64,000 nucleotides of DNA from positions 2,976,001-3,040,000 of the forward strand of contig OX596341.1 in the NCBI GenBank assembly GCA_951394405.1, given 5' to 3'. Below the pieces are notes generated by a model. The model saw nothing but the letters and a program-made list of their open reading frames with translations, was not told where the DNA came from and searched no databases. This DNA comes from Coprinellus micaceus. Its lineage: Eukaryota; Basidiomycota; Agaricomycetes; Agaricales; Psathyrellaceae. Below, one piece after another: positions 1 to 64,000 of this stretch. Made by a program: the position numbers and the translations under genes. Every line of letters begins with the position of its first letter. The first letter of the stretch is position 1.

Positions 1-1226
1 GGTCTCGATTGTTGTTGCAGGCTTTGGTTTGTTCCTCTTCCCTACCAAGAAAACGCGGTATTAACCCTGATTCTACCTATCTCTGCATAGCACTCGGCCT
101 CTGTAAGTTCAAATCGTCCCAGTCTTTCTATTGCTATTGCTAACACACACCCCACAGTCCTGGCTGTCAAGGTCTTCAAAGCCAAGCTCTTTTCCGACTT
201 GAATAACATGGCTGTGAGTGATCCAGAGCCCACAGGGCCCGTTCTCTGCCTGACATTTCCACTTAGTGGGTCATCGCCGCTGCACTAGGCACGTCGACGG
301 CTATCGACTTCTTTATCGCCGGCGCTATGTGCTGGAACCTCTATAAGAGTCGCGGCGTGGGCTCTCGGTGAGTCCATAAAGTAGCTGTTCGCCGTGGAAC
401 TGGGTTCGCTGACGCCATCCGATTTTGCAGCCTCAATTCCCGGATCGACCTTGTGATGCAGTATACATTGGGTTCAGGGCTGCTGACCAGGTGAGTCCTC
501 CTCATTTCCATTGCGCTTCGAAACACTAACGCCGCAAACACAGCGCCTGCTCACTTGCGGCGATGTTCACATATCTCCTCCTGCCTAACACCTTCGTCTT
601 CCTCGGTCTCGAGTTCATGCTGACGAAGTGTAAGAGATACATCTTTTACACTCCCGCCCACACACTAACCTTTACTCAATCCAGTCTACGTTGCATCCTT
701 CCTGGCCATGCTGAATGCTCGAGAGAGGAAAGTAAAGAGCACGCGGTCGTACGCAGACGAGACCATCGACTGCAACTCCCTCGCAAAGCAGGCGCCCGTC
801 AGCTCGGGACTCGGTTGGGGATCGTCTCCGATTGCTGCGAATATCTCTTTGACCTCGGTGAGCTCGGGCCATTTCCTCTCTTACCCGGCTCTTCCTCATA
901 CCCCTTACAGCAGTTCCCCAACTCGAAATTCGGCGCCAGTCATGTATCTCGACCGAGCGACGCAACCGTGGCGGTCTAGCACCGACTCTCAACCCCCAAC
1001 GATCATAACGCAACCTCGCATATTGCAACCACCATCGATTCAAGATTTATCCACCAGGTATCTCCCGGCGCGATACCACCCCAATTGTATTTTTACCCTT
1101 CGATCATTCGCATTACGACCAGTTGAACGCCCACCAACATTCGTTGTATCAGTACAAGCATACCCGTATCCCCTCTCCGTGACCGCACATCCACTGTATT
1201 CTAGCGCACATTTTCAGGCTCCGTAA
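1..1226 (+). CDS. DUF6534-type fungal integral membrane protein, 5' end outside window
   Basis: The supported exons are 158-213, 267-367, 431-490, 544-629 and 685-1226, joined by introns of 52-63 bp with GT/AG borders, and they stay in frame to the TAA at 1224. The spliced protein has a hydrophobic stretch beginning WVIAAALG, then LNSRIDLVMQYTLGSGLLTS, an LLLPNTFVFLGLEF segment and FYVASFLAMLNARER. That order, with the final L-N-A-R-E-R, is typical of the C-terminal half of DUF6534 multi-pass proteins of Agaricomycetes. It is followed by a Ser/Pro-rich cytosolic tail. The start lies left of the window. A 12-nt exon at 91-102 may join, but a TAG at 88 makes the stretch before it uncertain. Function is unknown for the family; location is a membrane. 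Confidence 0.75.
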
Positions 1227-1322
1227 ATCGATTCGCTCAGCTACTAAAGGTACGGAATAGTGAGATTCACGAGATCATGGTAGGTAACGAGATACAGCCT
1301 TTCTCCTTCTTTCCAAGTTCCT

Positions 1323-2548
1323 TTACACCTTTTCAGAGAGGCGCGTTCCAGAGGGGTCAGACTGGCCGTGGGTCTCGGTTGTCGAGATGTCATAAGAGTC
1401 GCCCCCATGACTCCGAGCAAACGCGATGTCTTTCGACACTGGGTCTCCCCCGGATGTGGCCTTGTTGAAGTCGCCAACCCAGGAGCGACCAGTCGTCACT
1501 CGGAATATGATCATTTGAGGGGACAGCGCCTAGAAAGCCAATTAGGAATGAAATAGAGAGGGAAGTATTGACATACCGCGAAATTGAAATAGAACGCCGA
1601 GAAAAAGTAATTCGCAATCTCTTTTTCCAGTAGGTCTGGATCGCCGCTGTGAGTTATCCCAAGGACGACGGCCAGTCCTAGGCCCGCTACCGAGAGGGGA
1701 ATAGCGGACTCGATAAGGATGGCGATGACTCCAGTGTAATGGTTGGATATTCTCGAACTTGGGAACAGAGAAGCGAGCTTGCGGCGCGCGAGGAGGAGTC
1801 GAGAGGAGATGAGAATCGTCACGAGCAAGTTGAGTACGACAGAGAGGGTGATGTAGAGCGACATGTAGCTTAGGTTCGCGTCCGCTCTTGAAATGTCTTT
1901 GATCATGGGCAGGACGGATAGGATTCCAAAAACTGGTGAACAAGGGTCAGGCCTCAGCTCACTACTAACCTGGGAGCTTGGCTTACCGACGGACGTGACA
2001 TAGGTCATGGCTGGTAACAGTACCACCCAGCGCCTATCGCACCAAATGATGTAACACCGGTAAAGCTAAGATACAGCGACCGAGATACCCAAGCTCAGCT
2101 AGGAGGAAAATAATACGGAGGGGAGGACTCACCAGAAGACCGTCCCCAACGAAGCAGACTACGTTGGTCAATACCTGGCTCGCAAAACCCGCCCAGTCGT
2201 TCGTGCGCTCCCTGAGGTAGATGAAGTTCTCCGGGGAAGTGGAATCGAAAAGTAGCCGAAAGAGATAGCTGACATCCATGAGCGATGAGATGGTCAGAAG
2301 GACAAAGAGGAGAAAGCTGATGGCCAGATATGGCGCTCGTCCCTCTCTTGCGGATTTGGGAGTCTCCAGAAACACCGTTAGGCCGTAGACACACATGAAT
2401 AGTTGGATGCCTGAAGCATTCCAAGCAGTGAGCGTCTATCGTACGTAGGATCGGGGGACTACTCGCCTATAACAACCAACGACACCACCATTTGGAAGAG
2501 CATAGAGCGGGCGATGACATTCCCGACAAGTGTGAGGTCGTACGCCAT
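1323..2548 (-). CDS. Multi-pass membrane protein of an Agaricomycete family
   Basis: Five exons on the minus strand (2548-2467, 2410-2133, 2065-1987, 1932-1577, 1529-1323) give 333 aa. The protein has about seven hydrophobic segments, a FVGDGLLLYRCYIIW motif where exons 2 and 3 join, and ends with ALSPQMIIFRVTTGRSW plus a polar tail. The D-G-L-L-x-Y-R-C-Y-x-I-W and Q-x-I-I-x-R-V-x-x-G-R-x-W motifs recur in a large uncharacterised family of basidiomycete seven-TM-like proteins. The start was chosen at MAYDLTLVGN because a hydrophobic helix follows at once. Intron 1 appears to use a GC donor (gcgagt). The gene converges on the DUF6534 gene with under 100 bp between stops. Function unknown; the receptor-like shape is only suggestive. 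Confidence 0.8.
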
Positions 2549-2996
2549 GTTGAGGGACGGCGTTGAACACCGCGATACTCTCCCAGGCCCTACCTTATAA
2601 ATGAGCGTGTCCTATCAACATTGGAGTTGAGGGCCCGGTTTGTCCTTGAGGCAGTGTATGTTTTCACCGCCAAACGGTAAGATTATATGTCATGATGTGA
2701 AGTTCTTCCAGGTATCGTGATCATCATGCGACAATGTATTGTGGAGTCCAAGGCCTGGACATAAGTGGCAGGGTTCTTGGGCGGCGTGGATGCTTCGAAC
2801 CGCTTCTTATTAATCTGCGTTGCGATAGAGGTGGAGGTAGATCGCTGTCACTCACCAACTTTGGTGTACTCCCACTCTAAAGACTCACTCAAGAGCCCTC
2901 TTATCTTGCCATTACCTTTTTCACTTCTGCGTAACGCAAGGAGCTTTCGCTTTTGAGCCATCAGAGTACGAAACATTCTGGCTCGGAGTCGCGTAG

Positions 2997-3481
2997 ATCC
3001 GTTCATAAGGCATGTCACGAGTGCACCCACAGGTTGACCTGGATCTGTGGGGCAGGTACCTGCAGAAAATTATGCCTTACCTGGATCTGTGCAGGTATTT
3101 TCCCACGGGTCACCTGTACCTGCGAGTCCAGGTTGTCACAGGTCAGGTCGCAGGTAATAGTGCAGGTGCCAAGCATAGTATAGGGCAAATACTAGTGTAC
3201 ACCCCCCAAAAATGGTATCTAACATTGTACATACACCTAAACTACATCACACAACTCACTAATGCAGTCATACAGACCCAATATAACTTCCAGTGGTGAC
3301 ATCTGGCCCAGATGTTTGCACCATGCAAGTACCTGTGGTTTCAAGGCTGCGACCTGGATCTGTACAGGTTTGTTCCCACGGGTTACCTGGACTTGCAGGT
3401 CAGGTTTCCCACGGGTATTCCCACGGGTCTACCTGCAAGTACCCACAGGTAGCCCGGACTCGTGACATGCCTTATCCGTTC
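2997..3481. mobile_element. hAT-like non-autonomous element (MITE) with 8-bp target duplication
   Basis: The octamer ATCCGTTC lies at 2997-3004 and again at 3474-3481. Just inside are inverted termini AAGGCATGTCACGAGT (3007-3022 and, inverted, 3458-3473). The ~469 bp interior is packed with CAGGT/ACCTG and CCCACGGGT words in both orientations, as in subterminal transposase-binding repeats. An 8-bp duplication plus ~16-18 bp TIRs is the hAT pattern. No transposase is encoded, so any mobility needs an enzyme supplied elsewhere. Family assignment is inference; the repeats themselves are direct observation. Confidence 0.8.
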
Positions 3482-4239
3482 AAAATTAACCCGAGGAGAA
3501 AGAGCGAGGATGCAGTGACATGAAGGCCTGCTAAGGTTTTAGCCACCCTAAGAAAAGTGTGGCGTTGTGTGGGTACTGTTGATGTGCCTCGAACTAGTTT
3601 GAGGAAGGCATGGGTTCTGTTCTGCGTCAAAAGCGCCGCGGGCGCTTATTTTCACCGCTTGTTGGAATATTGGGTGGGGGAATATTGCCGTACAAGGCTT
3701 CTCGGCAGCGGTCCCTGTACGTTTTACACGACATAAAAATCATAACGAAAGATTTTTCCCAGTTGTGCAACGAGAGCACGGGGGAATAGCAAAGAATACA
3801 TTGCTATTAGGGATTGAACCCGAGACCACCAGAGGGCTGAAGCCCCTTTCTAGGCCGGGGATGCAGCGGCCCTGGGGGTTTCTGATGCACTTAGGGCTGG
3901 GGATATAGAAGCATCTGCGCTCTTGGAGGTCGGGGCCCTAGATAAATTGGTAAAACCTTCGGAGCTCGAGCCTCGACAGACGAGTCGGTGGCGAATCACG
4001 GCTCTCGACTCTCGCTGACAGCTGTCAAGGCTCAAGACCCAAAGACTAAAGTCAGCCGGCCTGCATCGTAGACCGTAGTGCGTCGTAATACGTTGCTACG
4101 TACTACCGTCTTAGAGACTTAGACTCTTAGGCTTTAGCCTTTAGGTCTACCGGTAACCGTCTACGACGTAGTATACTGTATACGTGACTACGTAGACTCT
4201 AGAGCCTCGAGCTCGGAGGAAGGAGCAAAAGGACGACTA
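3482..4239. other. No gene seen
   Basis: No convincing spliced or unspliced coding sequence is seen on either strand. The stretch includes one copy of the GGGCGCTTATTTTC box at 3640-3653 and a run of GTA/TAC/CTA-rich sequence around 4070-4200. Confidence 0.5.
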
Positions 4240-4338
4240 GGGCCTGACCGGGAATTGAACCCGGGACCTCCTCGATGCGAAGAATCGCTTTGTTTGCGAC
4301 ATCCCTAACAAGGAATCATACTACTAGACCATCAGGCC
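4240..4338 (-). tRNA. tRNA-Pro(AGG) with intron
   Basis: The reverse complement folds as a tRNA: acceptor GGCCTGA/TCAGGCC, D-arm beginning TGGTCTAGTAGTATGA, and T-arm CCGGGTTCAATTCCCGG. The anticodon stem is CCTTG/CGAGG with loop TTAGGG, giving anticodon AGG (proline). An intron of about 27 nt sits one base 3' of the anticodon, the standard eukaryotic position. The body matches fungal proline tRNAs. No CCA is encoded, as expected for a nuclear gene. Confidence 0.9.
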
Positions 4339-5514
4339 GATACAGTTTGCCCTTAAACGCCCATGATCTTGCGGGCCTCCAGTCGTTTTCAGGGTTTGGG
4401 GACTCGGAATGCTTTTCGGAAAACGGGCAGAAATATTCGTCTGAGTAATTGCTCTTTCGGCTGTCGCTACGGACTACGGAAGGCATGATTAGGGATTTTA
4501 ACCCGGCCGAAGGCGAAGATAACGCGATTTAAGCGCCCAATGCGAACCGTCGCTCAAGGCCGCGCACATCACTGTCTACTAGTAGCTCCAGCACGGTCGA
4601 ACAAACAGCTAAGGGGTTGATAAAAGTACAATATGCGGGGTGCGGTGTCCGATATTTACCAGAGTTGCGATACACCGTGGCACGGGCTGGGCCATTCGGG
4701 TGGGCCGTCCTGGACGCAGGGTTTGCTCTCACTTGGCTCTCACTTCCCTGGGTCCTTTCGCTCGTCAGGCCTTCGGTCGACCCCGACCAGTTCGATGAGT
4801 AGTTGCCCGGGCTACATAGATGCCACGAGCCAGGCTCTGTATTTTGATGTTCAGTACTTTGGGCTAGGAATGGCACTTGCATATAGTTCGTAATCAAGAA
4901 ACGTCGTTATGGGTGCATCAGCGGAGCGATATAATGGCTGGGCTATGGTACAAGGAGGTCAATAAATGATGTAGCAGTCGAGTGCTGTTCTGGAATCTTG
5001 ATACCTTCCTGGTTTCAAGGACTAGAGGATGGAATGTGGTAGCATTAACATTCCGTGGCTGACACCGCTTGCCTGGTGTGGGTGTGAGAACGGGCCTCCG
5101 GCCGGGGAGGGCGCGGGGGTCTCCATGATCCCAAGTATCCATTTTGGCCAAGGGACGAACATGGCGTTTACGCATCTATTGTGTACGGGGACTAATACGA
5201 AGCCCTGCTCAGGCGGCAGGATGGCATCTACTCTCTACTCTGCCCTCCAGGGAAAGTGGGCTCCATAGCGAGATTTAACCCGCGACAACTCAGTATTTAG
5301 TGGAGACTCGAGAGCAGTACGATACGTGGTTTACATGGTGTGCCGCGCACTCACCCTACACGGACGCTCCCCTATGACAAATTGAAAGGACGGCATGCTC
5401 TCGGTAACAACGGGCAAGCAACATCGAGTCCATCGCTTTTGTGAGCCCCCCATGGAACGGCTACTCGGCATATGGCATGGGAGGGGGAGGCAAGGCAAGT
5501 GGCACGCCATTGGC
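4339..5514. other. Intergenic; right part is a decayed copy of 8.7-8.9 kb
   Basis: No intact gene is seen. From about 5330 to 5500 the sequence resembles 8760-8915 (3' flank of the NACHT gene). The clearest match is GGCTACTCGGCATATGGCAT at 5459 against the ggctacttctcggcatatgg stretch near 8881. It is therefore the left half of a decayed duplicate interrupted by the next element. Confidence 0.55.
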
Positions 5515-5515
5515 A

Positions 5516-6033
5516 TATGTCGGAAAACCGCCAGATGCCTTATAGGGCAATCTGCCTGATAAGGTTGGCCCGGTCCCTGATCAGCCGCCCGATAAGATAA
5601 TTCTCGGACCGATAAGGTAAGGCGCCCGATAAGGGCTGGGCCAGCTCTTATTCGCCGCTGCGGGGTCCTGCCAGGGGCAAATTTCCCATCAATATACCCC
5701 CCGCGGCCTACTAAAAAACCATTGATCAAGTCCAGGGGTCCTGCCGACTCCATAAAGTGGCCTCAAATTGAATTCTTACATGAGACATAAACCCGCCCAC
5801 TGGCCTCTCGCGCCTGCATTGGAAAGAGCATGGGCGGCACTCCGCGCTGGCAGCTTGAAGGGAGCTGACCGGGGGTATTCCTTTTGACAGATGGCATCTG
5901 TCAACCGCTCCCTACCTTATAGGGAGTCGGCGCCTTAGCAGGCATTCGTATTTCTTATCAGGCACCCTATAAGGCCTGGGCCGCCTGGCGGGCCTTATTA
6001 GCCCTATAAGGCTGATCGGGAATTTCCGACATA
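5516..6033. mobile_element. TIR element with TA target site and CCTTATAGGG subterminal repeats
   Basis: Inverted termini TGTCGGAAA (5518 inward, and 6031 inward on the other strand) are flanked on both sides by TA. Both ends continue with CCTTATAGGG and CTGATAAGG words, which recur at least eight times in the 514 bp interior in both orientations. TA duplication with short TIRs suits a Tc1/mariner-superfamily MITE. No transposase is encoded. It sits inside a decayed copy of the NACHT/dehydrogenase intergenic region. Confidence 0.65.
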
Positions 6034-6125
6034 TGCTCAACCAGAATCACGCGAACGCGACAGAAAGAAAACATGAAATTGGGCAGCATGCATTGAAAAA
6101 AGAGAAAGTCAGCTTGACTCAGTTG

Positions 6126-6250
6126 CAGGCTCAAGCAAACACAATGCCTCCATCGATGGACACTGCTTGGCCTATATCTTCGTGTGGGAAAGCTTCGCCC
6201 TTTGGATCGGAGGTTGTACGCCACCTCGGGCTCGCAACGTGTTGAGCCCA
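6126..6250 (-). pseudogene. Relict C-terminus of a short-chain dehydrogenase
   Basis: The minus strand reads EDIGQAVSIDGGIVFA then a stop at about 6126. This is nearly the same as DTGQTVSIDGGIVFT at the end of the dehydrogenase at 9015-10153. Upstream a degraded CEPEVA matches its GEPEEVAA. The stretch between is out of frame. It is a truncated duplicate, not a gene. Together with 5330-5500 it marks an old duplication of the NACHT 3' end plus dehydrogenase 3' end. Confidence 0.8.
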
Positions 6251-6291
6251 GTCTCTTGCCCCAGCCCACAACCAGCAACCATCGTACCACC

Positions 6292-8757
6292 ATGTTAAGC
6301 GGCGCGTCCAACGCCCACGTTGAGGAAGCTACACAAATCAATACCAAGGGGTACTATGACCATCGATCGTCATCGAGCAAGATTACCATCCAAGGTCAGT
6401 CATATTCCTGTTCTCCCTCTGACAGACACCAGTCATTCATTGCGTTCTTAGATGGCGGCCAGTACTCTGCCAACTCAGAGTTTAATATAAAGTACTACGT
6501 TAACAACCGAGCATCAGCGATTACTATGAAGCGTATGTTGAATCAGCAGTTGCCTGGAGGACACGATCGTAACGTGTGAGGTCTAGATCTCCAAGAACAC
6601 ATCGCTGAAGGCGCGTTCCACAACTCTGATGAGCGCTGTGACCCGCCGAAGTGTTACCCAGAGACGAGGGAGGCGGTGCAAGAAGAGATCTTGAGTTGGA
6701 TCAAGCATGGCGACGAGGATGAGGTGCCGAAGAAGATTCTGTGGCTGACTGGGCCTGCAGGGACAGGCAAGACAGCCATCGCTGGTTCGCTCGCGGAAAT
6801 TTGCGAGGAAGAAGGGATTCTCGCGGGAAGTTTCTTCTTCTCTTCGTACGCCACCTCTGAAGATAGGAAGTCCAAGCGTCGCTTGGTGTCAACCTTGGCA
6901 TATGCCCTGCTGCAACATGAAGCACTCCAGCCCCTACGCCATCCTATTTTATCATCTATCGATCGAGATCCGTCAATCTTCAGGCGGCGGCTGAAGGACC
7001 AGGGCAAGGCACTATTGACTAGGCCATTCCACAATGCTTCCAGTACAGCCCACCTTGACGATCCTCTCCTTCCCAAAGTTATCATCATCGACGGAGTCGA
7101 CGAAGTAGAGGCTGATGGATCTCAAATTCTTGAACGGCCTGAAGCTCGAGAACTCAACGAGAAGGACCAGCTGGAAATCCTATCCACTCTACTACAAGCC
7201 ACCCGCGATCCTAAATTCCCCTTCCGCATCCTCATCGCTAGTCGGCCCGAACGTGTCATCCAGAACTTCTTTTCCACCGAAGCAGATCACACATCGCGAG
7301 AGGTTCGCCTCGACGAGAAGTACCGCCCCGACCACGACATTGCCCTCCTCCTCCGAGCCAAGTTTTCCAAGATCCGCCGCCGGTACAGGCTCCCGGATTC
7401 CTGGGCCGGCGAGGAAGTCATCAAGGAGCTCGTTGAAAAGGCGTCCGGCCAGTTTATTTATGCAGCCACCGTCATCCGCTTTCTCGAATCCGGGAAAGCT
7501 TCACCAGAGCGGCGCTTGAAGCGGGTCGTTGATCTGCAAACCCACGAAGACGACGGCTTAAATCCGTTTGCCAGGTTGGACGCGCTCTATCGGCATATTC
7601 TTGCTGAATGCCCAGACCCAACCCTGGTGGTCAAGTGGCTCTCCGCCATGGCACGCTTTCACAGCTATCCAGCCCTTTTCGTCGGAGCTCTCCTCCAGGA
7701 CGAAGCAGGACAGGCTGGATACCTCTTGGAGAATCTCACATCCTTGCTTCACGTACCCGATTCAGCCGACGACATGTCGCCCTATAAGCTGTACCACAGG
7801 TCAATACTCGACTTCCTTTCGATCCCACAGCGATGCAGCGCAGCATTGAGTTCCTCTTATGGCGACCAGGATTTCCTGAGCAGACAGTATCGGCGAGTCC
7901 TGGGTGAGTTTTTGGTTTTGTATTTGTTTGCCGTCTCGGTCGCCTAACATGTCGACTTTCTAGTAAGCAGAGGGCCAGTGACTTCGCTTGAAGGGGTGCA
8001 CTGGGCGCGTTTCGTCGAGTTTTTCTGTCATATCGGCCGCAAGGCCGCTTTCCAACTCCTTGGTCGAGCCTCACTGCTGGATGGGAAGGATGACCCCACC
8101 GCATCCGGGCTCACTCAGTGCGATGTTTCCTGGTGGATGGGCGAAGTCATATCTCATCTTTGCGCCCATGGCAACTTGAACTTGAGCGCCCAACTTGTCG
8201 GGGGATCGGATTCGGCCCCCACATCGACATATTCGCCAAGTGTTTCGCTGTGTGGTTCTATCCAGCTGGCAGGAGAGTTCTTCGACTACTTCCATTTTGA
8301 CCGGGTGAGTTGGACTTTGAGGACAGATGGACGCTTAACTGACAACAGCCCGCTATAGTGTATCTTGGAACGTGGCACCAATTGCGTTCCTGTCTGCAAG
8401 CACTGGAGGAACGGCACGCTGGCAGCATTCAGATTGCGAGGTTGGGTTGTCCCTGACGCCCTTTACCTTGTACGCGAGAGGATGTGGTACGCGGACGGGG
8501 ACCCTTCTAAGAGGGAGGCGTTTCATAGTCCTGAATACCCATTTCGCCCGAGGGAGGAGCACGAATTCTACACCTCCATTGACTACGGGGACTATGAAAC
8601 GCTGCTCAAGCGGGCGAATGACATCTACTCTCGCCTCCCCAACGATTGGTCAACCAAATATCAGGCGGAGTTGGGGCAAGGGGGCTATCTGGCGAGATTT
8701 AGCGCCTTGGAGGTGGAAATAGCGGATATTCAATATTTAATGGAGAGCGATACATAG
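6292..8757 (+). CDS. NACHT-domain NTPase (NLR-like), 765 aa
   Basis: Exons 6292-6532, 6587-7903, 7964-8304 and 8359-8757 give 765 codons. Residues 1-80 form an N-terminal region (MLSGASNAHVEEATQ...) that recurs as a relict at 11163-11465. Exon 2 starts with the linker HIAEGAFHNS typical of Agaricomycete NACHT proteins, then Walker A GPAGTGKT (~136-143), Walker B KVIIIDGVDEVE (~244-255) and the RILIASRPE strand. The C-terminal half has no ankyrin, WD40 or TPR repeat that I can see, so the sensor part is absent or unusual. Intron 1 (54 nt, GTATGT...TAG) removes an in-frame TGA at 6577, which could be mistaken for a break. Family members act as innate-immunity or self-recognition ATPases in fungi; this one's ligand is unknown. 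It converges on the dehydrogenase. Confidence 0.88.
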
Positions 8758-9014
8758 CTTTCACGTTATTCTGCCCGAGCTCCTTATGCAGCTACTCGCC
8801 GATGAAAGGAAGGCGTGGTTCTGGAATCCACCGACAGTGAACAATGAGACCGTCGCCCTTGCGGGGACCTCAGCGGATGGGCTACTTCTCGGCATATGGT
8901 TTGGGAGGGGAAACTTACAGCAAGGGAATGACAGACCCAGAGCTTGCGTCGTCAGGCGAAAGTGAATCAAGAAAACGGTGTTAAGCAGTGTTGTATGAAT
9001 AGTTAACTGCAGGC

Positions 9015-10153
9015 TCAAGTGAACACGATTCCTCCATCAATCGACACTGTTTGACCTGTATCTTCGTGAGCGACGTTCCCCACCACAACGCAAAAGAAGA
9101 GGGGCTTACCAGTGATAAACCCAGCCCCATCTGAGACCAAGAACGACACCAGCGCTGCAACCTCCTCGGGCTCGCCAATCCGGCCCACGGCACTGGTGTT
9201 GATGACGGCGTTCATCATTTCCGCTGCGACTGGCGAAGAGGCCATGTATTGTTGTGCGAGCTCCGAGTTGATGAGACCTGGAGAAATCGAAGAGGACAGT
9301 CGATGAATGAGGATTGATGAGGTGAGCAAGAGCGCGGAACACTAACCTGGAGCGTAGCAGTTCACAGTAATTTTGTGCTTCCCGAGCTCGAAGGCTGTCG
9401 AAAGGACATGATCAGCTGTGACCCGGCGTTGGATTAAGAGCAGATTGAACATACCGGCTTGTTGAGTCAGTCCACGGATAGCCCATTTCGTGGCGCTGTA
9501 GGTCATCCTGCCCGGTTCAGCTACAGCCCGCGATGAATCCAGAGTGTCAGAATCGTCGTTTAAAAGAACTAAAGTTTGGGCTCACGTTTGCGCCCGACTA
9601 TGGACGAAGCGCCAATGATGCGTCCTCCCCAGCCTTGGGCAATCATCTTGATGGCAGCGAATCTGAAAATACCGTCAGCAAACCGATGCCAGGAGGATAA
9701 GCGATGTCATACTTGTAGCAAAGCAAGTGTCCCTTGAGGTTGACGTCGAACGTCTTCTGCCATCCGTCGATGTGATCATCGGTGATGAAGTCTACGGGCG
9801 CAACTACTGCAGCATTGGCGACCATCTAAAAATGGTGAGCTCCAACTCTATGATGCATAAATGAGCCTAAAGACGGTACGTACCACGTCCAGGCGATCCA
9901 AGGAGTTCACCATGCTCTTCACCTGGTCGAAATCCGACACGTCCGCGAGCGCAACAGAGGCCGTATGGCCCTGCTTCTTCAGCTCAGCAGAGAATGCGTC
10001 AGCCTTCTCCTTGTTGGCTTCAAGATCATTAATGACCACAGCATATCCATCTGCTGCGAGCTTCTGCACGATGGCCTTCCCGATGCCGTTAGCGGAGCCG
10101 GTGACAAGCGCGACCTTCTGCGCGCTTGCTGGAGTTGCAGTCTCGATGGCCAT
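9015..10153 (-). CDS. Short-chain dehydrogenase/reductase, 262 aa
   Basis: Seven exons (10153-9884, 9825-9713, 9662-9586, 9520-9455, 9394-9347, 9277-9110, 9061-9015) sum to 789 nt. Visible features of a classical SDR: cofactor motif TGSANGIG (18-25), N-A-A at the beta4 end (MVANAAVVAP), Ser147/148 in GASSIVG, catalytic YSATK (Tyr161, Lys165) and the C-terminal VSIDGG. Length and the layout around YSATK are closest to acetoin/diacetyl-reductase-like and 3-oxoacyl-reductase-like SDRs. An Asp (INDLE) after beta2 favours NAD(H) over NADP(H). The substrate is not certain. No targeting signal is seen, so it is probably cytosolic. The last intron ends in an unusual AAG acceptor. Confidence 0.9.
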
Positions 10154-11162
10154 TGTGGTGTCGATCTGGATGATGGTGCCGAGGTGAGGAGAAGGATCCG
10201 AGGGGTTTTACTAGCGTTCGGGTATGCTAGTATGCTTTAAGTGCCAGACGCGGGGTAGCGGCCAAGAAGCATCTGGGATGCGGCCGCTCGGAATTGCCGT
10301 TGGAGATTGGCGTCTCCGCAAGGGGAGTGACTACTCCAGGTCTAAGTATTTACATTTGGGGATTGAATAGGGTTTGCTCACTGAGGAGAGTCTGTCAGAC
10401 GTGAGCGATCCATCCCAATGCCCGAGGTCCTGCTCAGCTTGGCTTATTTCGTCTTGAACCCCAGGTTGCCGGTGGGCGCGTCTGGATTCTGCATACAAGG
10501 GTAGCTGGTTACCGAAAGGTTCGCCACCTAAGAAGTGTGGATTTTCGTTGAATTGCCCCTGCAACGACAGCGTTGGGACCAAAATCCAAGAAACCAAGAT
10601 CATGATGGCCCTTCGATGGTTGAACTTCTCACGACGAAAGTGAGATCTAATCTTATCTCGTTGCGCACTTATTGGCAGAGTGGAGCCCCTGAACCGAATG
10701 CTTGCGAGATCGCACACATGGAACACTTCAATATACCTAGGGTAGGATTTACGGAAATGCGTAGAATGTATGTACCGCGCCAATTCGGACGGAGGAAGAG
10801 GGAAGTGGGAAGTGGGAAGTTAGACTCGCCAACGTGGCGATTGAACTCGTAGAAAGCTGGTCCGTTGGACCTTCTTAATCATGAAGTCCAGAGTGGTGTA
10901 ATCTTCCGAATCTTCTTTCCAATCTTGAAGCAAAAGGGTGCACACTACGTTCACCCGCTTCAGCAGAACTTCATGATCCTGGTCACTCGTTGCCTTCCTG
11001 CCGGGCCTTTGGTCGGTTCAAATGGGTTTGGGAACCTCAGCGCACCCAAGCGTGCATTTGACTCTTTAGCCGCAGTGCCTCAAACAATAGGTATGCCGCT
11101 TCTGCGGCGCTCGAACCATGAACCATACAATATCGAACATTGATTACTTATGTGACAACGTC
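10154..11162. other. No gene supported
   Basis: Several open frames of 90-150 codons exist on both strands (10331-10783 minus, 10865-11143 plus). None shows a recognisable motif, credible splice pattern or hydrophobic signal. The left end is the shared upstream region of the dehydrogenase. Confidence 0.4.
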
Positions 11163-11465
11163 TTAGTCTCGTCCCCATTCGTTTTCGGATGTGACCTCCA
11201 AGGAGCTACGCGCTGAAGGTGCACTCGTCGTCACAGCCTTGGGTAGCTCGGAGCGAGGGTACTTTTCGATGTTGAACTCAACTCGACTTGAGTACCAGCC
11301 ACCTTCTATGACGATAACGCGAGAGCGCTGCCGGAGATTGGGACAGTTAACGAATCGCCGGCCTTGAACGATAACGCTGCTTGACGAGGCTCCATGGTTC
11401 TGATAGGCTCCGGTGTCGGTTTGGGTGGCTTCCCCGAGGCTCAGGCCGCGTACATCTCTGAACAC
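11163..11465 (-). pseudogene. Relict NACHT-protein N-terminal domain
   Basis: The open frame MFRDVRGLSLGEATQTDTGA... aligns end to end with residues 1-80 of the NACHT protein at 6292. Shared points are E-A-T-Q, S-S-S-x-V/I-x-I/V-Q-G, a V/A-x-x-E/D-G-G-x-Y-S strand and E-F-N-I-x-x-Y. No NACHT domain follows on the minus strand towards 10.2 kb. It is either a truncated copy or a stand-alone version of the N-terminal domain. The stop at 11163 leaves a 100-aa product if it is expressed. Confidence 0.65.
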
Positions 11466-12179
11466 GGCGGAACGCAGCTCAAAGGATGCACGACATTGAG
11501 GTCCGAACAGCTCCCGTGCAGCAAATACACTGCGTGCAGTGCGGTTCTGAAGAAGGTCAAGAATTCACAGGCTCGGAGTTTGCCGGCCGATGGGCGCCTA
11601 TTCAGTCGTTGCGGCCTGGAACCGCGTACCGCACACCATATCCCAGGCACAGGTGCTGAAAGGTACTATTCATCGGCACCACAGACTATCTCTGGTGCCG
11701 CAGGGCGCCGCTCAAGCAACAGTTCTCTTCCTAAGCGGTGGTGGCGCGCCTGTTTCGAATCCAAATAGCGTCGAAGTAAAAGCTGCTCGCGGTCGATGGC
11801 CCAGGCTGCGGGATGGAACCTCTTAGGGGTTGAAGGACACCAGAAAAACTATTTGATGTCTCGCTTCCTTAGGAAGTAGCTAAGGCACGACACATTGAGA
11901 TTTACCTGGAAGCCCCCATCATTTTCATGTCGAATGTATCAAGTAACGCGGGTTCTTATTCCAAGCCAACCATATTTGATGTCGGCCAATCGGGGGTCGA
12001 GGGGCACAACACGGTCGAGGTATACCTCGTGGCACGCCTCGAGGCCATCTCGAACCAACGGAGTTGCCGGTGGGTTCACACATGTGAGCCTGGCCCTGTT
12101 TCGCGCTTTGGACACCTATCTTTGGATCTCATCGATCTTTCCGTTCGGCCACTACCTTCATACCCAGACGCAAAGAAAG

Positions 12180-12580
12180 ATGTGGGACGACTCGTACTTT
12201 TATGTCTTGGAATACGAGGATAGGATGGTTGGGAGTTACCTAGGTGTGGGGGAGAAATGCCTTCAACACCAATCACCGACGAGCTACACAACCCAAGCAA
12301 GTTTTCGAAATTACTGATACTCTGCACGTCCACCTCGCTCACCATCGTTGCTTAGTTCTCCGTCATCTTCCGCAAGACTTTCGATATCCCAGAAGGCGTG
12401 GGACTCAAGTTCTACACACGAGACGCACCTGGTTGCTCCGGGAAGCCAGTCGAGATTCCTGATGAGACGCTGGAATACTTCCTACGCGCGCAATTCATTC
12501 ACCATTTTGGAGTCGAGCTCGTAAAGGCAAGTCAGAATGTGTCGCTCTCGGCGGACCAGGCTCCTCCAGAAGCAGAGTAG
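12180..12580 (+). CDS. Small two-exon beta-grasp-like family member, exon 1 doubtful
   Basis: Exon 2 (12356-12580) is clear: FSVIFRKTFDIPEGVGLKFY, a V-E-I-P strand, and the tail SLSADQAPPEAE shared with the copy at 29999. Exon 1 starts MWDDSYFYVLEYEDR. Relative to the sister copy, one extra base near 12305 puts the rest of exon 1 out of frame and leads to a TGA. The reading survives only if an earlier donor (GTGGGG after codon 22) is used, giving a shortened loop. Either a rapidly changing gene or a recent pseudogene. Function unknown; see the family finding. Confidence 0.6.
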
Positions 12581-13243
12581 CAGTGGCGAGGCGCGCGAGC
12601 ATACAGAGTGAGGGCGTGGGTGAGAGTGGGGATAGAATCTGTCCGGTGCGACACGCTATGCGTTAGGGAAGCATGCGGGGAATCGTTCACAAGATAGCCG
12701 AATCAAATCATACTAGCATCTCTGGACTCACACTGTACTTATGTAAATGTTCCGACCGTAATGTATCTGGTATCCAGTCAGGTATCCCCTTCACAAGCGC
12801 TCAATAACCTTCAAGCCTTCACCTTTAACATGCGTTGTTTCACCAGGATTCATGCCAAGGTGTGCTGGGGAGGTGGAGTCCGCTCCTCGGCGGCGTTGTG
12901 TCGCGTGTGAAGTGCCAGTGGGTCGGCAGACCCAGTACTACGCCTGAGTGCGACACCAGGGAAGCTCCGGTAAAGCACCCATTCGACATCGCCAACCTAC
13001 CCGTTCCAATTTAGAGGGTTCTAATACTCGTTCATAATCAAGGGTAGTACCGACCTGGCGAATAGTGAACGAAGGCCTGGACTCCTACGCCTTCTTCATC
13101 CCTCATGTTGATAGAGTTCGGTTCGGCTCAACCCACGTGAACTCATTTCACTTAAGTACATAACATCCTTTCACGGGGAGTCTTAAGCTCACACCCCACC
13201 TCATCGATCTCCCTAATCCCCTTAACCGTTAACAACACTGCCA

Positions 13244-13718
13244 ATGTCACATAACGCGAACGTTGGGGGCGTCCGCCCCGGACTCGGGATGTACGTTTTG
13301 GAGTACGAGGATCAGAGGATCGCATTTCGAACCGTGGATTGGCTCGTTAATGCGAAACAGAGTGTAAGTGGGCTAGTTGGGTCTACCCTGCGGCCTCCCT
13401 CTTCCATTGGACCTCCTTCCTCCCACACGGTCGCCCCAACCTGCGAGAGTAACTACCATAGCGTCGTAAACCAGCGGCATCCGTAGAATCGTCCTACCAC
13501 CCCACATACATGAAAAACGCACTTGCTCACGCAGCCCCGATTTTTTTTAGGACGTAGCCGACGTCTTCCGCAGAAAGTTCGGCATCCCGCCGAAGGCGGC
13601 GCTCAAGTTTTACACCAGGGACCTTGCCCCGGCTTTTGGGCACCCCGTCGAGATCGATCCGAGCCTGTGGTCGGAGCTGTTAGGCACTGTGCAGCATGTG
13701 GGTGCGGAACGGGTTTGA
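13244..13718 (+). CDS. Small two-exon beta-grasp-like family member, 95 aa
   Basis: Exons 13244-13363 and 13551-13718 (120 + 168 nt, phase-0 intron) give 95 aa. Exon 1 ends its first hairpin with YVLEYEDQRIAF. Exon 2 reads DVADVFRRKFGIPP, then LKFYTRDL, PVEIDPSLW and a final hydrophobic strand. The order strand-strand-helix-strand-strand with a G-I-P-P turn before a hydrophobic strand parallels ubiquitin's K-E-G-I-P-P turn. It is the sister of 28308-28781 with the same exon lengths. No signal peptide, so probably intracellular. Role unknown. Confidence 0.85.
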
Positions 13719-14125
13719 CCTTTGAAGCCAAGTCTGTGTGGGGAGGACGTGCCCCGGCGTGTTTACAGTCATCTGCGAACCAGACGTGCGGTCTGTTTTG
13801 CAAATGACTGTGAAGGGGGTTGGGGGCGGAGGATGTGTTTGGGAAGGAAATTATGTCTGTAGATATATGGATGTACAGTACGTAGGCGCTCCTGTTGCCT
13901 CTGGCCGGTGTAAATTTATTGTACTGCGACATGTTTGAGTCGTGGCTGTACCTCGCATCCACTTCCGAGCCGATTCACCACGATCTGAATTCCTCGATCC
14001 CAGTCAAATGGTGACTGCGGAATAGTGTGATGCACGCATGTCGCATCGGGCAGACAACCACGACCCAGTACCGTAATTCGGAGGCCAACGTGACGCACGC
14101 ACGTGGTACTAGATAATCGCGTCAC

Positions 14126-14156
14126 GGGCGCTTATTTTCAAATCCCATCGATCTTC
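14126..14156 (+). promoter_or_regulatory. Shared upstream box GGGCGCTTATTTTC + CATCGATCTTC
   Basis: GGGCGCTTATTTTC (14126-14139) followed six bases later by CATCGATCTTC (14146-14156) lies 29 bp before the ATG at 14185. The same two-part element, with the same order and near-identical spacing, occurs at 29234-29266, 30451-30480 and, weaker, 31218-31256, each upstream of a member or relict of the small family. It is probably a core promoter or activator site; the factor is unknown. Confidence 0.6.
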
Positions 14157-14184
14157 CTACCCACCACCTCCCCACGGATACACC

Positions 14185-14623
14185 ATGTCGTGCGGGTGTG
14201 GACGCGTTGGGTACTATCAGCAGGGCGTCTTGATACTGCAGTACGGAAGCAGACGGGTCATGGTTGACCACATCAAGATGGCCCAGCGCCACGGGCTCAA
14301 CCAATGCGGTCTCAGCAAGGTACGTACCTTACTCTGGTGTCTTGTATCTCTTCCACTCGCTCTTGAATCTTTCAATCTATGATCTGAATTATTGGATATA
14401 GAGACTTGAGGGCTTATTTAAAAACTCGTTTGAGACGATTCCCGTTGACGCCCGACTCAAGTTCTACACGACGGATTTCGAGGTGTGTATGGGGCAGCGC
14501 GTTGAGATACCGGAGGAGGCGTTGGATGGTGCGATTCATCGGGCGAATGTTCGACTTTTGGGAGTTGAGCTTGATTGGACGGGGACTTCGTTTGCGGATG
14601 CGCCGCCGGGTGAGGGGGAATGA
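14185..14623 (+). CDS. Small two-exon beta-grasp-like family member, 118 aa
   Basis: Exons 14185-14319 and 14402-14623 (135 + 222 nt) encode 118 aa. Exon 1 holds VLILQYGSRRVMV. Exon 2 holds RLEGLFKNSFETIP, RLKFYTTDF, RVEIPEEALD, a VRLLGVELDW strand and the acidic tail SFADAPPGEGE, which matches the tails of the 12180 and 29999 copies. Four Cys in the N-terminal third (MSCGCG...) are peculiar to this copy. The shared promoter box lies just upstream. Function unknown. Confidence 0.85.
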
Positions 14624-15089
14624 GGTCGTCTAGTATAATTCGCATATGGATGCACGTGGTTGGGAAGGGTTGGTCAAGGAACCGTGGTGTAATATGTGCA
14701 GTACCAGTTTGCCAAGAGTCAGCTGAGTCGTGTGCGGTGCCGTCGTTATAGTAAAATTGAGTGGTTTTTGCTGTGAGGCAACCTTCGAGGACAAACGAGT
14801 ACCCGAAAGGCGGGGACCACCCTCATCTCACCTGGACCTGATAGCGGCCTACCAGAGGGTGTGAGAGGGGAGGTTATGAAATGCGCTCTGCGGCGGATTC
14901 CCGGGTGAGGACGGGGGTCTTCCTCTCCTTTATTCGCTATTGAAGCCTCATTCGCCACCTGTATCGAATAACTCACATCGAGGCCATTTCGAAATTCGAA
15001 CCAGGGCTTACTACGGAGTAGCTGGCGAATTAACCGAGCCATATATGTAAGGTATGTGGACTCGCTTCGCGCCCTGGCGCCAACTTTTG

Positions 15090-15215
15090 GACCTCATCGA
15101 TCTTCACGCGGAAAGCCTGAGGTCAAGGAAACAAGGAGGCCCGGAGGAGTGTATGGTGTTATTGAGAACTGTGACGCGTTACAGTACGGAAGCGCAGAGC
15201 GAATTCCCTTCCAAC
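15090..15215 (+). pseudogene. Relict promoter and exon 1 of a family member
   Basis: GGACCTCATCGATCTTC at about 15090 is the shared upstream box in + orientation. About 90 bp on, the plus strand has ALQYGSAE, which matches LQYGSRR of the 14185 gene at DNA level (cagtacggaagc). No exon 2 follows; instead the sequence runs into the inverted relict described next. Confidence 0.5.
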
Positions 15216-15800
15216 TCTCCTGGAACCCACCCCAACACCTTCTCCACACAACCAGATCAACCTCAACACGCTGCCCAAAGCTCGGGACAAGGTCCCCGGT
15301 GTAGAAGTAGAACTGGGGCACGGCCGAGTCGGTGGGATGCCGAACTTCGTTCAAGTTCAGAAGAGGTTGGGTACTTCCTACGTAGATATTTCGAGGGTGT
15401 GCGAGTAAGGGACCAAGGGTGTTCAAGTTCCTTGCGTGTGTGTGGGGTGGTTGTGCGGGCGAATGAGGCCGGTGTACGGGGTTAGTATCATGTACGAGGA
15501 AGGAGGAGGGAGGTGGGAGAAGGCGAGGAAGGAGAGAGGAGGCGAGGAAGGAGAGAGGAGGCGAGGAAGGAGAGAGGAGGCGAGGAAGGAGAGAGGAGGC
15601 GAGGAAGGAGAGAGGAGGCGAGGAAGGAGAGAGGTGGGGAGGGGGGTAGGGTACGCTGGGATAAGGTTTGTGCAAGGCGCTCACGTACGCTGCGTTTCGG
15701 GTTAACGAACCAATCCGTGTTTCAGGGTGTTATTTCCTGATCCTCGTACTCTACAATGTAAGTACATCGCGAGCGTGGGGCGGGCACCTGTACCGCTAGG
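15216..15800 (-). pseudogene. Family member disrupted by stops, with a minisatellite in its intron
   Basis: On the minus strand, YIVEYEDQEIT (about 15734-15770) matches exon 1 of the 13244 and 28308 genes. Exon 2 remains are at 15383-15216: a region matching K-F-G-I-P-P is preceded by two stops, and the frame changes before QFYFYTGDLVPSFGQRVEVD. The two parts are about 350 bp apart because the intron holds a 19-bp tandem array. Clearly broken. Confidence 0.75.
15522..15635. repeat. 19-bp minisatellite, six units
   Basis: Six head-to-tail units GGCGAGGAAGGAGAGAGGA (the last with a terminal T) lie inside the intron of the disrupted family member. A related but shorter GGGAAGA array lies in the intron of the 28308 gene at about 28605-28630. 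Confidence 0.95.
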
Positions 15801-16061
15801 CTTGGTATGCTGCGTTGGTGCCTAGCGATCTTTAAGATTGGCCAGCCGAACAGAGCTGTACTTATCCACGTGAGGGTGGAATGGGAGTAGGAAGCAGGAG
15901 CCCGGACGTTCGTTCGGTGTTCACTCACGAGCTTGGGGATAATCTTGATTCATACCGAGTGTTACTTAGAAGCTTGTCTCTCAACTGGCACTGGCGGGTT
16001 GGGCTCGGATGTGCTGGGTCCGCTGGCGTATTTCCAACACGACCCGACAGCAGGGAGAGAA

Positions 16062-16132
16062 GCATTGATGGTGTAGCGGTAACATTGGGTCTTCCCATGG
16101 CCTAGCTCCGGGTTCGACTCCCGGTCAATGCA
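16062..16132 (+). tRNA. tRNA-Gly(CCC)
   Basis: 71-nt tRNA without intron: acceptor GCATTGA/TCAATGC, D-arm TGGTGTAGCGGTAACA, anticodon stem GGGTC/GGCCT around loop TTCCCAT (anticodon CCC) and T-arm CCGGGTTCGACTCCCGG. The anticodon stem contains two G-U pairs. The short D-loop and 71-nt length are typical of glycine tRNAs. Confidence 0.88.
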
Positions 16133-17101
16133 TCCAGGGTGCCCAGTAAATCTTTTTGGCGTTTTTTGAGGCAGGCACGGGGATTCAATCATTGTGACGA
16201 CGTCAAAGCACACCGAAGAAGGCTAGCCTTAATCGATGGAGTGTATTATTTTGGGTACATAGATAGGGATCGGTGGGAATCTAGCTTAATCGCCCTCACA
16301 CACAGCATTTCCCCACCCCATACCACATACCCAACGCGAAATCGACATGCCCTAACTCAGACTCCGTTCAACTCACCCCATCGACCACCAACCAGACTTA
16401 AGCGCCCAAGGAATAGGGGCATCAACACCCGCCGAGCGGTGCCGAGATCAAACTTGTTTGGCATTGTGTTTGGATTAGGGGCTCTGCGTGACCGCGTGTT
16501 GGAAGTTCATTTCGCTCTCAATCACTATCATCCCTGCTCCCACTCCGATATCGAATTCGAACTTGCTGTTTTGGTCCGGTGCTGTGTGCGATACCCCCTA
16601 CACCCCTTCATATACCCTCGAGCGAGACGAGGGGAAGTCGACAGCGCGAAGGTAGGAAAGAAGGAAGATAGGAAAGAGAAGGAGAAAGGAAGAGAAGGGA
16701 GAAGGGAGAGATAGGGACCGGCGCTTAGCTCGCCCGTACGATGTTCCACGAGGACTTCGATAGGTCCACGCATAATAGGTACGTACACACTGCCCTCTTT
16801 CGCTTTGTTGGACCCTATGTACCCATCCCGAGGATACCCACGCCCCTCGCTTGTGCGTTGTGCACACGGTTTGGATTGACGCCGCTGTGTACATGTCGTG
16901 GTGAGGCGGGACGTACCATCACGGTTTCCGGAGAGTTAGGAGTCATTCGGCGTTGGCGGTGTTCAGTGCTTTGTCTCTTGCACACCTTCACCCGTCTATT
17001 CTTCACTGTTCTTGTCCCTTCTTCTCTCTTCTCTTCTTCCTACTCCCCTCACACGATACCAACACTAAAACTAACCCCTCCCCTCTTCCCTTCCTTCAAA
17101 A
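16133..17101. other. No gene supported; upstream region of the large gene
   Basis: Only short uncertain frames are seen. A GA-rich stretch lies at 16650-16715 and a CT-rich stretch at 17005-17100. The latter is the kind of pyrimidine-rich tract often found before fungal starts. Confidence 0.4.
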
Positions 17102-20100
17102 CTGGACATCACCACCACCTCGGACAGCTTCTTCTCCGTCTCGAACAAACAGCCCTCCTTCGCACACATACCAGGCCTCGGTCCAACACGCCACATCCGG
17201 AGCCAGCTCCCGCCCATCCAGACACAACTTGAGTCTGCGTTTTCGACTCAGCCGCAACATCAGGCGTATCCTGGGTTGAGTTCGCCGCCTTTTGGTACGT
17301 TCCTCATCCTCTCCTCTCCCTCGCTTCGTCTTCCCTCCACCCCATTCATCCTCGTCCGCTCCCTCCACGTCCCCCTCCCCCTCCTCCTCCCTCCCTCAAC
17401 CCCACTCCCAAACCCTCACTAACCTCTCCCTCCCCCCAGCCGGCCCCCCACGCGTAACCATCCACCCCCCACCCATCATCTCCCCCACGGGCCGCGGCAG
17501 CGGCTCCATCTCCCCCGAGTCCTACTTCGCCGCCCCCGTCATCGAGCACACCAAGCGCAAGCGCGCGAGGCAGCAGGCGGAAGCGGTGAAGGCGCAGGCG
17601 ATGGCGGCTGCGACTCCGAATCCTGGTAAGTAGGATTTCGTTCGTTTGGTTGTCCGTCCTTTCTGCGTCTTCGCCCTTCCTTCCTTTCTACTCCGTCCTT
17701 TCTGCCCTGCACCCCTCCACACGCTGTTTCGGTATTCGGTGTAATACCTGAACCTTTGTCTGTCTCTGTCGTATCGACCCCGTCCATCTCTGTTCCGCCC
17801 ATACTGAACCCTTGTCCTGGTTTAGGCGCGACCCTAGCCCAACTCGCCGGCTTCGTCGACGACCCCACACGCAAAATCACAGTCCCTGTGGGCTTCGGGC
17901 CCGTCAAAACGAATACGTCCTCCGCCATAGGCGCTGTGGGGAGTAGTGGGGTTGGGGTCGTCACCGAGGAAGATCGAGAACGTGATAGGCGGAGGAGGGA
18001 GCGGAAGGAGAGGAGGGAGAGGGAGAGGGAGGGGAAGGGAGGTGGGGGTGGGAAGGACGGGAAGGACGGGAGGGAGGGGCATGGGAAGGACGGGAAGGAC
18101 GGGAGGGAGGGGCATGGGAAGGAGCATAAGAGTAGGGAGGGGAAGGAGAAAGAAGAGAGAGGGGGGCATAAGAGTAAGGAGGGGAAAGAGAAGGACGGGC
18201 ACGGACATAAGTCTAAGGAGAAAGACGGGAAGGAGCGCAAATCCCGCGACAAGGACGGCGGGAAGGATAAAGACAAACCAGCGAAAGACACCAAGAAACA
18301 CCGACATCGCTCAAAGTCTAAAGACCCGTCTTCCTCTAAATCGAAAGATAAAGGAAAAGCGAAGGAAAGTCACGCCGAGATACCTTCCTACGATTCCCAC
18401 CACGAACTCCAAGCACCCCCTCCTCCTACGAAAGTGGGACCGTTACACCCAGCTCTGAACCCCCACTCCCCTCACATCCTCTCACCCCACTCACCCAACC
18501 CGCACTCTATTATTCATTTACAAGCGAACCCAACCGCCCACCCGCACTTGCAAACTCATCTAAACGCCCACCCACACCTAACCGGCTCGCCCAACGGGCT
18601 CTCGTTCGCGGCTACGAACCTGGCGATGAGCACGCCGATCGATGCGTTGCACCCGCTTGGAGGGGGGTATAGCGACGAGGATCTGGGGGGTGGTGGTGAA
18701 GGGGAGGGACGTGAAGATAGGAGTGCGACGCCTACGCCTGCGACAGCATACCCAAGAGACAATACGGGATATCCACAAGACGAAACAGACTTCCCGTCCT
18801 TCCACCCCGGGTTCCCAAGTCAAGAGACGAGCACGGGGCAGCACCCTTCTGGCGATACGACCGCGTATACGCAGGGGGATACGACGAGTGGGTTCCCGCT
18901 CCCACATCCCCTTCACCACCCCGCTTCGTCTTCCGACCCTACACACGCGGGCGCCTACAGTGCCCTCGGTACGACCTTTGGGGACGGGAATACGAGCTTG
19001 GCTACGGGCCTCTATCCACCGAGACTGGAGGATGGGAGCAGCTACCCGACGGCGGAGCAACATGCGAGGCTTTTGAAGAACCTGGCGCCGGATTTGCCGC
19101 CGGAGGTTCCGACGCCGAGGAGTAATGTTTTCGCTTTCAATGCTCCTGTGACGGACTCGCCTCAGGGGATTGCGTTGCCGATTCCGATTGGGGCCCCGGG
19201 GCCTAGTGGGGCTGGGAGAGGGATGAGTGGGGGTGGTGGTGGACGAGGAGGAGGCAATGGTGTTGGAAGAGGAGGAGGAAGAGGAGGGGGAGGGGGAACC
19301 CAGCCGACGAGACCGAGTAACCTCAGGCAGGGCAGTTTACCAGCGTACTCGGCCCTGGATCCGTACGCGACGTTCGGCGGGGAGGGGAGTGGGGATACGT
19401 ATGGGGAGGGGTATGGGGTTGGCTTGGGGGCTGTGGGGAGTGCGTTTGGGGTTGGGAGGGGGACGGGGGCGGGGACGGAGAAGGGGGGGTTGGAGGGAAT
19501 ACGTGAGGGGGAGGGGGAGTATGATTTTGGGCAGCGTCGATATCAACAGCATGAACAGGAGCAGGAAAGGCAACAACATGAACATGAACATGAGAGGCAG
19601 CACCAACACGAAAGGCAGCCTGCACGGGGCGGGGGGAGTAGTGTGAGTTCGTATGGGGACCCAGATTACCCGCAGACGCTGCGGGGGGACTCGAGGTCTG
19701 AGTTCTCGCACCATGGTGAAGACGACGTCTCGCTTATTGGGAGTAATGCGAGTGATTTGCGGCCGAATGGGAGGATCCCTGGGGATGTGGATGAGGAGGA
19801 CGTTACGCGGGGATTGGATGTGTCGGATGGGGCGTTGGTTAACCCGAAGCGCGGTGGGGACCTTACTGGGGTTACGGGTGTGGGTGTGGGTGGAAGGGGA
19901 AGGGGAGCGGGGGAGAAGAGTGGGAGGAGTAGTGTGAGTAGGTTAGGGGGCGAGGTGGAGATGACGACGGGGACGGGGACGGAGTGGGTGCATGAGGAGA
20001 GTACGGGGTTGCCGAATCCGTATTCGAATGAGAGGAATTTGGGGTTGAATTTGGGGTTGGGTATGGGTATGGGTATGGGGGGTGGGTTGGGGCATGCGTT

Positions 20101-23100
20101 TTCGCCGGTTCCGGGGTCGGCGTCTGAGACTAAGGGGAAGGGGAAGTCGACTGAGGGAGGAGGGGGCACGAATGGGGAAGGGGGAGAAGGGGCGAGGAAG
20201 GACCCGACGTCGAGGCATAGTGCGATGTTGAGGCTTACGCCGAGTATGCTGGCGGGGTTTCTTATGAGAGCTGAGGGCGATTATGAGAGTTTGAGTCAGT
20301 TGTATACGCAGGTTATGGCGGAGGGGGCTATGGGTGAGTGGGATTTCGCGTTTCGGTGGGTGGAGAGGAATATGATACTCACGTTTGTTGGCTTGTCTAG
20401 CGAAACACCAAGCGAGCCTTATCCAAGCGAAGCTCGAGAAACAGCTCAAAGAGGCGCAGGAACGCGCTGAAGGTCTCCGGGGACGCGTCGAAGCTGTGGA
20501 GAAAGAGAAGCGTGAGCGCGACCAGGTCATCATCTCGCTCGAAAAGAAAGCGCGTTCGGGAGACAAGGAGCGGAAACACCTCGAACGGACTTTAAGTGAA
20601 CGCGAGAAAGAGGTGGAGGGCGAGAGGGAGAAGAGGAGGAGGGAGGAGGTAAAGAGGAGGGAAGTCGAGCGGAGCATCGAGCCTCTGCAAGCTCAAGCCG
20701 CCGAGCTCCAAATCGCTCTTACGCGCACGCAGACCGAGTCCACAGCCCGCCTTGCTGCTTTGAAGAGGGAGAAGGATGAAGTGGAGGGGACGTTGACGCT
20801 GCAGGCGGAGACCGCGAGGAGGGAGCTGGAGGATGTGAGGAGCCGGTATACGATGTTGGAGCTGCAGCATACGCATGTGCAGAATGATTTGGGGAAGGCG
20901 AAGAGTGCGGTTGCGAATTTGGAGGGGGCGGTGGAGGAGAGGGAGAGGGAGTTGGTGGAGGCGAGGAGTAGGGCGAGGAAGATGAGGGGGGAGGTTATGG
21001 AGATGGTTGCGAAGGTGGGTTTTTTTCTTGTTTCGTTCCCGCTCGGTACTGTGACTGACGATAATCGCAGGAGGAAGGCAGACGGGAAGGATGGGAAGAG
21101 GGTATGCGTCGCGGGCGCGGCATGGTTGAAGCCCTCGCTGCTGGCGTTGGTGTGGGCATGGGCGCAGGACAGGGACGTCTCGCAGGCCCGGGCGACGGGA
21201 TGGCGTACATCGAGGAAGTCGCCTCACCTGGAGGAGCCAACGGCGACCGTTCCCGCGGCGTGCACGACGAAGACGACGCCGACGCCCGGCGGCGCCGGAA
21301 GAAAAAGGAGAAGGAGCAGGAGAAGGCAAAGGAGAGGGAAGCTAGGGAGCGGGAACGGCGGGCGAGGGAGGAGGCGTTGAGCGAGGCGGATGCGAGCCAT
21401 GCGAGGGAGTTGAGTACGCTTTTGGCAAGGGTGGCGGAGTTGGAGGGGGCTGTGAGTTTGGAGAAGAGTAGGACGGTGGAGTTGGCGAGGCAGAGGGAGG
21501 CGGCGAAGAGTGAGGTTGGGTCTGTTGTGGGGAGGGTGTATGAGTTGGAGGGACGGCTTGAGAGAGAGAAGGCGGAGAGAGAGAGGGAGAGGGAGAGGTT
21601 GGAGCAGCAGATGAGTATGGACAGGGAGCGGGAGAAGGAGAGGGAGGAGAGGGAACGGGAGAGGAGGGAGAGGGAAGTTGAGAGGGAGGGCGACAGGGTT
21701 AGGGATGTGGAGAGGAAGAGAGCGCAGACTGAGATTAAGCGGGTCGAGGAGGAGAAGGAGGAGGTCGAACGGAAGAGGAGGCAGCGTGAGCGGGAGTTGG
21801 AAGAAGAGGAAGAGAAGCTGAGGAGGAGGATGAGGGAAATCGAGGAAGAGGACGAGAAGAGGCGGAAAGAGTTGGAGGAGGACGTTAAGAGGGGAAAGGT
21901 CAAAGAGGGCGAGGCCGACGAACTTAGGAAGCAGCTCGAGAAGGAGAAGGAGGAGAAACTAAAGTTGGAGCGGGAATTGAGGGACGCGAAGACACCTCAG
22001 ATCACGCTTTCGTACCTCCCCATGCCCCCTCCACCCCAACCGTCCGCATCGACCTCAGGACACCCGAGTATGAACATGCCCGTCCCCGGTGTGCCTTCCT
22101 CCGCCGCCAGCTCGACTACCCGCCGTCGACGCCGCGGAGGCACCGATTCTGGGTCTGAGAGCGACCTCGGCACACTCGACATCCTGAACCTACCCAACTT
22201 TGGCGACAACGGAGTCGTACCTGCCGACACCCGTCGAGATCGCGATCGTGATCACCGACGTCGACGCGAACGAGAACGACGGGATCTTAGCACCATTCGA
22301 GAGATGCCGAGCTGGACGAGTGGGCAGGACCCTAGTGGAGCACCCCCGTCGTGGGTGAACCAACCCCCGCCGAATTTGGCACACATGGGAGGTACGGGAT
22401 ATCCAACCGGCGCACCGTCGAACTATAACCCCGCCGGAGGTCCCATGAATATGCCAAATCCGGACGATTACTTGAGTCCCCCGAATGCGTACGGGAGTGG
22501 AACGGATAGGCCAAGTTTGAGGAAGATGGGGAGTGGGAGTTCGGGGAGTACGTATGATATTAGGGTCGTGCCGCCGGTGAGTGTTTGATTTTCGTTGGAT
22601 TTCGGTAGTGACAAGGGACGCTGGGGAACCTATGATGTTTTCAAGTCATTAAGGTTCATATGGACGACGCGAAAATCGTTGTTCAAATGAGGATCAATCG
22701 TTTATATTTCTGATTTCAATTCCCCTTTGATCTGCCTCCCGTCCTTTCAGCTCACTGACATCTACTTTACCCTGTCTTTTCCAGTCACGCCCTGATTCGT
22801 CCAACCACAATCACGATGGCGGTCACTACCACTATCCGCCTGCCTCCGGACCATACGGCGCGCCCTTCCTCAGCCCCAACAGCGCCCAAGCACAACCTCT
22901 TCCACACCCTCCTCGCGTCCCAGGTCCATACGATCGTCCTCCAGGCGAAGTACCCACCCAGCCCAATAGCCCGTACTCAGGCGTCCCTGGAGTTCTCCCA
23001 CCCGGGTTCATGCCTTCGTCGAGTGTAGGAATACCAACGCCCATTGTGAATGGTGAGGACATGGATGCGAAGAGAAAGCGGAGGGCTGAAAGGGAAGGCG

Positions 23101-24704
23101 TGATGGGTGGGTCGAGCATGCGACCTGATGCTGGTATGAATATGCCGCGCCCCGGGAGTTCGATGAGGCATGATGCAGGGCATGGTATGCCATCGCCCAC
23201 CGGTACCGCCCCTGGGGGGTTCGGGATGCCAGCTCCCATTGTGAACGGGGAGAACGTGGATGAGAGGAGGTCGCGTCGGCGGGAGAAGGAGGGTGTGATG
23301 GGAGGTTCGAGTATGCGACCTGACGCTGGAAGGGGTATGCCTCAACCTGAGAGCTCGATGCGCCCGGATGCAGGGTATGGGATGCCTTCCCCTGCAGGGT
23401 ACGGATCGCAGACACCAGCCTCGACACTTGGAAGGCGAACACCTGCAGGCGGAATTGGGATGCCAGAACCGAATGTACCGAACATCGTCCGCCCGCCAAC
23501 CAGATCGAGTGCGGGGGTGAGAACCCCAGCGACGACGACGAGTGGGTTTGGGATGCCTGAGCCGAGTGTACCGAACATTGTGAGGCCACCGACAAGAGGG
23601 ACGACTGTGGGCTCGAGGACGCCGGGGTCGGCGACAATTGGGATGCCAGAGCCTACAGTGCCGAATATCGTGCCTAGTGGAACAGGGAGGACGCCAGCTG
23701 GAGGATCGACGATAGGCATGCCTGAGCCAACTGTGCCCAACATTGTTGGGAGGACACCGTCAGGAGGGAGTACGATGGCGATGCCCGAACCCACCGTGCC
23801 GAATATTGTACCGTCGCCGAGTGGAGGTACGACGCAGACGTTGAGGAGGAAGGGGAAGAAGGAGAAGGGGAGTAGGAGAAACGGGAGCGGGAGCGGGATG
23901 AGCATGCCCGAACCCAGTGTTCCGAGCTTCCCGCCTACGAGCCCTGCTGGAGGAGGGCCGATGATGCCTGACCCCGACGTCATGGCCATGATGGGTGGGC
24001 ATGTCACGCCCGAGCCGCAATTCACTCCAGTTATTCCTCCTGGGGTGTCGCTTGGGACGGGAATGCCAGGAGGGATGGGCTCCCCAATGACGATGCCTCA
24101 ACCTACGATTGTGGATTATACCGGTGCTGGGACGAGTAGTGGGCGGCAGAGCACAGGGCCGTTACCCGTCCTTCCTTCGTCGTTGAGAGATCGTGGTGCG
24201 CCCGGGATGCCTACACCCACTATCCAGGGGATGCCGCTTGGGGGGTCGAGTCCAGTCATTCCAGGGGTGACGACGCCTTTAGGGACTGGGTTCCATGGGA
24301 CGACGGAAACAGGTGAACCGCCGTTCATTCCACCTGCAGATATGATGGCGAGAGCGACATCACCCGGGGGGCGGCCCCCTAATGGAGGGCAAGGAGGCAG
24401 CGGAGGCATCTTTGGAGGAATTGGGAGCGTGTTCGGAGGTAGTTCGTGGAGCGGGTGGGGGGGTGCGAACAATAATAGGAACGGCGGAGGAGGGGGTGAC
24501 GAAGATGAGGATGAAGGGGATGACGGAGGGCGATTCACGGGAGGATTCATTCCTCCGGGGTTGGAAGCGGGAGAGGAGGAGGATGAGGACATGGACAGCC
24601 AGACGGCGAGGAATACGAAGATGAACGCGGAGCTGAATGGGAGGATGACGATGCCTGACCCCGAGGTGCCTGGGAAGAGGGTCAAGAAAAAGAAGAAGAG
24701 GTAA
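17102..24704 (+). CDS. Very large low-complexity coiled-coil protein, ~2,300 aa
   Basis: Exons end or begin at 17294, 17440-17625, 17826-20333, 20401-21014, 21071-22576 and 22785-24704. All junctions are GT/AG and keep frame. The protein begins with a Ser/Pro-rich stretch (PSFAHIPGLG, PRVTIHPPP) and a short basic patch. Next comes a Lys/Glu/Gly-rich block with perfect KDGKDGREGHG duplication, a long Gly/Pro/His-rich stretch, then about 700 residues of highly charged coiled coil (20401-22000). It ends with a Pro/Gly/Met tail holding seven or so GMPEPxVPNIV-type repeats and a basic KKKKKR end. No catalytic domain is visible. The design suggests a structural or scaffold protein (cell end, septum, cytoskeleton or nuclear). 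The first exon's start is not resolved: no ATG precedes 17102 in frame. Confidence 0.75.
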
Positions 24705-25719
24705 GAGGGGCGGATAGATCAGTTGGGTATTGAACTCTCGTGATTCCTGGATATGATTATTCCCTCGGCAGATTGTTTTCGTCTCAACATCCTTGGCTTT
24801 TCTTTTGGGTTATGCAGATACCCCTTCTTCCTTGTTACGGATACATAGATATGACAACGTTTCAGCATTTTAAAGACCACTTTACCACATACCGACTAAC
24901 AGGCTTATTTACGATTCCATGACGAACCATCTATGCACTTGAATAGACACGTTTCCAGATACCCCGGGGACCAGCTGGGATTGGGGTCAGTGGCCCAGCC
25001 ACGCTGTCCGCCGAAGCTCGGTGTGCACTACCTGTTCTTTCAACTTCCACAGACGCTGACACACATGAATTAGCACCTCTCCTTCGTTCCCCACCCTTCG
25101 CAAGCAGATAGAGAGCGGAGGTCACTTTCTTTTCCTGGCTAGCTGCCTACTTCCACCTCGGCATCCCTCATGTCTCTCAACCGGGTTCCCAGGAGGCACG
25201 GCGAAAATATCAGGCACGGTATGCAAAGGGCCGAAACAAGGGCCGAAATATTCGGCTTGAAAAATACGCGGGCACACCAAAATGGGTGAAGAAACACCGA
25301 GACTCGATCCGCGTTCCGCATTCCGCTCTTCCTTAGACAAACCCTTGGACATCCCCCAATATGCACAAGCCAGCCGGACCTTCTGAGCTCGCCTCCAGAG
25401 GGAGTCCAGTGAGATAAAGGTCGTCCTACAATGCGTTGTTCAAACCGCGTCATCCGCCCGTGGAAGGCGAACGGCAGTCCCTGATAAATTTACGATTCAG
25501 CAAGCTCGTATCGCCGGTGACAGGATGCTCGGAGCGGCGCGTACCCACAATGTACCCCCCACGAGAATATAAAGCCAGATCTCTCGTCACAAACGAATCT
25601 CCGGACACTCCGTTCATCGCTTTCTTCTCCCCCCATCTCCACCCCAACCTTTCTCGAGCCTCTCGAAGGCTTAGCCCTCCACTCCTTCCCCCACAGTCTT
25701 TACAACTCTACTCACCAAG
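24705..25719. other. No gene supported; promoter region of next gene
   Basis: No coding sequence with splice support. AGAATATAAAGCC at 25565-25577 contains a TATA-like box about 150 bp before the next start. A CT-rich stretch precedes the ATG. Confidence 0.4.
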
Positions 25720-27018
25720 ATGCGGTTTACGACCCTGTTCTCTATCGCGACGCTCTTTGCGTCCTTCCATCCGACCTTCGCCGATACACCCACCATAGAA
25801 CAGCTCATCGAGATCAGCGGGGTCGCGACTGGTCCCTCCGAGTTCAACGAAGAGGGATATCGTACTCTGGCTGCCTTGAGAGGAGCCGCCCAGATTCCGA
25901 CACCGACCACCCCTGAAGCCCGTTCGGACGACGGCATCTTGGGGAGGATGACCAACGCGGAGAGGCTCGCCAATGGCTTTCCCTTAAAGTCGCCTGCACG
26001 CAGGAGGCGTCCGAGCACGCATTTGAACCGCCGTACGCGATCACTTCTGATACTCCAGCTGATGCTCTTGGCCTGACCCCCCGACCCCCAGTCGATGCTC
26101 GTACGCAGGCCTCCCCTGGACCTTCCCAAACCAATACTGGGCGTCTCGCCCTCCGCGACGAATCTGGGCAAAGGGTCGGATACGTCAAGAACACTCTTCT
26201 CAACAATGCACAGATGGGAACCACCACCGACGTGAACCAAGCCCTCCTCGTGTCCGTCACCTTCGACTCCCTGCTGTCGAACCCATCTCAGCTCCAGGTC
26301 ACCCTTTTGGTGAGCAAATCTATATTGGCCGCTTACTTCTACGACCGCTTACGCAATCTCTAGAACTCTAACGTGGCCGCCTACCCTCTCTTGGCACTCA
26401 TCCAAGGTCGCGATAACACCAACCAGGATCTTTCGGCTGGTTCTTTCCATTACCTCTACTCTGGGGGAGCTGCTGAACCAGGATGTAAGTCCCTTCCTTC
26501 AGCACCTTGGGAAACCATATATTAACCTCGTGTTATCTAAGCTGGCCCCGGCTCCACTGGTATGGCCGGCCAGAATACATACACTGCCGTCAGTAGCCTC
26601 TCTCGTATTGCCCAAACCGATGTCGTAGGTTTTGTCCCGTTGCTTTCAAGTGTGGGCTTTTTGACGATTTTGCTCAACCCAGTGGACCCTCGATCGCTCG
26701 ACCTTTGAACTTACTCCGGCCTGGCTTAACTCTAATGGTGGTACGCCCCATTCCTTCACTGCTGTAATCTCCTCTCATTCCCCCGTTTCGATAACTCAAT
26801 CCCACCATGTTCTCAGATGCCAAGACGTTCTCGTTCTACACACAGTCCACTGCTATCTACGGTCTTGTGGACTCTGTCAGCTTTGTAGGAAGGTATCCCT
26901 CGCCGCTGTCGGGCCCCTATGTGAGTTTTGGAAATTCATATCATCGGCTTTGCCCCGTACTAATTCAATGGGTTTGAAGACTCACTACATCGAACCCAAC
27001 GTCTCACCCGTTGAGTAA
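25720..27018 (+). CDS. Secreted fungal protein of unknown function, 311 aa
   Basis: Seven exons (25720-26032, 26092-26309, 26364-26484, 26542-26624, 26683-26740, 26817-26920, 26980-27018) sum to 936 nt. The N-terminus is a signal peptide (MRFTTLFSIATLFASF...FADTP). A basic RRRRP stretch at ~91-97 could be a propeptide cleavage site. The mature part has TGRLALRDESGQRVGYV, then a beta-rich region, and WTLDRSTFELTPAWLN near the C-terminus. The G-R-L-x-V/L-R-D...G-Y-V and I/V-W-T-L-N/D motifs recur in a widespread uncharacterised secreted family of Agaricomycetes. Extracellular; role unknown. Confidence 0.85.
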
Positions 27019-27204
27019 AACGTCCTACACAGCTTGTCCCCAGACGTTTCCTCATTCTCCTTCGCCCATGGACATTGGTATCACTAGAATTAACGTATTA
27101 CTCGCCTAATATCACTCCTGGTCTCCCTGCGACCCTAAAACGTCTGGAGTGCGCAAAGGCAGCACCTTCATGACTCGTAGGCAAATTGCGCTGTCACCCC
27201 ATAG

Positions 27205-27276
27205 ACACCGATGGTGAAGTGGTTATCATGCTTGCCTTCCAAGCAAGCGGCACGGGTTCGATTCCCGTTCGGTGTA
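27205..27276 (+). tRNA. tRNA-Gly(TCC)
   Basis: 72-nt tRNA without intron: acceptor ACACCGA/TCGGTGT, D-arm TGGTGAAGTGGTTATCA, anticodon stem CTTGC/GCAAG around CTTCCAA (anticodon TCC) and T-arm CACGGGTTCGATTCCCGTT. The first acceptor pair is A-T rather than the usual G-C of glycine tRNAs, so the 5' base is worth checking. Confidence 0.88.
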
Positions 27277-28307
27277 TGCATTTTTGCCCTTCGGCACCAC
27301 CAATACCGAGCGGCGAGCGGCGAGACTCGAGTAGCCTTCAAAGGGCTCCAACCATATACTAACCCTCTTAATAGGGTACTATCCTATCCCCATCCCCATC
27401 CCTATAACCCATTTTTGTTGGCTGTATAGTATATGGTATTTATACTATAATACAGGGTGTACAGGGTTGTTAGTTACAGCCCAGTTATTGAGTGCTGCAG
27501 TGTCCGACTGCTGCTGGGGTGTGTCCGCTCCTGCTATAAGGGTTCGCCCAATTTGCCCCGCCCCTTCCTTCATGGCCTCTGAGGCACCAGGAGCAGATTT
27601 CCATAGTAGTTGTCAGGCGACTACACACGCAAACTCAAGGCGCTTAAACTCGCAGCGAACCTCCCTCTTGCTAAAATAATGGCCACACTCAGACTGTGTT
27701 TGCCAATATCCAAATTCCCGGTGAACGGCACAAAATGGGAGGTTTTTGACAAGCGTTTAAGCGCATCGCTCTCCTACTGTCCACCCTCGCATTTACACAG
27801 CTCGGTTCTCCCCATCCACCTCATCCATACATGACATCCTTTGACGCGGTCCTAAGCTCACACCCACCACATCTCCCTCCCCCAAGAGACCACCCCCACC
27901 ATCTCGACTCTGGCCCATGGGCGTCACGTTGACCTCCGAATCCCGATTCTGGGTCTTGACTGTCTCCCCGATGTGATATACTATATCACACTATTCCACA
28001 ATCGCCAATTGACTGGGCTCGCCGCTCGAGGTTAGTCGTCTCGGAAGCGGATGTGAAGTAGACAGCGATGTGAACTACAACTCAATGGCTCATGATTTAC
28101 ACGCCCGGTAATACCACATTTAGCACCACCTCTCCCCTCCTCGTCTCCCCATTAACCACCTAAACCGCACTCGACATCATCGCCGCGCTCCCTGTCCCAT
28201 TACCTGCCACCCTCAATAAAGCAGACACCCGCTCCGACCTTGCAAATTCCAATACACTTTCGGATTTCCAACCGTCCAGCTTAAATAATAGAACAAACAC
28301 CCTAAAC
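27277..28307. other. No gene; holds a relict family promoter
   Basis: No intact gene. At about 27826-27900 (CATCCTTTGACGCGGTCCTA, then agctcacacccaccacatctcc) the plus strand resembles the 80 bp before the 13244 gene (CATCCTTTCACGGGGAGTCT, then taagctcacacc...). The coding part that should follow after ATG at 27917 is lost. A palindromic GTGATATACTATATCAC sits at about 27974. Confidence 0.5.
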
Positions 28308-28781
28308 CTACGCCCGTACCGCTAGCACATGCTGCACAGTGCCCAACACCTCTGCCCACACGCTCGACTCGATCTCGACGGGGTACCCAAACGCCGGGGC
28401 AAGGTCCCTAGTATAGAATGAGATGAGAGTCGTCGGCGGGATGCCAAACTTTCTTCGGAAGACGTTGGCTACGTCCTAGAAAATTCGAGGGTGTGTGAGT
28501 AAGGGCGGTGTTCACGCATATGTGGTAGTAGTACGATTCTAGGGGTGCCGCCGATTTACGCGCTGCATAGTCAGCCTCACGGGAGGGGAAAAGGCTTAGG
28601 GGGAGGGAAGAGGGAAGAGGGAAGAGGGAGGCCGCAGGGCAGATCCAACTAGCCCACTCACACTCTGTTTCGCGTTAACGAGCCAGTCCGCCTCCCGATA
28701 TGCGATCCTCTGATCCTCGTACTCCAAAACGTATAGCCCAAGCGCAGGGCGGACGCCTCCAATGTTCGTTTGGTGTGACAT
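28308..28781 (-). CDS. Small two-exon beta-grasp-like family member, 95 aa
   Basis: Exons 28781-28662 and 28475-28308 (120 + 168 nt) encode 95 aa: MSHQTNIGGVRPALGLYVLE..., then DVANVFRRKFGIPP, ISFYTRDL, PVEIESSVW and a last strand with TVQHV. It is the inverted-duplication sister of 13244-13718, with the same exon lengths and intron phase. Changes cluster in the exposed loops, while the G-I-P-P turn and F-Y-T-R-D-L strand are kept, which argues for selection. Its intron carries a short GGGAAGA array. Function unknown. Confidence 0.85.
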
Positions 28782-29233
28782 TGTCAGTGATGCTTGTGGT
28801 TAAAGTGATTATGGGGATCAATGAGATGGGATGGGAGGAGCTTAATACCGGGAAAGGATGTTATGGGCTTAAGTACCACGGATTCACGTGAACAGAACCC
28901 TATTAAGATGAGGGATGAAGAGGGCGTAGGAGTCCAGGCCTTCGTTCACTATTCACTATCCCGGGGCTAGCCCTAATTCTTAATGAGTATTAAAAGCGTA
29001 TAAACTGGAACGGGTAGGTTGCGGACATCGAATGGGTGCTCCGCCAGATGCTTCCCTGGTATGGCACTCGGACGCGGTCATGGGTCAGTCGACCCACTTC
29101 GCACGCGACAGAACGCTGAAGAGCGGACTGCGCCTCTCCCAGTACACTTTGGCATGATGAGTGGGACTGACGGAACAAAGTATGTGGAATGTGAGGGCTC
29201 GAAGGTTAGTGACGGCGATGGCGATGGTGAGAT

Positions 29234-29266
29234 GAAGATCGATGAAATCCCCGGAAATAAGCGCCC
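29234..29266 (-). promoter_or_regulatory. Shared upstream box on the minus strand
   Basis: The minus strand reads GGGCGCTTATTTCC, eight bases, then CATCGATCTTC. It faces a short relict frame starting MPKCTGRGAV at about 29153, which looks like the remains of an exon 1. This is the closest match to the 14126 element. Confidence 0.55.
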
Positions 29267-29998
29267 GTTTCCATTGACGGATTTATAAACTTACCCTATC
29301 CTGACGTACACGTTCCCGAGGGTCTAGATTCTGTGCGGATCCAGTGTTGTTTGGATTCTCGAACAGTGCTAATCTAGATTCTTCACGAATGGCCGAGGGC
29401 TCTTCAGGTGCCACAATGTGACTGTCTACGACTTGGTAGGTGTCTGCTGTTCCTACTATCGTCGTTGTGCCAGGGCGATTAGGCGCCCAGGCCATCCAGT
29501 ATGACGATAAATAATATTAGATTACCATGGTTACCTGATGTAGATGCCAGCACGTAGCGGGACCAAGACCACATCTTGCCCTCGACGCTGTACCGAGGCG
29601 CTTAGCAGCCAGCTCACCAGCCTCACCAGAGAGCCCGCCTGAGCAGGTCCACTGTGGACTACTCCATCGTCCCAGATTTGATGAGCTCATTTGGGGACGC
29701 ACCGCGTTCTACTTTCCCTGGAATTAATGATATTCAATTGGGGCGATCCGTATCCTCACTTAGTTGCGTGCATGGTAGCGCATAGGCTAATCACTATTGG
29801 TATGCGACTATAGTATTGATGATCGTCAAACCCGACTGAATATCCGATACGGTATGAGCCTAAGGGTGTTGGTACGGATATACTGAGTGAACGATTCGCT
29901 GCATGCTCCCCAACGCACATATCACCCCACAGAATGGGCCCGACTCCCAATCCGGCCGTCCACGCCTGCACTTTGTACGCCCGTGTTCCCCTTCAGTA

Positions 29999-30408
29999 CT
30001 ACTCTCCTTCCGGAGGAGCCTGGTCCGCCGAGAGCGACGCGTTTTTATTGGCATGTATGAGCTCGACCCCTAAGTGTCGAACACTTGCATGACCTAAGAT
30101 CTTTTCCAGTATCGCGTCAGGAATCTCGGCTGGCTTTCCAAAGCAACCCGGTGCGTCTTTGGTGTAGAACTTGAGTCCCACACCTTCTGGGATATCGAAG
30201 GTCTTTCTAAAGAAGGCGATGTACCACTGAAACGATTGGTTTAAACGATGATGGTGAGTGTTGTGCGCACACGGGTCTCAGGAGATTCAAAACTTGCTTC
30301 AGTCCGAGAAGGCAGGACGCCCAGAAGACTGCGCAGCGCCTCATCCAAATCCATCACAACTCTCCTCCCCTCGTATTCCAAAACGTACAGGGCGGTCCCG
30401 CTCCACAT
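29999..30408 (-). CDS. Small two-exon beta-grasp-like family member, ~121 aa
   Basis: Exon 1 (30408 to about 30271) starts MWSGTALYVLEYEGRRVVMD. Exon 2 (30226-29999) reads WYIAFFRKTFDIPEG, then LKFYTKDAP, PAEIPDAILE, HLGVELIHAN and the tail SLSADQAPPEGE. With a GTGCGC donor the intron is 44 nt and phase 0. It is the intact sister of 12180-12580. The shared promoter box lies 43-72 bp upstream of the ATG. The acidic S-A-D-x-A-P-P-E tail is shared by three members. Function unknown. Confidence 0.82.
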
Positions 30409-30450
30409 CTTGCTTTGCGCCTGGGTGTGAAGTTGGTGGTTGAACGGAGA

Positions 30451-30480
30451 AGGTCGATGAGATCCAAAAATAGGCGCCCA
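30451..30480 (-). promoter_or_regulatory. Shared upstream box before the 30408 gene
   Basis: The minus strand reads GGGCGCCTATTTTTGGATCT then CATCGACCTTC, ending about 43 bp before the ATG at 30408. The copy-1 counterpart (12120-12140) keeps GGATCTCATCGATCTTT but has lost the GGGCGC part. Confidence 0.55.
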
Positions 30481-30683
30481 GAGCGCGAAGCCGGGTCTAC
30501 CTCACGTGTATGTTCCCACCGGCAACTTCCTTTCTCCGAAATGGCTTCTACCCGGCCACTGCGCTGCGCCCCTCAACCTCCGATTGGGCGGCGTTCAATA
30601 TCGGACATCGGCAATTTCGTCGATATGGCATTTGACGAGCGAATAGCGCGAGCCTTCCAAGTCCATCTGAACGTACTGTACCC

Positions 30684-31134
30684 CTACTTCCCAGACTCGA
30701 CGGGCGGCTCATCCGCTGAGCGAGAGCTCCCCACCTCCACAAATAAGTGTGCAATCTCAGGCGTCGCCTCGATATACTGCCACGCGGTATCTCCAACCTT
30801 GACCTTTCTTCCGTAGCACTGCCGCAGCTCCGTGGTGTAAAAACTGAGCTCCTGGACGTCCGGCGGAAGCTTGAAGGCCTCCCTTGCGACGTCGACGATA
30901 CTCTTGATGTTGTACCGATTCTACAGAAGGTGTCGGCGCATCACGTTAGCCTTCCCTCTACAGGGCGGACAACTATATGTGTGTAAAAGGAAAGCGCTCA
31001 CGTACTGGGGCTCCTGGTTTTTGGGGTTGAAACCTGTCGGGTTTCGCCACGAGAACGCACTGGCCTTGGTATTCCAACACCAAGCACTTGGGGACCTGGA
31101 CGCCACCGGTTGGGGTCTCAGCCCGGTCTGTCAT
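30684..31134 (-). CDS. Small two-exon beta-grasp-like family member, 121 aa
   Basis: Exons 31134-31006 and 30920-30684 (129 + 237 nt, phase-0 intron) encode 121 aa. Exon 1 carries VPKCLVLEYQGQCVLVAKP. Exon 2 carries SIVDVAREAFKLPPDVQ, ELSFYTTELRQCYGRKVKV, DTAWQYI, IAHLFVEV and the tail SADEPPVESGK. This copy shows the fold elements most cleanly: hairpin, helix, Leu-Pro-Pro turn, F-Y-T-T strand, Trp helix and last strand. An alternative start at 31179 would add 15 residues. Function unknown. Confidence 0.85.
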
Positions 31135-31217
31135 ACAATGGCGGTGTGTTTGGGAGCTTCTTGTACTGCGGTCCGCCATATGAAGGAAATCGGAGCTACG
31201 ATGGTCGTGGATTGAGT

Positions 31218-31256
31218 GAAAGATGAGATCCGCAATTTCAGCGCTCTTAAGCGCCC
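31218..31256 (-). promoter_or_regulatory. Weaker copy of the shared upstream box
   Basis: The minus strand reads GGGCGCTTAAGAGCGC, then GGATCTCATCTTTC, about 85 bp before the ATG at 31134. It keeps the GGGCGCTTA and GGATCTCATC parts but is diverged between them. Confidence 0.45.
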
Positions 31257-31489
31257 GTGAACTCCGGAAAGAGAATCATGCGAGTTGTTCGGATAGCCGC
31301 CGACACGTGTTACGCATCCCGACGCGTCGCGAAAAGGGGCTACTTTTACTGTGATCTGGAAGCACGTACGCTCTCGAAGTCGCTAATAGGTAACTTTGTC
31401 ACATTGGCCGCCCACTACGGCACCTAGAGGGGAAGCCTGGGTCATTATCACCCAGCCGAGGAAGGTCTTCTGAACGTACCAAGCGAGGC

Positions 31490-31830
31490 CGAAGCCTCGA
31501 TCAGGCAGCTGTTCCAGTGTCCAACACGTATATTATGTTGATTTGGGGGATAACATGATTCATCGCTGACTCCTCTATCTTCACTTTTCGCCTGGACATT
31601 CTCCTAACTGCGTGGTGTAGAAGGATACACATGCGCTAGGGGCCAGGTTGAATTGCTTCGAGGCGATGGAGTGTAGGTACTAGGTGCCGCGATCGACCGG
31701 GTCGGTGAAAATGTCCAATCCACTCCGAGTAAAACATCAAGGTTGCCTCGGTATGACCATGTCCGGCGCCGAACCTGCCCAGAACGATCGCACACTCGAC
31801 GAGGACCGTGAAACTGCTACACTTGATCAC
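31490..31830 (-). pseudogene. Family member with frameshift in exon 2
   Basis: Exon 2 remains run from a CCTAG acceptor at about 31685: YLHSIASKQFNLAPSACVSF, YTTQLGECPG, then after a frame change KVKIEESAMNHVIPQINIIY. This aligns with the 30684 and 42740 genes. The shift falls at ggcgaaaag near 31606 and leads to an immediate TGA. Upstream a frame with CSSFTVLVECAIVLGRF is a plausible exon 1 relict. Recently inactivated. Confidence 0.7.
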
Positions 31831-32658
31831 GACGTATCTGGATGTGTCGAAGAACCTGGAGGGAGGGATTTCTACGTGGAGAACTGGCTGAGCGCTTTGG
31901 TGGTCGAATGGACTAAGATACCTCGGCGTGAAAGGGCTTCGTGGGGTCGCTGCGTTATATGTGAGGCTTATACCTTGAAGAAGGTGGGGGGTGCTTCTTT
32001 GATGTGGTACTAGGATGCATCCATTACCTACTTTATGTCGGGCGGGGCATGCGTACTGTCAAGCCTGACGCGACGACGATCTTGAGGAAGGTCACAGGGG
32101 TCCCCTCTCCAATCCAACTTTATACTTGGTAGGCGCGAGTAAGCCACTATTTTCTCAATGGTTTCCCCCCGTAAGGTTAAGAAGGACAGGAAAACGATGC
32201 GTTAATGCTCCAGCCACCAGGCCAGGCGTAGGGGACGAGTTTAGACAAGACGGGGAACAAAACGAGGCGATATAATCACGTCACAGTGTGTGTGAGGCAT
32301 CTCTCTGAGCCTCGCGAAGCTCACAGCTCGGTATTCCGATTCCATTTCAGCTTCTAGACCAGCGCGGTTTCGCTCAGCGCCTCGAGCGCTTAAAGTATCT
32401 AACTTGGACGGGGGGTACCTCATACAGATTCCGGGAGAGCAGGAAGGGAGCAGAGAGTGGGACCCTCGCCCGTTTGTATCCCTAGAGTCTCCAAAAATAA
32501 AGTGTGTAAGTTCCACAACAGAAATGCTAGACTGCTTAGGTTTAGTCATCCAATCCTTTTCCGACTCGCAGGAATGGGGTGGTGGTGGTGGGGTGGTTAT
32601 ACGGCACAAGGTCCCTCTAAAGGAACGGGAGTTGCCATTGGTGCTGAGAAGGCCGAGG
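31831..32658. other. No gene supported
   Basis: Frames up to 186 codons (32241-32801 minus) have no recognisable motif or hydrophobic pattern and overlap the left end of the TIR element. Confidence 0.4.
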
Positions 32659-33478
32659 GTACGGTCGGCGGGAAGTCCAAGGATGAATTTCCCGCGCGAG
32701 TGATCTTCGCGGCGTCTGCCGCATCGGCCTTGGAGGGCCTCTAGCCCTCCATACACTCGTTCTCGGTCTTGAAATTGAATTAGGGTCAAATAAAAAGTCA
32801 ACTAGGGCGCGTATGCATGCTGTACTGAAATTACGAGGCTTTCAGATGAGGTTTCCTCGAAGTCTCGGAGGGAAAAGAAATGGCTTTGGCAGGACTCGAT
32901 TCAAGACCTAGGACACCATGCCACATTTAGCGCCGAAGAGACATTGTATATTGACTACAACCCTTTGGGTTACACACCAGTCCATCCAGGCTAGATGTTG
33001 CACTCATGGGGGAGGGGGGCACATCCTTCACCCTATGTGTTTGGTAGGATCGTGGGTCACTTGCTTCGGCGATTGCTGCCCCCACGCTGCCCCCATTTAT
33101 CACTATCAAAAGCGACTGGGGAAGCAGTGTTATAAACAAAGCAAACTATGGGATGTTCCTATGCCAAAATCTCCCTACACGGGCTATAGATACCATTTGC
33201 GCCGGGCTATTCAAGGGCCCATCAAAATAGGGGTGTTCTCCATATTCGGAATTCGCTCCGCCACACCCCTATCGCTCCCCGAGCAGTCCATGTCCGCCAA
33301 TAATTCCCTGGATACCAACCATACCCATTTTCAGTGCATACAGCATTCCCATACCAGAATTCAGCATGATTTGAGCCCATAATCGACCTTCCAAGGCCAG
33401 AGTATTGGGGGAAATTGCCGATCACCTATCGCTCGCGCGGGAAATTCATCCTTGGACTTCCCGCCGACCGTACGAGGG
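32654..33478. mobile_element. DNA element with 41-bp perfect terminal inverted repeats
   Basis: 32660-32700 and 33432-33472 are perfect inverted repeats of 41 bp, beginning TACGGTCGGCGGGAAGTCCA. The hexamer CGAGGG flanks both ends (32654-32659 and 33473-33478) and is a candidate target duplication. The ~730 bp interior has no long coding frame, so the element is non-autonomous or decayed. The TIRs being identical suggests recent insertion. Superfamily not assigned. Confidence 0.8.
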
Positions 33479-33498
33479 GCCGTCATCTGATTGGCTGG

Positions 33499-34050
33499 TC
33501 ATCGGTCATCATCCGCCCGGGAAATTTGGGAATTGGTTTTGTCCCAGAACCACCACCTCGCCCAGCTGGATTTCAAGAAGTGCACATGCGACGGCGTGAT
33601 TCTTTGGCTCTGTCTTTGGGGAAGAGACGATACAGGTTCAATTGCCTGTCCCTCAAGCCAATCGTCCTCGGGCTGGGCGCGATTTGATACCCATCGTAAC
33701 CAACGTGGCGGGGCAGGTCGAACCTGTGTCTGTCCACTGGAATGAATGTGCATATTCTCATGGCAGGTAGCTCTGCTTGCGAGTTGGCCTTCTGAGATCG
33801 TCGTCCAAGCTTTTGGGTACTTTCCAGGCCAATTGTCCAGGGTCGTCTCATCCGACACGTGGACTAGCTTTTTCGATCTGGTACCGGCTATCTCCCAGCT
33901 CTCTTCAATGAACTGTCTACTCGATTCTTCCATTTGGAGTCGCTCTGCCATATACAGGATGCAAGGCCGCCTGACTTGATCGCCGCTCACAACACACGGA
34001 TTGAAGCGAATTGTCTGTGGGCCCCAGGTCGATGCACGTGGCAGGAACAC
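33499..34050 (-). CDS. Hypothetical open frame, 183 codons
   Basis: A single open frame starting MFLPRASTWGPQTIRFNP, with no intron needed, immediately right of the TIR element and divergent from the tyrosinase. No signal peptide, membrane segment or motif is recognised. The left third may be non-coding flank. It could be the 5' part of a gene cut by the element insertion, or chance. Confidence 0.35.
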   Translation of the reverse strand: MFLPRASTWGPQTIRFNPCVVSGDQVRRPCILYMAERLQMEESSRQFIEESWEIAGTRSKKLVHVSDETTLDNWPGKYPKAWTTISEGQLASRATCHENMHIHSSGQTQVRPAPPRWLRWVSNRAQPEDDWLEGQAIEPVSSLPQRQSQRITPSHVHFLKSSWARWWFWDKTNSQISRADDDR

Positions 34051-34342
34051 TGTCGACCAGAGGCATTGTCAAACTCGGATCCTTGTGGCTAATTAACTGC
34101 ACACCGGAGGTGCAATGGCTCTTGTACCAATAACGCTGCCTGCGGCTAATTCCATTCACTGGGCTCTTGGCTTCTGGTTCTTGCAATGCATCTCTCATTA
34201 ATCTCTACCCAGAGTACGACTCTGCGGAACGGACAGCTTGCACTTTAGCTTGGTCCGGACGCTGCGAAATAGGCTTAATAGACGCAGGCCTCCTCCCCAT
34301 AAATAAGATTCAGTTCGCCTTCGTTTTTCAGGGTCCTCGATC

Positions 34343-35674
34343 ATGCTCCATTTCTTCCAGTTCGCAGCTGTCCTTCTCGCCTGCGGCCTCCTCTGCACCG
34401 CCTCTCCGGCCTCACTAGTGGGAGGGGCCAAGGCTGGGAGGAAGTGTGCTGAAATTCATGTTCGTCGAGAATGGTGAGCCTCCTCCCGCATTCCATTCGT
34501 AGGATGACTTCCTCACGATTCGCCGCGTCGTGCGCTCCTCGCAGGCGAGACTTGACTGTGAAGCAAAGAGTGTCATACATCGATGCAGTTAAATGTCTAC
34601 AGGCCTATCCGCCAAGCGTCCCCGGGAAGATTGCAACATCTCGATTCGAAGAATATCTCTCGACGCACATCGCCGTAACCCGGCGCGTCCACCTTGTTGT
34701 AAGGCGGCGTTTCCTGACTCCTTGGTCAACGGAATTGACGTCTGGTAAACATAGGGGCAATTCCTGCCTTGGCATCGCAACTTTATCAATCTGTACGCGA
34801 AGGAGCTGCGTGCCAAGTGCCACTACAAGGGACCCATTCCGTGAGTCGACTCGAATTCTCGTGCATCAGTGCATGAGGCACTGACATCCACTGCCTCCAG
34901 GTTTTGGGATTGGGCGAGGGACGGTGATAATGCTACCGTTCCGTAAGTACCCCACTCCTGCTTCATTTAAATGCCTCGTTGGTTTTGAACCAGGTTTCAT
35001 AGGCTCGCGCAATCTCCGCTCTTCGACCCGGTTGCCGGGTTTGGCGGTGATGGTGTTCCTGGAACATATACCTTGCCATCGGGAAACCTTTCAACCGTAA
35101 ACGCCCCTACCGCGTATCGTGGCTGCGTCCTCGACGGCCCGTTCGCTTCCTCCAAGTTCACGCTCCACCTTGGCCCAGGAGAGCTCATGACGGAGCATTG
35201 TCTCGTCCGCGGGATAAACGATACAGTGAAGCGCGCAATGACCACAGAGGTGTTGGAGGAGCAACTGCAGCTCAAGACGTTTGCAGAGTTCAGGGTGAGA
35301 ATCGACAACATCACAGCTCTCGGAATGCACTGGACGACGCACGCACCAATCGGTGGAGAGATGACCAATGTGTGGTCATCGCCCGGAGGTGAGCCGATTC
35401 GTACCACATCAGTATCATCGATTGAGCTGATCCACTTACTATAGACCCTATCTTCTACCTAAGCCACATGAACTTGGATAGGTTGTGGTGGCACTGGCAA
35501 AAGCGCGATCTCAAGAAACGCCTCCTGGAGATCAATGGACCTACAACCCAGAGGGGCACTGATAACGTCACGCTTGACTTTGTGCTGGACTATCCCCTGC
35601 TTGGCCCAAATGTCACCATTCGGGAAGTTATGGATATCAGCAAAGAGCCGAACTGCTTCAGCTTCGAGTACTAA
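34343..35674 (+). CDS. Secreted short tyrosinase 1, 342 aa
   Basis: Exons 34343-34473, 34545-34698, 34755-34840, 34901-34942, 35003-35388 and 35445-35674 sum to 1029 nt. A signal peptide (MLHFFQFAAVLLACGLLCTA) is followed by the type-3 copper core. CuA histidines are at ~85, 93 and 102 (THIAV, VHLVGQF, PWHRNF). CuB histidines are at ~247, 251 and 274 (GMHWTTH, YLSHMNLDRLWWHW). The protein ends soon after CuB (FSFEY), so it lacks the C-terminal lid domain of long fungal tyrosinases. This matches the short secreted type, which oxidises phenols with O2 outside the cell. One of four paralogues here; the closest is 51807-53137. Confidence 0.92.
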
Positions 35675-35856
35675 ACGTGTCCATTGTGCCTGAGGCCCTG
35701 AATGTAACTCAGTTCATAGCATGTGTCTACCCCGAACATTCGTTGTATTTGTATGCATCGCGATCCATATTTGAAGACAGCCGGCTCGACAGAGTGCGTA
35801 CCCCAGGCCCAACGCTGAATTAGCACACCGAATGATAAGTATCGCTCACACCTGGC

Positions 35857-36090
35857 CTATGAGCTAGACGCTAGCCCTTTCTTGCATTTCTGGGCCTCCC
35901 CCGTCCCCATTATCTCCATCACGTCGTCTGAGCTTGAGGAAACTGATTTCATGGGCCGGGTGCCTGAGCTCTTACACGCGTGATAAGCGCCCACGATCTG
36001 CACGAAACCGGTGCCTTGTGAGAACCCCGTCTGGAGATGAACTGCCATTCCCAGGAATATGAGTTGGAACAACCTATCCATGGAGCTCAT
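35857..36090 (-). CDS. Possible small protein with N-terminal hydrophobic segment
   Basis: 77 codons, MSSMDRLFQLIFLGMAVHLQ..., with a signal-like first segment and a Ser-rich tail. It lies 3' of tyrosinase 1 on the other strand, and a TAAGCGCCC box occurs inside the frame at 35983-35991. No homologue is recognised; it may be chance. Confidence 0.3.
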   Translation of the reverse strand: MSSMDRLFQLIFLGMAVHLQTGFSQGTGFVQIVGAYHACKSSGTRPMKSVSSSSDDVMEIMGTGEAQKCKKGLASSS

Positions 36091-36800
36091 GGGGGCCTAG
36101 TCTCGGTAGTGATAGCGAAGAGTTAGAAAAAACGAAACGGACTGGGAGGCGCTCAACTTTATCGGGCTGGAGTGCCCCGGAGGGGCCACTCGCCGAGGGG
36201 AACTGGTTAGGACGGAATGGTCGTGGATAGACCTAGCTACCTACAGACATCGGGAGGTACCTAATATAGCCCGCAACACGTGCACAGCGCGTGTTGACCC
36301 CATGCTTGTGCCTCGTGTGTTTATCGCAACGAGTAGTGCCCAAAGGCACTACTCCAGGGCGTCCGGTGTCTTCAGTGATACATCTAGCCGCAGCTGTCTC
36401 ACCACTGGTAAAACTTGGAGGTTTGATAGGACCACCCATGCTCGCACCGTGTTGCCCGACCGAGAACAGAGTCAGTCAGGGAAGGTTCGAAGTATAAATC
36501 AGCCTTTATGCTGCCCGCAAAGGAACATTCTCGTCGGGTGGAACCTCAGATGTGCTCGCAATATAGGTGCTTCCCGCAGAGGGGCTCTAGTCACCAATTC
36601 ACGAGGGTCGCTGGCAGCCAGGCGCAAATCATCGCCCGAGCGCTAATCGATTGAGGACATGATATACAGAGGCCGTTCGTATCCGAGTCTTTATTGTGTC
36701 TTTGCTCGATGAGCGCTCGTGGTCGGGCGCCGTCAAGCACTGTAAACCCCGCTTCTCAAAGAGGGAGTGAGGGAGAAGGGAACCTAGGATCGGGTGGAGA

Positions 36801-36964
36801 TACAGTCGGACCTGTGATAACCCATACCCCCTCGGTGGAAAGGAAATGTATGGGTTATGAATGGGTATGGGTTTTCACAGGTGGGTTTGGCAGGAGAGCG
36901 GGGGTTTGGCGGACCCCAGTAGGTATGGGTTATTACAGGTATGGGTTATCGCAGGTTGACTGTA
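36801..36964. mobile_element. pogo/Fot1-like MITE, 160 bp, TA target site
   Basis: CAGTCGGACCTGTGATAACC (36803 onwards) and, inverted, CAGTCAACCTGCGATAACCC (from 36962) form ~25 bp TIRs flanked by TA on both sides. The interior repeats TATGGGTTAT. Terminal CAGT, TA duplication and small size fit non-autonomous Tc1/mariner-pogo elements of fungi. It ends 24 bp beyond the stop of the next gene. Confidence 0.8.
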
Positions 36965-36987
36965 CGTATACTGCATAGGAGGGGGGA

Positions 36988-38196
36988 TCAAATGTCAAAC
37001 CTATCGAACCATCGGATGACGCTCTTCGCAGCGTCGGCCGCAGCCCAAGCTACCCAAAGGTTTAGTCATGGCGACATGCAGGGACGATGGCAAGGTTTCA
37101 GCGCACCTGCATTCTCATCGGAGAGATTGGCCCTCGTGGCAAAGCCATGCTGGGTTCCAGAATAGATCTGGGCATGATATGAGGCATTGTTGAAGGCCAA
37201 AATGTCGACAGCACGGTCGAGATTGGGAGCTGGGAAGCTCACATCTCGCGCTGCATGGGTGTGAACATTCGTTATAACACAAGCAGATGCAAAAGTGAGG
37301 GTAGCAAGTCTTACCAGCGCAGTTCATCAGCAACGGCTCTGATAGCGAGGGGTTAGTACTCGAGAGGTTTACCAATCGGAGGGGAGAGCTCACTCTTCAG
37401 TTGGTTGAAGTGATCTTCAGTCAGTTCGGTTGGGTGAGAGAAGGCTCCTGAGGAACAGATGGAGCGTCAGACAGTGGCTAGGTTGACCCACCTGCAGAGC
37501 TTACCCGCAACGACCTGGTCGGTAGCGGACATCTCCATCACATACTTAGCGCCAAAGCAATATCCAGCAGCACTATATTGTGCCTCGGGCCCTAGAGGAC
37601 AGAGGGTGCTTGTCAGGGCCAGCTTCCTTTCCTGAGATATAAAACCCTATCCTCACCATACCGACGACGCACGGCGTCGATCCACCCTGGAAGGGCAGCC
37701 TCGGCCTGTATCCTTGACTTGGCAATCCATTCGTCGAGAACAAAATCAGGGTCGAAAGGGACTTGGTCCAAGCTCGTGTGGTTCTGGATAGGATCTCCGA
37801 AGAAGTAGTCCAACCCCAGAACGTAGTATCCTACGGCACGTAGCATTAGTCCGAGCCGTGGGTCACGACTGTTTCGAGAGGCTACGCACCTTGGCTAGCA
37901 AAATAGTCCTGGATCAACATGTTGTTGATCCAAACCGCGCTGTACACGTCTGAGAAGAAGTATATGACCTTCTTCGGGTCCTTGCCCTGCCCCTTGAGCG
38001 GTTCTGCGACGTATGTATTCACGCCGGCGATGGTGATGTTCTTTCCTTGAGGCGTTCCGGGATGCAGCGAGCCCTTATAGCAGTCCGCCGTTGGCGCAAG
38101 AGCAAGTAAAGGGCTCGAAGATGTCGAGAGAGCCAACGAGGGGATGAGAGTGAGGAATGCGAGGAAACAAACGGCGCGGATGGCAAAGGAAACCAT
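36988..38196 (-). CDS. Secreted dienelactone-hydrolase-like protein 1, 283 aa
   Basis: Exons 38196-37890, 37830-37657, 37591-37505, 37447-37394, 37338-37315, 37250-37107 and 37049-36988 sum to 852 nt. A signal peptide (MVSFAIRAVCFLAFLTLIPS) precedes an alpha/beta-hydrolase core with the DLH-type triad. Cys172 is in AAGYCFGAKY, Asp218 is in ARDVSFP and His250 is in GTQHGFATR. AFSHPTELT is the family's substrate-side motif. Family members hydrolyse lactones or esters of aromatic-derived compounds; secretion is unusual but known in fungi. Both copies keep all three triad residues. The start was chosen because the signal peptide begins at once. Confidence 0.88.
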
Positions 38197-39660
38197 GTCT
38201 GGGGCAAGTGGCTTGGGATTTCTGAGTCGTGGCGACTGATGGGCCTTTATACCGGCCAAAGTCCTGCAAGGTTTGTAAGGCTACCCTTCTCCTCATATAT
38301 TTCACGTATACAACAAACGTTGCTCACCAATCCAATCGACATTCATGCGGAATATTCGGCTTCCCCTGCACAACATCGATCCTACTGCTGCGCCCGGAGC
38401 CTCTGCCACCTCAACCTACCCACACAAAAATAGCTACTTTGCTGATATCGGGGACAGCGGGAGTCAAAATCAACCCAGAGCACGAGAGGTATAATGTGTT
38501 ACTGGACCTAACAAGCGGCACCAGCTGAACCAGTTGACGATGTTGGCAAAATATTGTCCAGATGAAGTGTGGAGCAATATCCTCCACCATTTGCGACTCT
38601 CCCGTCTGTGTGTGCGAGCCGTTCGCGTTGAGACCCTGGCGGTCTTGAATCGTGACCCTTTAGATTGCGAGTCCAGTCGAACATTGAAGTTAGAAATACC
38701 CATAATTTGGAAAGAAAGACTAACCCATATATCGGAAGGTCGGCCAGGGTAGGTCCTCGAACCCGCTGTCGTCGGCTTGCTCATAAAAATGGCTTCCTGA
38801 TCGCATAGCATTAGGAAGCAATAGTGATTGGCCGTGGAAGTCAAAGTACCTTATCGGCGTATCTTCCTTCTGACACTGTGCCACTAGGCGCCGAGTTCCT
38901 GGTGACCCCGAAATGGGCGCTCTTCTCTCCAATCCTGGAAGGGGAACTGAACAACACCGAAGCTCATCATGGGTCTTGAATCATCCACGAAGGTTTTCGT
39001 AGGCCTCGGTAGCGCAATCACCACGACTGGATGCTGACTGAGTCTGGCTGGTTGGAGACAAGGTGTGTGTATTAATCCCGACGCCAATTGGCTCAGGCGG
39101 TCTTTCAGGGATCTAATCTAATCTAATCTAATCTAGTCTCGCTCTTGGATGTTCGTTCTTTAGGCTTGTCACTGGCCCTCTATGAGAGCGAGGAGAAGAC
39201 TGCGTATTTTCTACGTCCTAATTGGAGTACCCCCGGGCCCCGTCTCGATAAGCGCCCAGACAGCAGTCATCTCGCTGTTCCTATCGTTCGATATCGTCAA
39301 CAATTGACTCAAAGGTGGGGGCGACCTGTGTTCTGGGTTTGGCTCTAGTAGATTCCGGCAGGCGTAGTGAGAACCCTTCCTGCGGAGGGTGGAGCGCAAA
39401 TACGATGGGTTTGCAGTTCATTTCGGCAGGCTCGAATCCCAGATAACGGGAGGGGTCTGCAACGCGCTAAAACCGGAGAAAATGGAGTAGAGCATCCAAT
39501 CTGAACGCACCGGATTCACATGTGCAAATAAGCGCGTATGGGACGGCATTTTACGACATCGCCCCGGTTAAAACTTGAAGTATTAGAGGACGTGAGACGA
39601 GCAGTGAAAGTGAGTATGGGAGTGGCGTGCCGAATCAAATACTCGTTGGTGCACGAGAAA

Positions 39661-42640
39661 GTCGATAGTGGTGGAGTGGAGCCCTTGCCCGACCGAGAAC
39701 AAGGTCAGTCAGGGACGTCATCCTTCAGCGTTTACGGTGCCCACAGAAGGGTAGTCTCCTCTGGTCAAGCTATCATCCCGCGCACGTATAAGTGCCCGAA
39801 CCAGGAGTGCTCTAGCCACCAGTATCGATGGTCACCGGCGGCAACAAAACCGTCCTCGAAGCGCTGAGGGATTAAGAACCGGAACTAAAGAGACTGTTCA
39901 AGTCTTTGTTATAGATATATTTGCTTGATGGGCGCTCCATGATAAATAGGAGCCGTAGGCCCGTAAAGCATCGTCAACCTCCACTGAGTACAAGAATGGG
40001 GGCAAGGTGAGTGGGATATTGTTGCAGGGGGGGTTATGGTGAATCAAGGGTTGAAGCGATCGAAAAATCGAATGACGCTCTTCGCAGCATCGGCCGCAGC
40101 CCACGCTACCCGGGCTGTTAGTCACAGAGTCATGCCAGCGGAAGAGCAGGATTTAGACTCACCCGCGTTCTCATCAGAGAGGTTAGCCCTCGTCGCGAAC
40201 CCGTGCTGAGTCCCAGAGTAGATCTGAGTGTGATACGAGGCGTTCCTGGAAGTTAGGATATCGACGGCACGGTACAGGTTCGGAGCTGGGAAGCTCGCGT
40301 CTCGCTCTGAATGGGTGAGAACGTTCTTAGAGTCAAAGCGATACGAGGATGAAAGGCCATACCAGCGCAATTCATCAGCAACGGCTCTGACAGAGAGGTG
40401 TCAATATTCGGGGTTCAATGATCCACCAGAATGGGTTCTTACTCTTGATTTGGTTGAAATGATCCTCGGTCAGTTCGAAAGGGTGGGAGAATGATCCTGA
40501 AAGGAATGGAGGGTTACAACAAAGCCAAGTTAAGAGGGGCTGTGAACCTTACCTGCGACAACTTGATCGGTGGCGGATATTTCCATCACATATTTGGCGC
40601 CGAAGCAATACCCAGCAGCGTTATATTGAGCTTTCGGCCCTGGAAAATAGATTGTGCTGGTGAGCTTCATCCCCAAGTTGAGACGTAGAGAAAGCTTCTG
40701 ACCATACTGACGACGCACCGCGTCGATCCACGCAGGAAGGGCAGCCGCAGCTTGCTTCCTCGACTTTGCGATCCATTCGTCGAAGACAAAGTCGGGATCG
40801 AAAGGAACCAGGTCCAAACTCGTGTGATTTTGGATAGGATCTCCGAAGAAGTAGTCCAACCCCAGAACGTGGTATCCTACGGCACGTAGCATTAGTCCGA
40901 ACCATGGGTCCCGACTGTTTCGAGAGGCTACGCACCTTGGGTAGCAAAGTAGTCCTGGATCAGCATATTGTTGATCCAAACCGCGCTGTACACGTCAGAA
41001 AAGAAGAATATGACTTTCTTCGGGTCTTTATCGTGTCCCTTCGGGGGTTCGGCCACATAGGTATTCACCCCGGCGATGGTGACGTTTTTGCCCTGAGGTG
41101 TGCCAGTGTGCAGCACGCCCTTCACACAGTCCACCGTTGGGGCAAGGGCAAGCAACGGGCTCGGCGACGCCGAAAGAGTCAACGAGGGAAGGAGAGTGAG
41201 AAAGGCGAGGAAGCGAATTGCGCGACCGGCGAATGAAACCATGGCTGGGGAATGGCTTGGGGAAATCTGAGTCGTCACGACCAGCGGTCCTTTATAGCGG
41301 CTGCAAGAGGTGCGAGGTTTGTAAGTCCACCGTTCCCCTCATGGAGTTCACGTATACAACAAACGTTGCTCACTAATCCGGTCGGCGACCTCGCGGAAGA
41401 CCGGGCTTTCTCTGCACGCGTCGATCCTATAGCACCTTACAGAGCCTCGGTGCCACTTGCATATGCCCTGACAAAAATAGCCATTTCGCTGATATCGGGG
41501 ACAGCGGGCGCTACCCAGGGATCGGCAATGCAGCATCGGTTTGTGGAAGTACGACACCGCACTAGCCCAAGGCTGACGACGTCTCGGGGAGCCTGTGTAG
41601 ATTAAGGGTGGGGGAGGTAGGGGGTGATATATACGTCTACCTTTTGCAGCTCTTCCGTTTGCTAGCCTTTGGGACCTAGATCGTGGAACCAGTCGAGCAT
41701 TGAAGTGCGAGGCAACCATCGTGAGAGGATGATCAACCTACGTAGAGTCGGAGAGTGGGTCTCCGAATCCGTTGTCGTCGGCCTAACAACTTAAATGGTG
41801 AGCTGTTTCACAGAACATTAGCAAGCAATGCTTCTCGAGCGTGGAACGTGGAAGGCAACATACCTTATCGGTGAAGTTTGCCCCTGAAACTATGTAACTA
41901 GGCGCCGAGGTCCTGGCGACCCCGAAACGGGCGCTCCTTCCTCCAATCCTGGAAGGGTAACTGAACCTCATCGTGGGTCTCAGATCATCCACGAAGGTCT
42001 TAGGAGGCCGTCGGCAGTGTAATCGCCAACACTGTATCTACCCGGGGGCCTACGGTGGCGAGGCTCGACACCGGGGGGACATGCTGGCTGAGCATCTGAT
42101 TGGTTTAAACTTGCAAGATGCACAAGGTGTGAGTAGTAGCGCCGAAGCTGCTTGCATCAGGGATCTAATCTAATCTATGTAATCTAATCTCAGCTCCCAC
42201 CAGACGAGCAACCCAAGAAGGGCCAACGGTCTTACATGGGGGTTGTGCATTGCTCAAACTACGAGATCACGATAAGACGACGAGCGGCGGAGCGTTGAGA
42301 GGTGGACGGGACGCAGAGTGCGGTCCAACGCCCCGGAGAATGTCACACTGACAAGTGCGCACAGAAATACCTAGTGAGCGTACTTTCGGGTGCAGGGCAA
42401 ATGCGGTCGATGTGTTTTCAGTTTAGTTCGGCAGGCCAGGTACACAACTAGAATGGGTCTGCAACACACTCAAGCAGCGGGGGATACGAGGTAGGGCATC
42501 CAACCTGAATGCTTCGGGAACTCATGTGCAAACAAGCGCCGATGAGGCAGCATTTTCCGAAATCGTCTCAATTAAAAGCGTCACAGGACCTGGGACGAGC
42601 AATAGAATCGGGTAAGGAAGTGAGATGTCGAGTCGAGGTT
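39661..42640. repeat. Tandem duplication, unit 2
   Basis: Partner of 36420-39660 in the same orientation. Contains the second hydrolase and matching non-coding sequence on both sides. The pogo-like MITE at the 3' end of unit 1 has no counterpart here, so it arrived after the duplication. Confidence 0.8.
40044..41242 (-). CDS. Secreted dienelactone-hydrolase-like protein 2, 283 aa
   Basis: Exons 41242-40936, 40876-40703, 40639-40553, 40496-40443, 40386-40363, 40306-40163 and 40105-40044 have exactly the lengths of those in copy 1. The triad (Cys172 in AAGYCFGAKY, Asp in ERDASFP, His in GTQHGFATR) and signal peptide (MVSFAGRAIRFLAFLTLLPS) are kept. Differences are spread over the surface. The gene is in the same direction, 1.8 kb from copy 1, as part of a tandem duplication. 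Likely the same reaction class; substrate unknown. Confidence 0.88.
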
Positions 42641-42739
42641 CTGACAGGGGAGGAGTGCAGTCGTACCCTGGCTTGGAAGAGGTCTGTTGACCGGGTCCAT
42701 CGGTGGGGGCTTCGGTAAGGTGAAACTGTGCAACTCACC

Positions 42740-43091
42740 TCAGGTTGAGTATGCAACTTCCATCACATTGACAAGCGGCATGACGTGTTTCATCGCAGAC
42801 TCCCCGATTTTAACCCTTTGTCCCGGACAATTCGCGAGCTCGGTGGTGAAAAAGGTCACTACTCCCCCATAGAATTGGAATTGTCGTCGCGCAACCTTTT
42901 CGAGATTCTGTGCAGAGAGTGAGAGAGAGTTCGAATGTTGGCTTCAGCCAGAAGTTGAGACCGACCTCGACGAGGTTCTGCGTGGGCCTCTCGACAAGGA
43001 CAGCGCTGTTGCCATACCTCAGCACAACGCATGCAAAGATCTTCAACGGCCTCTGCGGCTCGACATCGACGGGTGCAGCGGATGGTGGCAT
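42740..43091 (-). CDS. Small two-exon beta-grasp-like family member, ~97 aa
   Basis: Exon 1 (43091-42966) contains KIFACVVLRYGNSAVLVERP. Exon 2 (42907-42740) contains NLEKVARRQFQFYGG, VTFFTTELANCPGQRVKIGE, SAMKHVMP and a final strand VMEVAY. The intron would use a GTCGGT donor, weaker than in the other copies, so the exon 1 end is approximate. It is closest to the pseudogene at 31490 (both have E-S-A-M-K/N-H-V). Function unknown. Confidence 0.8.
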
Positions 43092-43315
43092 GGTGCGACG
43101 TGGTTGGCTGGATTAGTCTGGCCAACGTGGGGTGCCGCGCACCGAGACTGAAGGTTACATTTATAACGGGTTTTCGACCGCTTCTTCGAGGTAAGAACCG
43201 CTGCGGGTAGTTAGGAAACGTGCCCGAGGCGGGGATGATGGCACATAATAAAGGGTTCGAACATGACACTCTTATTGGGTATGGTGGTACACGTGCAGCG
43301 GATCTCGCCCCGACT

Positions 43316-44146
43316 TCACTCCCACCACCCTCCACCATTATCGTCATCAATGCTTCCGATGCCTCCACCATGTACTTGGGCGTTCGACCTCCCGGCAGGC
43401 GGGGTAGACACAGGCGGCCTTCTTATAGTGTCGACGATGACGCTCCGAATACCAGGGAGGAGGGTCTTCCACGCGTCCGTCGCGATCTCAACTTGCTGCC
43501 CAACCAAACCCGCCATATCCGTCGCAAAGAAGTTTTGGGTGCCTTTCAGCGGTGGTTGGTTGATGGCGGGGAACTGTTCTATTGCGATCCTCGAGAGTTG
43601 CTGTTGAAAATCAAAGGATCCGTTAAATGTTAGACATTGAGGTGACAAGTGTGAACGGGACAACGCACTCTGATCGGGTCCTCGGTTCCAGTGGGCGTCG
43701 GCTTCCCAACGATGACGCTCTCGCCCTGGAATGTAACGACCATACACTGTGGATGAACGATCCCAGGCTGCGCCTTTGTTGGAGGCGGAGGAGCATCACT
43801 AGGCGGTGGGTTCTCTCCCTCAGACTCGACGAGAATGTAGCCAAGGACCGGAATCAACTTCTCCCATGCACTAGGGATAATTCTGACTCTGTCGAAGCCC
43901 GCAATGTCCATGGCGTAGAACTTGATTGGGGCGCCCGTAGGGATTTCGGGGAAGCGTCGGCGGGCTTCTGGTTCAGCGTCCTGTGTATGAAGTGGTGGGT
44001 CTTTTCGGCCAGGGGAGATTGGTTTGTAAATAGCTTACGGACGAGAAGGTGCTGGGCGTAACGACGAGCCTCCTCCCCCGGTATTCGAACGCTACACATC
44101 CGGCGACTCGGATACCATCGTTCTGCGGGGTGGGAGAGGAAGACAT
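43316..44146 (-). CDS. Double-module member of the beta-grasp-like family, 234 aa
   Basis: Exons 44146-44039, 43980-43669 and 43600-43316 (108 + 312 + 285 nt). Module 1: VAGCVAFEYRGRRLVV, then EARRRFPEIPTG, IKFYAMDIAG, VRIIPSAWEKLI, LGYILVE. A Pro-rich linker (NPPPSDAPPPPTK) leads to module 2: HPQCMVVTFQGESVIVGKP, then QLSRIAIEQFPAI, QNFFATDMAGLVGQQVEI, DAWKTLLPGI. Each intron falls at the family's usual site, after the first hairpin of each module, so the gene is a fusion of two complete units. A Gly/Asp-rich tail follows. Function unknown. Confidence 0.85.
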
Positions 44147-44489
44147 AACGAGCCAAGGGAGGTGTGCAGGATGTCGGAGAGGGTGGGAGGGAAGGAATGA
44201 GGCGTTATATATCTCTGTGAGCCCGCTATCGACTGAACAAGGGTACCTCTATATTTAGCACGCAGCAGTGGGGTTCATTGAATACGCCGCTTTGCACTTC
44301 AGCTTTTGTATATTGGGCCATCTTATCTACGCAGGCTGTGACCATCCGACCTGCCAGTCCAATGCGATGGCCAACGGCGCCACAGGCGTAGCTACCTCGA
44401 GGTGAGGTGCGTTTAGGATCTATTAAGTTATTTATTCATGGTTGAGCGACACGTTCTTGCAGGAAGAAACGACAACCGTACCTCTTCAG

Positions 44490-44905
44490 TCAAATAGACC
44501 CGACCCCGATAATAACACGAGTAATCAACGGGAGAACCTCCGCCCAGGCCTCTGTGTCCACTTCTACAAGGTGACCTTTATATCCTGGAATGTCCGGCGT
44601 ATGGAAGGTGAAGTACGCTTCGCTATCCAGTCGGTACGGGTGTTGATGATCATAAAAGAGGCATTCGACGAGGGAGTCCATATCCTAGAGGGATAAGGTA
44701 CATATTCAGTTCATAGACGTGGTAAACAGCAGGATCCTACGGAAGGACGCACCGTCCGAGACACCTCCGGCCCAGGTTTCTTGCTCGCGATGACACGCCC
44801 GTCGAATTCCAGAATAAGGATGTTAGATGAGGCGGGGATTGGCACGGCCTTCGGGGAAGTGGGAATCGGCTTGGTAGGCGAGCTGGTGGGCTCTCCTGGG
44901 GACAT
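44490..44905 (-). CDS. Small two-exon beta-grasp-like family member, 115 aa
   Basis: Exons 44905-44753 and 44684-44490 (153 + 195 nt, phase 0). After a Pro/Ser-rich leader (MSPGEPTSSPTKPIPTSPK) comes NILILEFDGRVIASKKP. Exon 2 has SLVECLFYDHQHPYRL, AYFTFHTPDIPGYKGHLVEV, DTEAWAEVLPLITRVIIG. The frame stays open upstream to 45166, so a longer N-terminus is possible; this start fits the other copies. Function unknown. Confidence 0.82.
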
Positions 44906-45564
44906 TGGTGGGCAGGGGGGAAGGAAAGGAGGGATTCGTTGGAGCTGGCTTCTTAAAAGGCGTAGGAAACAAGACGAACCCACAACACGTGGATGGTTCT
45001 GGAGGCATGAGGCTGCGTTCGTACGTCCGGTAGGGTTCTTGGGGAGAAGCAGTAGCCACGGAGTAGACGTAAGGCTGTGAAGAGAACCCGGTTGAAAGGC
45101 TTGTGCAGCCATCGTTAGTCGAGAATCCAAAGAGAGGGAGATACCCAGTCTACGCGGTGGGGTCACGGCCCCAGGTCAATACCAGAGGATGTAACAAGGT
45201 AGCGCAGGGACGAGACATTAGAAAGAAGGAATGAGGAGACCCCTTCCCAGTCGTACATACACACGGGTAGAGGTGTGGAACATCGAGAGTGCCCCGCAGA
45301 ACGTCGAGCAGCGGCGCCGAAAGGCTTGATGGAGATCGAGATGTTATTGCGTCAACGACGACGGGTACATCAGCGCTTACGCGAAGGGACGGGATATGTG
45401 GGTGTTTCGGTCTCCCTAAATGAAACCTTCCTGGGATCCCCGTGGCACATGGATCTCTGAAGAGAAGGGCATCAGAACGTCGGCCACACAAGACAACGTT
45501 AACTCTCGAACACACCCTACTTGCACCTGTCTCCCCCTTCCCCCAATCGCACCCAATCTACACA

Positions 45565-45945
45565 CTACTCGTCCGGGTAGTCGTGCGGATGGACGAGGTC
45601 TATCTCTAGGTCGCTTATGACGGGGAACACCTCAACGAGCGCATCCTGATCTATAAGAACGCGTAGCCCAGGGCGTTCCGGCATAGTCGTCGTATGGTAT
45701 ACGACATCAAATCCCTGCGGGGGCGCAAGAGCGACTTGATAGAAAAGTGCTGCAGCCAGGGTTCTGACGTCCTATCCGGCGGGTTTGGGTGAGGGGAGGG
45801 AGAGGGAGAGGAATATATGAGAGCGAACCTTTACAGAGTTGATATTGTTGGGTTTCTTGATGACCTTCCCGGTTTCTCCGTATTGCATCAGGATGTAGCC
45901 CGGGCTTGTGGGCGCTGCGGTGGGAGTGGTGGCGGACGTGGACAT
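45565..45945 (-). CDS. Small two-exon beta-grasp-like family member, 107 aa
   Basis: Exons 45945-45829 and 45771-45565 (117 + 207 nt, phase 0). Exon 1: PTSPGYILMQYGETGKVIKK. Exon 2: DVRTLAAALFYQVALAPPQG, FDVVYHTTTMPERPGL, VEVFPVISDLEIDLVHP. A diverged member: the S-F-Y-T strand is V-V-Y-H-T and the Trp is missing, but intron site and overall order hold. Between it and the 44490 gene no further gene is supported. Function unknown. Confidence 0.75.
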
Positions 45946-46317
45946 GCTGGAAAGGAGGAAGGGGAGTTAAGATACGGAAGGTGAGACAGGACTGCCCTCC
46001 ACGTGACTATCATGGGTGAAACACTGTGAAACAAGGACTGTGTTTGAGGTTGTCTTGGAATCTGCATTTTGGAGAGTATTCGCGATCTGGGGAGTTACAT
46101 AAAGAACTACGCGACCACGTCAGTGGAACGTTCCGAGAAGGAGAGAGGCGGCGGCGAACCTGATATTATGGCTAACGACAACAACTAGTATGTGTGTTCC
46201 TGGAAGACGGTTCATGAGGTCAGCTGAAATACAATCCCGAAGTCGAACACAGACGCACCAAAAGATCCTACCAAGCCAAATCCACGCCAAATCCACTACA
46301 AGGACCCTTCCTGCAAA

Positions 46318-46806
46318 TCAAGCGGGGAGCTCGCCTCCAGGCACGGGAGACCACCACCATGCAAACACCTTGCCGGCCAGCCAGAACGTGATGAAGAGCC
46401 CCACAATGAGCATTGCAATGCGCCAGGGCTTGAGGGTGCCCGCGCCTGGGCCGATACCGAAGGCTTGTCGTGCGCGTAGCGATGCTTGGGATAGTTGGCC
46501 GCCGAATGAAGCGAATCTATCGTTCTACAGCAATGCGAAAGGTCGAGGTCAGTCGTGAGAGGGATGGCTGTATGGGCAAGCTCACTGTTGAGTCGATCAT
46601 GAGGTTTTGGGACTCGACGTCTGAGTGGATGTCCGTTGTAATCTAGTACGAAAGGTCCAGTAAGCCCGAGGTGCCGAGACCGAATACTCAAGTCCACGCA
46701 CCCCTTTCAACGTCCGCAGCTTCGAATGCAACTCATCCAGCCTTTGGTCATTCTGCTGCTCATACACGTCCTCCACGCGCTGCTGTCCCCTCGAAGACGA
46801 CGCCAT
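46318..46806 (-). CDS. bet1: Bet1-type SNARE, 122 aa
   Basis: Exons 46806-46702, 46642-46586 and 46524-46318 (105 + 57 + 207 nt). The protein has a short polar start, a single Qc-SNARE helix (YEQQNDQRLDELHSKLRTLK, then ITTDIHSDVESQNLMIDSTN), and one C-terminal membrane segment (IAMLIVGLFITFWLAGKVFA) with a short lumenal tail. Length, single SNARE motif and tail anchor match Bet1, which acts in ER-to-Golgi vesicle fusion with Sed5, Bos1 and Sec22. A housekeeping gene among accessory ones. It diverges from the next gene, sharing a ~490 bp promoter region with a TAGCGCCCG box at 47010. Confidence 0.88.
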
Positions 46807-47297
46807 CCGTGTTCCTAGGTCCTCTGTCTCTGTATTTAGAGCTCTTTCAGGAGAGTGTTCGGGGGAAGATGGAGGGGAACGATGAGGAAGAGGACGGCGA
46901 TGACATGGTCGTCACAGCCAAGCAGGCACCGTCAAACCCATGCCCTAGTTGGGATGCCGAAGGCCCGTGCGCGGCCATCACTAGCTCCGGAAATAGCCGC
47001 GGCGGGAATTAGCGCCCGCCACCGATTCAGCCGCCCGTCAACCACTTATTGTCGTTGACCATGGCTGACCGCCAAACTCAGGGATGTGTGCCCGTAATGT
47101 CTGACTTGCGAGACGGTGGGGTGGGTGTCAGCCCCTTCTCTCCTCAGATACTTAAGCGTGGACGGAGGCCTTCGAAATGCCACGTCTGTCTCCCACATCC
47201 TTCTATCCTATTCAGTTCCTATCGACTTTCCTTTCACAACATTAACTCTACAGCCTAACCAACACACTGCAACTACCTTTCACTCTTTAATCTGATC

Positions 47298-48906
47298 ATG
47301 AGACTCAGCTTGGTACCCTCACTCCTACTCATCGCACTTCCTGCTGTACTGTCGACGCCGACGTGGTGGCTGAACCAGGAGGGGCACGATTCCTCCTCTT
47401 CCTCCACATCGACTGAGACCATCTCGTCGACCACTACCTCCACCTCGGATACCTCTTCCCTATCCATGGCGGGTTCGGGCTCCGAGCCTGGATCGAACGC
47501 CAATGCATGTTCCCGTACGTGGCTCGTTTATCGTTCGCTCGCCGTTGAGCCTGACTGTGGAATAGCGAACGAAGGATCCGGTCGGGGCATTGGCGTCACA
47601 TACGCCAGCGATCCTAACGTCCACTCCGCAGCATGGTACCGCCAAAACGGTACGCTCATCCTCCTATTATCTCTCTTTACCTCCCCACATACAAACCAAG
47701 CTAACGTCAACCATGCCTAGACATCCGAATCCTCAACTTCGCACTAATCATCTCCCACCTCTCTTCCGCCTTCTACACCTCCTCCCTCTCCCGGTACTCC
47801 CAAAAGTGTTTCGAGGAGAAAGGCTACGAATCCTGGGTCCGGAACCGGTTCGAGCAGATCGCCGAGCGGGAAGAGGTGCATGTGCGGTTCTTGGAGGAGG
47901 CGATACGGAGTGGTGGGGGTGAGGCGGTGGGGAGGTGTGGGTATATTTTGTGAGTCGCCTTTCTTCGTCCGCGTCGTGGTGGAGGATTAACAGGGATGCG
48001 ACGGCGATGTAGCCCCGACAGAGAACCTCCACATGCCATCGAGCTCAGCGAAGCCATCTCAAGCCTCGCCGTTTCGGCACTTACTGGGGCTCTGAAATAC
48101 ATCGAAAGCAAGGTCGGTCCTCTCTTCTTCCCTCTTCTCCTCCTTCCAACGTATCGACGGCTGACGCGGGTGTCCTTGCATCTAGGAATACGCCAGTTCC
48201 CTCGGCTCCATCCTCGGCGTCGAAGCCCGCGTCTCGTCCTGGGTTAACAGCGCAGTCAAGAAACAGAGCCCGTGGAATATGGCGTTCGAGGTTCGTCTCT
48301 CTTCCCCCTCCTCCCTTCCCATCCTTGCTCACCCACACTCCTCCTCTACCACCCATTCAAACCTGCCCCCTATAGACCCCCCTAACACTCTCCCAATCCT
48401 ACTCCATCCTCCAAAACTTCATCTCCCCCTCCTCCTGCCCAGAACACAACGCCTCCCTCCTCCCAATCGGCCTCCAATCCTTCCCACCCCTCCGCATTCC
48501 CTCACACGTCGAACCTGGGGTAGAGATCGAGGTGGGGTTCGATGAGGCAAGGTATAGAGAAGGGAACGCGCTGTATGGGGCGTCCATGGTGGGGACGGGG
48601 ACGTATGTCCTGCCTGTGAGGGTTGTTGAGGAGCGCGGTGCGCAGCAGGTTAGCGAGGAGAGTCAGGGTGGGAGTCAGGGTGAGCAGGAACACGAGAACG
48701 AGAACCAGGAGGTGAAGCGGAGGTTCTTCCTCACCCCGCCCGAAGAACTCCGGGGTATGGGGACGGTCTACATTACGATCGTTCAGACTGAGTCGGGGAG
48801 TGAGGGCGCGGTGGATGTGGGGCGGATGGTGAGGGACGAGAATACGGTTGCGGGGCCTGCGATTGTAGTGTTTCCGTTTGATTCGAGGGGGGAGGGTATT
48901 GAGTAA
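47298..48906 (+). CDS. Secreted ferritin-like (Rds1-type) protein, 438 aa
   Basis: Exons 47298-47649, 47721-47949, 48013-48112, 48186-48290 and 48376-48906 sum to 1317 nt. A signal peptide (MRLSLVPSLLLIALPAVLST) and a Ser/Thr-rich stretch precede the ferritin-like helical core: DIRILNFALIISHLSSAFY, FEQIAEREEVHVRFLEEAI, ELSEAISSLAVSALTGALKY. The E-R-E-E-x-H pattern is the usual metal-site-like motif. A C-terminal beta-type domain follows. This order is that of fungal Rds1-like stress or sexual-stage proteins. The tail has an E/N/Q-rich insert (about 48650-48720). Confidence 0.85.
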
Positions 48907-49043
48907 GCGAGGGCGTATTGAGGAGTATTGTATATGTAGGGAGCAGGAATTGGGCTCAGCTACGGGGAGAGATGAAAGGGAGGATTGTTGTAATAATAGT
49001 TACTGTACATTAGGATCGGGATATGTAACGGCCGTTACTTTAC

Positions 49044-49645
49044 TTACGCTGAATATGAGACGTGGATCGCGTTTGTGGAGATGATGCAGGCGGAGAGAAC
49101 GATAACCAGAAGCACAATTCGCGAGATGAACCACTCCCAAACCCTCCATACCATCGCCAGCGTCGCTCGCACGCGACTCGACTTGAGGGGCGGTAGCTTT
49201 CCATGATCTTCATTAATAGTTGAGGTGGCACGAACAATTATTTTCGATGTCCTTCGGAACACGCTCTGCCACGCTTCTTCCGAGATGCGCACTTCCTCTT
49301 TGTGCGTGCCTTCGAGTTCGTCGGTGTAGAGCCGGATGTTGATTGTATCCCCTTGAAGGTAGGGTTCGTGGAAATGGTCTTCGCGGATGCGTTTGCAGAA
49401 GGCCTGTCAATGGGAGGTGTGAGTTCCCCACGTTCCGCTCTTCCGGGGTATCTATTGTCGAGAATGATCTATTATATACTTACGTGGTAGTCCCTTGCCA
49501 TCTCGTCCATGGAAGGCCGAAGTATCACCATTCGCTCAGGTTCGGTCGCGTCGAGGAAGAAGTGTTCCAGGACCAACACGCTTTCCCTTTCGCATGACGA
49601 AGAGTGGCAGGGTTTGAGTTGCAGTGGCGCTGTGGCACCTTCCAT
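49044..49645 (-). CDS. Membrane-anchored beta-grasp-like family member, 173 aa
   Basis: Exons 49645-49484 and 49403-49044 (162 + 360 nt, phase 0). Exon 1 has ESVLVLEHFFL, then ERMVILRPSMDEMARDYH. Exon 2 has AFCKRIREDHF, TINIRLYTDELEGTHKEEV, SEEAWQSVFRRTSKIIV. The family core ends there. A basic linker and a strong C-terminal membrane helix (FISRIVLLVIVLSACIISTN) follow, ending AIHVSYSA. Tail anchoring would place the module on the cytosolic face of a membrane. An AATAAGCGCCC box lies about 245 bp upstream. Function unknown. Confidence 0.82.
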
Positions 49646-50359
49646 GGTGGATACTCGTAGCTTTAGGAGCTGTGCTACTTGGAAATGTTCTCACAGACGC
49701 GCGCCTATTTAATGTTTGGCTTGGACAAAGGAAGGGCGGTGGCATCCAATCAGAGCTGACAATCCCTTGAACAAAGGGTCTGTTTGAACGGAGGCAAGTC
49801 CGCAGATACAGATGAAAGCATTCCCCGACTTGTCCACGAACGAGGAGTGGCTGTTCCGTTCGGGAAACAAAGCACTGCCTTCGCCTGGGCCAATAAGCGC
49901 CCATGCAAGCGGCCGCCGGCCTCGCGTTCGACCACGCCGGCTCTTGTCTATCTGGCTCTAGATTTAATAGACCGCACGCGATAGTCACCCGGTTCATTCA
50001 TAAGACATCCTTCATCCCAGCGACATCGTTCTCGACTTCGAATTACAGCATTAGCGCTTGGTATTATGGCATAGAATCCCGGTGGGTCGGTCTATCGGCG
50101 CAAGAGAAGCGCGTGTCGCAACGAGGGCGTCTCCTGTTGGCAAGTATAAAATGCCTCGTGAACTAGGGGCTCACCTTTGGGGACGCGTGTCGCAGTTCCT
50201 TCGTGCATTCTCAGCCGCACTCACGCAGAGAGGTGGGTACAAGCGCTCGTGTCGGATCTTTTGGAGGATGGAAGCCTTGGGATTCAGGGGAGTGCAGACG
50301 AAGTATACGCTTTGTAGAGCTCATATAAGGAGGGAAGTCGCATCCGAAGAATTCATGCG

Positions 50360-51704
50360 ATGAGGGTTCTCAGTTCCTCCATTAAAGTGTTCTCTCTCGG
50401 GCTCGCGATCTCACTCACTGGGATCCTTGCTAGTCCGACGTCCGATTCCAAGCACCCCGTAATTGGGTCTCCTTGCAAGAAAATCTATGTCCACAGGGAA
50501 TGGTGTGTGGAAACTCACGGCGCGATCCAGGTGTACCGACTCAGAACTCACGTAGGAGAGATTTGGGTGTCAAGGATCGCCTATCGTATATCGCTTCTGT
50601 CAAGTGCTTGATGAAGCTCCCATCCAGCACTGGAGGACGAAATCCGTCGTCGAGGTTCGAAGACTTCCAGGCAACGCATATTGACCTCACTGAACGAATC
50701 CATTTGGTAGTGCGTAGGCATACTCCTATTATTCATGCCCACAAAGTGATTTAACCTAAACCCTCGCTGTAGGGCCAGTTCCTGCCATGGCATAGGCACC
50801 AGGTAGATCTGTATGGGAAGGCCCTGCGAAACGAATGTGGATACAAGGGACCTATTCCGTGCGTCTCCTCTTGACTTCAACCTTACCTCTGGGATTCTAT
50901 GTACATGACGCTGATCCATGCTCCATTTAGGTTCTGGGATTGGGCGAGGGATGGAGATAGCAAAGTTCCGTAAGCCACCTGCCTCTTCATCGAAAATAAG
51001 CCTTATTCAACTCATGTACAGCTTATCCGCGTCCCCGATCTTCGACCCTATCACCGGTTTCGGTGGAACTGGGGTCCCAGGTACCTACACCCTACCCGAG
51101 GACACGTCTACCATGCCTGAAGTATTCCGTTACGTCGGATGTGTGCAGACAGGCCCATTTCGCCAAGACGTCTACACTGCCCACCTCGGCCCTGGCAAGC
51201 TCATCACCGACCATTGTCTCATCCGAGGCGTCAACGAGACGTGGAAGCCCATGATGAGGACTAGCGAAATCGAAAAACAGATGGCTTCCGCGGACTTTGA
51301 GACGTTTAGGATCGTCATTGACGACATGTCGAATGGGATTCACGGGATAGGGCATGCCGGAGTCGGAGGCGAAATGACGAACATCTGGTCCGCCGGAGCA
51401 GGTGAGTTTAGTATAGGTCTACCCCAGGGCCCAGCGATACTATCTGACGTTTCTCTCTCGGCATCGTACCCTAGACCCACTATTCTACCTGCACCACCTA
51501 AACCTCGACAGGATGTGGTGGCACTGGCAGCGGCGAGATCCTGAGAACCGGCTATACCAAATTTCGGGACCGACGACCCAGGGTGGCCCTGTGCAGGCTA
51601 CGATTGATCTCGTCATGGATTTCCCCAGACTTGGGCAGAACCTTACCGTGCGGGATGTGATGGACGTAACGAAAGAGCCAAATTGTTTCACGTTCAAGTA
51701 CTAA
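50360..51704 (+). CDS. Secreted short tyrosinase 2, 343 aa
   Basis: Exons 50360-50502, 50556-50709, 50773-50858, 50931-50969, 51022-51401 and 51475-51704 sum to 1032 nt. Signal peptide SIKVFSLGLAISLTGILA. CuA His are in ATHIDL, RIHLVGQ, PWHRHQ; CuB His are in GIHGIGHAG and YLHHLNLDRMWWHW. The Y-L-H-H variant puts an extra His beside the ligand. Exons 2, 3 and 6 have the same lengths as in the other three tyrosinases. It ends FTFKY without a lid domain. It converges on tyrosinase 3, with about 100 bp between stops. Confidence 0.92.
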
Positions 51705-51806
51705 ACTTAGTTGCTCTTGCAGCCATGCTATTAATAAAGTGACACAAGGTGCCCACTAATTATAGGAGGCGTAAGCTAATCCGATCTCGTTGACCACTAT
51801 CCACGT

Positions 51807-53137
51807 TTAATATTCAAAGGTGAAGCAGTTCGGCTCCTTGTTGATATCCATAACATCTCGAATGGTGACGTTTGGACCGAGCAGGGGAAAGTCGAGTTCG
51901 AAGTCGAGCGTGACGTTATCGGTGCCATTCTGAGTTGTGGGTCCATCGATGTAGTTGAGGCGCTTCCGATAGTCGCGCCTTTGCCAGTGCCACCACAACC
52001 GATCCAAGTTCATGTGGCTGAGGTAGAAGATCGGGTCTATGATGGGGGTGAATCAACTCACCCGACGTGGGTGAGATACCGCGAATCAACGCACCTCCGG
52101 GTGATGACCACACATTTTTCATCTCTCCACCAGTCGGGGCGTGTACCGTAATATGCATTCCGAGTGCTATGGGATTGTCGATCGTCGCCCTAAACTCTGC
52201 GAACGTCTTGATCTGTAGCTGTCTCTCCAGAACCTCCGTGGTCATAGCATGCTTCAGCGTTTCGTTGATCCCACGGACGAGACAATGGTCTGTCTGGAGT
52301 GTTCCTGGACCGAGGTGGAGTGTATATTTGGAAGCAGCGAATGGCCCGTCGAGAACGCATCCACGGTATGACGCAGGGAAGGTGACGGTGGAGATGTTTG
52401 GTGATGGCAATGTATACGTCCCAAGTACACCGTCGCCTCCGAACCCGGTAACAGGGTCGAAGATCGGGGATCGTGCAATTCTGTTGATCATGATGAGCGA
52501 CAAGATGAAAACAATGAAAGGTTTAAAAAGAAGGAGGGTTGTATACGTACGGAACGTTCTCATTATCGCCGTCTCTTGCCCAGTCCCAGAATCTGGAGCA
52601 CACAGTGAGCGCTTGATGCACCGATCTCTTTTACTAGGTAAACTCACGGAATGGGTCCCTTGTAGTGGCATCTAGAGCGAAGTTCTTTCGCGTACATATT
52701 GATATAGTGGCGATGCCAAGGTAGGAATTGTCCCTGCGTCCACGAGGGTTCGTTTGGATGTGATGAGATGGTGGGGGTTGTAGTCACTCACGACAAGGTG
52801 AATCCGCGAGGTTAAATTGATGTGGGTTGCGAGAAACTCTTCGAATCTCGACGTCGGGGCCTTCCCAGGGAATTTCGGCGGGAGGGCCTGAAGGCACTTC
52901 ACTGCGTCGACGTACGCCAGTCTGTGCTTCACACTCATATCCCGCCTATCATGGGAGCGCGGTTCGTGAGGTGGTATAAGAACCGGAGCATTGGACGAGT
53001 ACTCACCACTCCTTATGGACGCGAATTTCTTTGCATTTCCGGCTCGTCTCGGGTGCTCCAGATGAAGGGGGTGGAGATGCCGTGCAGAGGAGCCCAAAGG
53101 CGATGATGATAGCTGCGAACTGGAAGAAAGGAGCCAT
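51807..53137 (-). CDS. Secreted short tyrosinase 3, 342 aa
   Basis: Exons 53137-53007, 52945-52792, 52733-52648, 52592-52551, 52480-52095 and 52036-51807 have exactly the lengths of tyrosinase 1. Signal peptide MAPFFQFAAIIIAFGLLCTA. CuA: ATHINL, RIHLVGQ, PWHRHY; CuB: GMHITVHAP, YLSHMNLDRLWWHW. The sequence is close to tyrosinase 1 throughout, so these are the youngest pair. The protein ends FTFEY. The orientation is opposite to copies 1 and 2. Confidence 0.92.
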
Positions 53138-55026
53138 GGTCGAGGATCCTACAGAGTGGAGACCATACAAGCCCTTTTTATGCGGTTGGGGTCATAAGTC
53201 CTCTAACCTTATCTCGCAAAGTCCGGCATAAACTTAGAGTGGAACTTGGATGGTCGGCGTCATACTCTAGGGATGGATAGATGAAGATGCTTTGCAGGAA
53301 GAGCAGACCAAAATACAGTGATCAAATCAGGCGTGAGCAGTGTCAGGGAAGCAGGGGAACTGCTACTGCCGGATGTAGTTAATTAGCCGTGAGGATCCGA
53401 GTTTGACAACGTACCTGGTCTAAGCTGTAGGGGCACTTTGACCTTGGGTAACGAGTCATTTGACTTTGATTCATGCATGTGCGCCGGCGATAGAGTCGGG
53501 AAACCTGAATCTATTGTCGCTGGGCAGGAACGCCGACCCGCAGAAACGGACAGGAAATTGCGAGCAGGACGCCGCCTCGGAACAGCCACAGATCGCATGG
53601 ATAGTGGGGACCAAGCCACGATACGTTGCGATACCTGGGTGCACACGACCACCGCGAGGTAGGACTGCAGCCATCATATGTATGTGATCAAGCTCCGTGA
53701 GCATGTGGGGGTCGATGTCTGGCGGCAGGGAACCCGGAGAGGCTCGATGTGGTGGAGTTCAGGGGGAGATTGTCTCCAGGATGCGTTGGAGGGGGGAGTG
53801 CGGCGTTCGTAAAAGGATCATCCGCAGATTGGAGCAATCGAATCCACGAAAGTTTGCGAAGGAACTTCGACGAAAGGAACGATCAAGATGGAGGGTGCCG
53901 GTGGATTGAGGACGCCAGGTTGCGTGCTGGACGAGAGGAGGCGATGGGGCTTGTGCGAGGAGGCGCACTGATCCTCGAATGTCAACACTAGTGGGCTAAT
54001 TCAGGAGTGGAGCTGCAGCGCTTGTTGGGCATATGCATCACTCGCCGCTAAACCTATCCGGAAACTGTGAGGACTGGAGAGGTTAGCCGCTCTCCACCGC
54101 GTCCACCGTGAAACGCGCCTGACCCGGCATCATGTATATAGTCATGCAGCGAAGTGATACCCAAAGACGATCTGTTTCGTGGGTGTTGTAATCCGGGTAG
54201 ACGAGGTGATGGTTTTGGTTCAAGGTGGAGGGACCCGGGTTGTGTCAATTCCTTTTGCGTGAAATTGGAATTATCCGAGGTCGCCCATCAGCGAATCAGG
54301 TGATGCTGCGGGACCAACCTCCTTGGTACCGGCTTCAGGGCACGATACACCAGGAACGAGTATGAAACTGAGAGAGAAGCCCCCAATCCTTGCGCAGGAT
54401 ATATTTCAGGTCTCAAGTATCGGTGACCAGTCCCAGCTTTGAACATCGGAAGTATCACCCATTTCCCAACGAAGGCCACGGATTGCCCCAGGGAGACATA
54501 TTCAAGTTGGACATCTCAGGTTCGCTGAGAGACCTTGGCATACAAGTATGTACTAGTATCACATCACAGGTATCCCAGGTACAAAGGCGTGTCGAGTCCA
54601 TCTAAAGGGGGAAACATCCCATACGCCGGGAGGTCGTACAGGCGGCCAGTCCCTGGGCCCGGACTGTACCAGTACGCGATGTGAAACGAAGAAAACACGG
54701 GAGGCGACATCGCACAGGCGACCAATCTTGAATCGCGTATCCCGGGCATAATTTGGAATGAAGATCTGGCTAGAGCGTCAGACCCAGCACCGCGGATGAA
54801 AACTCACATTTTAATCCTGGATCGTCTCGAGCTCATAAGTACCGACTACCTAGAGCCTTCCAGTTACCGTTCTTGGGCCGCTCTACAACGACATTTGCCG
54901 CATTCTCTCCACCTGGAGACTTTGATAGTGGGCTCGATTCCCTCCCCGTTCTGATACGTGAGCCCATTTGGAGTGGCCCAATCCTTCTCGTCCGCGTTTG
55001 CGTCGCGACCCTGGATCCTGCTTCCG
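53138..55026. other. No gene supported
   Basis: Only short frames without splice support or motifs. The first 150 bp are the promoter of tyrosinase 3. Confidence 0.4.
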
Positions 55027-55318
55027 CTATAGAACCAATTGAGGTGGCTCGCACGTGCCCCTCCGTTCCAGCACCTGGTACCAGGGCCGAAGATGCTGAA
55101 GATGAACGAGCGGCGCACGTTTATACAGGCTTGGCCTTCGAGCGGATCATCCAAAGCCTGTGGGCCGCACACAGCTTCACCATCGCGGCAGAAGAAGTTG
55201 GAAACTGAACAGGAAACTGTGCTGGCAAGCCGCGGTAGGTGAGACTTTGGGCCATAATGCCTTCGGTTGAGGCAACGACAATTGAAAGAGTGATAGCTGA
55301 GAAGCGCTTGAGCTGCAT
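55027..55318 (-). CDS. Small secreted cysteine-containing protein (splicing uncertain)
   Basis: The start MQLKRFSAITLSIVVASTEG is a good signal peptide. In a second frame the sequence continues NFFCRDGEAVCGPQALDDPL, EGQACIN and, after another possible intron, RRGTCEPPQL, with a TAG at 55027. Joining needs a 42-nt intron with a GTCTCA donor near 55230 and one of about 45 nt near 55070. The product would be ~80 aa with four or five Cys, in the range of fungal small secreted proteins. No homologue is recognised. Confidence 0.5.
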
Positions 55319-55939
55319 GGTAGCGATGCTCGATTGATTGTTGTCAATATGGCTTCTCGGACGGGTAGAGGAGCCGTCCGGAAAGCTCGCAGGAGCTCGT
55401 GAAACCGGTCATTGACGGGGATTCACAGGCTGATGCCTTTGCGTATGACACTTTCAGCGGCTAGCTGGCTGATTCATGGAGACTTTCTATCCGCGCAGCC
55501 TTCATCTTGGCGAACAGCTCGGTATATGGGTTTGAACGAAGGTGCCTTATTTTCATCATCATTGAGTATCTCAAATTAACGCTCTCCGTGTTTTCCACGA
55601 AACGGCCCTCCTCAAATCCTTCATAAACGCGTAATTAGCACCGGCAGCCAACCGACACATTGCATTCACGTCATGGAGAGAGGGAGCTTGACCGAAAATC
55701 CCAGTCGTCGCGTTCTTCTCTTCGTGAAGGCGCCGGCGTGCGGATACGTCTCCGCCTCGACCGTTGTAAGTTTGTTTGATACTCAAAATGATGGCCACTT
55801 GTGGTGAGTCGACCCCTCTATCGACACGAGATCCCCAGACGGTCCTATCTATGGGTCTGGCTCTGAGGGTGTCGGGACGCTCGATTCTTTCTCCATCGCA
55901 GCGAGAGATATACATGTGTTGCCCTTAGAAAGTGAGAAG

Positions 55940-57283
55940 TCAGTAAGCAAATGTAAAGCAACTTGGCTCCCTCGTCGTATCCATAACATCCCGGATCGTG
56001 ACATTCGGCCCCAACGCAGGAAAGTCGGGCACAAAATCCAGCGTGACTGTGTCATTTCCACCTTGCGTCGTCGGTCCCCATATCTCATTTAAGCGAGCTT
56101 CTGGGTCCCGCTTCTGCCAATGCCACCACATTCTATCAAGGTTGAGGTGGCTCAGATAGAAGATTGGGTCTATGCAGTCGGATATCAGCACCCTTGACGA
56201 GGCGAAACGGGAAGAAACGACGGGCGAGGCATCGTACCTGCAGGCGAGGACCAAATATTCGACATCTCGCCTCCTACGATGATGTGGGTTAACCAATGCA
56301 GACCCCAGCGTGCTTCTCCTTCAATTACTCTTCCGAACTCCTCGAAACTTCCCGTTGACAGCTGGCGCTCGATGAGGTCACTCTGCACCCGACGCCTCCA
56401 CGTCTCGTTGAAGCTTCGTACAAGGCAATGTTCGGTTACCATTCTACCTGGTCCGATCTTGAGCACAAGGTCCGCGAAAGGCCCGTCTTGAACACACCCG
56501 CGATACTGGTACGGCGGGTCGACTATGGTGGGGTCGAAGTCGGGTGGGAGGGTGTACGTGCCTGGAACGCCGTCGCCTTCGAATCCAGTGACGGGATCAA
56601 AGACGGGGGACTTGGACAAACTAAACAGGTTCTTCAGTGAGGATGAAAGCAGAGAACATTATTTTGGCTCACGGTATGCTCTCCCGGTTGCCGTCTCTTG
56701 CCCAGTCCCAGAACCTAATGAATTTGTGAGGCTCTTTGTTGCGTCTCACTAAGCTTAGGACTGACGGTATGGAGCCCTTATATCCACACTCCTTCCGAAG
56801 AGCCTTCGCATACAAATTGACAAAGATCCGATGCCAAGGGAGGAACTGACCCTGCACGCAAGCATGAGATCGGTCAACACACTTCGTTATGGAATCGGCA
56901 ACCGAGTTGGGGGTCACTCACCACGCCGTGAGTCCTTTCTGCGATCCTGGCATGGGTGAAAATGAACTCTTCACATCGTGTCGTAGGGGTAAGACCCAGA
57001 GTTCTCGGCGGGAGCGCCTGTAAGCACTTGGCAGCTTTGATATACGTATGTCGATCCCGTATAGTCAAGTCCCTCCTGAAGCTCGAAGTTTAGAATGGAT
57101 GCATACGTGAATCGCGCGTAGAAGATCGTGTTACCATTCTTTGTGAACGCGAATAGTGGCGCATGCATGGCCCGACGCTTGGAGTGCCTTGGGTAGGGGT
57201 GAAGGAGAAGCTCCGGCGGCTAAGAACAGGAGTGTAGTGGCGGCCGACCATGTGGTTACCCGAGGGAGCACCGCAAAAGACAT
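55940..57283 (-). CDS. Secreted short tyrosinase 4, 347 aa
   Basis: Exons 57283-57135, 57075-56922, 56851-56766, 56714-56673, 56620-56238 and 56169-55940 sum to 1044 nt. A hydrophobic start (TTLLFLAAGASPSP) acts as signal. CuA His are in THARIA, RTHGVGQ, PWHRIF; CuB His are in GLHWLTH and YLSHLNLDRMWWHW. The most diverged of the four: H-L-V is H-G-V, and the middle region is VRSFNETW. Exon lengths 154, 86, 42 and 230 are kept. It ends FTFAY. All six copper ligands are present, so activity is expected. Confidence 0.9.
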
Positions 57284-57707
57284 TGTTTGAAATAAGAAAA
57301 TTGCCCGTAGTTATGCTTTTCTTGAAGGGAACCTCCAACTCTCGGTTACAACCTTTCCGAGATTCTCAGGGAGCTTGGTGGGGCTTGAGTACTGCAGGGG
57401 GCAGAGGGGATCAAGGGCGCATCCGTCTAGGAATCACGACTTCTACTAGTAAGAAGATGCTTCAATTATCATCTGCCAGATTTGCGTAGTGCTGGAGTCC
57501 CCATCAAGGGGGGAAGAAGGAAAAGGGCGATTTCGAAAGCGTCGTGGGAGGGAAGGAACGCAGGGCCAAGGCTGTGCAAGAAGCCATTTGGCCCCTTTCG
57601 TCCTACTCGGAGGCGGCTTCTTCCCCACTTCTGTGGATGCCAGGATCACATTTCGAGCGAAAGCTCGTACCTGGCTGACATGGGAAAGAGCGGACCCTGT
57701 CGCGTGT
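57284..57707. other. No gene supported
   Basis: Promoter side of tyrosinase 4 and left flank of the next element; no coding sequence seen. Confidence 0.4.
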
Positions 57708-58106
57708 ACAGCTACTTACGAAACGATAGACCCACTTTCGCGAAACCTCCGCATTTGACATTTATTTAGTTTTGGAGCTGTGTGGGGCCGCCAAACAGAG
57801 GCGGTTCCCACTTCAGGCAAGGCGGCCCCGCCCCAAACCCGCCCCTTATACCCTCCGCGAGCCGAGAGAGGGCCAAACGAGAATGGTATACCCTCAGGGG
57901 GTCCCTCATATACCAGACGGGTATGCAGCTATCCTCTATGTCGTCCTTTCCCCGCCGCATGGCATGGAGGGTGGCACAAGGGTGGGGGCGCAGCCTGTAG
58001 AAGGGACCTTTGGCGGGGCGCCTCTGTTTGGATCGCTCCAAATGCCAAATAAGATCAAGTATGGTGTTTTCGCGAAAGTGGGTCTATCGTTTCGTAAGTA
58101 GCTGTA
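57708..58106. mobile_element. MITE with 37-bp perfect TIRs and TA target site
   Basis: CAGCTACTTACGAAACGATA (57710, continuing to 57746) and its inverted copy (58068-58104) match perfectly over 37 bp. TA stands on both sides (57708-57709 and 58105-58106). A second, imperfect inverted match inside (CCAAACAGAGGCG) lengthens the ends. The interior is GC-rich with no coding frame. Terminal CAG and TA duplication suit a Tc1/mariner-type non-autonomous element. TIR identity suggests recent movement. Confidence 0.85.
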
Positions 58107-59762
58107 ATAGGTGAAGTAATCCGTGAATCGCCGATAGGAAACGAGTAACGACGCAGGAAGATTCTTAATTCTAACCTTGGTCTTACAGGAATAGGAGGCG
58201 ATGGTGCATTCTGAGGAAGATGCCGAACCAGGGCGGACAAGCGCTCGAGATTTGCACGCCAGATGCCCCACTCCCGAGTCCCAGGTGCCCCGGCTGCATC
58301 GGGCAGGTATAAACTTTGAATTGGACGCATCAGTCAAACGTCGTGCGAGGGAGCTGTATAGAGGGGAGGATGAGGTGAGTCGCGATGAAATGAAATGGTT
58401 ACTTACAGCTCATCACTGGCGAATCGACGCCAGAGATGAGCCATGAGTTATCGTGCAGGGGTCGAAGTCTCGTCTGCCCCCAATGCGTTCGGGGGAACAT
58501 TTGTCTTCCGTTCGAGCGGTGTTTAAGCGGCGTTCGCATGGTGCAACGGTCTGTCACGCTGTACAAACATGATCCAAGGCACCACTAGACCCCTGCTAAG
58601 GCACGAAGTCTGAGCATTCTGGCCTTGAGAGCGCTTCAGAGGAGGCCTAAGGGTATGGAACCGTCGATAAGGATGCCGAGGCCTTCGCTGAAGGTGGTGG
58701 TTGCCTGCTAAGAGGTGGAAGCCGAACACCGCCGACTCAAAGATCCAGGATCACGTGAGAATTTTCATTGTGCGAGGCAAAGCTCGCTTCCCCACCTCTT
58801 CCGTGTCGCAAATGGCCGGGAGTCCATGCTAAGGAGCAAAGTTGATACTGAAAGTTTACTAGCCTCCGATGTAGCAGTAGTTCATGGCGCTTGGGCGAAA
58901 ACATCTCGGCTAACAGCTTCGAGTTCGACATGAGGAAGGGGCGCGAAGCGGAGGAGGAGACACCGATCGAAGTTTGGAAACGTCGAGTTGGACACTTATG
59001 GTCGGACTCGCAGATTATTCACCCACCCTTGGAATGAAGTCGACTTACGCATCGACTTTACCTAAGATGCAATGTCCACGACATGTCAATCTTCGTTTTA
59101 GGTGTGGGGTTGGCGTGACAGAGCATTGGCAGAACCTGTTCTGAGGCTTCGAAGCCGAATTCTACGGAACTCGACTTCGACTGCTCATTATCCCCACCGG
59201 ATCAGGAGTGTCTGTGCGGACAACGGGGGGATAGAGCGGCTATGGATTCATATCTAACTTCAAATTTGGGAGAAACCCTGGGACGAACAGCATCCCGGAG
59301 AATGGGATTCGTGATTTCAAGTCTGGATCCTCCCGTACTGGCCGCACTACTTTGCTCGGCGGTTCCTCATCCCCTCTAAAACGGCGAACGAATGGGGTGC
59401 CCATGCGAGCGTTACGGGACCAGAACTAGGGGTTCCCTGTCAGTGTCTAACCAATCAAACGGGCAGGCTTAGGCGGTGCTTTGGCTCGAAAAAGGAAGTT
59501 CAGTCTTTGCCAACGTGCGCGGATCGTTGTTGCACGGCATGACATGACCAACAACTGTAGGTCGAGTGTATGGGGTATAAGGACGGGAGTTCTGAACCGA
59601 AGGAAAGCATCAAGCAATCGCCTCAATCACGAAGAGCCCTACCAAGCAACCCAGCTTCACTTCCATTCTCTCCACTTTCATTCAGCGCTGATAAGGTACG
59701 TGTAACCATCTTGCTCCACATTCTCCTCACTCAACCGTTTCTTCGTTGTATAGACACCCATC
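58107..59762. other. No gene supported
   Basis: Several short frames only, none with a motif, signal or splice pattern. The last 100 bp are CT-rich promoter of the next gene. Confidence 0.4.
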
Positions 59763-60298
59763 ATGATCGCCATCGCCCTCCCCAAACTCGCACTCCCGGC
59801 TACCGCCATGGTCAACTCGTTGGCCACGGTCTCTGCCCGCGGGTCATACTACTCCGACTACTCCCTCGCTGCGCGTGGGATTTACCTCGATGACGAACTC
59901 AACTTGGCCTCCCGGGCTTCTACGACGACGAGTCCTTCTCGCTTCACGAATACACTGACTCCCAAATCGAGCTCGCCGTCCGCACCCTCGCCGAAGAGCA
60001 CTTCGCTCGCCACACCGTGGACGAGATCGCGAAGAAACTCAAGTACTGGAAGGACAAGCTCGACGAGCCGAATAAATTGTTGGAACCACTCGTGAAGGCG
60101 AGACAGGCGGCGAAGAAGATGTGTGATAAGAACAAGACGGCAGAGAATAAGAAGGTGTTGGAGAAGGCGAAGTTGGCGGAGGATAAGCAGAGGGATATTG
60201 TTGGGGGGAACCAGGAGGGGTATGATTACCGGATGGATGAGAAGCCCTCGAAGACGGCATCTAAGCCCCCGCCTAAGATGAGGCCTGGTATGAAGTAG
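59763..60298 (+). CDS. Secreted helical protein with an apparent frameshift
   Basis: The first frame gives a signal-like start (MIAIALPKLALPATAMVNSL) and YYSDYSLAARGIYLDDELNL. From about 59912 the coding pattern continues in another frame: GFYDDESFSLHEYTD, HTVDEIAKKLKYWKDKL, KARQAAKKMCDKNKTAENKK, NQEGYDYRMDEKP, ending at 60298. No GT/AG pair joins the two, so either a one-base error or a real frameshift lies near 59905-59920. The Lys-rich helical C-terminus resembles small secreted proteins of Agaricomycetes, but I do not know a function. Confidence 0.55.
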
Positions 60299-61043
60299 TG
60301 TTGCAATATTTTACCTGCGATTCTATGTTCGCATTTCGTACTATTTGACCCCTTCTCATCGTAATACACGCTGACCAGGTTGCGATCTCGCTTGGTGGCG
60401 ACACCTACACAAGATGCCTGCGCGGATTGACAAATAAAGTTCCTCCGGGCTCAGAGTGGACGCCACTTGGGGTTCGAGCGGAGCTACTTCTGCGGCGAAC
60501 GCGGCTAGTAATGCAAGGCCAGACCGAGAATCCGGAGTGTACCATGCTCGGGACCCATAGAAGTGAGCTACCGCATGTACTCAAGTCGTCTCCGCCTTCG
60601 ATTTGTGAGTACAAGCAAGGACGCAAGAGCACGTTCTCGAAGAGGAACCAACCGGATGCCAGGGAAGACTCTGACGTCGCACGGCGAAGGCAAATTCATC
60701 TCTGGCATCCTTGAATGGAGACCTCTCTAGAACGTGTTATGCGAATTTGAGCGGAAGGATCAAGTGTTGAACAGGGGCTGAAGGGCCTTTGGCCGAATTC
60801 GGTAGCGAGTCGGTAATATTGGCGGGTTCTTAGTCTAACGGCGCCAAGTTTGAGGCCATGACTCTCTGCGAGTAGGCGCCGGCCGCCCTGAGGTGGGGGA
60901 AAGAGGACTGGTCTTCAGGCTATCCTCGGTAGTGTGACCTTATATAGAGCCCTCGAGTGGCCGACCATATCATGTCCTCAGAGAAACCACGCGCCCTTGC
61001 TAGGGCAGTGCTTCTATATCGCATCGCGACATCGACGCACCAT
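60299..61043. other. No gene supported
   Basis: Downstream region; only short uncertain frames. Confidence 0.4.
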
Positions 61044-61622
61044 CTAGCAAGGATGCTCTAGGTCTTGAGAGGGCGTATAGTGGGGCGAGTGCTCATACGG
61101 TGCCGGAAGAGAACGGTATGACCTTCGAGTTGGGTCGAATAAGTTGGCGGCGATGGAATGGGGGATTGATGAGCTGAGGGGTATGCCGTGAGAAATGTTT
61201 GGACTTACCCCAAACTTACCCAGTGCATCGAGATCGGAGATGCGAAATGCAAAGGAACCACCCGCACCCGGGGGCACGTCCTCCATAGCGACGAAGACGG
61301 TGTCATGAATAACTTCAGACATCTCCATCGAGAGGTCTGGAGTCTTCTTGACACCACACTCCACAGAGCTCAAGAGGGCGGCGCGTCTAAGGGTCAAGCG
61401 ATAGTCGCGGAGAGGGGTGTCAGTGTGCTCCACGGCCGTGTTTAGTGGGTTTGATCGTTTCAAACTGGTCAGGTGAACGGGGGCGACTTGGGGGTCGACC
61501 GTGGCTCGGGAAGGCTGAACTAGCTCCCTGCAATTTGAATCAAACGGCGGGTTGGTAGCTCTGGTGTGGAAGGTTAGAGCATCTAGGATGGGGAATACAA
61601 CCCGGTAAACGTTCCAAGCCAT
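61044..61622 (-). CDS. Hypothetical, partial exon of an unknown gene
   Basis: The most protein-like part reads TDTPLRDYRLTLRRAALLSS, TPDLSMEMSEVIHDTVFVAM, FAFRISDLDALG, and stops at a good donor (GGTAAGTTT near 61211). A possible upstream intron runs from GTGAGT at about 61649 to CTAG at 61592. It is therefore probably one exon of a longer gene whose 3' part is not visible. A decayed relative lies at 61799-62317. Confidence 0.4.
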   Translation of the reverse strand: MAWNVYRVVFPILDALTFHTRATNPPFDSNCRELVQPSRATVDPQVAPVHLTSLKRSNPLNTAVEHTDTPLRDYRLTLRRAALLSSVECGVKKTPDLSMEMSEVIHDTVFVAMEDVPPGAGGSFAFRISDLDALGKFGVSPNISHGIPLSSSIPHSIAANLFDPTRRSYRSLPAPYEHSPHYTPSQDLEHPC

Positions 61623-61798
61623 CCAAAATCGAAGAGCGAACTCACCGTCCGGCCGTTCCGTCGTTCTCCACGCCTATCCCCGTCCTACTTGAGCGGAACA
61701 CCCCACATGGTGATAAGGGATTCTGCGAGAGCCCACATAGTCGCACCAGGAACTACTTTGAGGTCGCTTTGCGACATCGAAGGAGTCCCTGGCGCGCC

Positions 61799-62317
61799 TC
61801 AACATACAGAACCCACAGAGTGGCGAAGCAGTGGGTCAAATCGTGCAAACGTTGGCGGTATCTGGGGTAATGAGGCGTTAGATAGTGAACGGAGGTCGAA
61901 CGACGGGGAGTGGGTGGGAGGAGGGGGAGAGATGTGTTCGAACTCACTTACCTTGCACGCCAGGATACGTCGGAAACGGAAGGTCCAAGAATTGCTCCAC
62001 AACGGAGAGCCCATTCTTTCAAGTGTCCGAACGGGCGCTAGGAATGACTTCGGATATCTCCAACGAGAGGTCAAAAGTGTTTTGACGCCAGCCAGAACCC
62101 AAATTAAAAAAGAATGGTGCCTCGAAGGGGCGATCGTGCGGCACGCCCGTGAAGGAATCACGGGCTGGGAGGCACTCGCAGTCGAACGCGCTAACGTCCC
62201 ACCATCCGGGACGCTAGCCCATTGGGAGAGTGAGGGCCAGAGTGGTTGCCACCCTTCGCACTGAAGGGGAACTCGTCGAGTCTCTGAGGTTCGTGGAAGG
62301 GACAATCGATAAAGCAC
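61799..62317 (-). pseudogene. Decayed relative of the 61044-61622 exon
   Basis: In one minus frame the sequence FDLSLEISEVIPSARSDT matches DLSMEMSEVIHDT of the neighbouring frame. It is followed in a different frame by WTFRFRRILACK and a GTAAGT donor at about 61945, the same place as in the neighbour. The changes of frame indicate decay after a tandem duplication. Confidence 0.4.
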
Positions 62318-62369
62318 AGTGCACGATGGTGGTGGTGTCAGTCAAAGAGGTGAAGCCCCTATCCAACCT

Positions 62370-62732
62370 TCACACCATCACCCGCGCCTCCCCTAAAGCC
62401 TCCACATGACACTCCTCCCACGCCGCTGGCCCTATAAATTCTCGTCCCCGATAGTTCCGGTTCTTCAGATCTTTCCTCATTTCAATACCGCCCATGACGA
62501 TACCCAAGGTGCAGAGTCCTGAACCGCCTCCGTTCTTTGAGCGTCGAGGCTGGTTATGACATCGCCCGTTCGGCACCAACCTCCTTGTTACATTGAAGGG
62601 ACGGGCTGAATACGATCTGATGGCGACTCTTTTCTTCGATTTTCTCGATTTCTCGTACTCATTCGTCGGTGGGCTCGGAGAAGCGACGCGATTTGGATGG
62701 ATGGCTACTTCGTGTGTACTCTTTACTTTCAC
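62370..62732 (-). CDS. Possible diverged or relict beta-grasp-like exon 2
   Basis: The end of this frame, GGIEMRKDLKNRNYRGREFI, then GPAAWEECHVEALGEARVMV, has the family order: strand, G-R-E-F-I strand, Ala-Trp helix, last strand. It aligns with ELSFYTTELRQCYGRKVKV...DTAWQYI of the 30684 gene. The 5' part shows no clear exon 1, so it may be a relict or an unrelated protein. Confidence 0.35.
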   Translation of the reverse strand: MKVKSTHEVAIHPNRVASPSPPTNEYEKSRKSKKRVAIRSYSARPFNVTRRLVPNGRCHNQPRRSKNGGGSGLCTLGIVMGGIEMRKDLKNRNYRGREFIGPAAWEECHVEALGEARVMV

Positions 62733-64000
62733 CCCCGTATACTCTACGTAGCCTGTGGAACGACGGCTGCGACTATTTGGCGCCCTGCTCTGTCCGGCAT
62801 GGATTCGTCCCCGGCGAACTTGACCTTCCCAACCGTCTCGTCCTCCAGTCAGTCGTCAGCCAAGAGAATCGGTGCTGTGTCTGTCTTCCGTCCATCCAAC
62901 CTCTCGCCCCCACCTCCCCATTGTGATCAATACCGAAGTTCCACGGTGAAGCCCAGTATTGGGCCCTGGAGGATGGACTTCTTGTGGTACATTGTGGTAG
63001 ACAGTGGGGGGAGAGCGACCTTCAGGATGGTCAAGAAATTCGGCTACCATACCGATGTTCGAAGCTACGCTACGCCATTCACCCCCATCGATCTCTCAAC
63101 GCTCAAGTCCCCTGGGGCGTCCCTCACCTTCCCTCCAAGATCGCACCGTCTTAATGGTCGAGTCGGAGGAGGTATGGTTCATCCCCTCGCAGTTTGACGC
63201 GTTAGAATCGGTCGAAGAATTGCTGGGTGGCGACCCACCAAAGGACATACTCAAAAGTCTTGCACCCTCCTCGTCGCCTAGGGATCTCCGCTCCCATGCT
63301 TCCACGGTACATGTCTCGTGCCGGGTTGGATAGAGTGTAGTCTTCTGAGGTAAATTTCGAGGGTGGGCGCGCAGGCTTGATTTCGTGCGTTCGCCAGTGC
63401 TTTCCCACCTGCCAGGCCTGGCGGTCATTGGTTGACCTTCGCATCTACCCATACCTCCCCCGCTGTTCGGGCTGAGCCGAGGCGCTGCGATACCAGTCTT
63501 GAAATTCGTCACGGGTTCTCGAGGTTCGGTCGTCGACGTCGTGAGGGGCATACAACATCCTCCTCTCGCTGTCTCTCGGTTAACTGTCAACTGATTTTTC
63601 TGGGACTTGTCTCTCGCTCACGGGTCTGGGAGCATTCGCGCCCAACGCATACAGAGCAACCCTTCCTCGGTACCACAATCGCATTGCGCTTCCGGTGGAA
63701 ACTCTCTCGTCTTGCGAGTTGGGTTAACCCAGTCGTGCTTCGAAAATGGGACTGAAGTTAGGGGGCATGCTGATATGACCGGGAGGGTGTGATATCTGTC
63801 CGACCGTGCCAGCCTCTACCTACTATTGTTCCGTGCTTGCTGGTTCGAACTCGAGTCTCGATCCTGCGTATCTGGCGGCCCGACCACAAACGCCGAGCAT
63901 CTGCACCCCCTCAGTTCGCACATGCCTTCAGCTTTCGTCCAGGGGCCGACCGTTGGTCAACGGGTGGACTCGGATGAGTGTCGATAGTGAGTGCTGAATT
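62733..64000. other. No gene supported to the window end
   Basis: Frames of 100-166 codons on both strands (62697-63197, 63004-63333, 63096-63590) overlap each other. A stretch with VLMVESEEVWFIPSQFDALE looks protein-like but I could not build a gene around it. Confidence 0.35.

Follow-up and report, generated by a model that had tools for sequence, protein, structure and literature searches.

What kind of protein is encoded by the small two-exon genes that recur at 13 loci between positions 12,180 and 49,645 of the window, the 64,000-nucleotide stretch of Coprinellus micaceus contig OX596341.1 analyzed here? An earlier note described them as one multi-copy family with a single phase-0 intron site, a ubiquitin-like (beta-grasp) outline, copies ranging from intact to broken and varied tails. 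Re-derived gene models confirm the two-exon family, as the unit or its remains is present at all 13 loci. Complete open models exist at ten of them (13244, 14185, 28308, 29999, 30684, 42740, 43316, 44490, 45565, and 49044), corresponding to 11 modules with locus 43316 being double, and the intron preceding the helix lies in phase 0 in each of the 11 intact modules. The range from intact to broken copies likewise holds: the 12180 gene model is doubtful because its exon 1 stops after the first strand, although exon 2 is good, and 15216 and 31490 are relics. The features are listed below with their profile E values.

Copy A, 12180–12580, forward strand: doubtful gene; exon 2 (12356–12580) intact, exon 1 damaged past the first strand; exon-2 profile E 7.9e-15
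Copy B, 13244–13718, forward strand: exons 13244–13363 and 13551–13718, 95 aa; left-out profile E 1.5e-14
Copy C, 14185–14623, forward strand: exons 14185–14319 and 14402–14623, 118 aa, acidic Pro tail; left-out profile E 2.8e-11
Copy D, 15216–15765, reverse strand: relic; exon remains in differing frames, stop in exon 1; exon-2 profile E 2.2e-4
Copy E, 28308–28781, reverse strand: exons 28781–28662 and 28475–28308, 95 aa, inverted duplicate of B; left-out profile E 5e-13
Copy F, 29999–30408, reverse strand: exons 30408–30271 and 30226–29999, 121 aa, inverted duplicate of A; left-out profile E 7.9e-10
Copy G, 30684–31134, reverse strand: exons 31134–31006 and 30920–30684, 121 aa; left-out profile E 3.5e-9
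Copy H, 31490–31740, reverse strand: relic split between two frames; profile E 1.9e-5 and 5.7e-4
Copy I, 42740–43091, reverse strand: exons 43091–42966 and 42907–42740, 97 aa; left-out profile E 3e-11
Copy J, 43316–44146, reverse strand: double module, exons 44146–44039, 43980–43669 and 43600–43316, two introns, both phase 0; left-out profile E 2.1e-9 and 2.2e-11
Copy K, 44490–44905, reverse strand: exons 44905–44753 and 44684–44490, 115 aa; left-out profile E 1.8e-9
Copy L, 45565–45945, reverse strand: exons 45945–45835 and 45771–45565, 105 aa; left-out profile E 1.2e-6
Copy M, 49044–49645, reverse strand: exons 49645–49484 and 49403–49044, 173 aa, C-terminal hydrophobic anchor; left-out profile E 6.6e-6
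A-B block, 12041–13713, forward strand: second copy inverted at 30548–28313; blastn 76.4% (929 columns) and 69.1% (680 columns)

Weak spots are found in the models of 29999 (intron of 44 bases, donor GTGCGC), 42740 (donor GTCGGT), and 44490 (alternative donors possible). The varied tails of the earlier description are borne out: copies end in acidic Pro-Pro tails, in the tail anchor of 49044 (mean hydropathy 2.42 across 19 residues) or in no tail, and 43316 adds its double module. Six candidate patterns for a common upstream motif were each present upstream of at most three of 11 copies, and no common promoter is therefore claimed.

The 13 loci share common ancestry. When each exon 2 was removed from the profile in turn (B and E together) and ORFs of at least 20 aa (n = 4454) were ranked, the left-out exon outranked every ORF outside the 13 loci in all 11 cases (E 1.5e-14 to 6.6e-6), and the first unrelated ORF appeared at rank 16 with an E value of 0.11 or worse. 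Copy A, which belongs to no profile, also ranked above the first unrelated ORF. Within the 80 kb of C8 flanks (40 kb each side), the best E values were 0.44 for the full exon-2 profile and 0.58 for the exon-1 profile, and thus no extra copy was found beside the cluster. Turnover of the cluster most likely proceeds through duplication, both tandem and inverted, and through decay. The two young pairs are under purifying selection: dN/dS is 0.35 for B against E, and values at least as extreme arose in 0.2% of 2000 neutral placements; for exon 2 of 12180 against 29999 it is 0.41, with 2.35% of placements at least as extreme. Copy D is still 68.7% identical to copy E in DNA (182 columns) and carries a 19-base minisatellite (15506–15642) between its exon remains.

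The predicted fold supports the ubiquitin-like reading. DSSP assigns strands to residues 16–21, 24–29, 120–124, 135–137, and 151–156 of the predicted model and helices to 98–112 and 139–145; a helix at 30–42 and strands at 68–75 and 83–90, of low confidence and located in or beside an intron-derived stretch, were set aside. The predicted order is that of a beta-grasp domain (hairpin, helix, two strands, helix, last strand), and solved beta-grasp members match the model structurally over the whole domain. At the level of this model, the order most resembles that of PB1 and of other interaction domains with a ubiquitin fold. In the structural comparison the top eight rows are PB1 chains (row 1 being a chain which we take to be PB1), and ISG15 is among the matches. 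A first fold model, in which the hairpin was absent, Z reached at most 2.9 and some rows were unrelated proteins, was replaced by this second one.

Sequence comparison gives the family no name, in agreement with the earlier note. Pfam yielded no credible match for the 11 modules or for whole B, C, E, F, J, and M; matches to Flavi_NS5 (E 0.036) and PGG (E 0.24) are at chance level, with one member each among the 11 modules. A PDB sequence search gave no match for the family alignment, the consensus or the C9 domain introduced below. The ubiquitin profile PF00240 matched none of the 11 modules. The likeness of the G-I-P-P turn to ubiquitin, which the earlier note had pointed out, carries little weight: the window family reaches an hhalign probability of 0.39% against ubiquitin, with 13 of 60 shuffles scoring as high, and for the C9 domain 89 of 100 shuffles do so. 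No paper naming PF22893 was found, and several literature searches combining ubiquitin-like or PB1 terms with NLR, NACHT or expansion gave none, which does not in itself show that the family is unpublished.

The family reaches beyond the window, with copies on C1, C5, and C9 of the same genome. The queries for the genome searches were five window modules out of 11 (B, G, J2, L, and M), the C1 copy, a consensus sequence, one ULD_2 protein and the C9 domain; homologue searches covered this genome alone, and hence lineage specificity is not claimed. A chance match is ruled out for the C1 copy, which was found by the B, J2, and M queries and in whose exon the pattern of the family recurs, along with a pair of splice sites in phase 0; the C1 gene and copy M are reciprocal best matches outside themselves. 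The C5 copy is a relic. Weak matches were also seen at places on C4 (E 6.55, 0.176, and 0.395) and at C3:653658–653813 (E 0.013). On C9, a family domain immediately precedes a ubiquitin domain in two genes, and in the gene models the two could be joined in frame through an intron, an arrangement in keeping with the ubiquitin-like outline. By profile comparison (hhalign 99.06% against the C9/C5 domain), the window family is homologous to this domain. Besides the unnamed domain and ubiquitin, the C9 genes comprise a further region, whose scanned exons gave no Pfam match beyond ubiquitin.

It is on balance probable that the loci encode a fast-evolving, stand-alone family of beta-grasp (ubiquitin-fold) docking domains of about 75–100 residues, unnamed in Pfam and acting as non-covalent adaptors. 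The family's closer structural likeness is to PB1, its closer gene-structure likeness to the fungal ULD_2 domain (PF22893). The ubiquitin adjacency on C9 and the possible splice site matching ULD_2 are two links that the earlier note did not have.

A reading placed just short of an even chance, after the PB1 control lowered it from an even one, is that the genes are a stand-alone branch of ULD_2, of the same origin and diverged beyond profile recognition. The two share a similar element order and a Trp in the region of the last helix. All 11 ULD_2 loci here (nine distinct) could be spliced at a phase-0 site ten codons before the helix-end Phe, a sequence-derived site for which the exon start was set by motif and the donor is one of several candidates. 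Exactly ten codons separate intron and Phe in nine of 12 family modules, the exceptions being M (11), G (16), and the C1 copy (28). The C9 domain aligns with a ULD_2 profile built from seven of the 11 loci in the register of this site, with a score of 22.9 that none of 100 shuffles equals; the probability, however, is only 23.5%, and the shuffle test is unspecific because the PB1 control also beats 100 of 100. Phase 0 is moreover a common phase, the C9 domain has no intron at the site, PF22893 matches none of the 11 modules in Pfam, and direct comparison with the window family gives 0.58% (five of 60 shuffles as high), or 0.24% with other settings. Where ULD_2 copies were read past the domain a CPxCGK-type motif follows, whereas window copies continue with an acidic tail, a membrane anchor or nothing.

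That the proteins are PB1-type domains, self-assembling or pairing head to tail, is unlikely. The structural rows favor it, and no shuffle in 100 reaches the observed score against a profile built from three of the genome's five PB1 matches, either for the family or for the C9 domain. The corresponding hhalign probabilities, however, are only 2.4% and 4.8%, PF00564 matched no module while detecting those five genomic domains, ubiquitin-like and FERM domains trail by Z gaps of about 1, and no OPCA acidic motif is clear by eye in the family alignment.

A role as recognition genes is quite improbable. The gene neighborhood of the cluster points that way, as does its birth-and-death pattern, which is often met in recognition genes. 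Against this, a single nearby NACHT ORF is weak evidence, the Crinkler N-terminal domain does not appear among the Pfam matches listed (E ≤ 10), and the two ORFs scanned near the C1 copy, out of 23 there with 110 aa or more, have no Pfam match. Mostly functionless, dying orphan genes would explain the three relics (D, H, and C5) and damaged copy A, but the selection on both young pairs and the ten open models make this very improbable. A conjugated modifier, suggested by the predicted fold and the C9 adjacency, has almost no probability, since none of 11 C-termini (ten genes and 12180) ends in Gly-Gly, as the earlier note had also cautioned, and the tails vary.

As docking adaptors, the proteins would be cytosolic and would bind non-covalently through the beta-grasp surface. 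Their partner would be a domain of their own kind, some ubiquitin-fold domain or a receptor that binds such a domain. Double module J and membrane-anchored copy M would bridge or localize the same contact, and in the C9 form the docking domain would be displayed beside ubiquitin. It is decidedly unlikely that the C9 genes and the family in the window form two halves of one unrecognized fungal ubiquitin-linked recognition system. In such a system the C9 proteins would display ubiquitin behind the docking domain, and the cluster would supply many diversifying, sometimes membrane-bound versions competing for or relaying that contact; self/non-self or stress signaling would be examples of its setting.

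Beta-grasp domains carry much of eukaryotic signaling, but it is unusual to meet a new family in a cluster that is young and still duplicating, with forms adjoining ubiquitin elsewhere in the genome. If fold and fusion hold, the ubiquitin network of fungi would gain an unnamed docking domain, and the set of ten intact copies, with the relics, the double module and the anchored form, would provide a natural series in which to follow partner gain and loss. Like ISG15 and FAT10, the C9 genes, if joined, would have two beta-grasp domains per chain, as copy J does for the family domain; unlike them, they combine an unnamed domain, ubiquitin and a further region, and any conjugation of them is putative. 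In this genome, several matches to ubiquitin are interrupted at about residue 31–36, where ubiquitin's helix ends or beyond that point, whereas the family intron precedes the helix.

Gene models, enumerated at all 13 loci of the family (copies A–M) from the genomic DNA of one genome, show a complete open reading across a single phase-0 intron in 10 of them (copy J, a double module, has two introns). Exon 1 of copy A is damaged, and copies D and H are relics. Searched against the window plus 80 kb of flanking sequence in total, an exon-2 profile recovers the 13 loci, with the next open reading frame (ORF) at E 0.44. In leave-one-out searches among 4454 ORFs, all 11 intact exon-2 modules outrank every ORF outside the 13 loci, the first unrelated ORF appearing only at rank 16 (E 0.11 or worse). 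The A-B block (12041-13713) is repeated inverted as F-E (30548-28313) with 69-76% DNA identity. In these pairs synonymous change exceeds replacement change (dN/dS 0.35 and 0.41), with 0.2% and 2.35% of 2000 neutral placements equally extreme; the comparisons B-F and B-C are skewed in the same direction, but their synonymous sites are close to saturation.

Within relic D, a 19-base minisatellite (7.2 copies, window 15506-15642) separates the exon remains. By eye, a putative extra relic of a C-like exon 1 (LQYGS) lies on the forward strand at window ~15060-15230, after a CTCATCGATCTT stretch and opposing relic D. The tails of copies A, C, F, G and J, also compared by eye, have a common acidic stretch resembling Ala-Asp-x-Pro-Pro (SADQAPPE, FADAPPGE, SADEPPVE and SDAPPPP among them), which may represent a short binding motif.

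Five window modules used as queries against the genome matched the cluster itself, one place on contig C1 and places on C4 at E 0.18 and 6.6. The C1 place retains both exons with a phase-0 splice pair (GTGAGT...CAG), and it and the membrane-anchored copy M are reciprocal best matches, self excluded; hydrophobic stretches are seen downstream by eye. A family consensus built by eye additionally matched C5:2687295-2687519 (E 9.8e-6), C9:1041381-1041596 (E 2.3e-4), C9:1035591-1035806 (E 1.0e-3) and a place on C3 (E 0.013). The C5 copy contains stops and looks decayed. Compared by hhalign, the family and the C9/C5 domain reach 99.06% with a score of 90.2, where 60 shuffles reach 15.7 at most.

Both C9 copies, in which the entire domain lies within one exon, are immediately followed by a ubiquitin domain (PF00240; 74 and 66.5 bits) and then another region, from which a 198-aa exon gave no Pfam match. 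The domain ORF terminates at its own stop codon before ubiquitin, but in both genes a consensus donor overlaps that stop at an identical position (GAAGA/GTAAGC and GAAGA/GTGAGC, the slash marking the donor). A phase-2 intron from this donor would bring the domain in frame with ubiquitin (in one gene as 1 of 29 joinings listed by script, in the other from the printed DNA by eye), and the C9 domain is likely fused to ubiquitin. The ubiquitin ends in RLRGA in one gene and RLTGG in the other, each followed by an extension. The two genes with their C-terminal region (L005 and L006) span C9 1033721-1043554; by eye, L005 has a second copy of that region upstream.

The earlier note knew no named family for these proteins, and this holds: no credible Pfam match was obtained for 11 modules or for whole B, C, E, F, J and M, nor any PDB match by sequence. 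The fold itself is predicted from few sequences. Descent from a common ancestor with ULD_2 (PF22893) is one rival explanation. The genome has 11 ULD_2 matches at E <=0.01, 9 above the Pfam cut-off and 9 distinct by exon sequence; copies identical over the matched exon (a C3/C13 pair and two on C10; L045/L046, L048/L049) are, judged by sequence, recent duplications. All 11 loci allow a phase-0 intron directly before the helix, 10 codons from the last helix Phe, its donor being one candidate among other possible donors; the count is equal in 9 of 12 family modules. Profile comparisons give a mixed picture. The C9 domain beats 100/100 shuffles against a ULD_2 profile (7 of the 11 loci) in a register pairing the two Phe residues, with a probability of just 23.5%, while the family itself shows no significant similarity to the ULD_2 profile. 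Because the C9 domain also beats 100/100 shuffles against the control, PB1 (PF00564), at a probability of 4.8%, we lowered our estimate for common descent from evenly balanced to slightly below that. Against ubiquitin, 89/100 shuffles score as high as the C9 domain.

None of 11 ends carries the C-terminal Gly-Gly, as the earlier note had observed in treating conjugation as not implied, and the family proteins are therefore unlikely to be modifiers. They would instead work by non-covalent docking, which fits their small size, the lack of a Pfam enzyme match, the double module, the tail-anchored copy and the ubiquitin adjoining the domain on C9.

The genome comprises 50.3 Mb in 17 contigs, and the window (C8:2976001-3040000) ends ~150 kb short of the end of C8 (3190649 bases). 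NACHT and tyrosinase genes, short introns and ULD_2 suggest a fungal genome, probably that of a basidiomycete. Other features in the window are as follows.
6580-7947, + strand: ORF with a NACHT/NPHP3_N P-loop (Pfam E 2.1e-17); the first family copy lies ~4 kb away
16062-16132, + strand: tRNA-Gly gene (ccc)
17630-24704, + strand: three long ORFs (946, 507 and 657 aa), no Pfam match at E <=0.01
27205-27276, + strand: tRNA-Gly gene (tcc)
34055-35679: inverted duplicate (70%) of 53420-51802, which overlaps the first Tyrosinase match; the single ORF tested in it (34453-34884) has no Pfam match
36987-38461 and 40043-41508: ~1.5-kb direct repeat, 76% identical
47297-48907, + strand: Ferritin_2 gene adjoining copy M (one exon matches at E 7.3e-14), with a hydrophobic start by eye
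51916-52671, - strand: Tyrosinase (PF00264) match, E 2.9e-5
56185-56658, - strand: Tyrosinase (PF00264) match, E 4.8e-5
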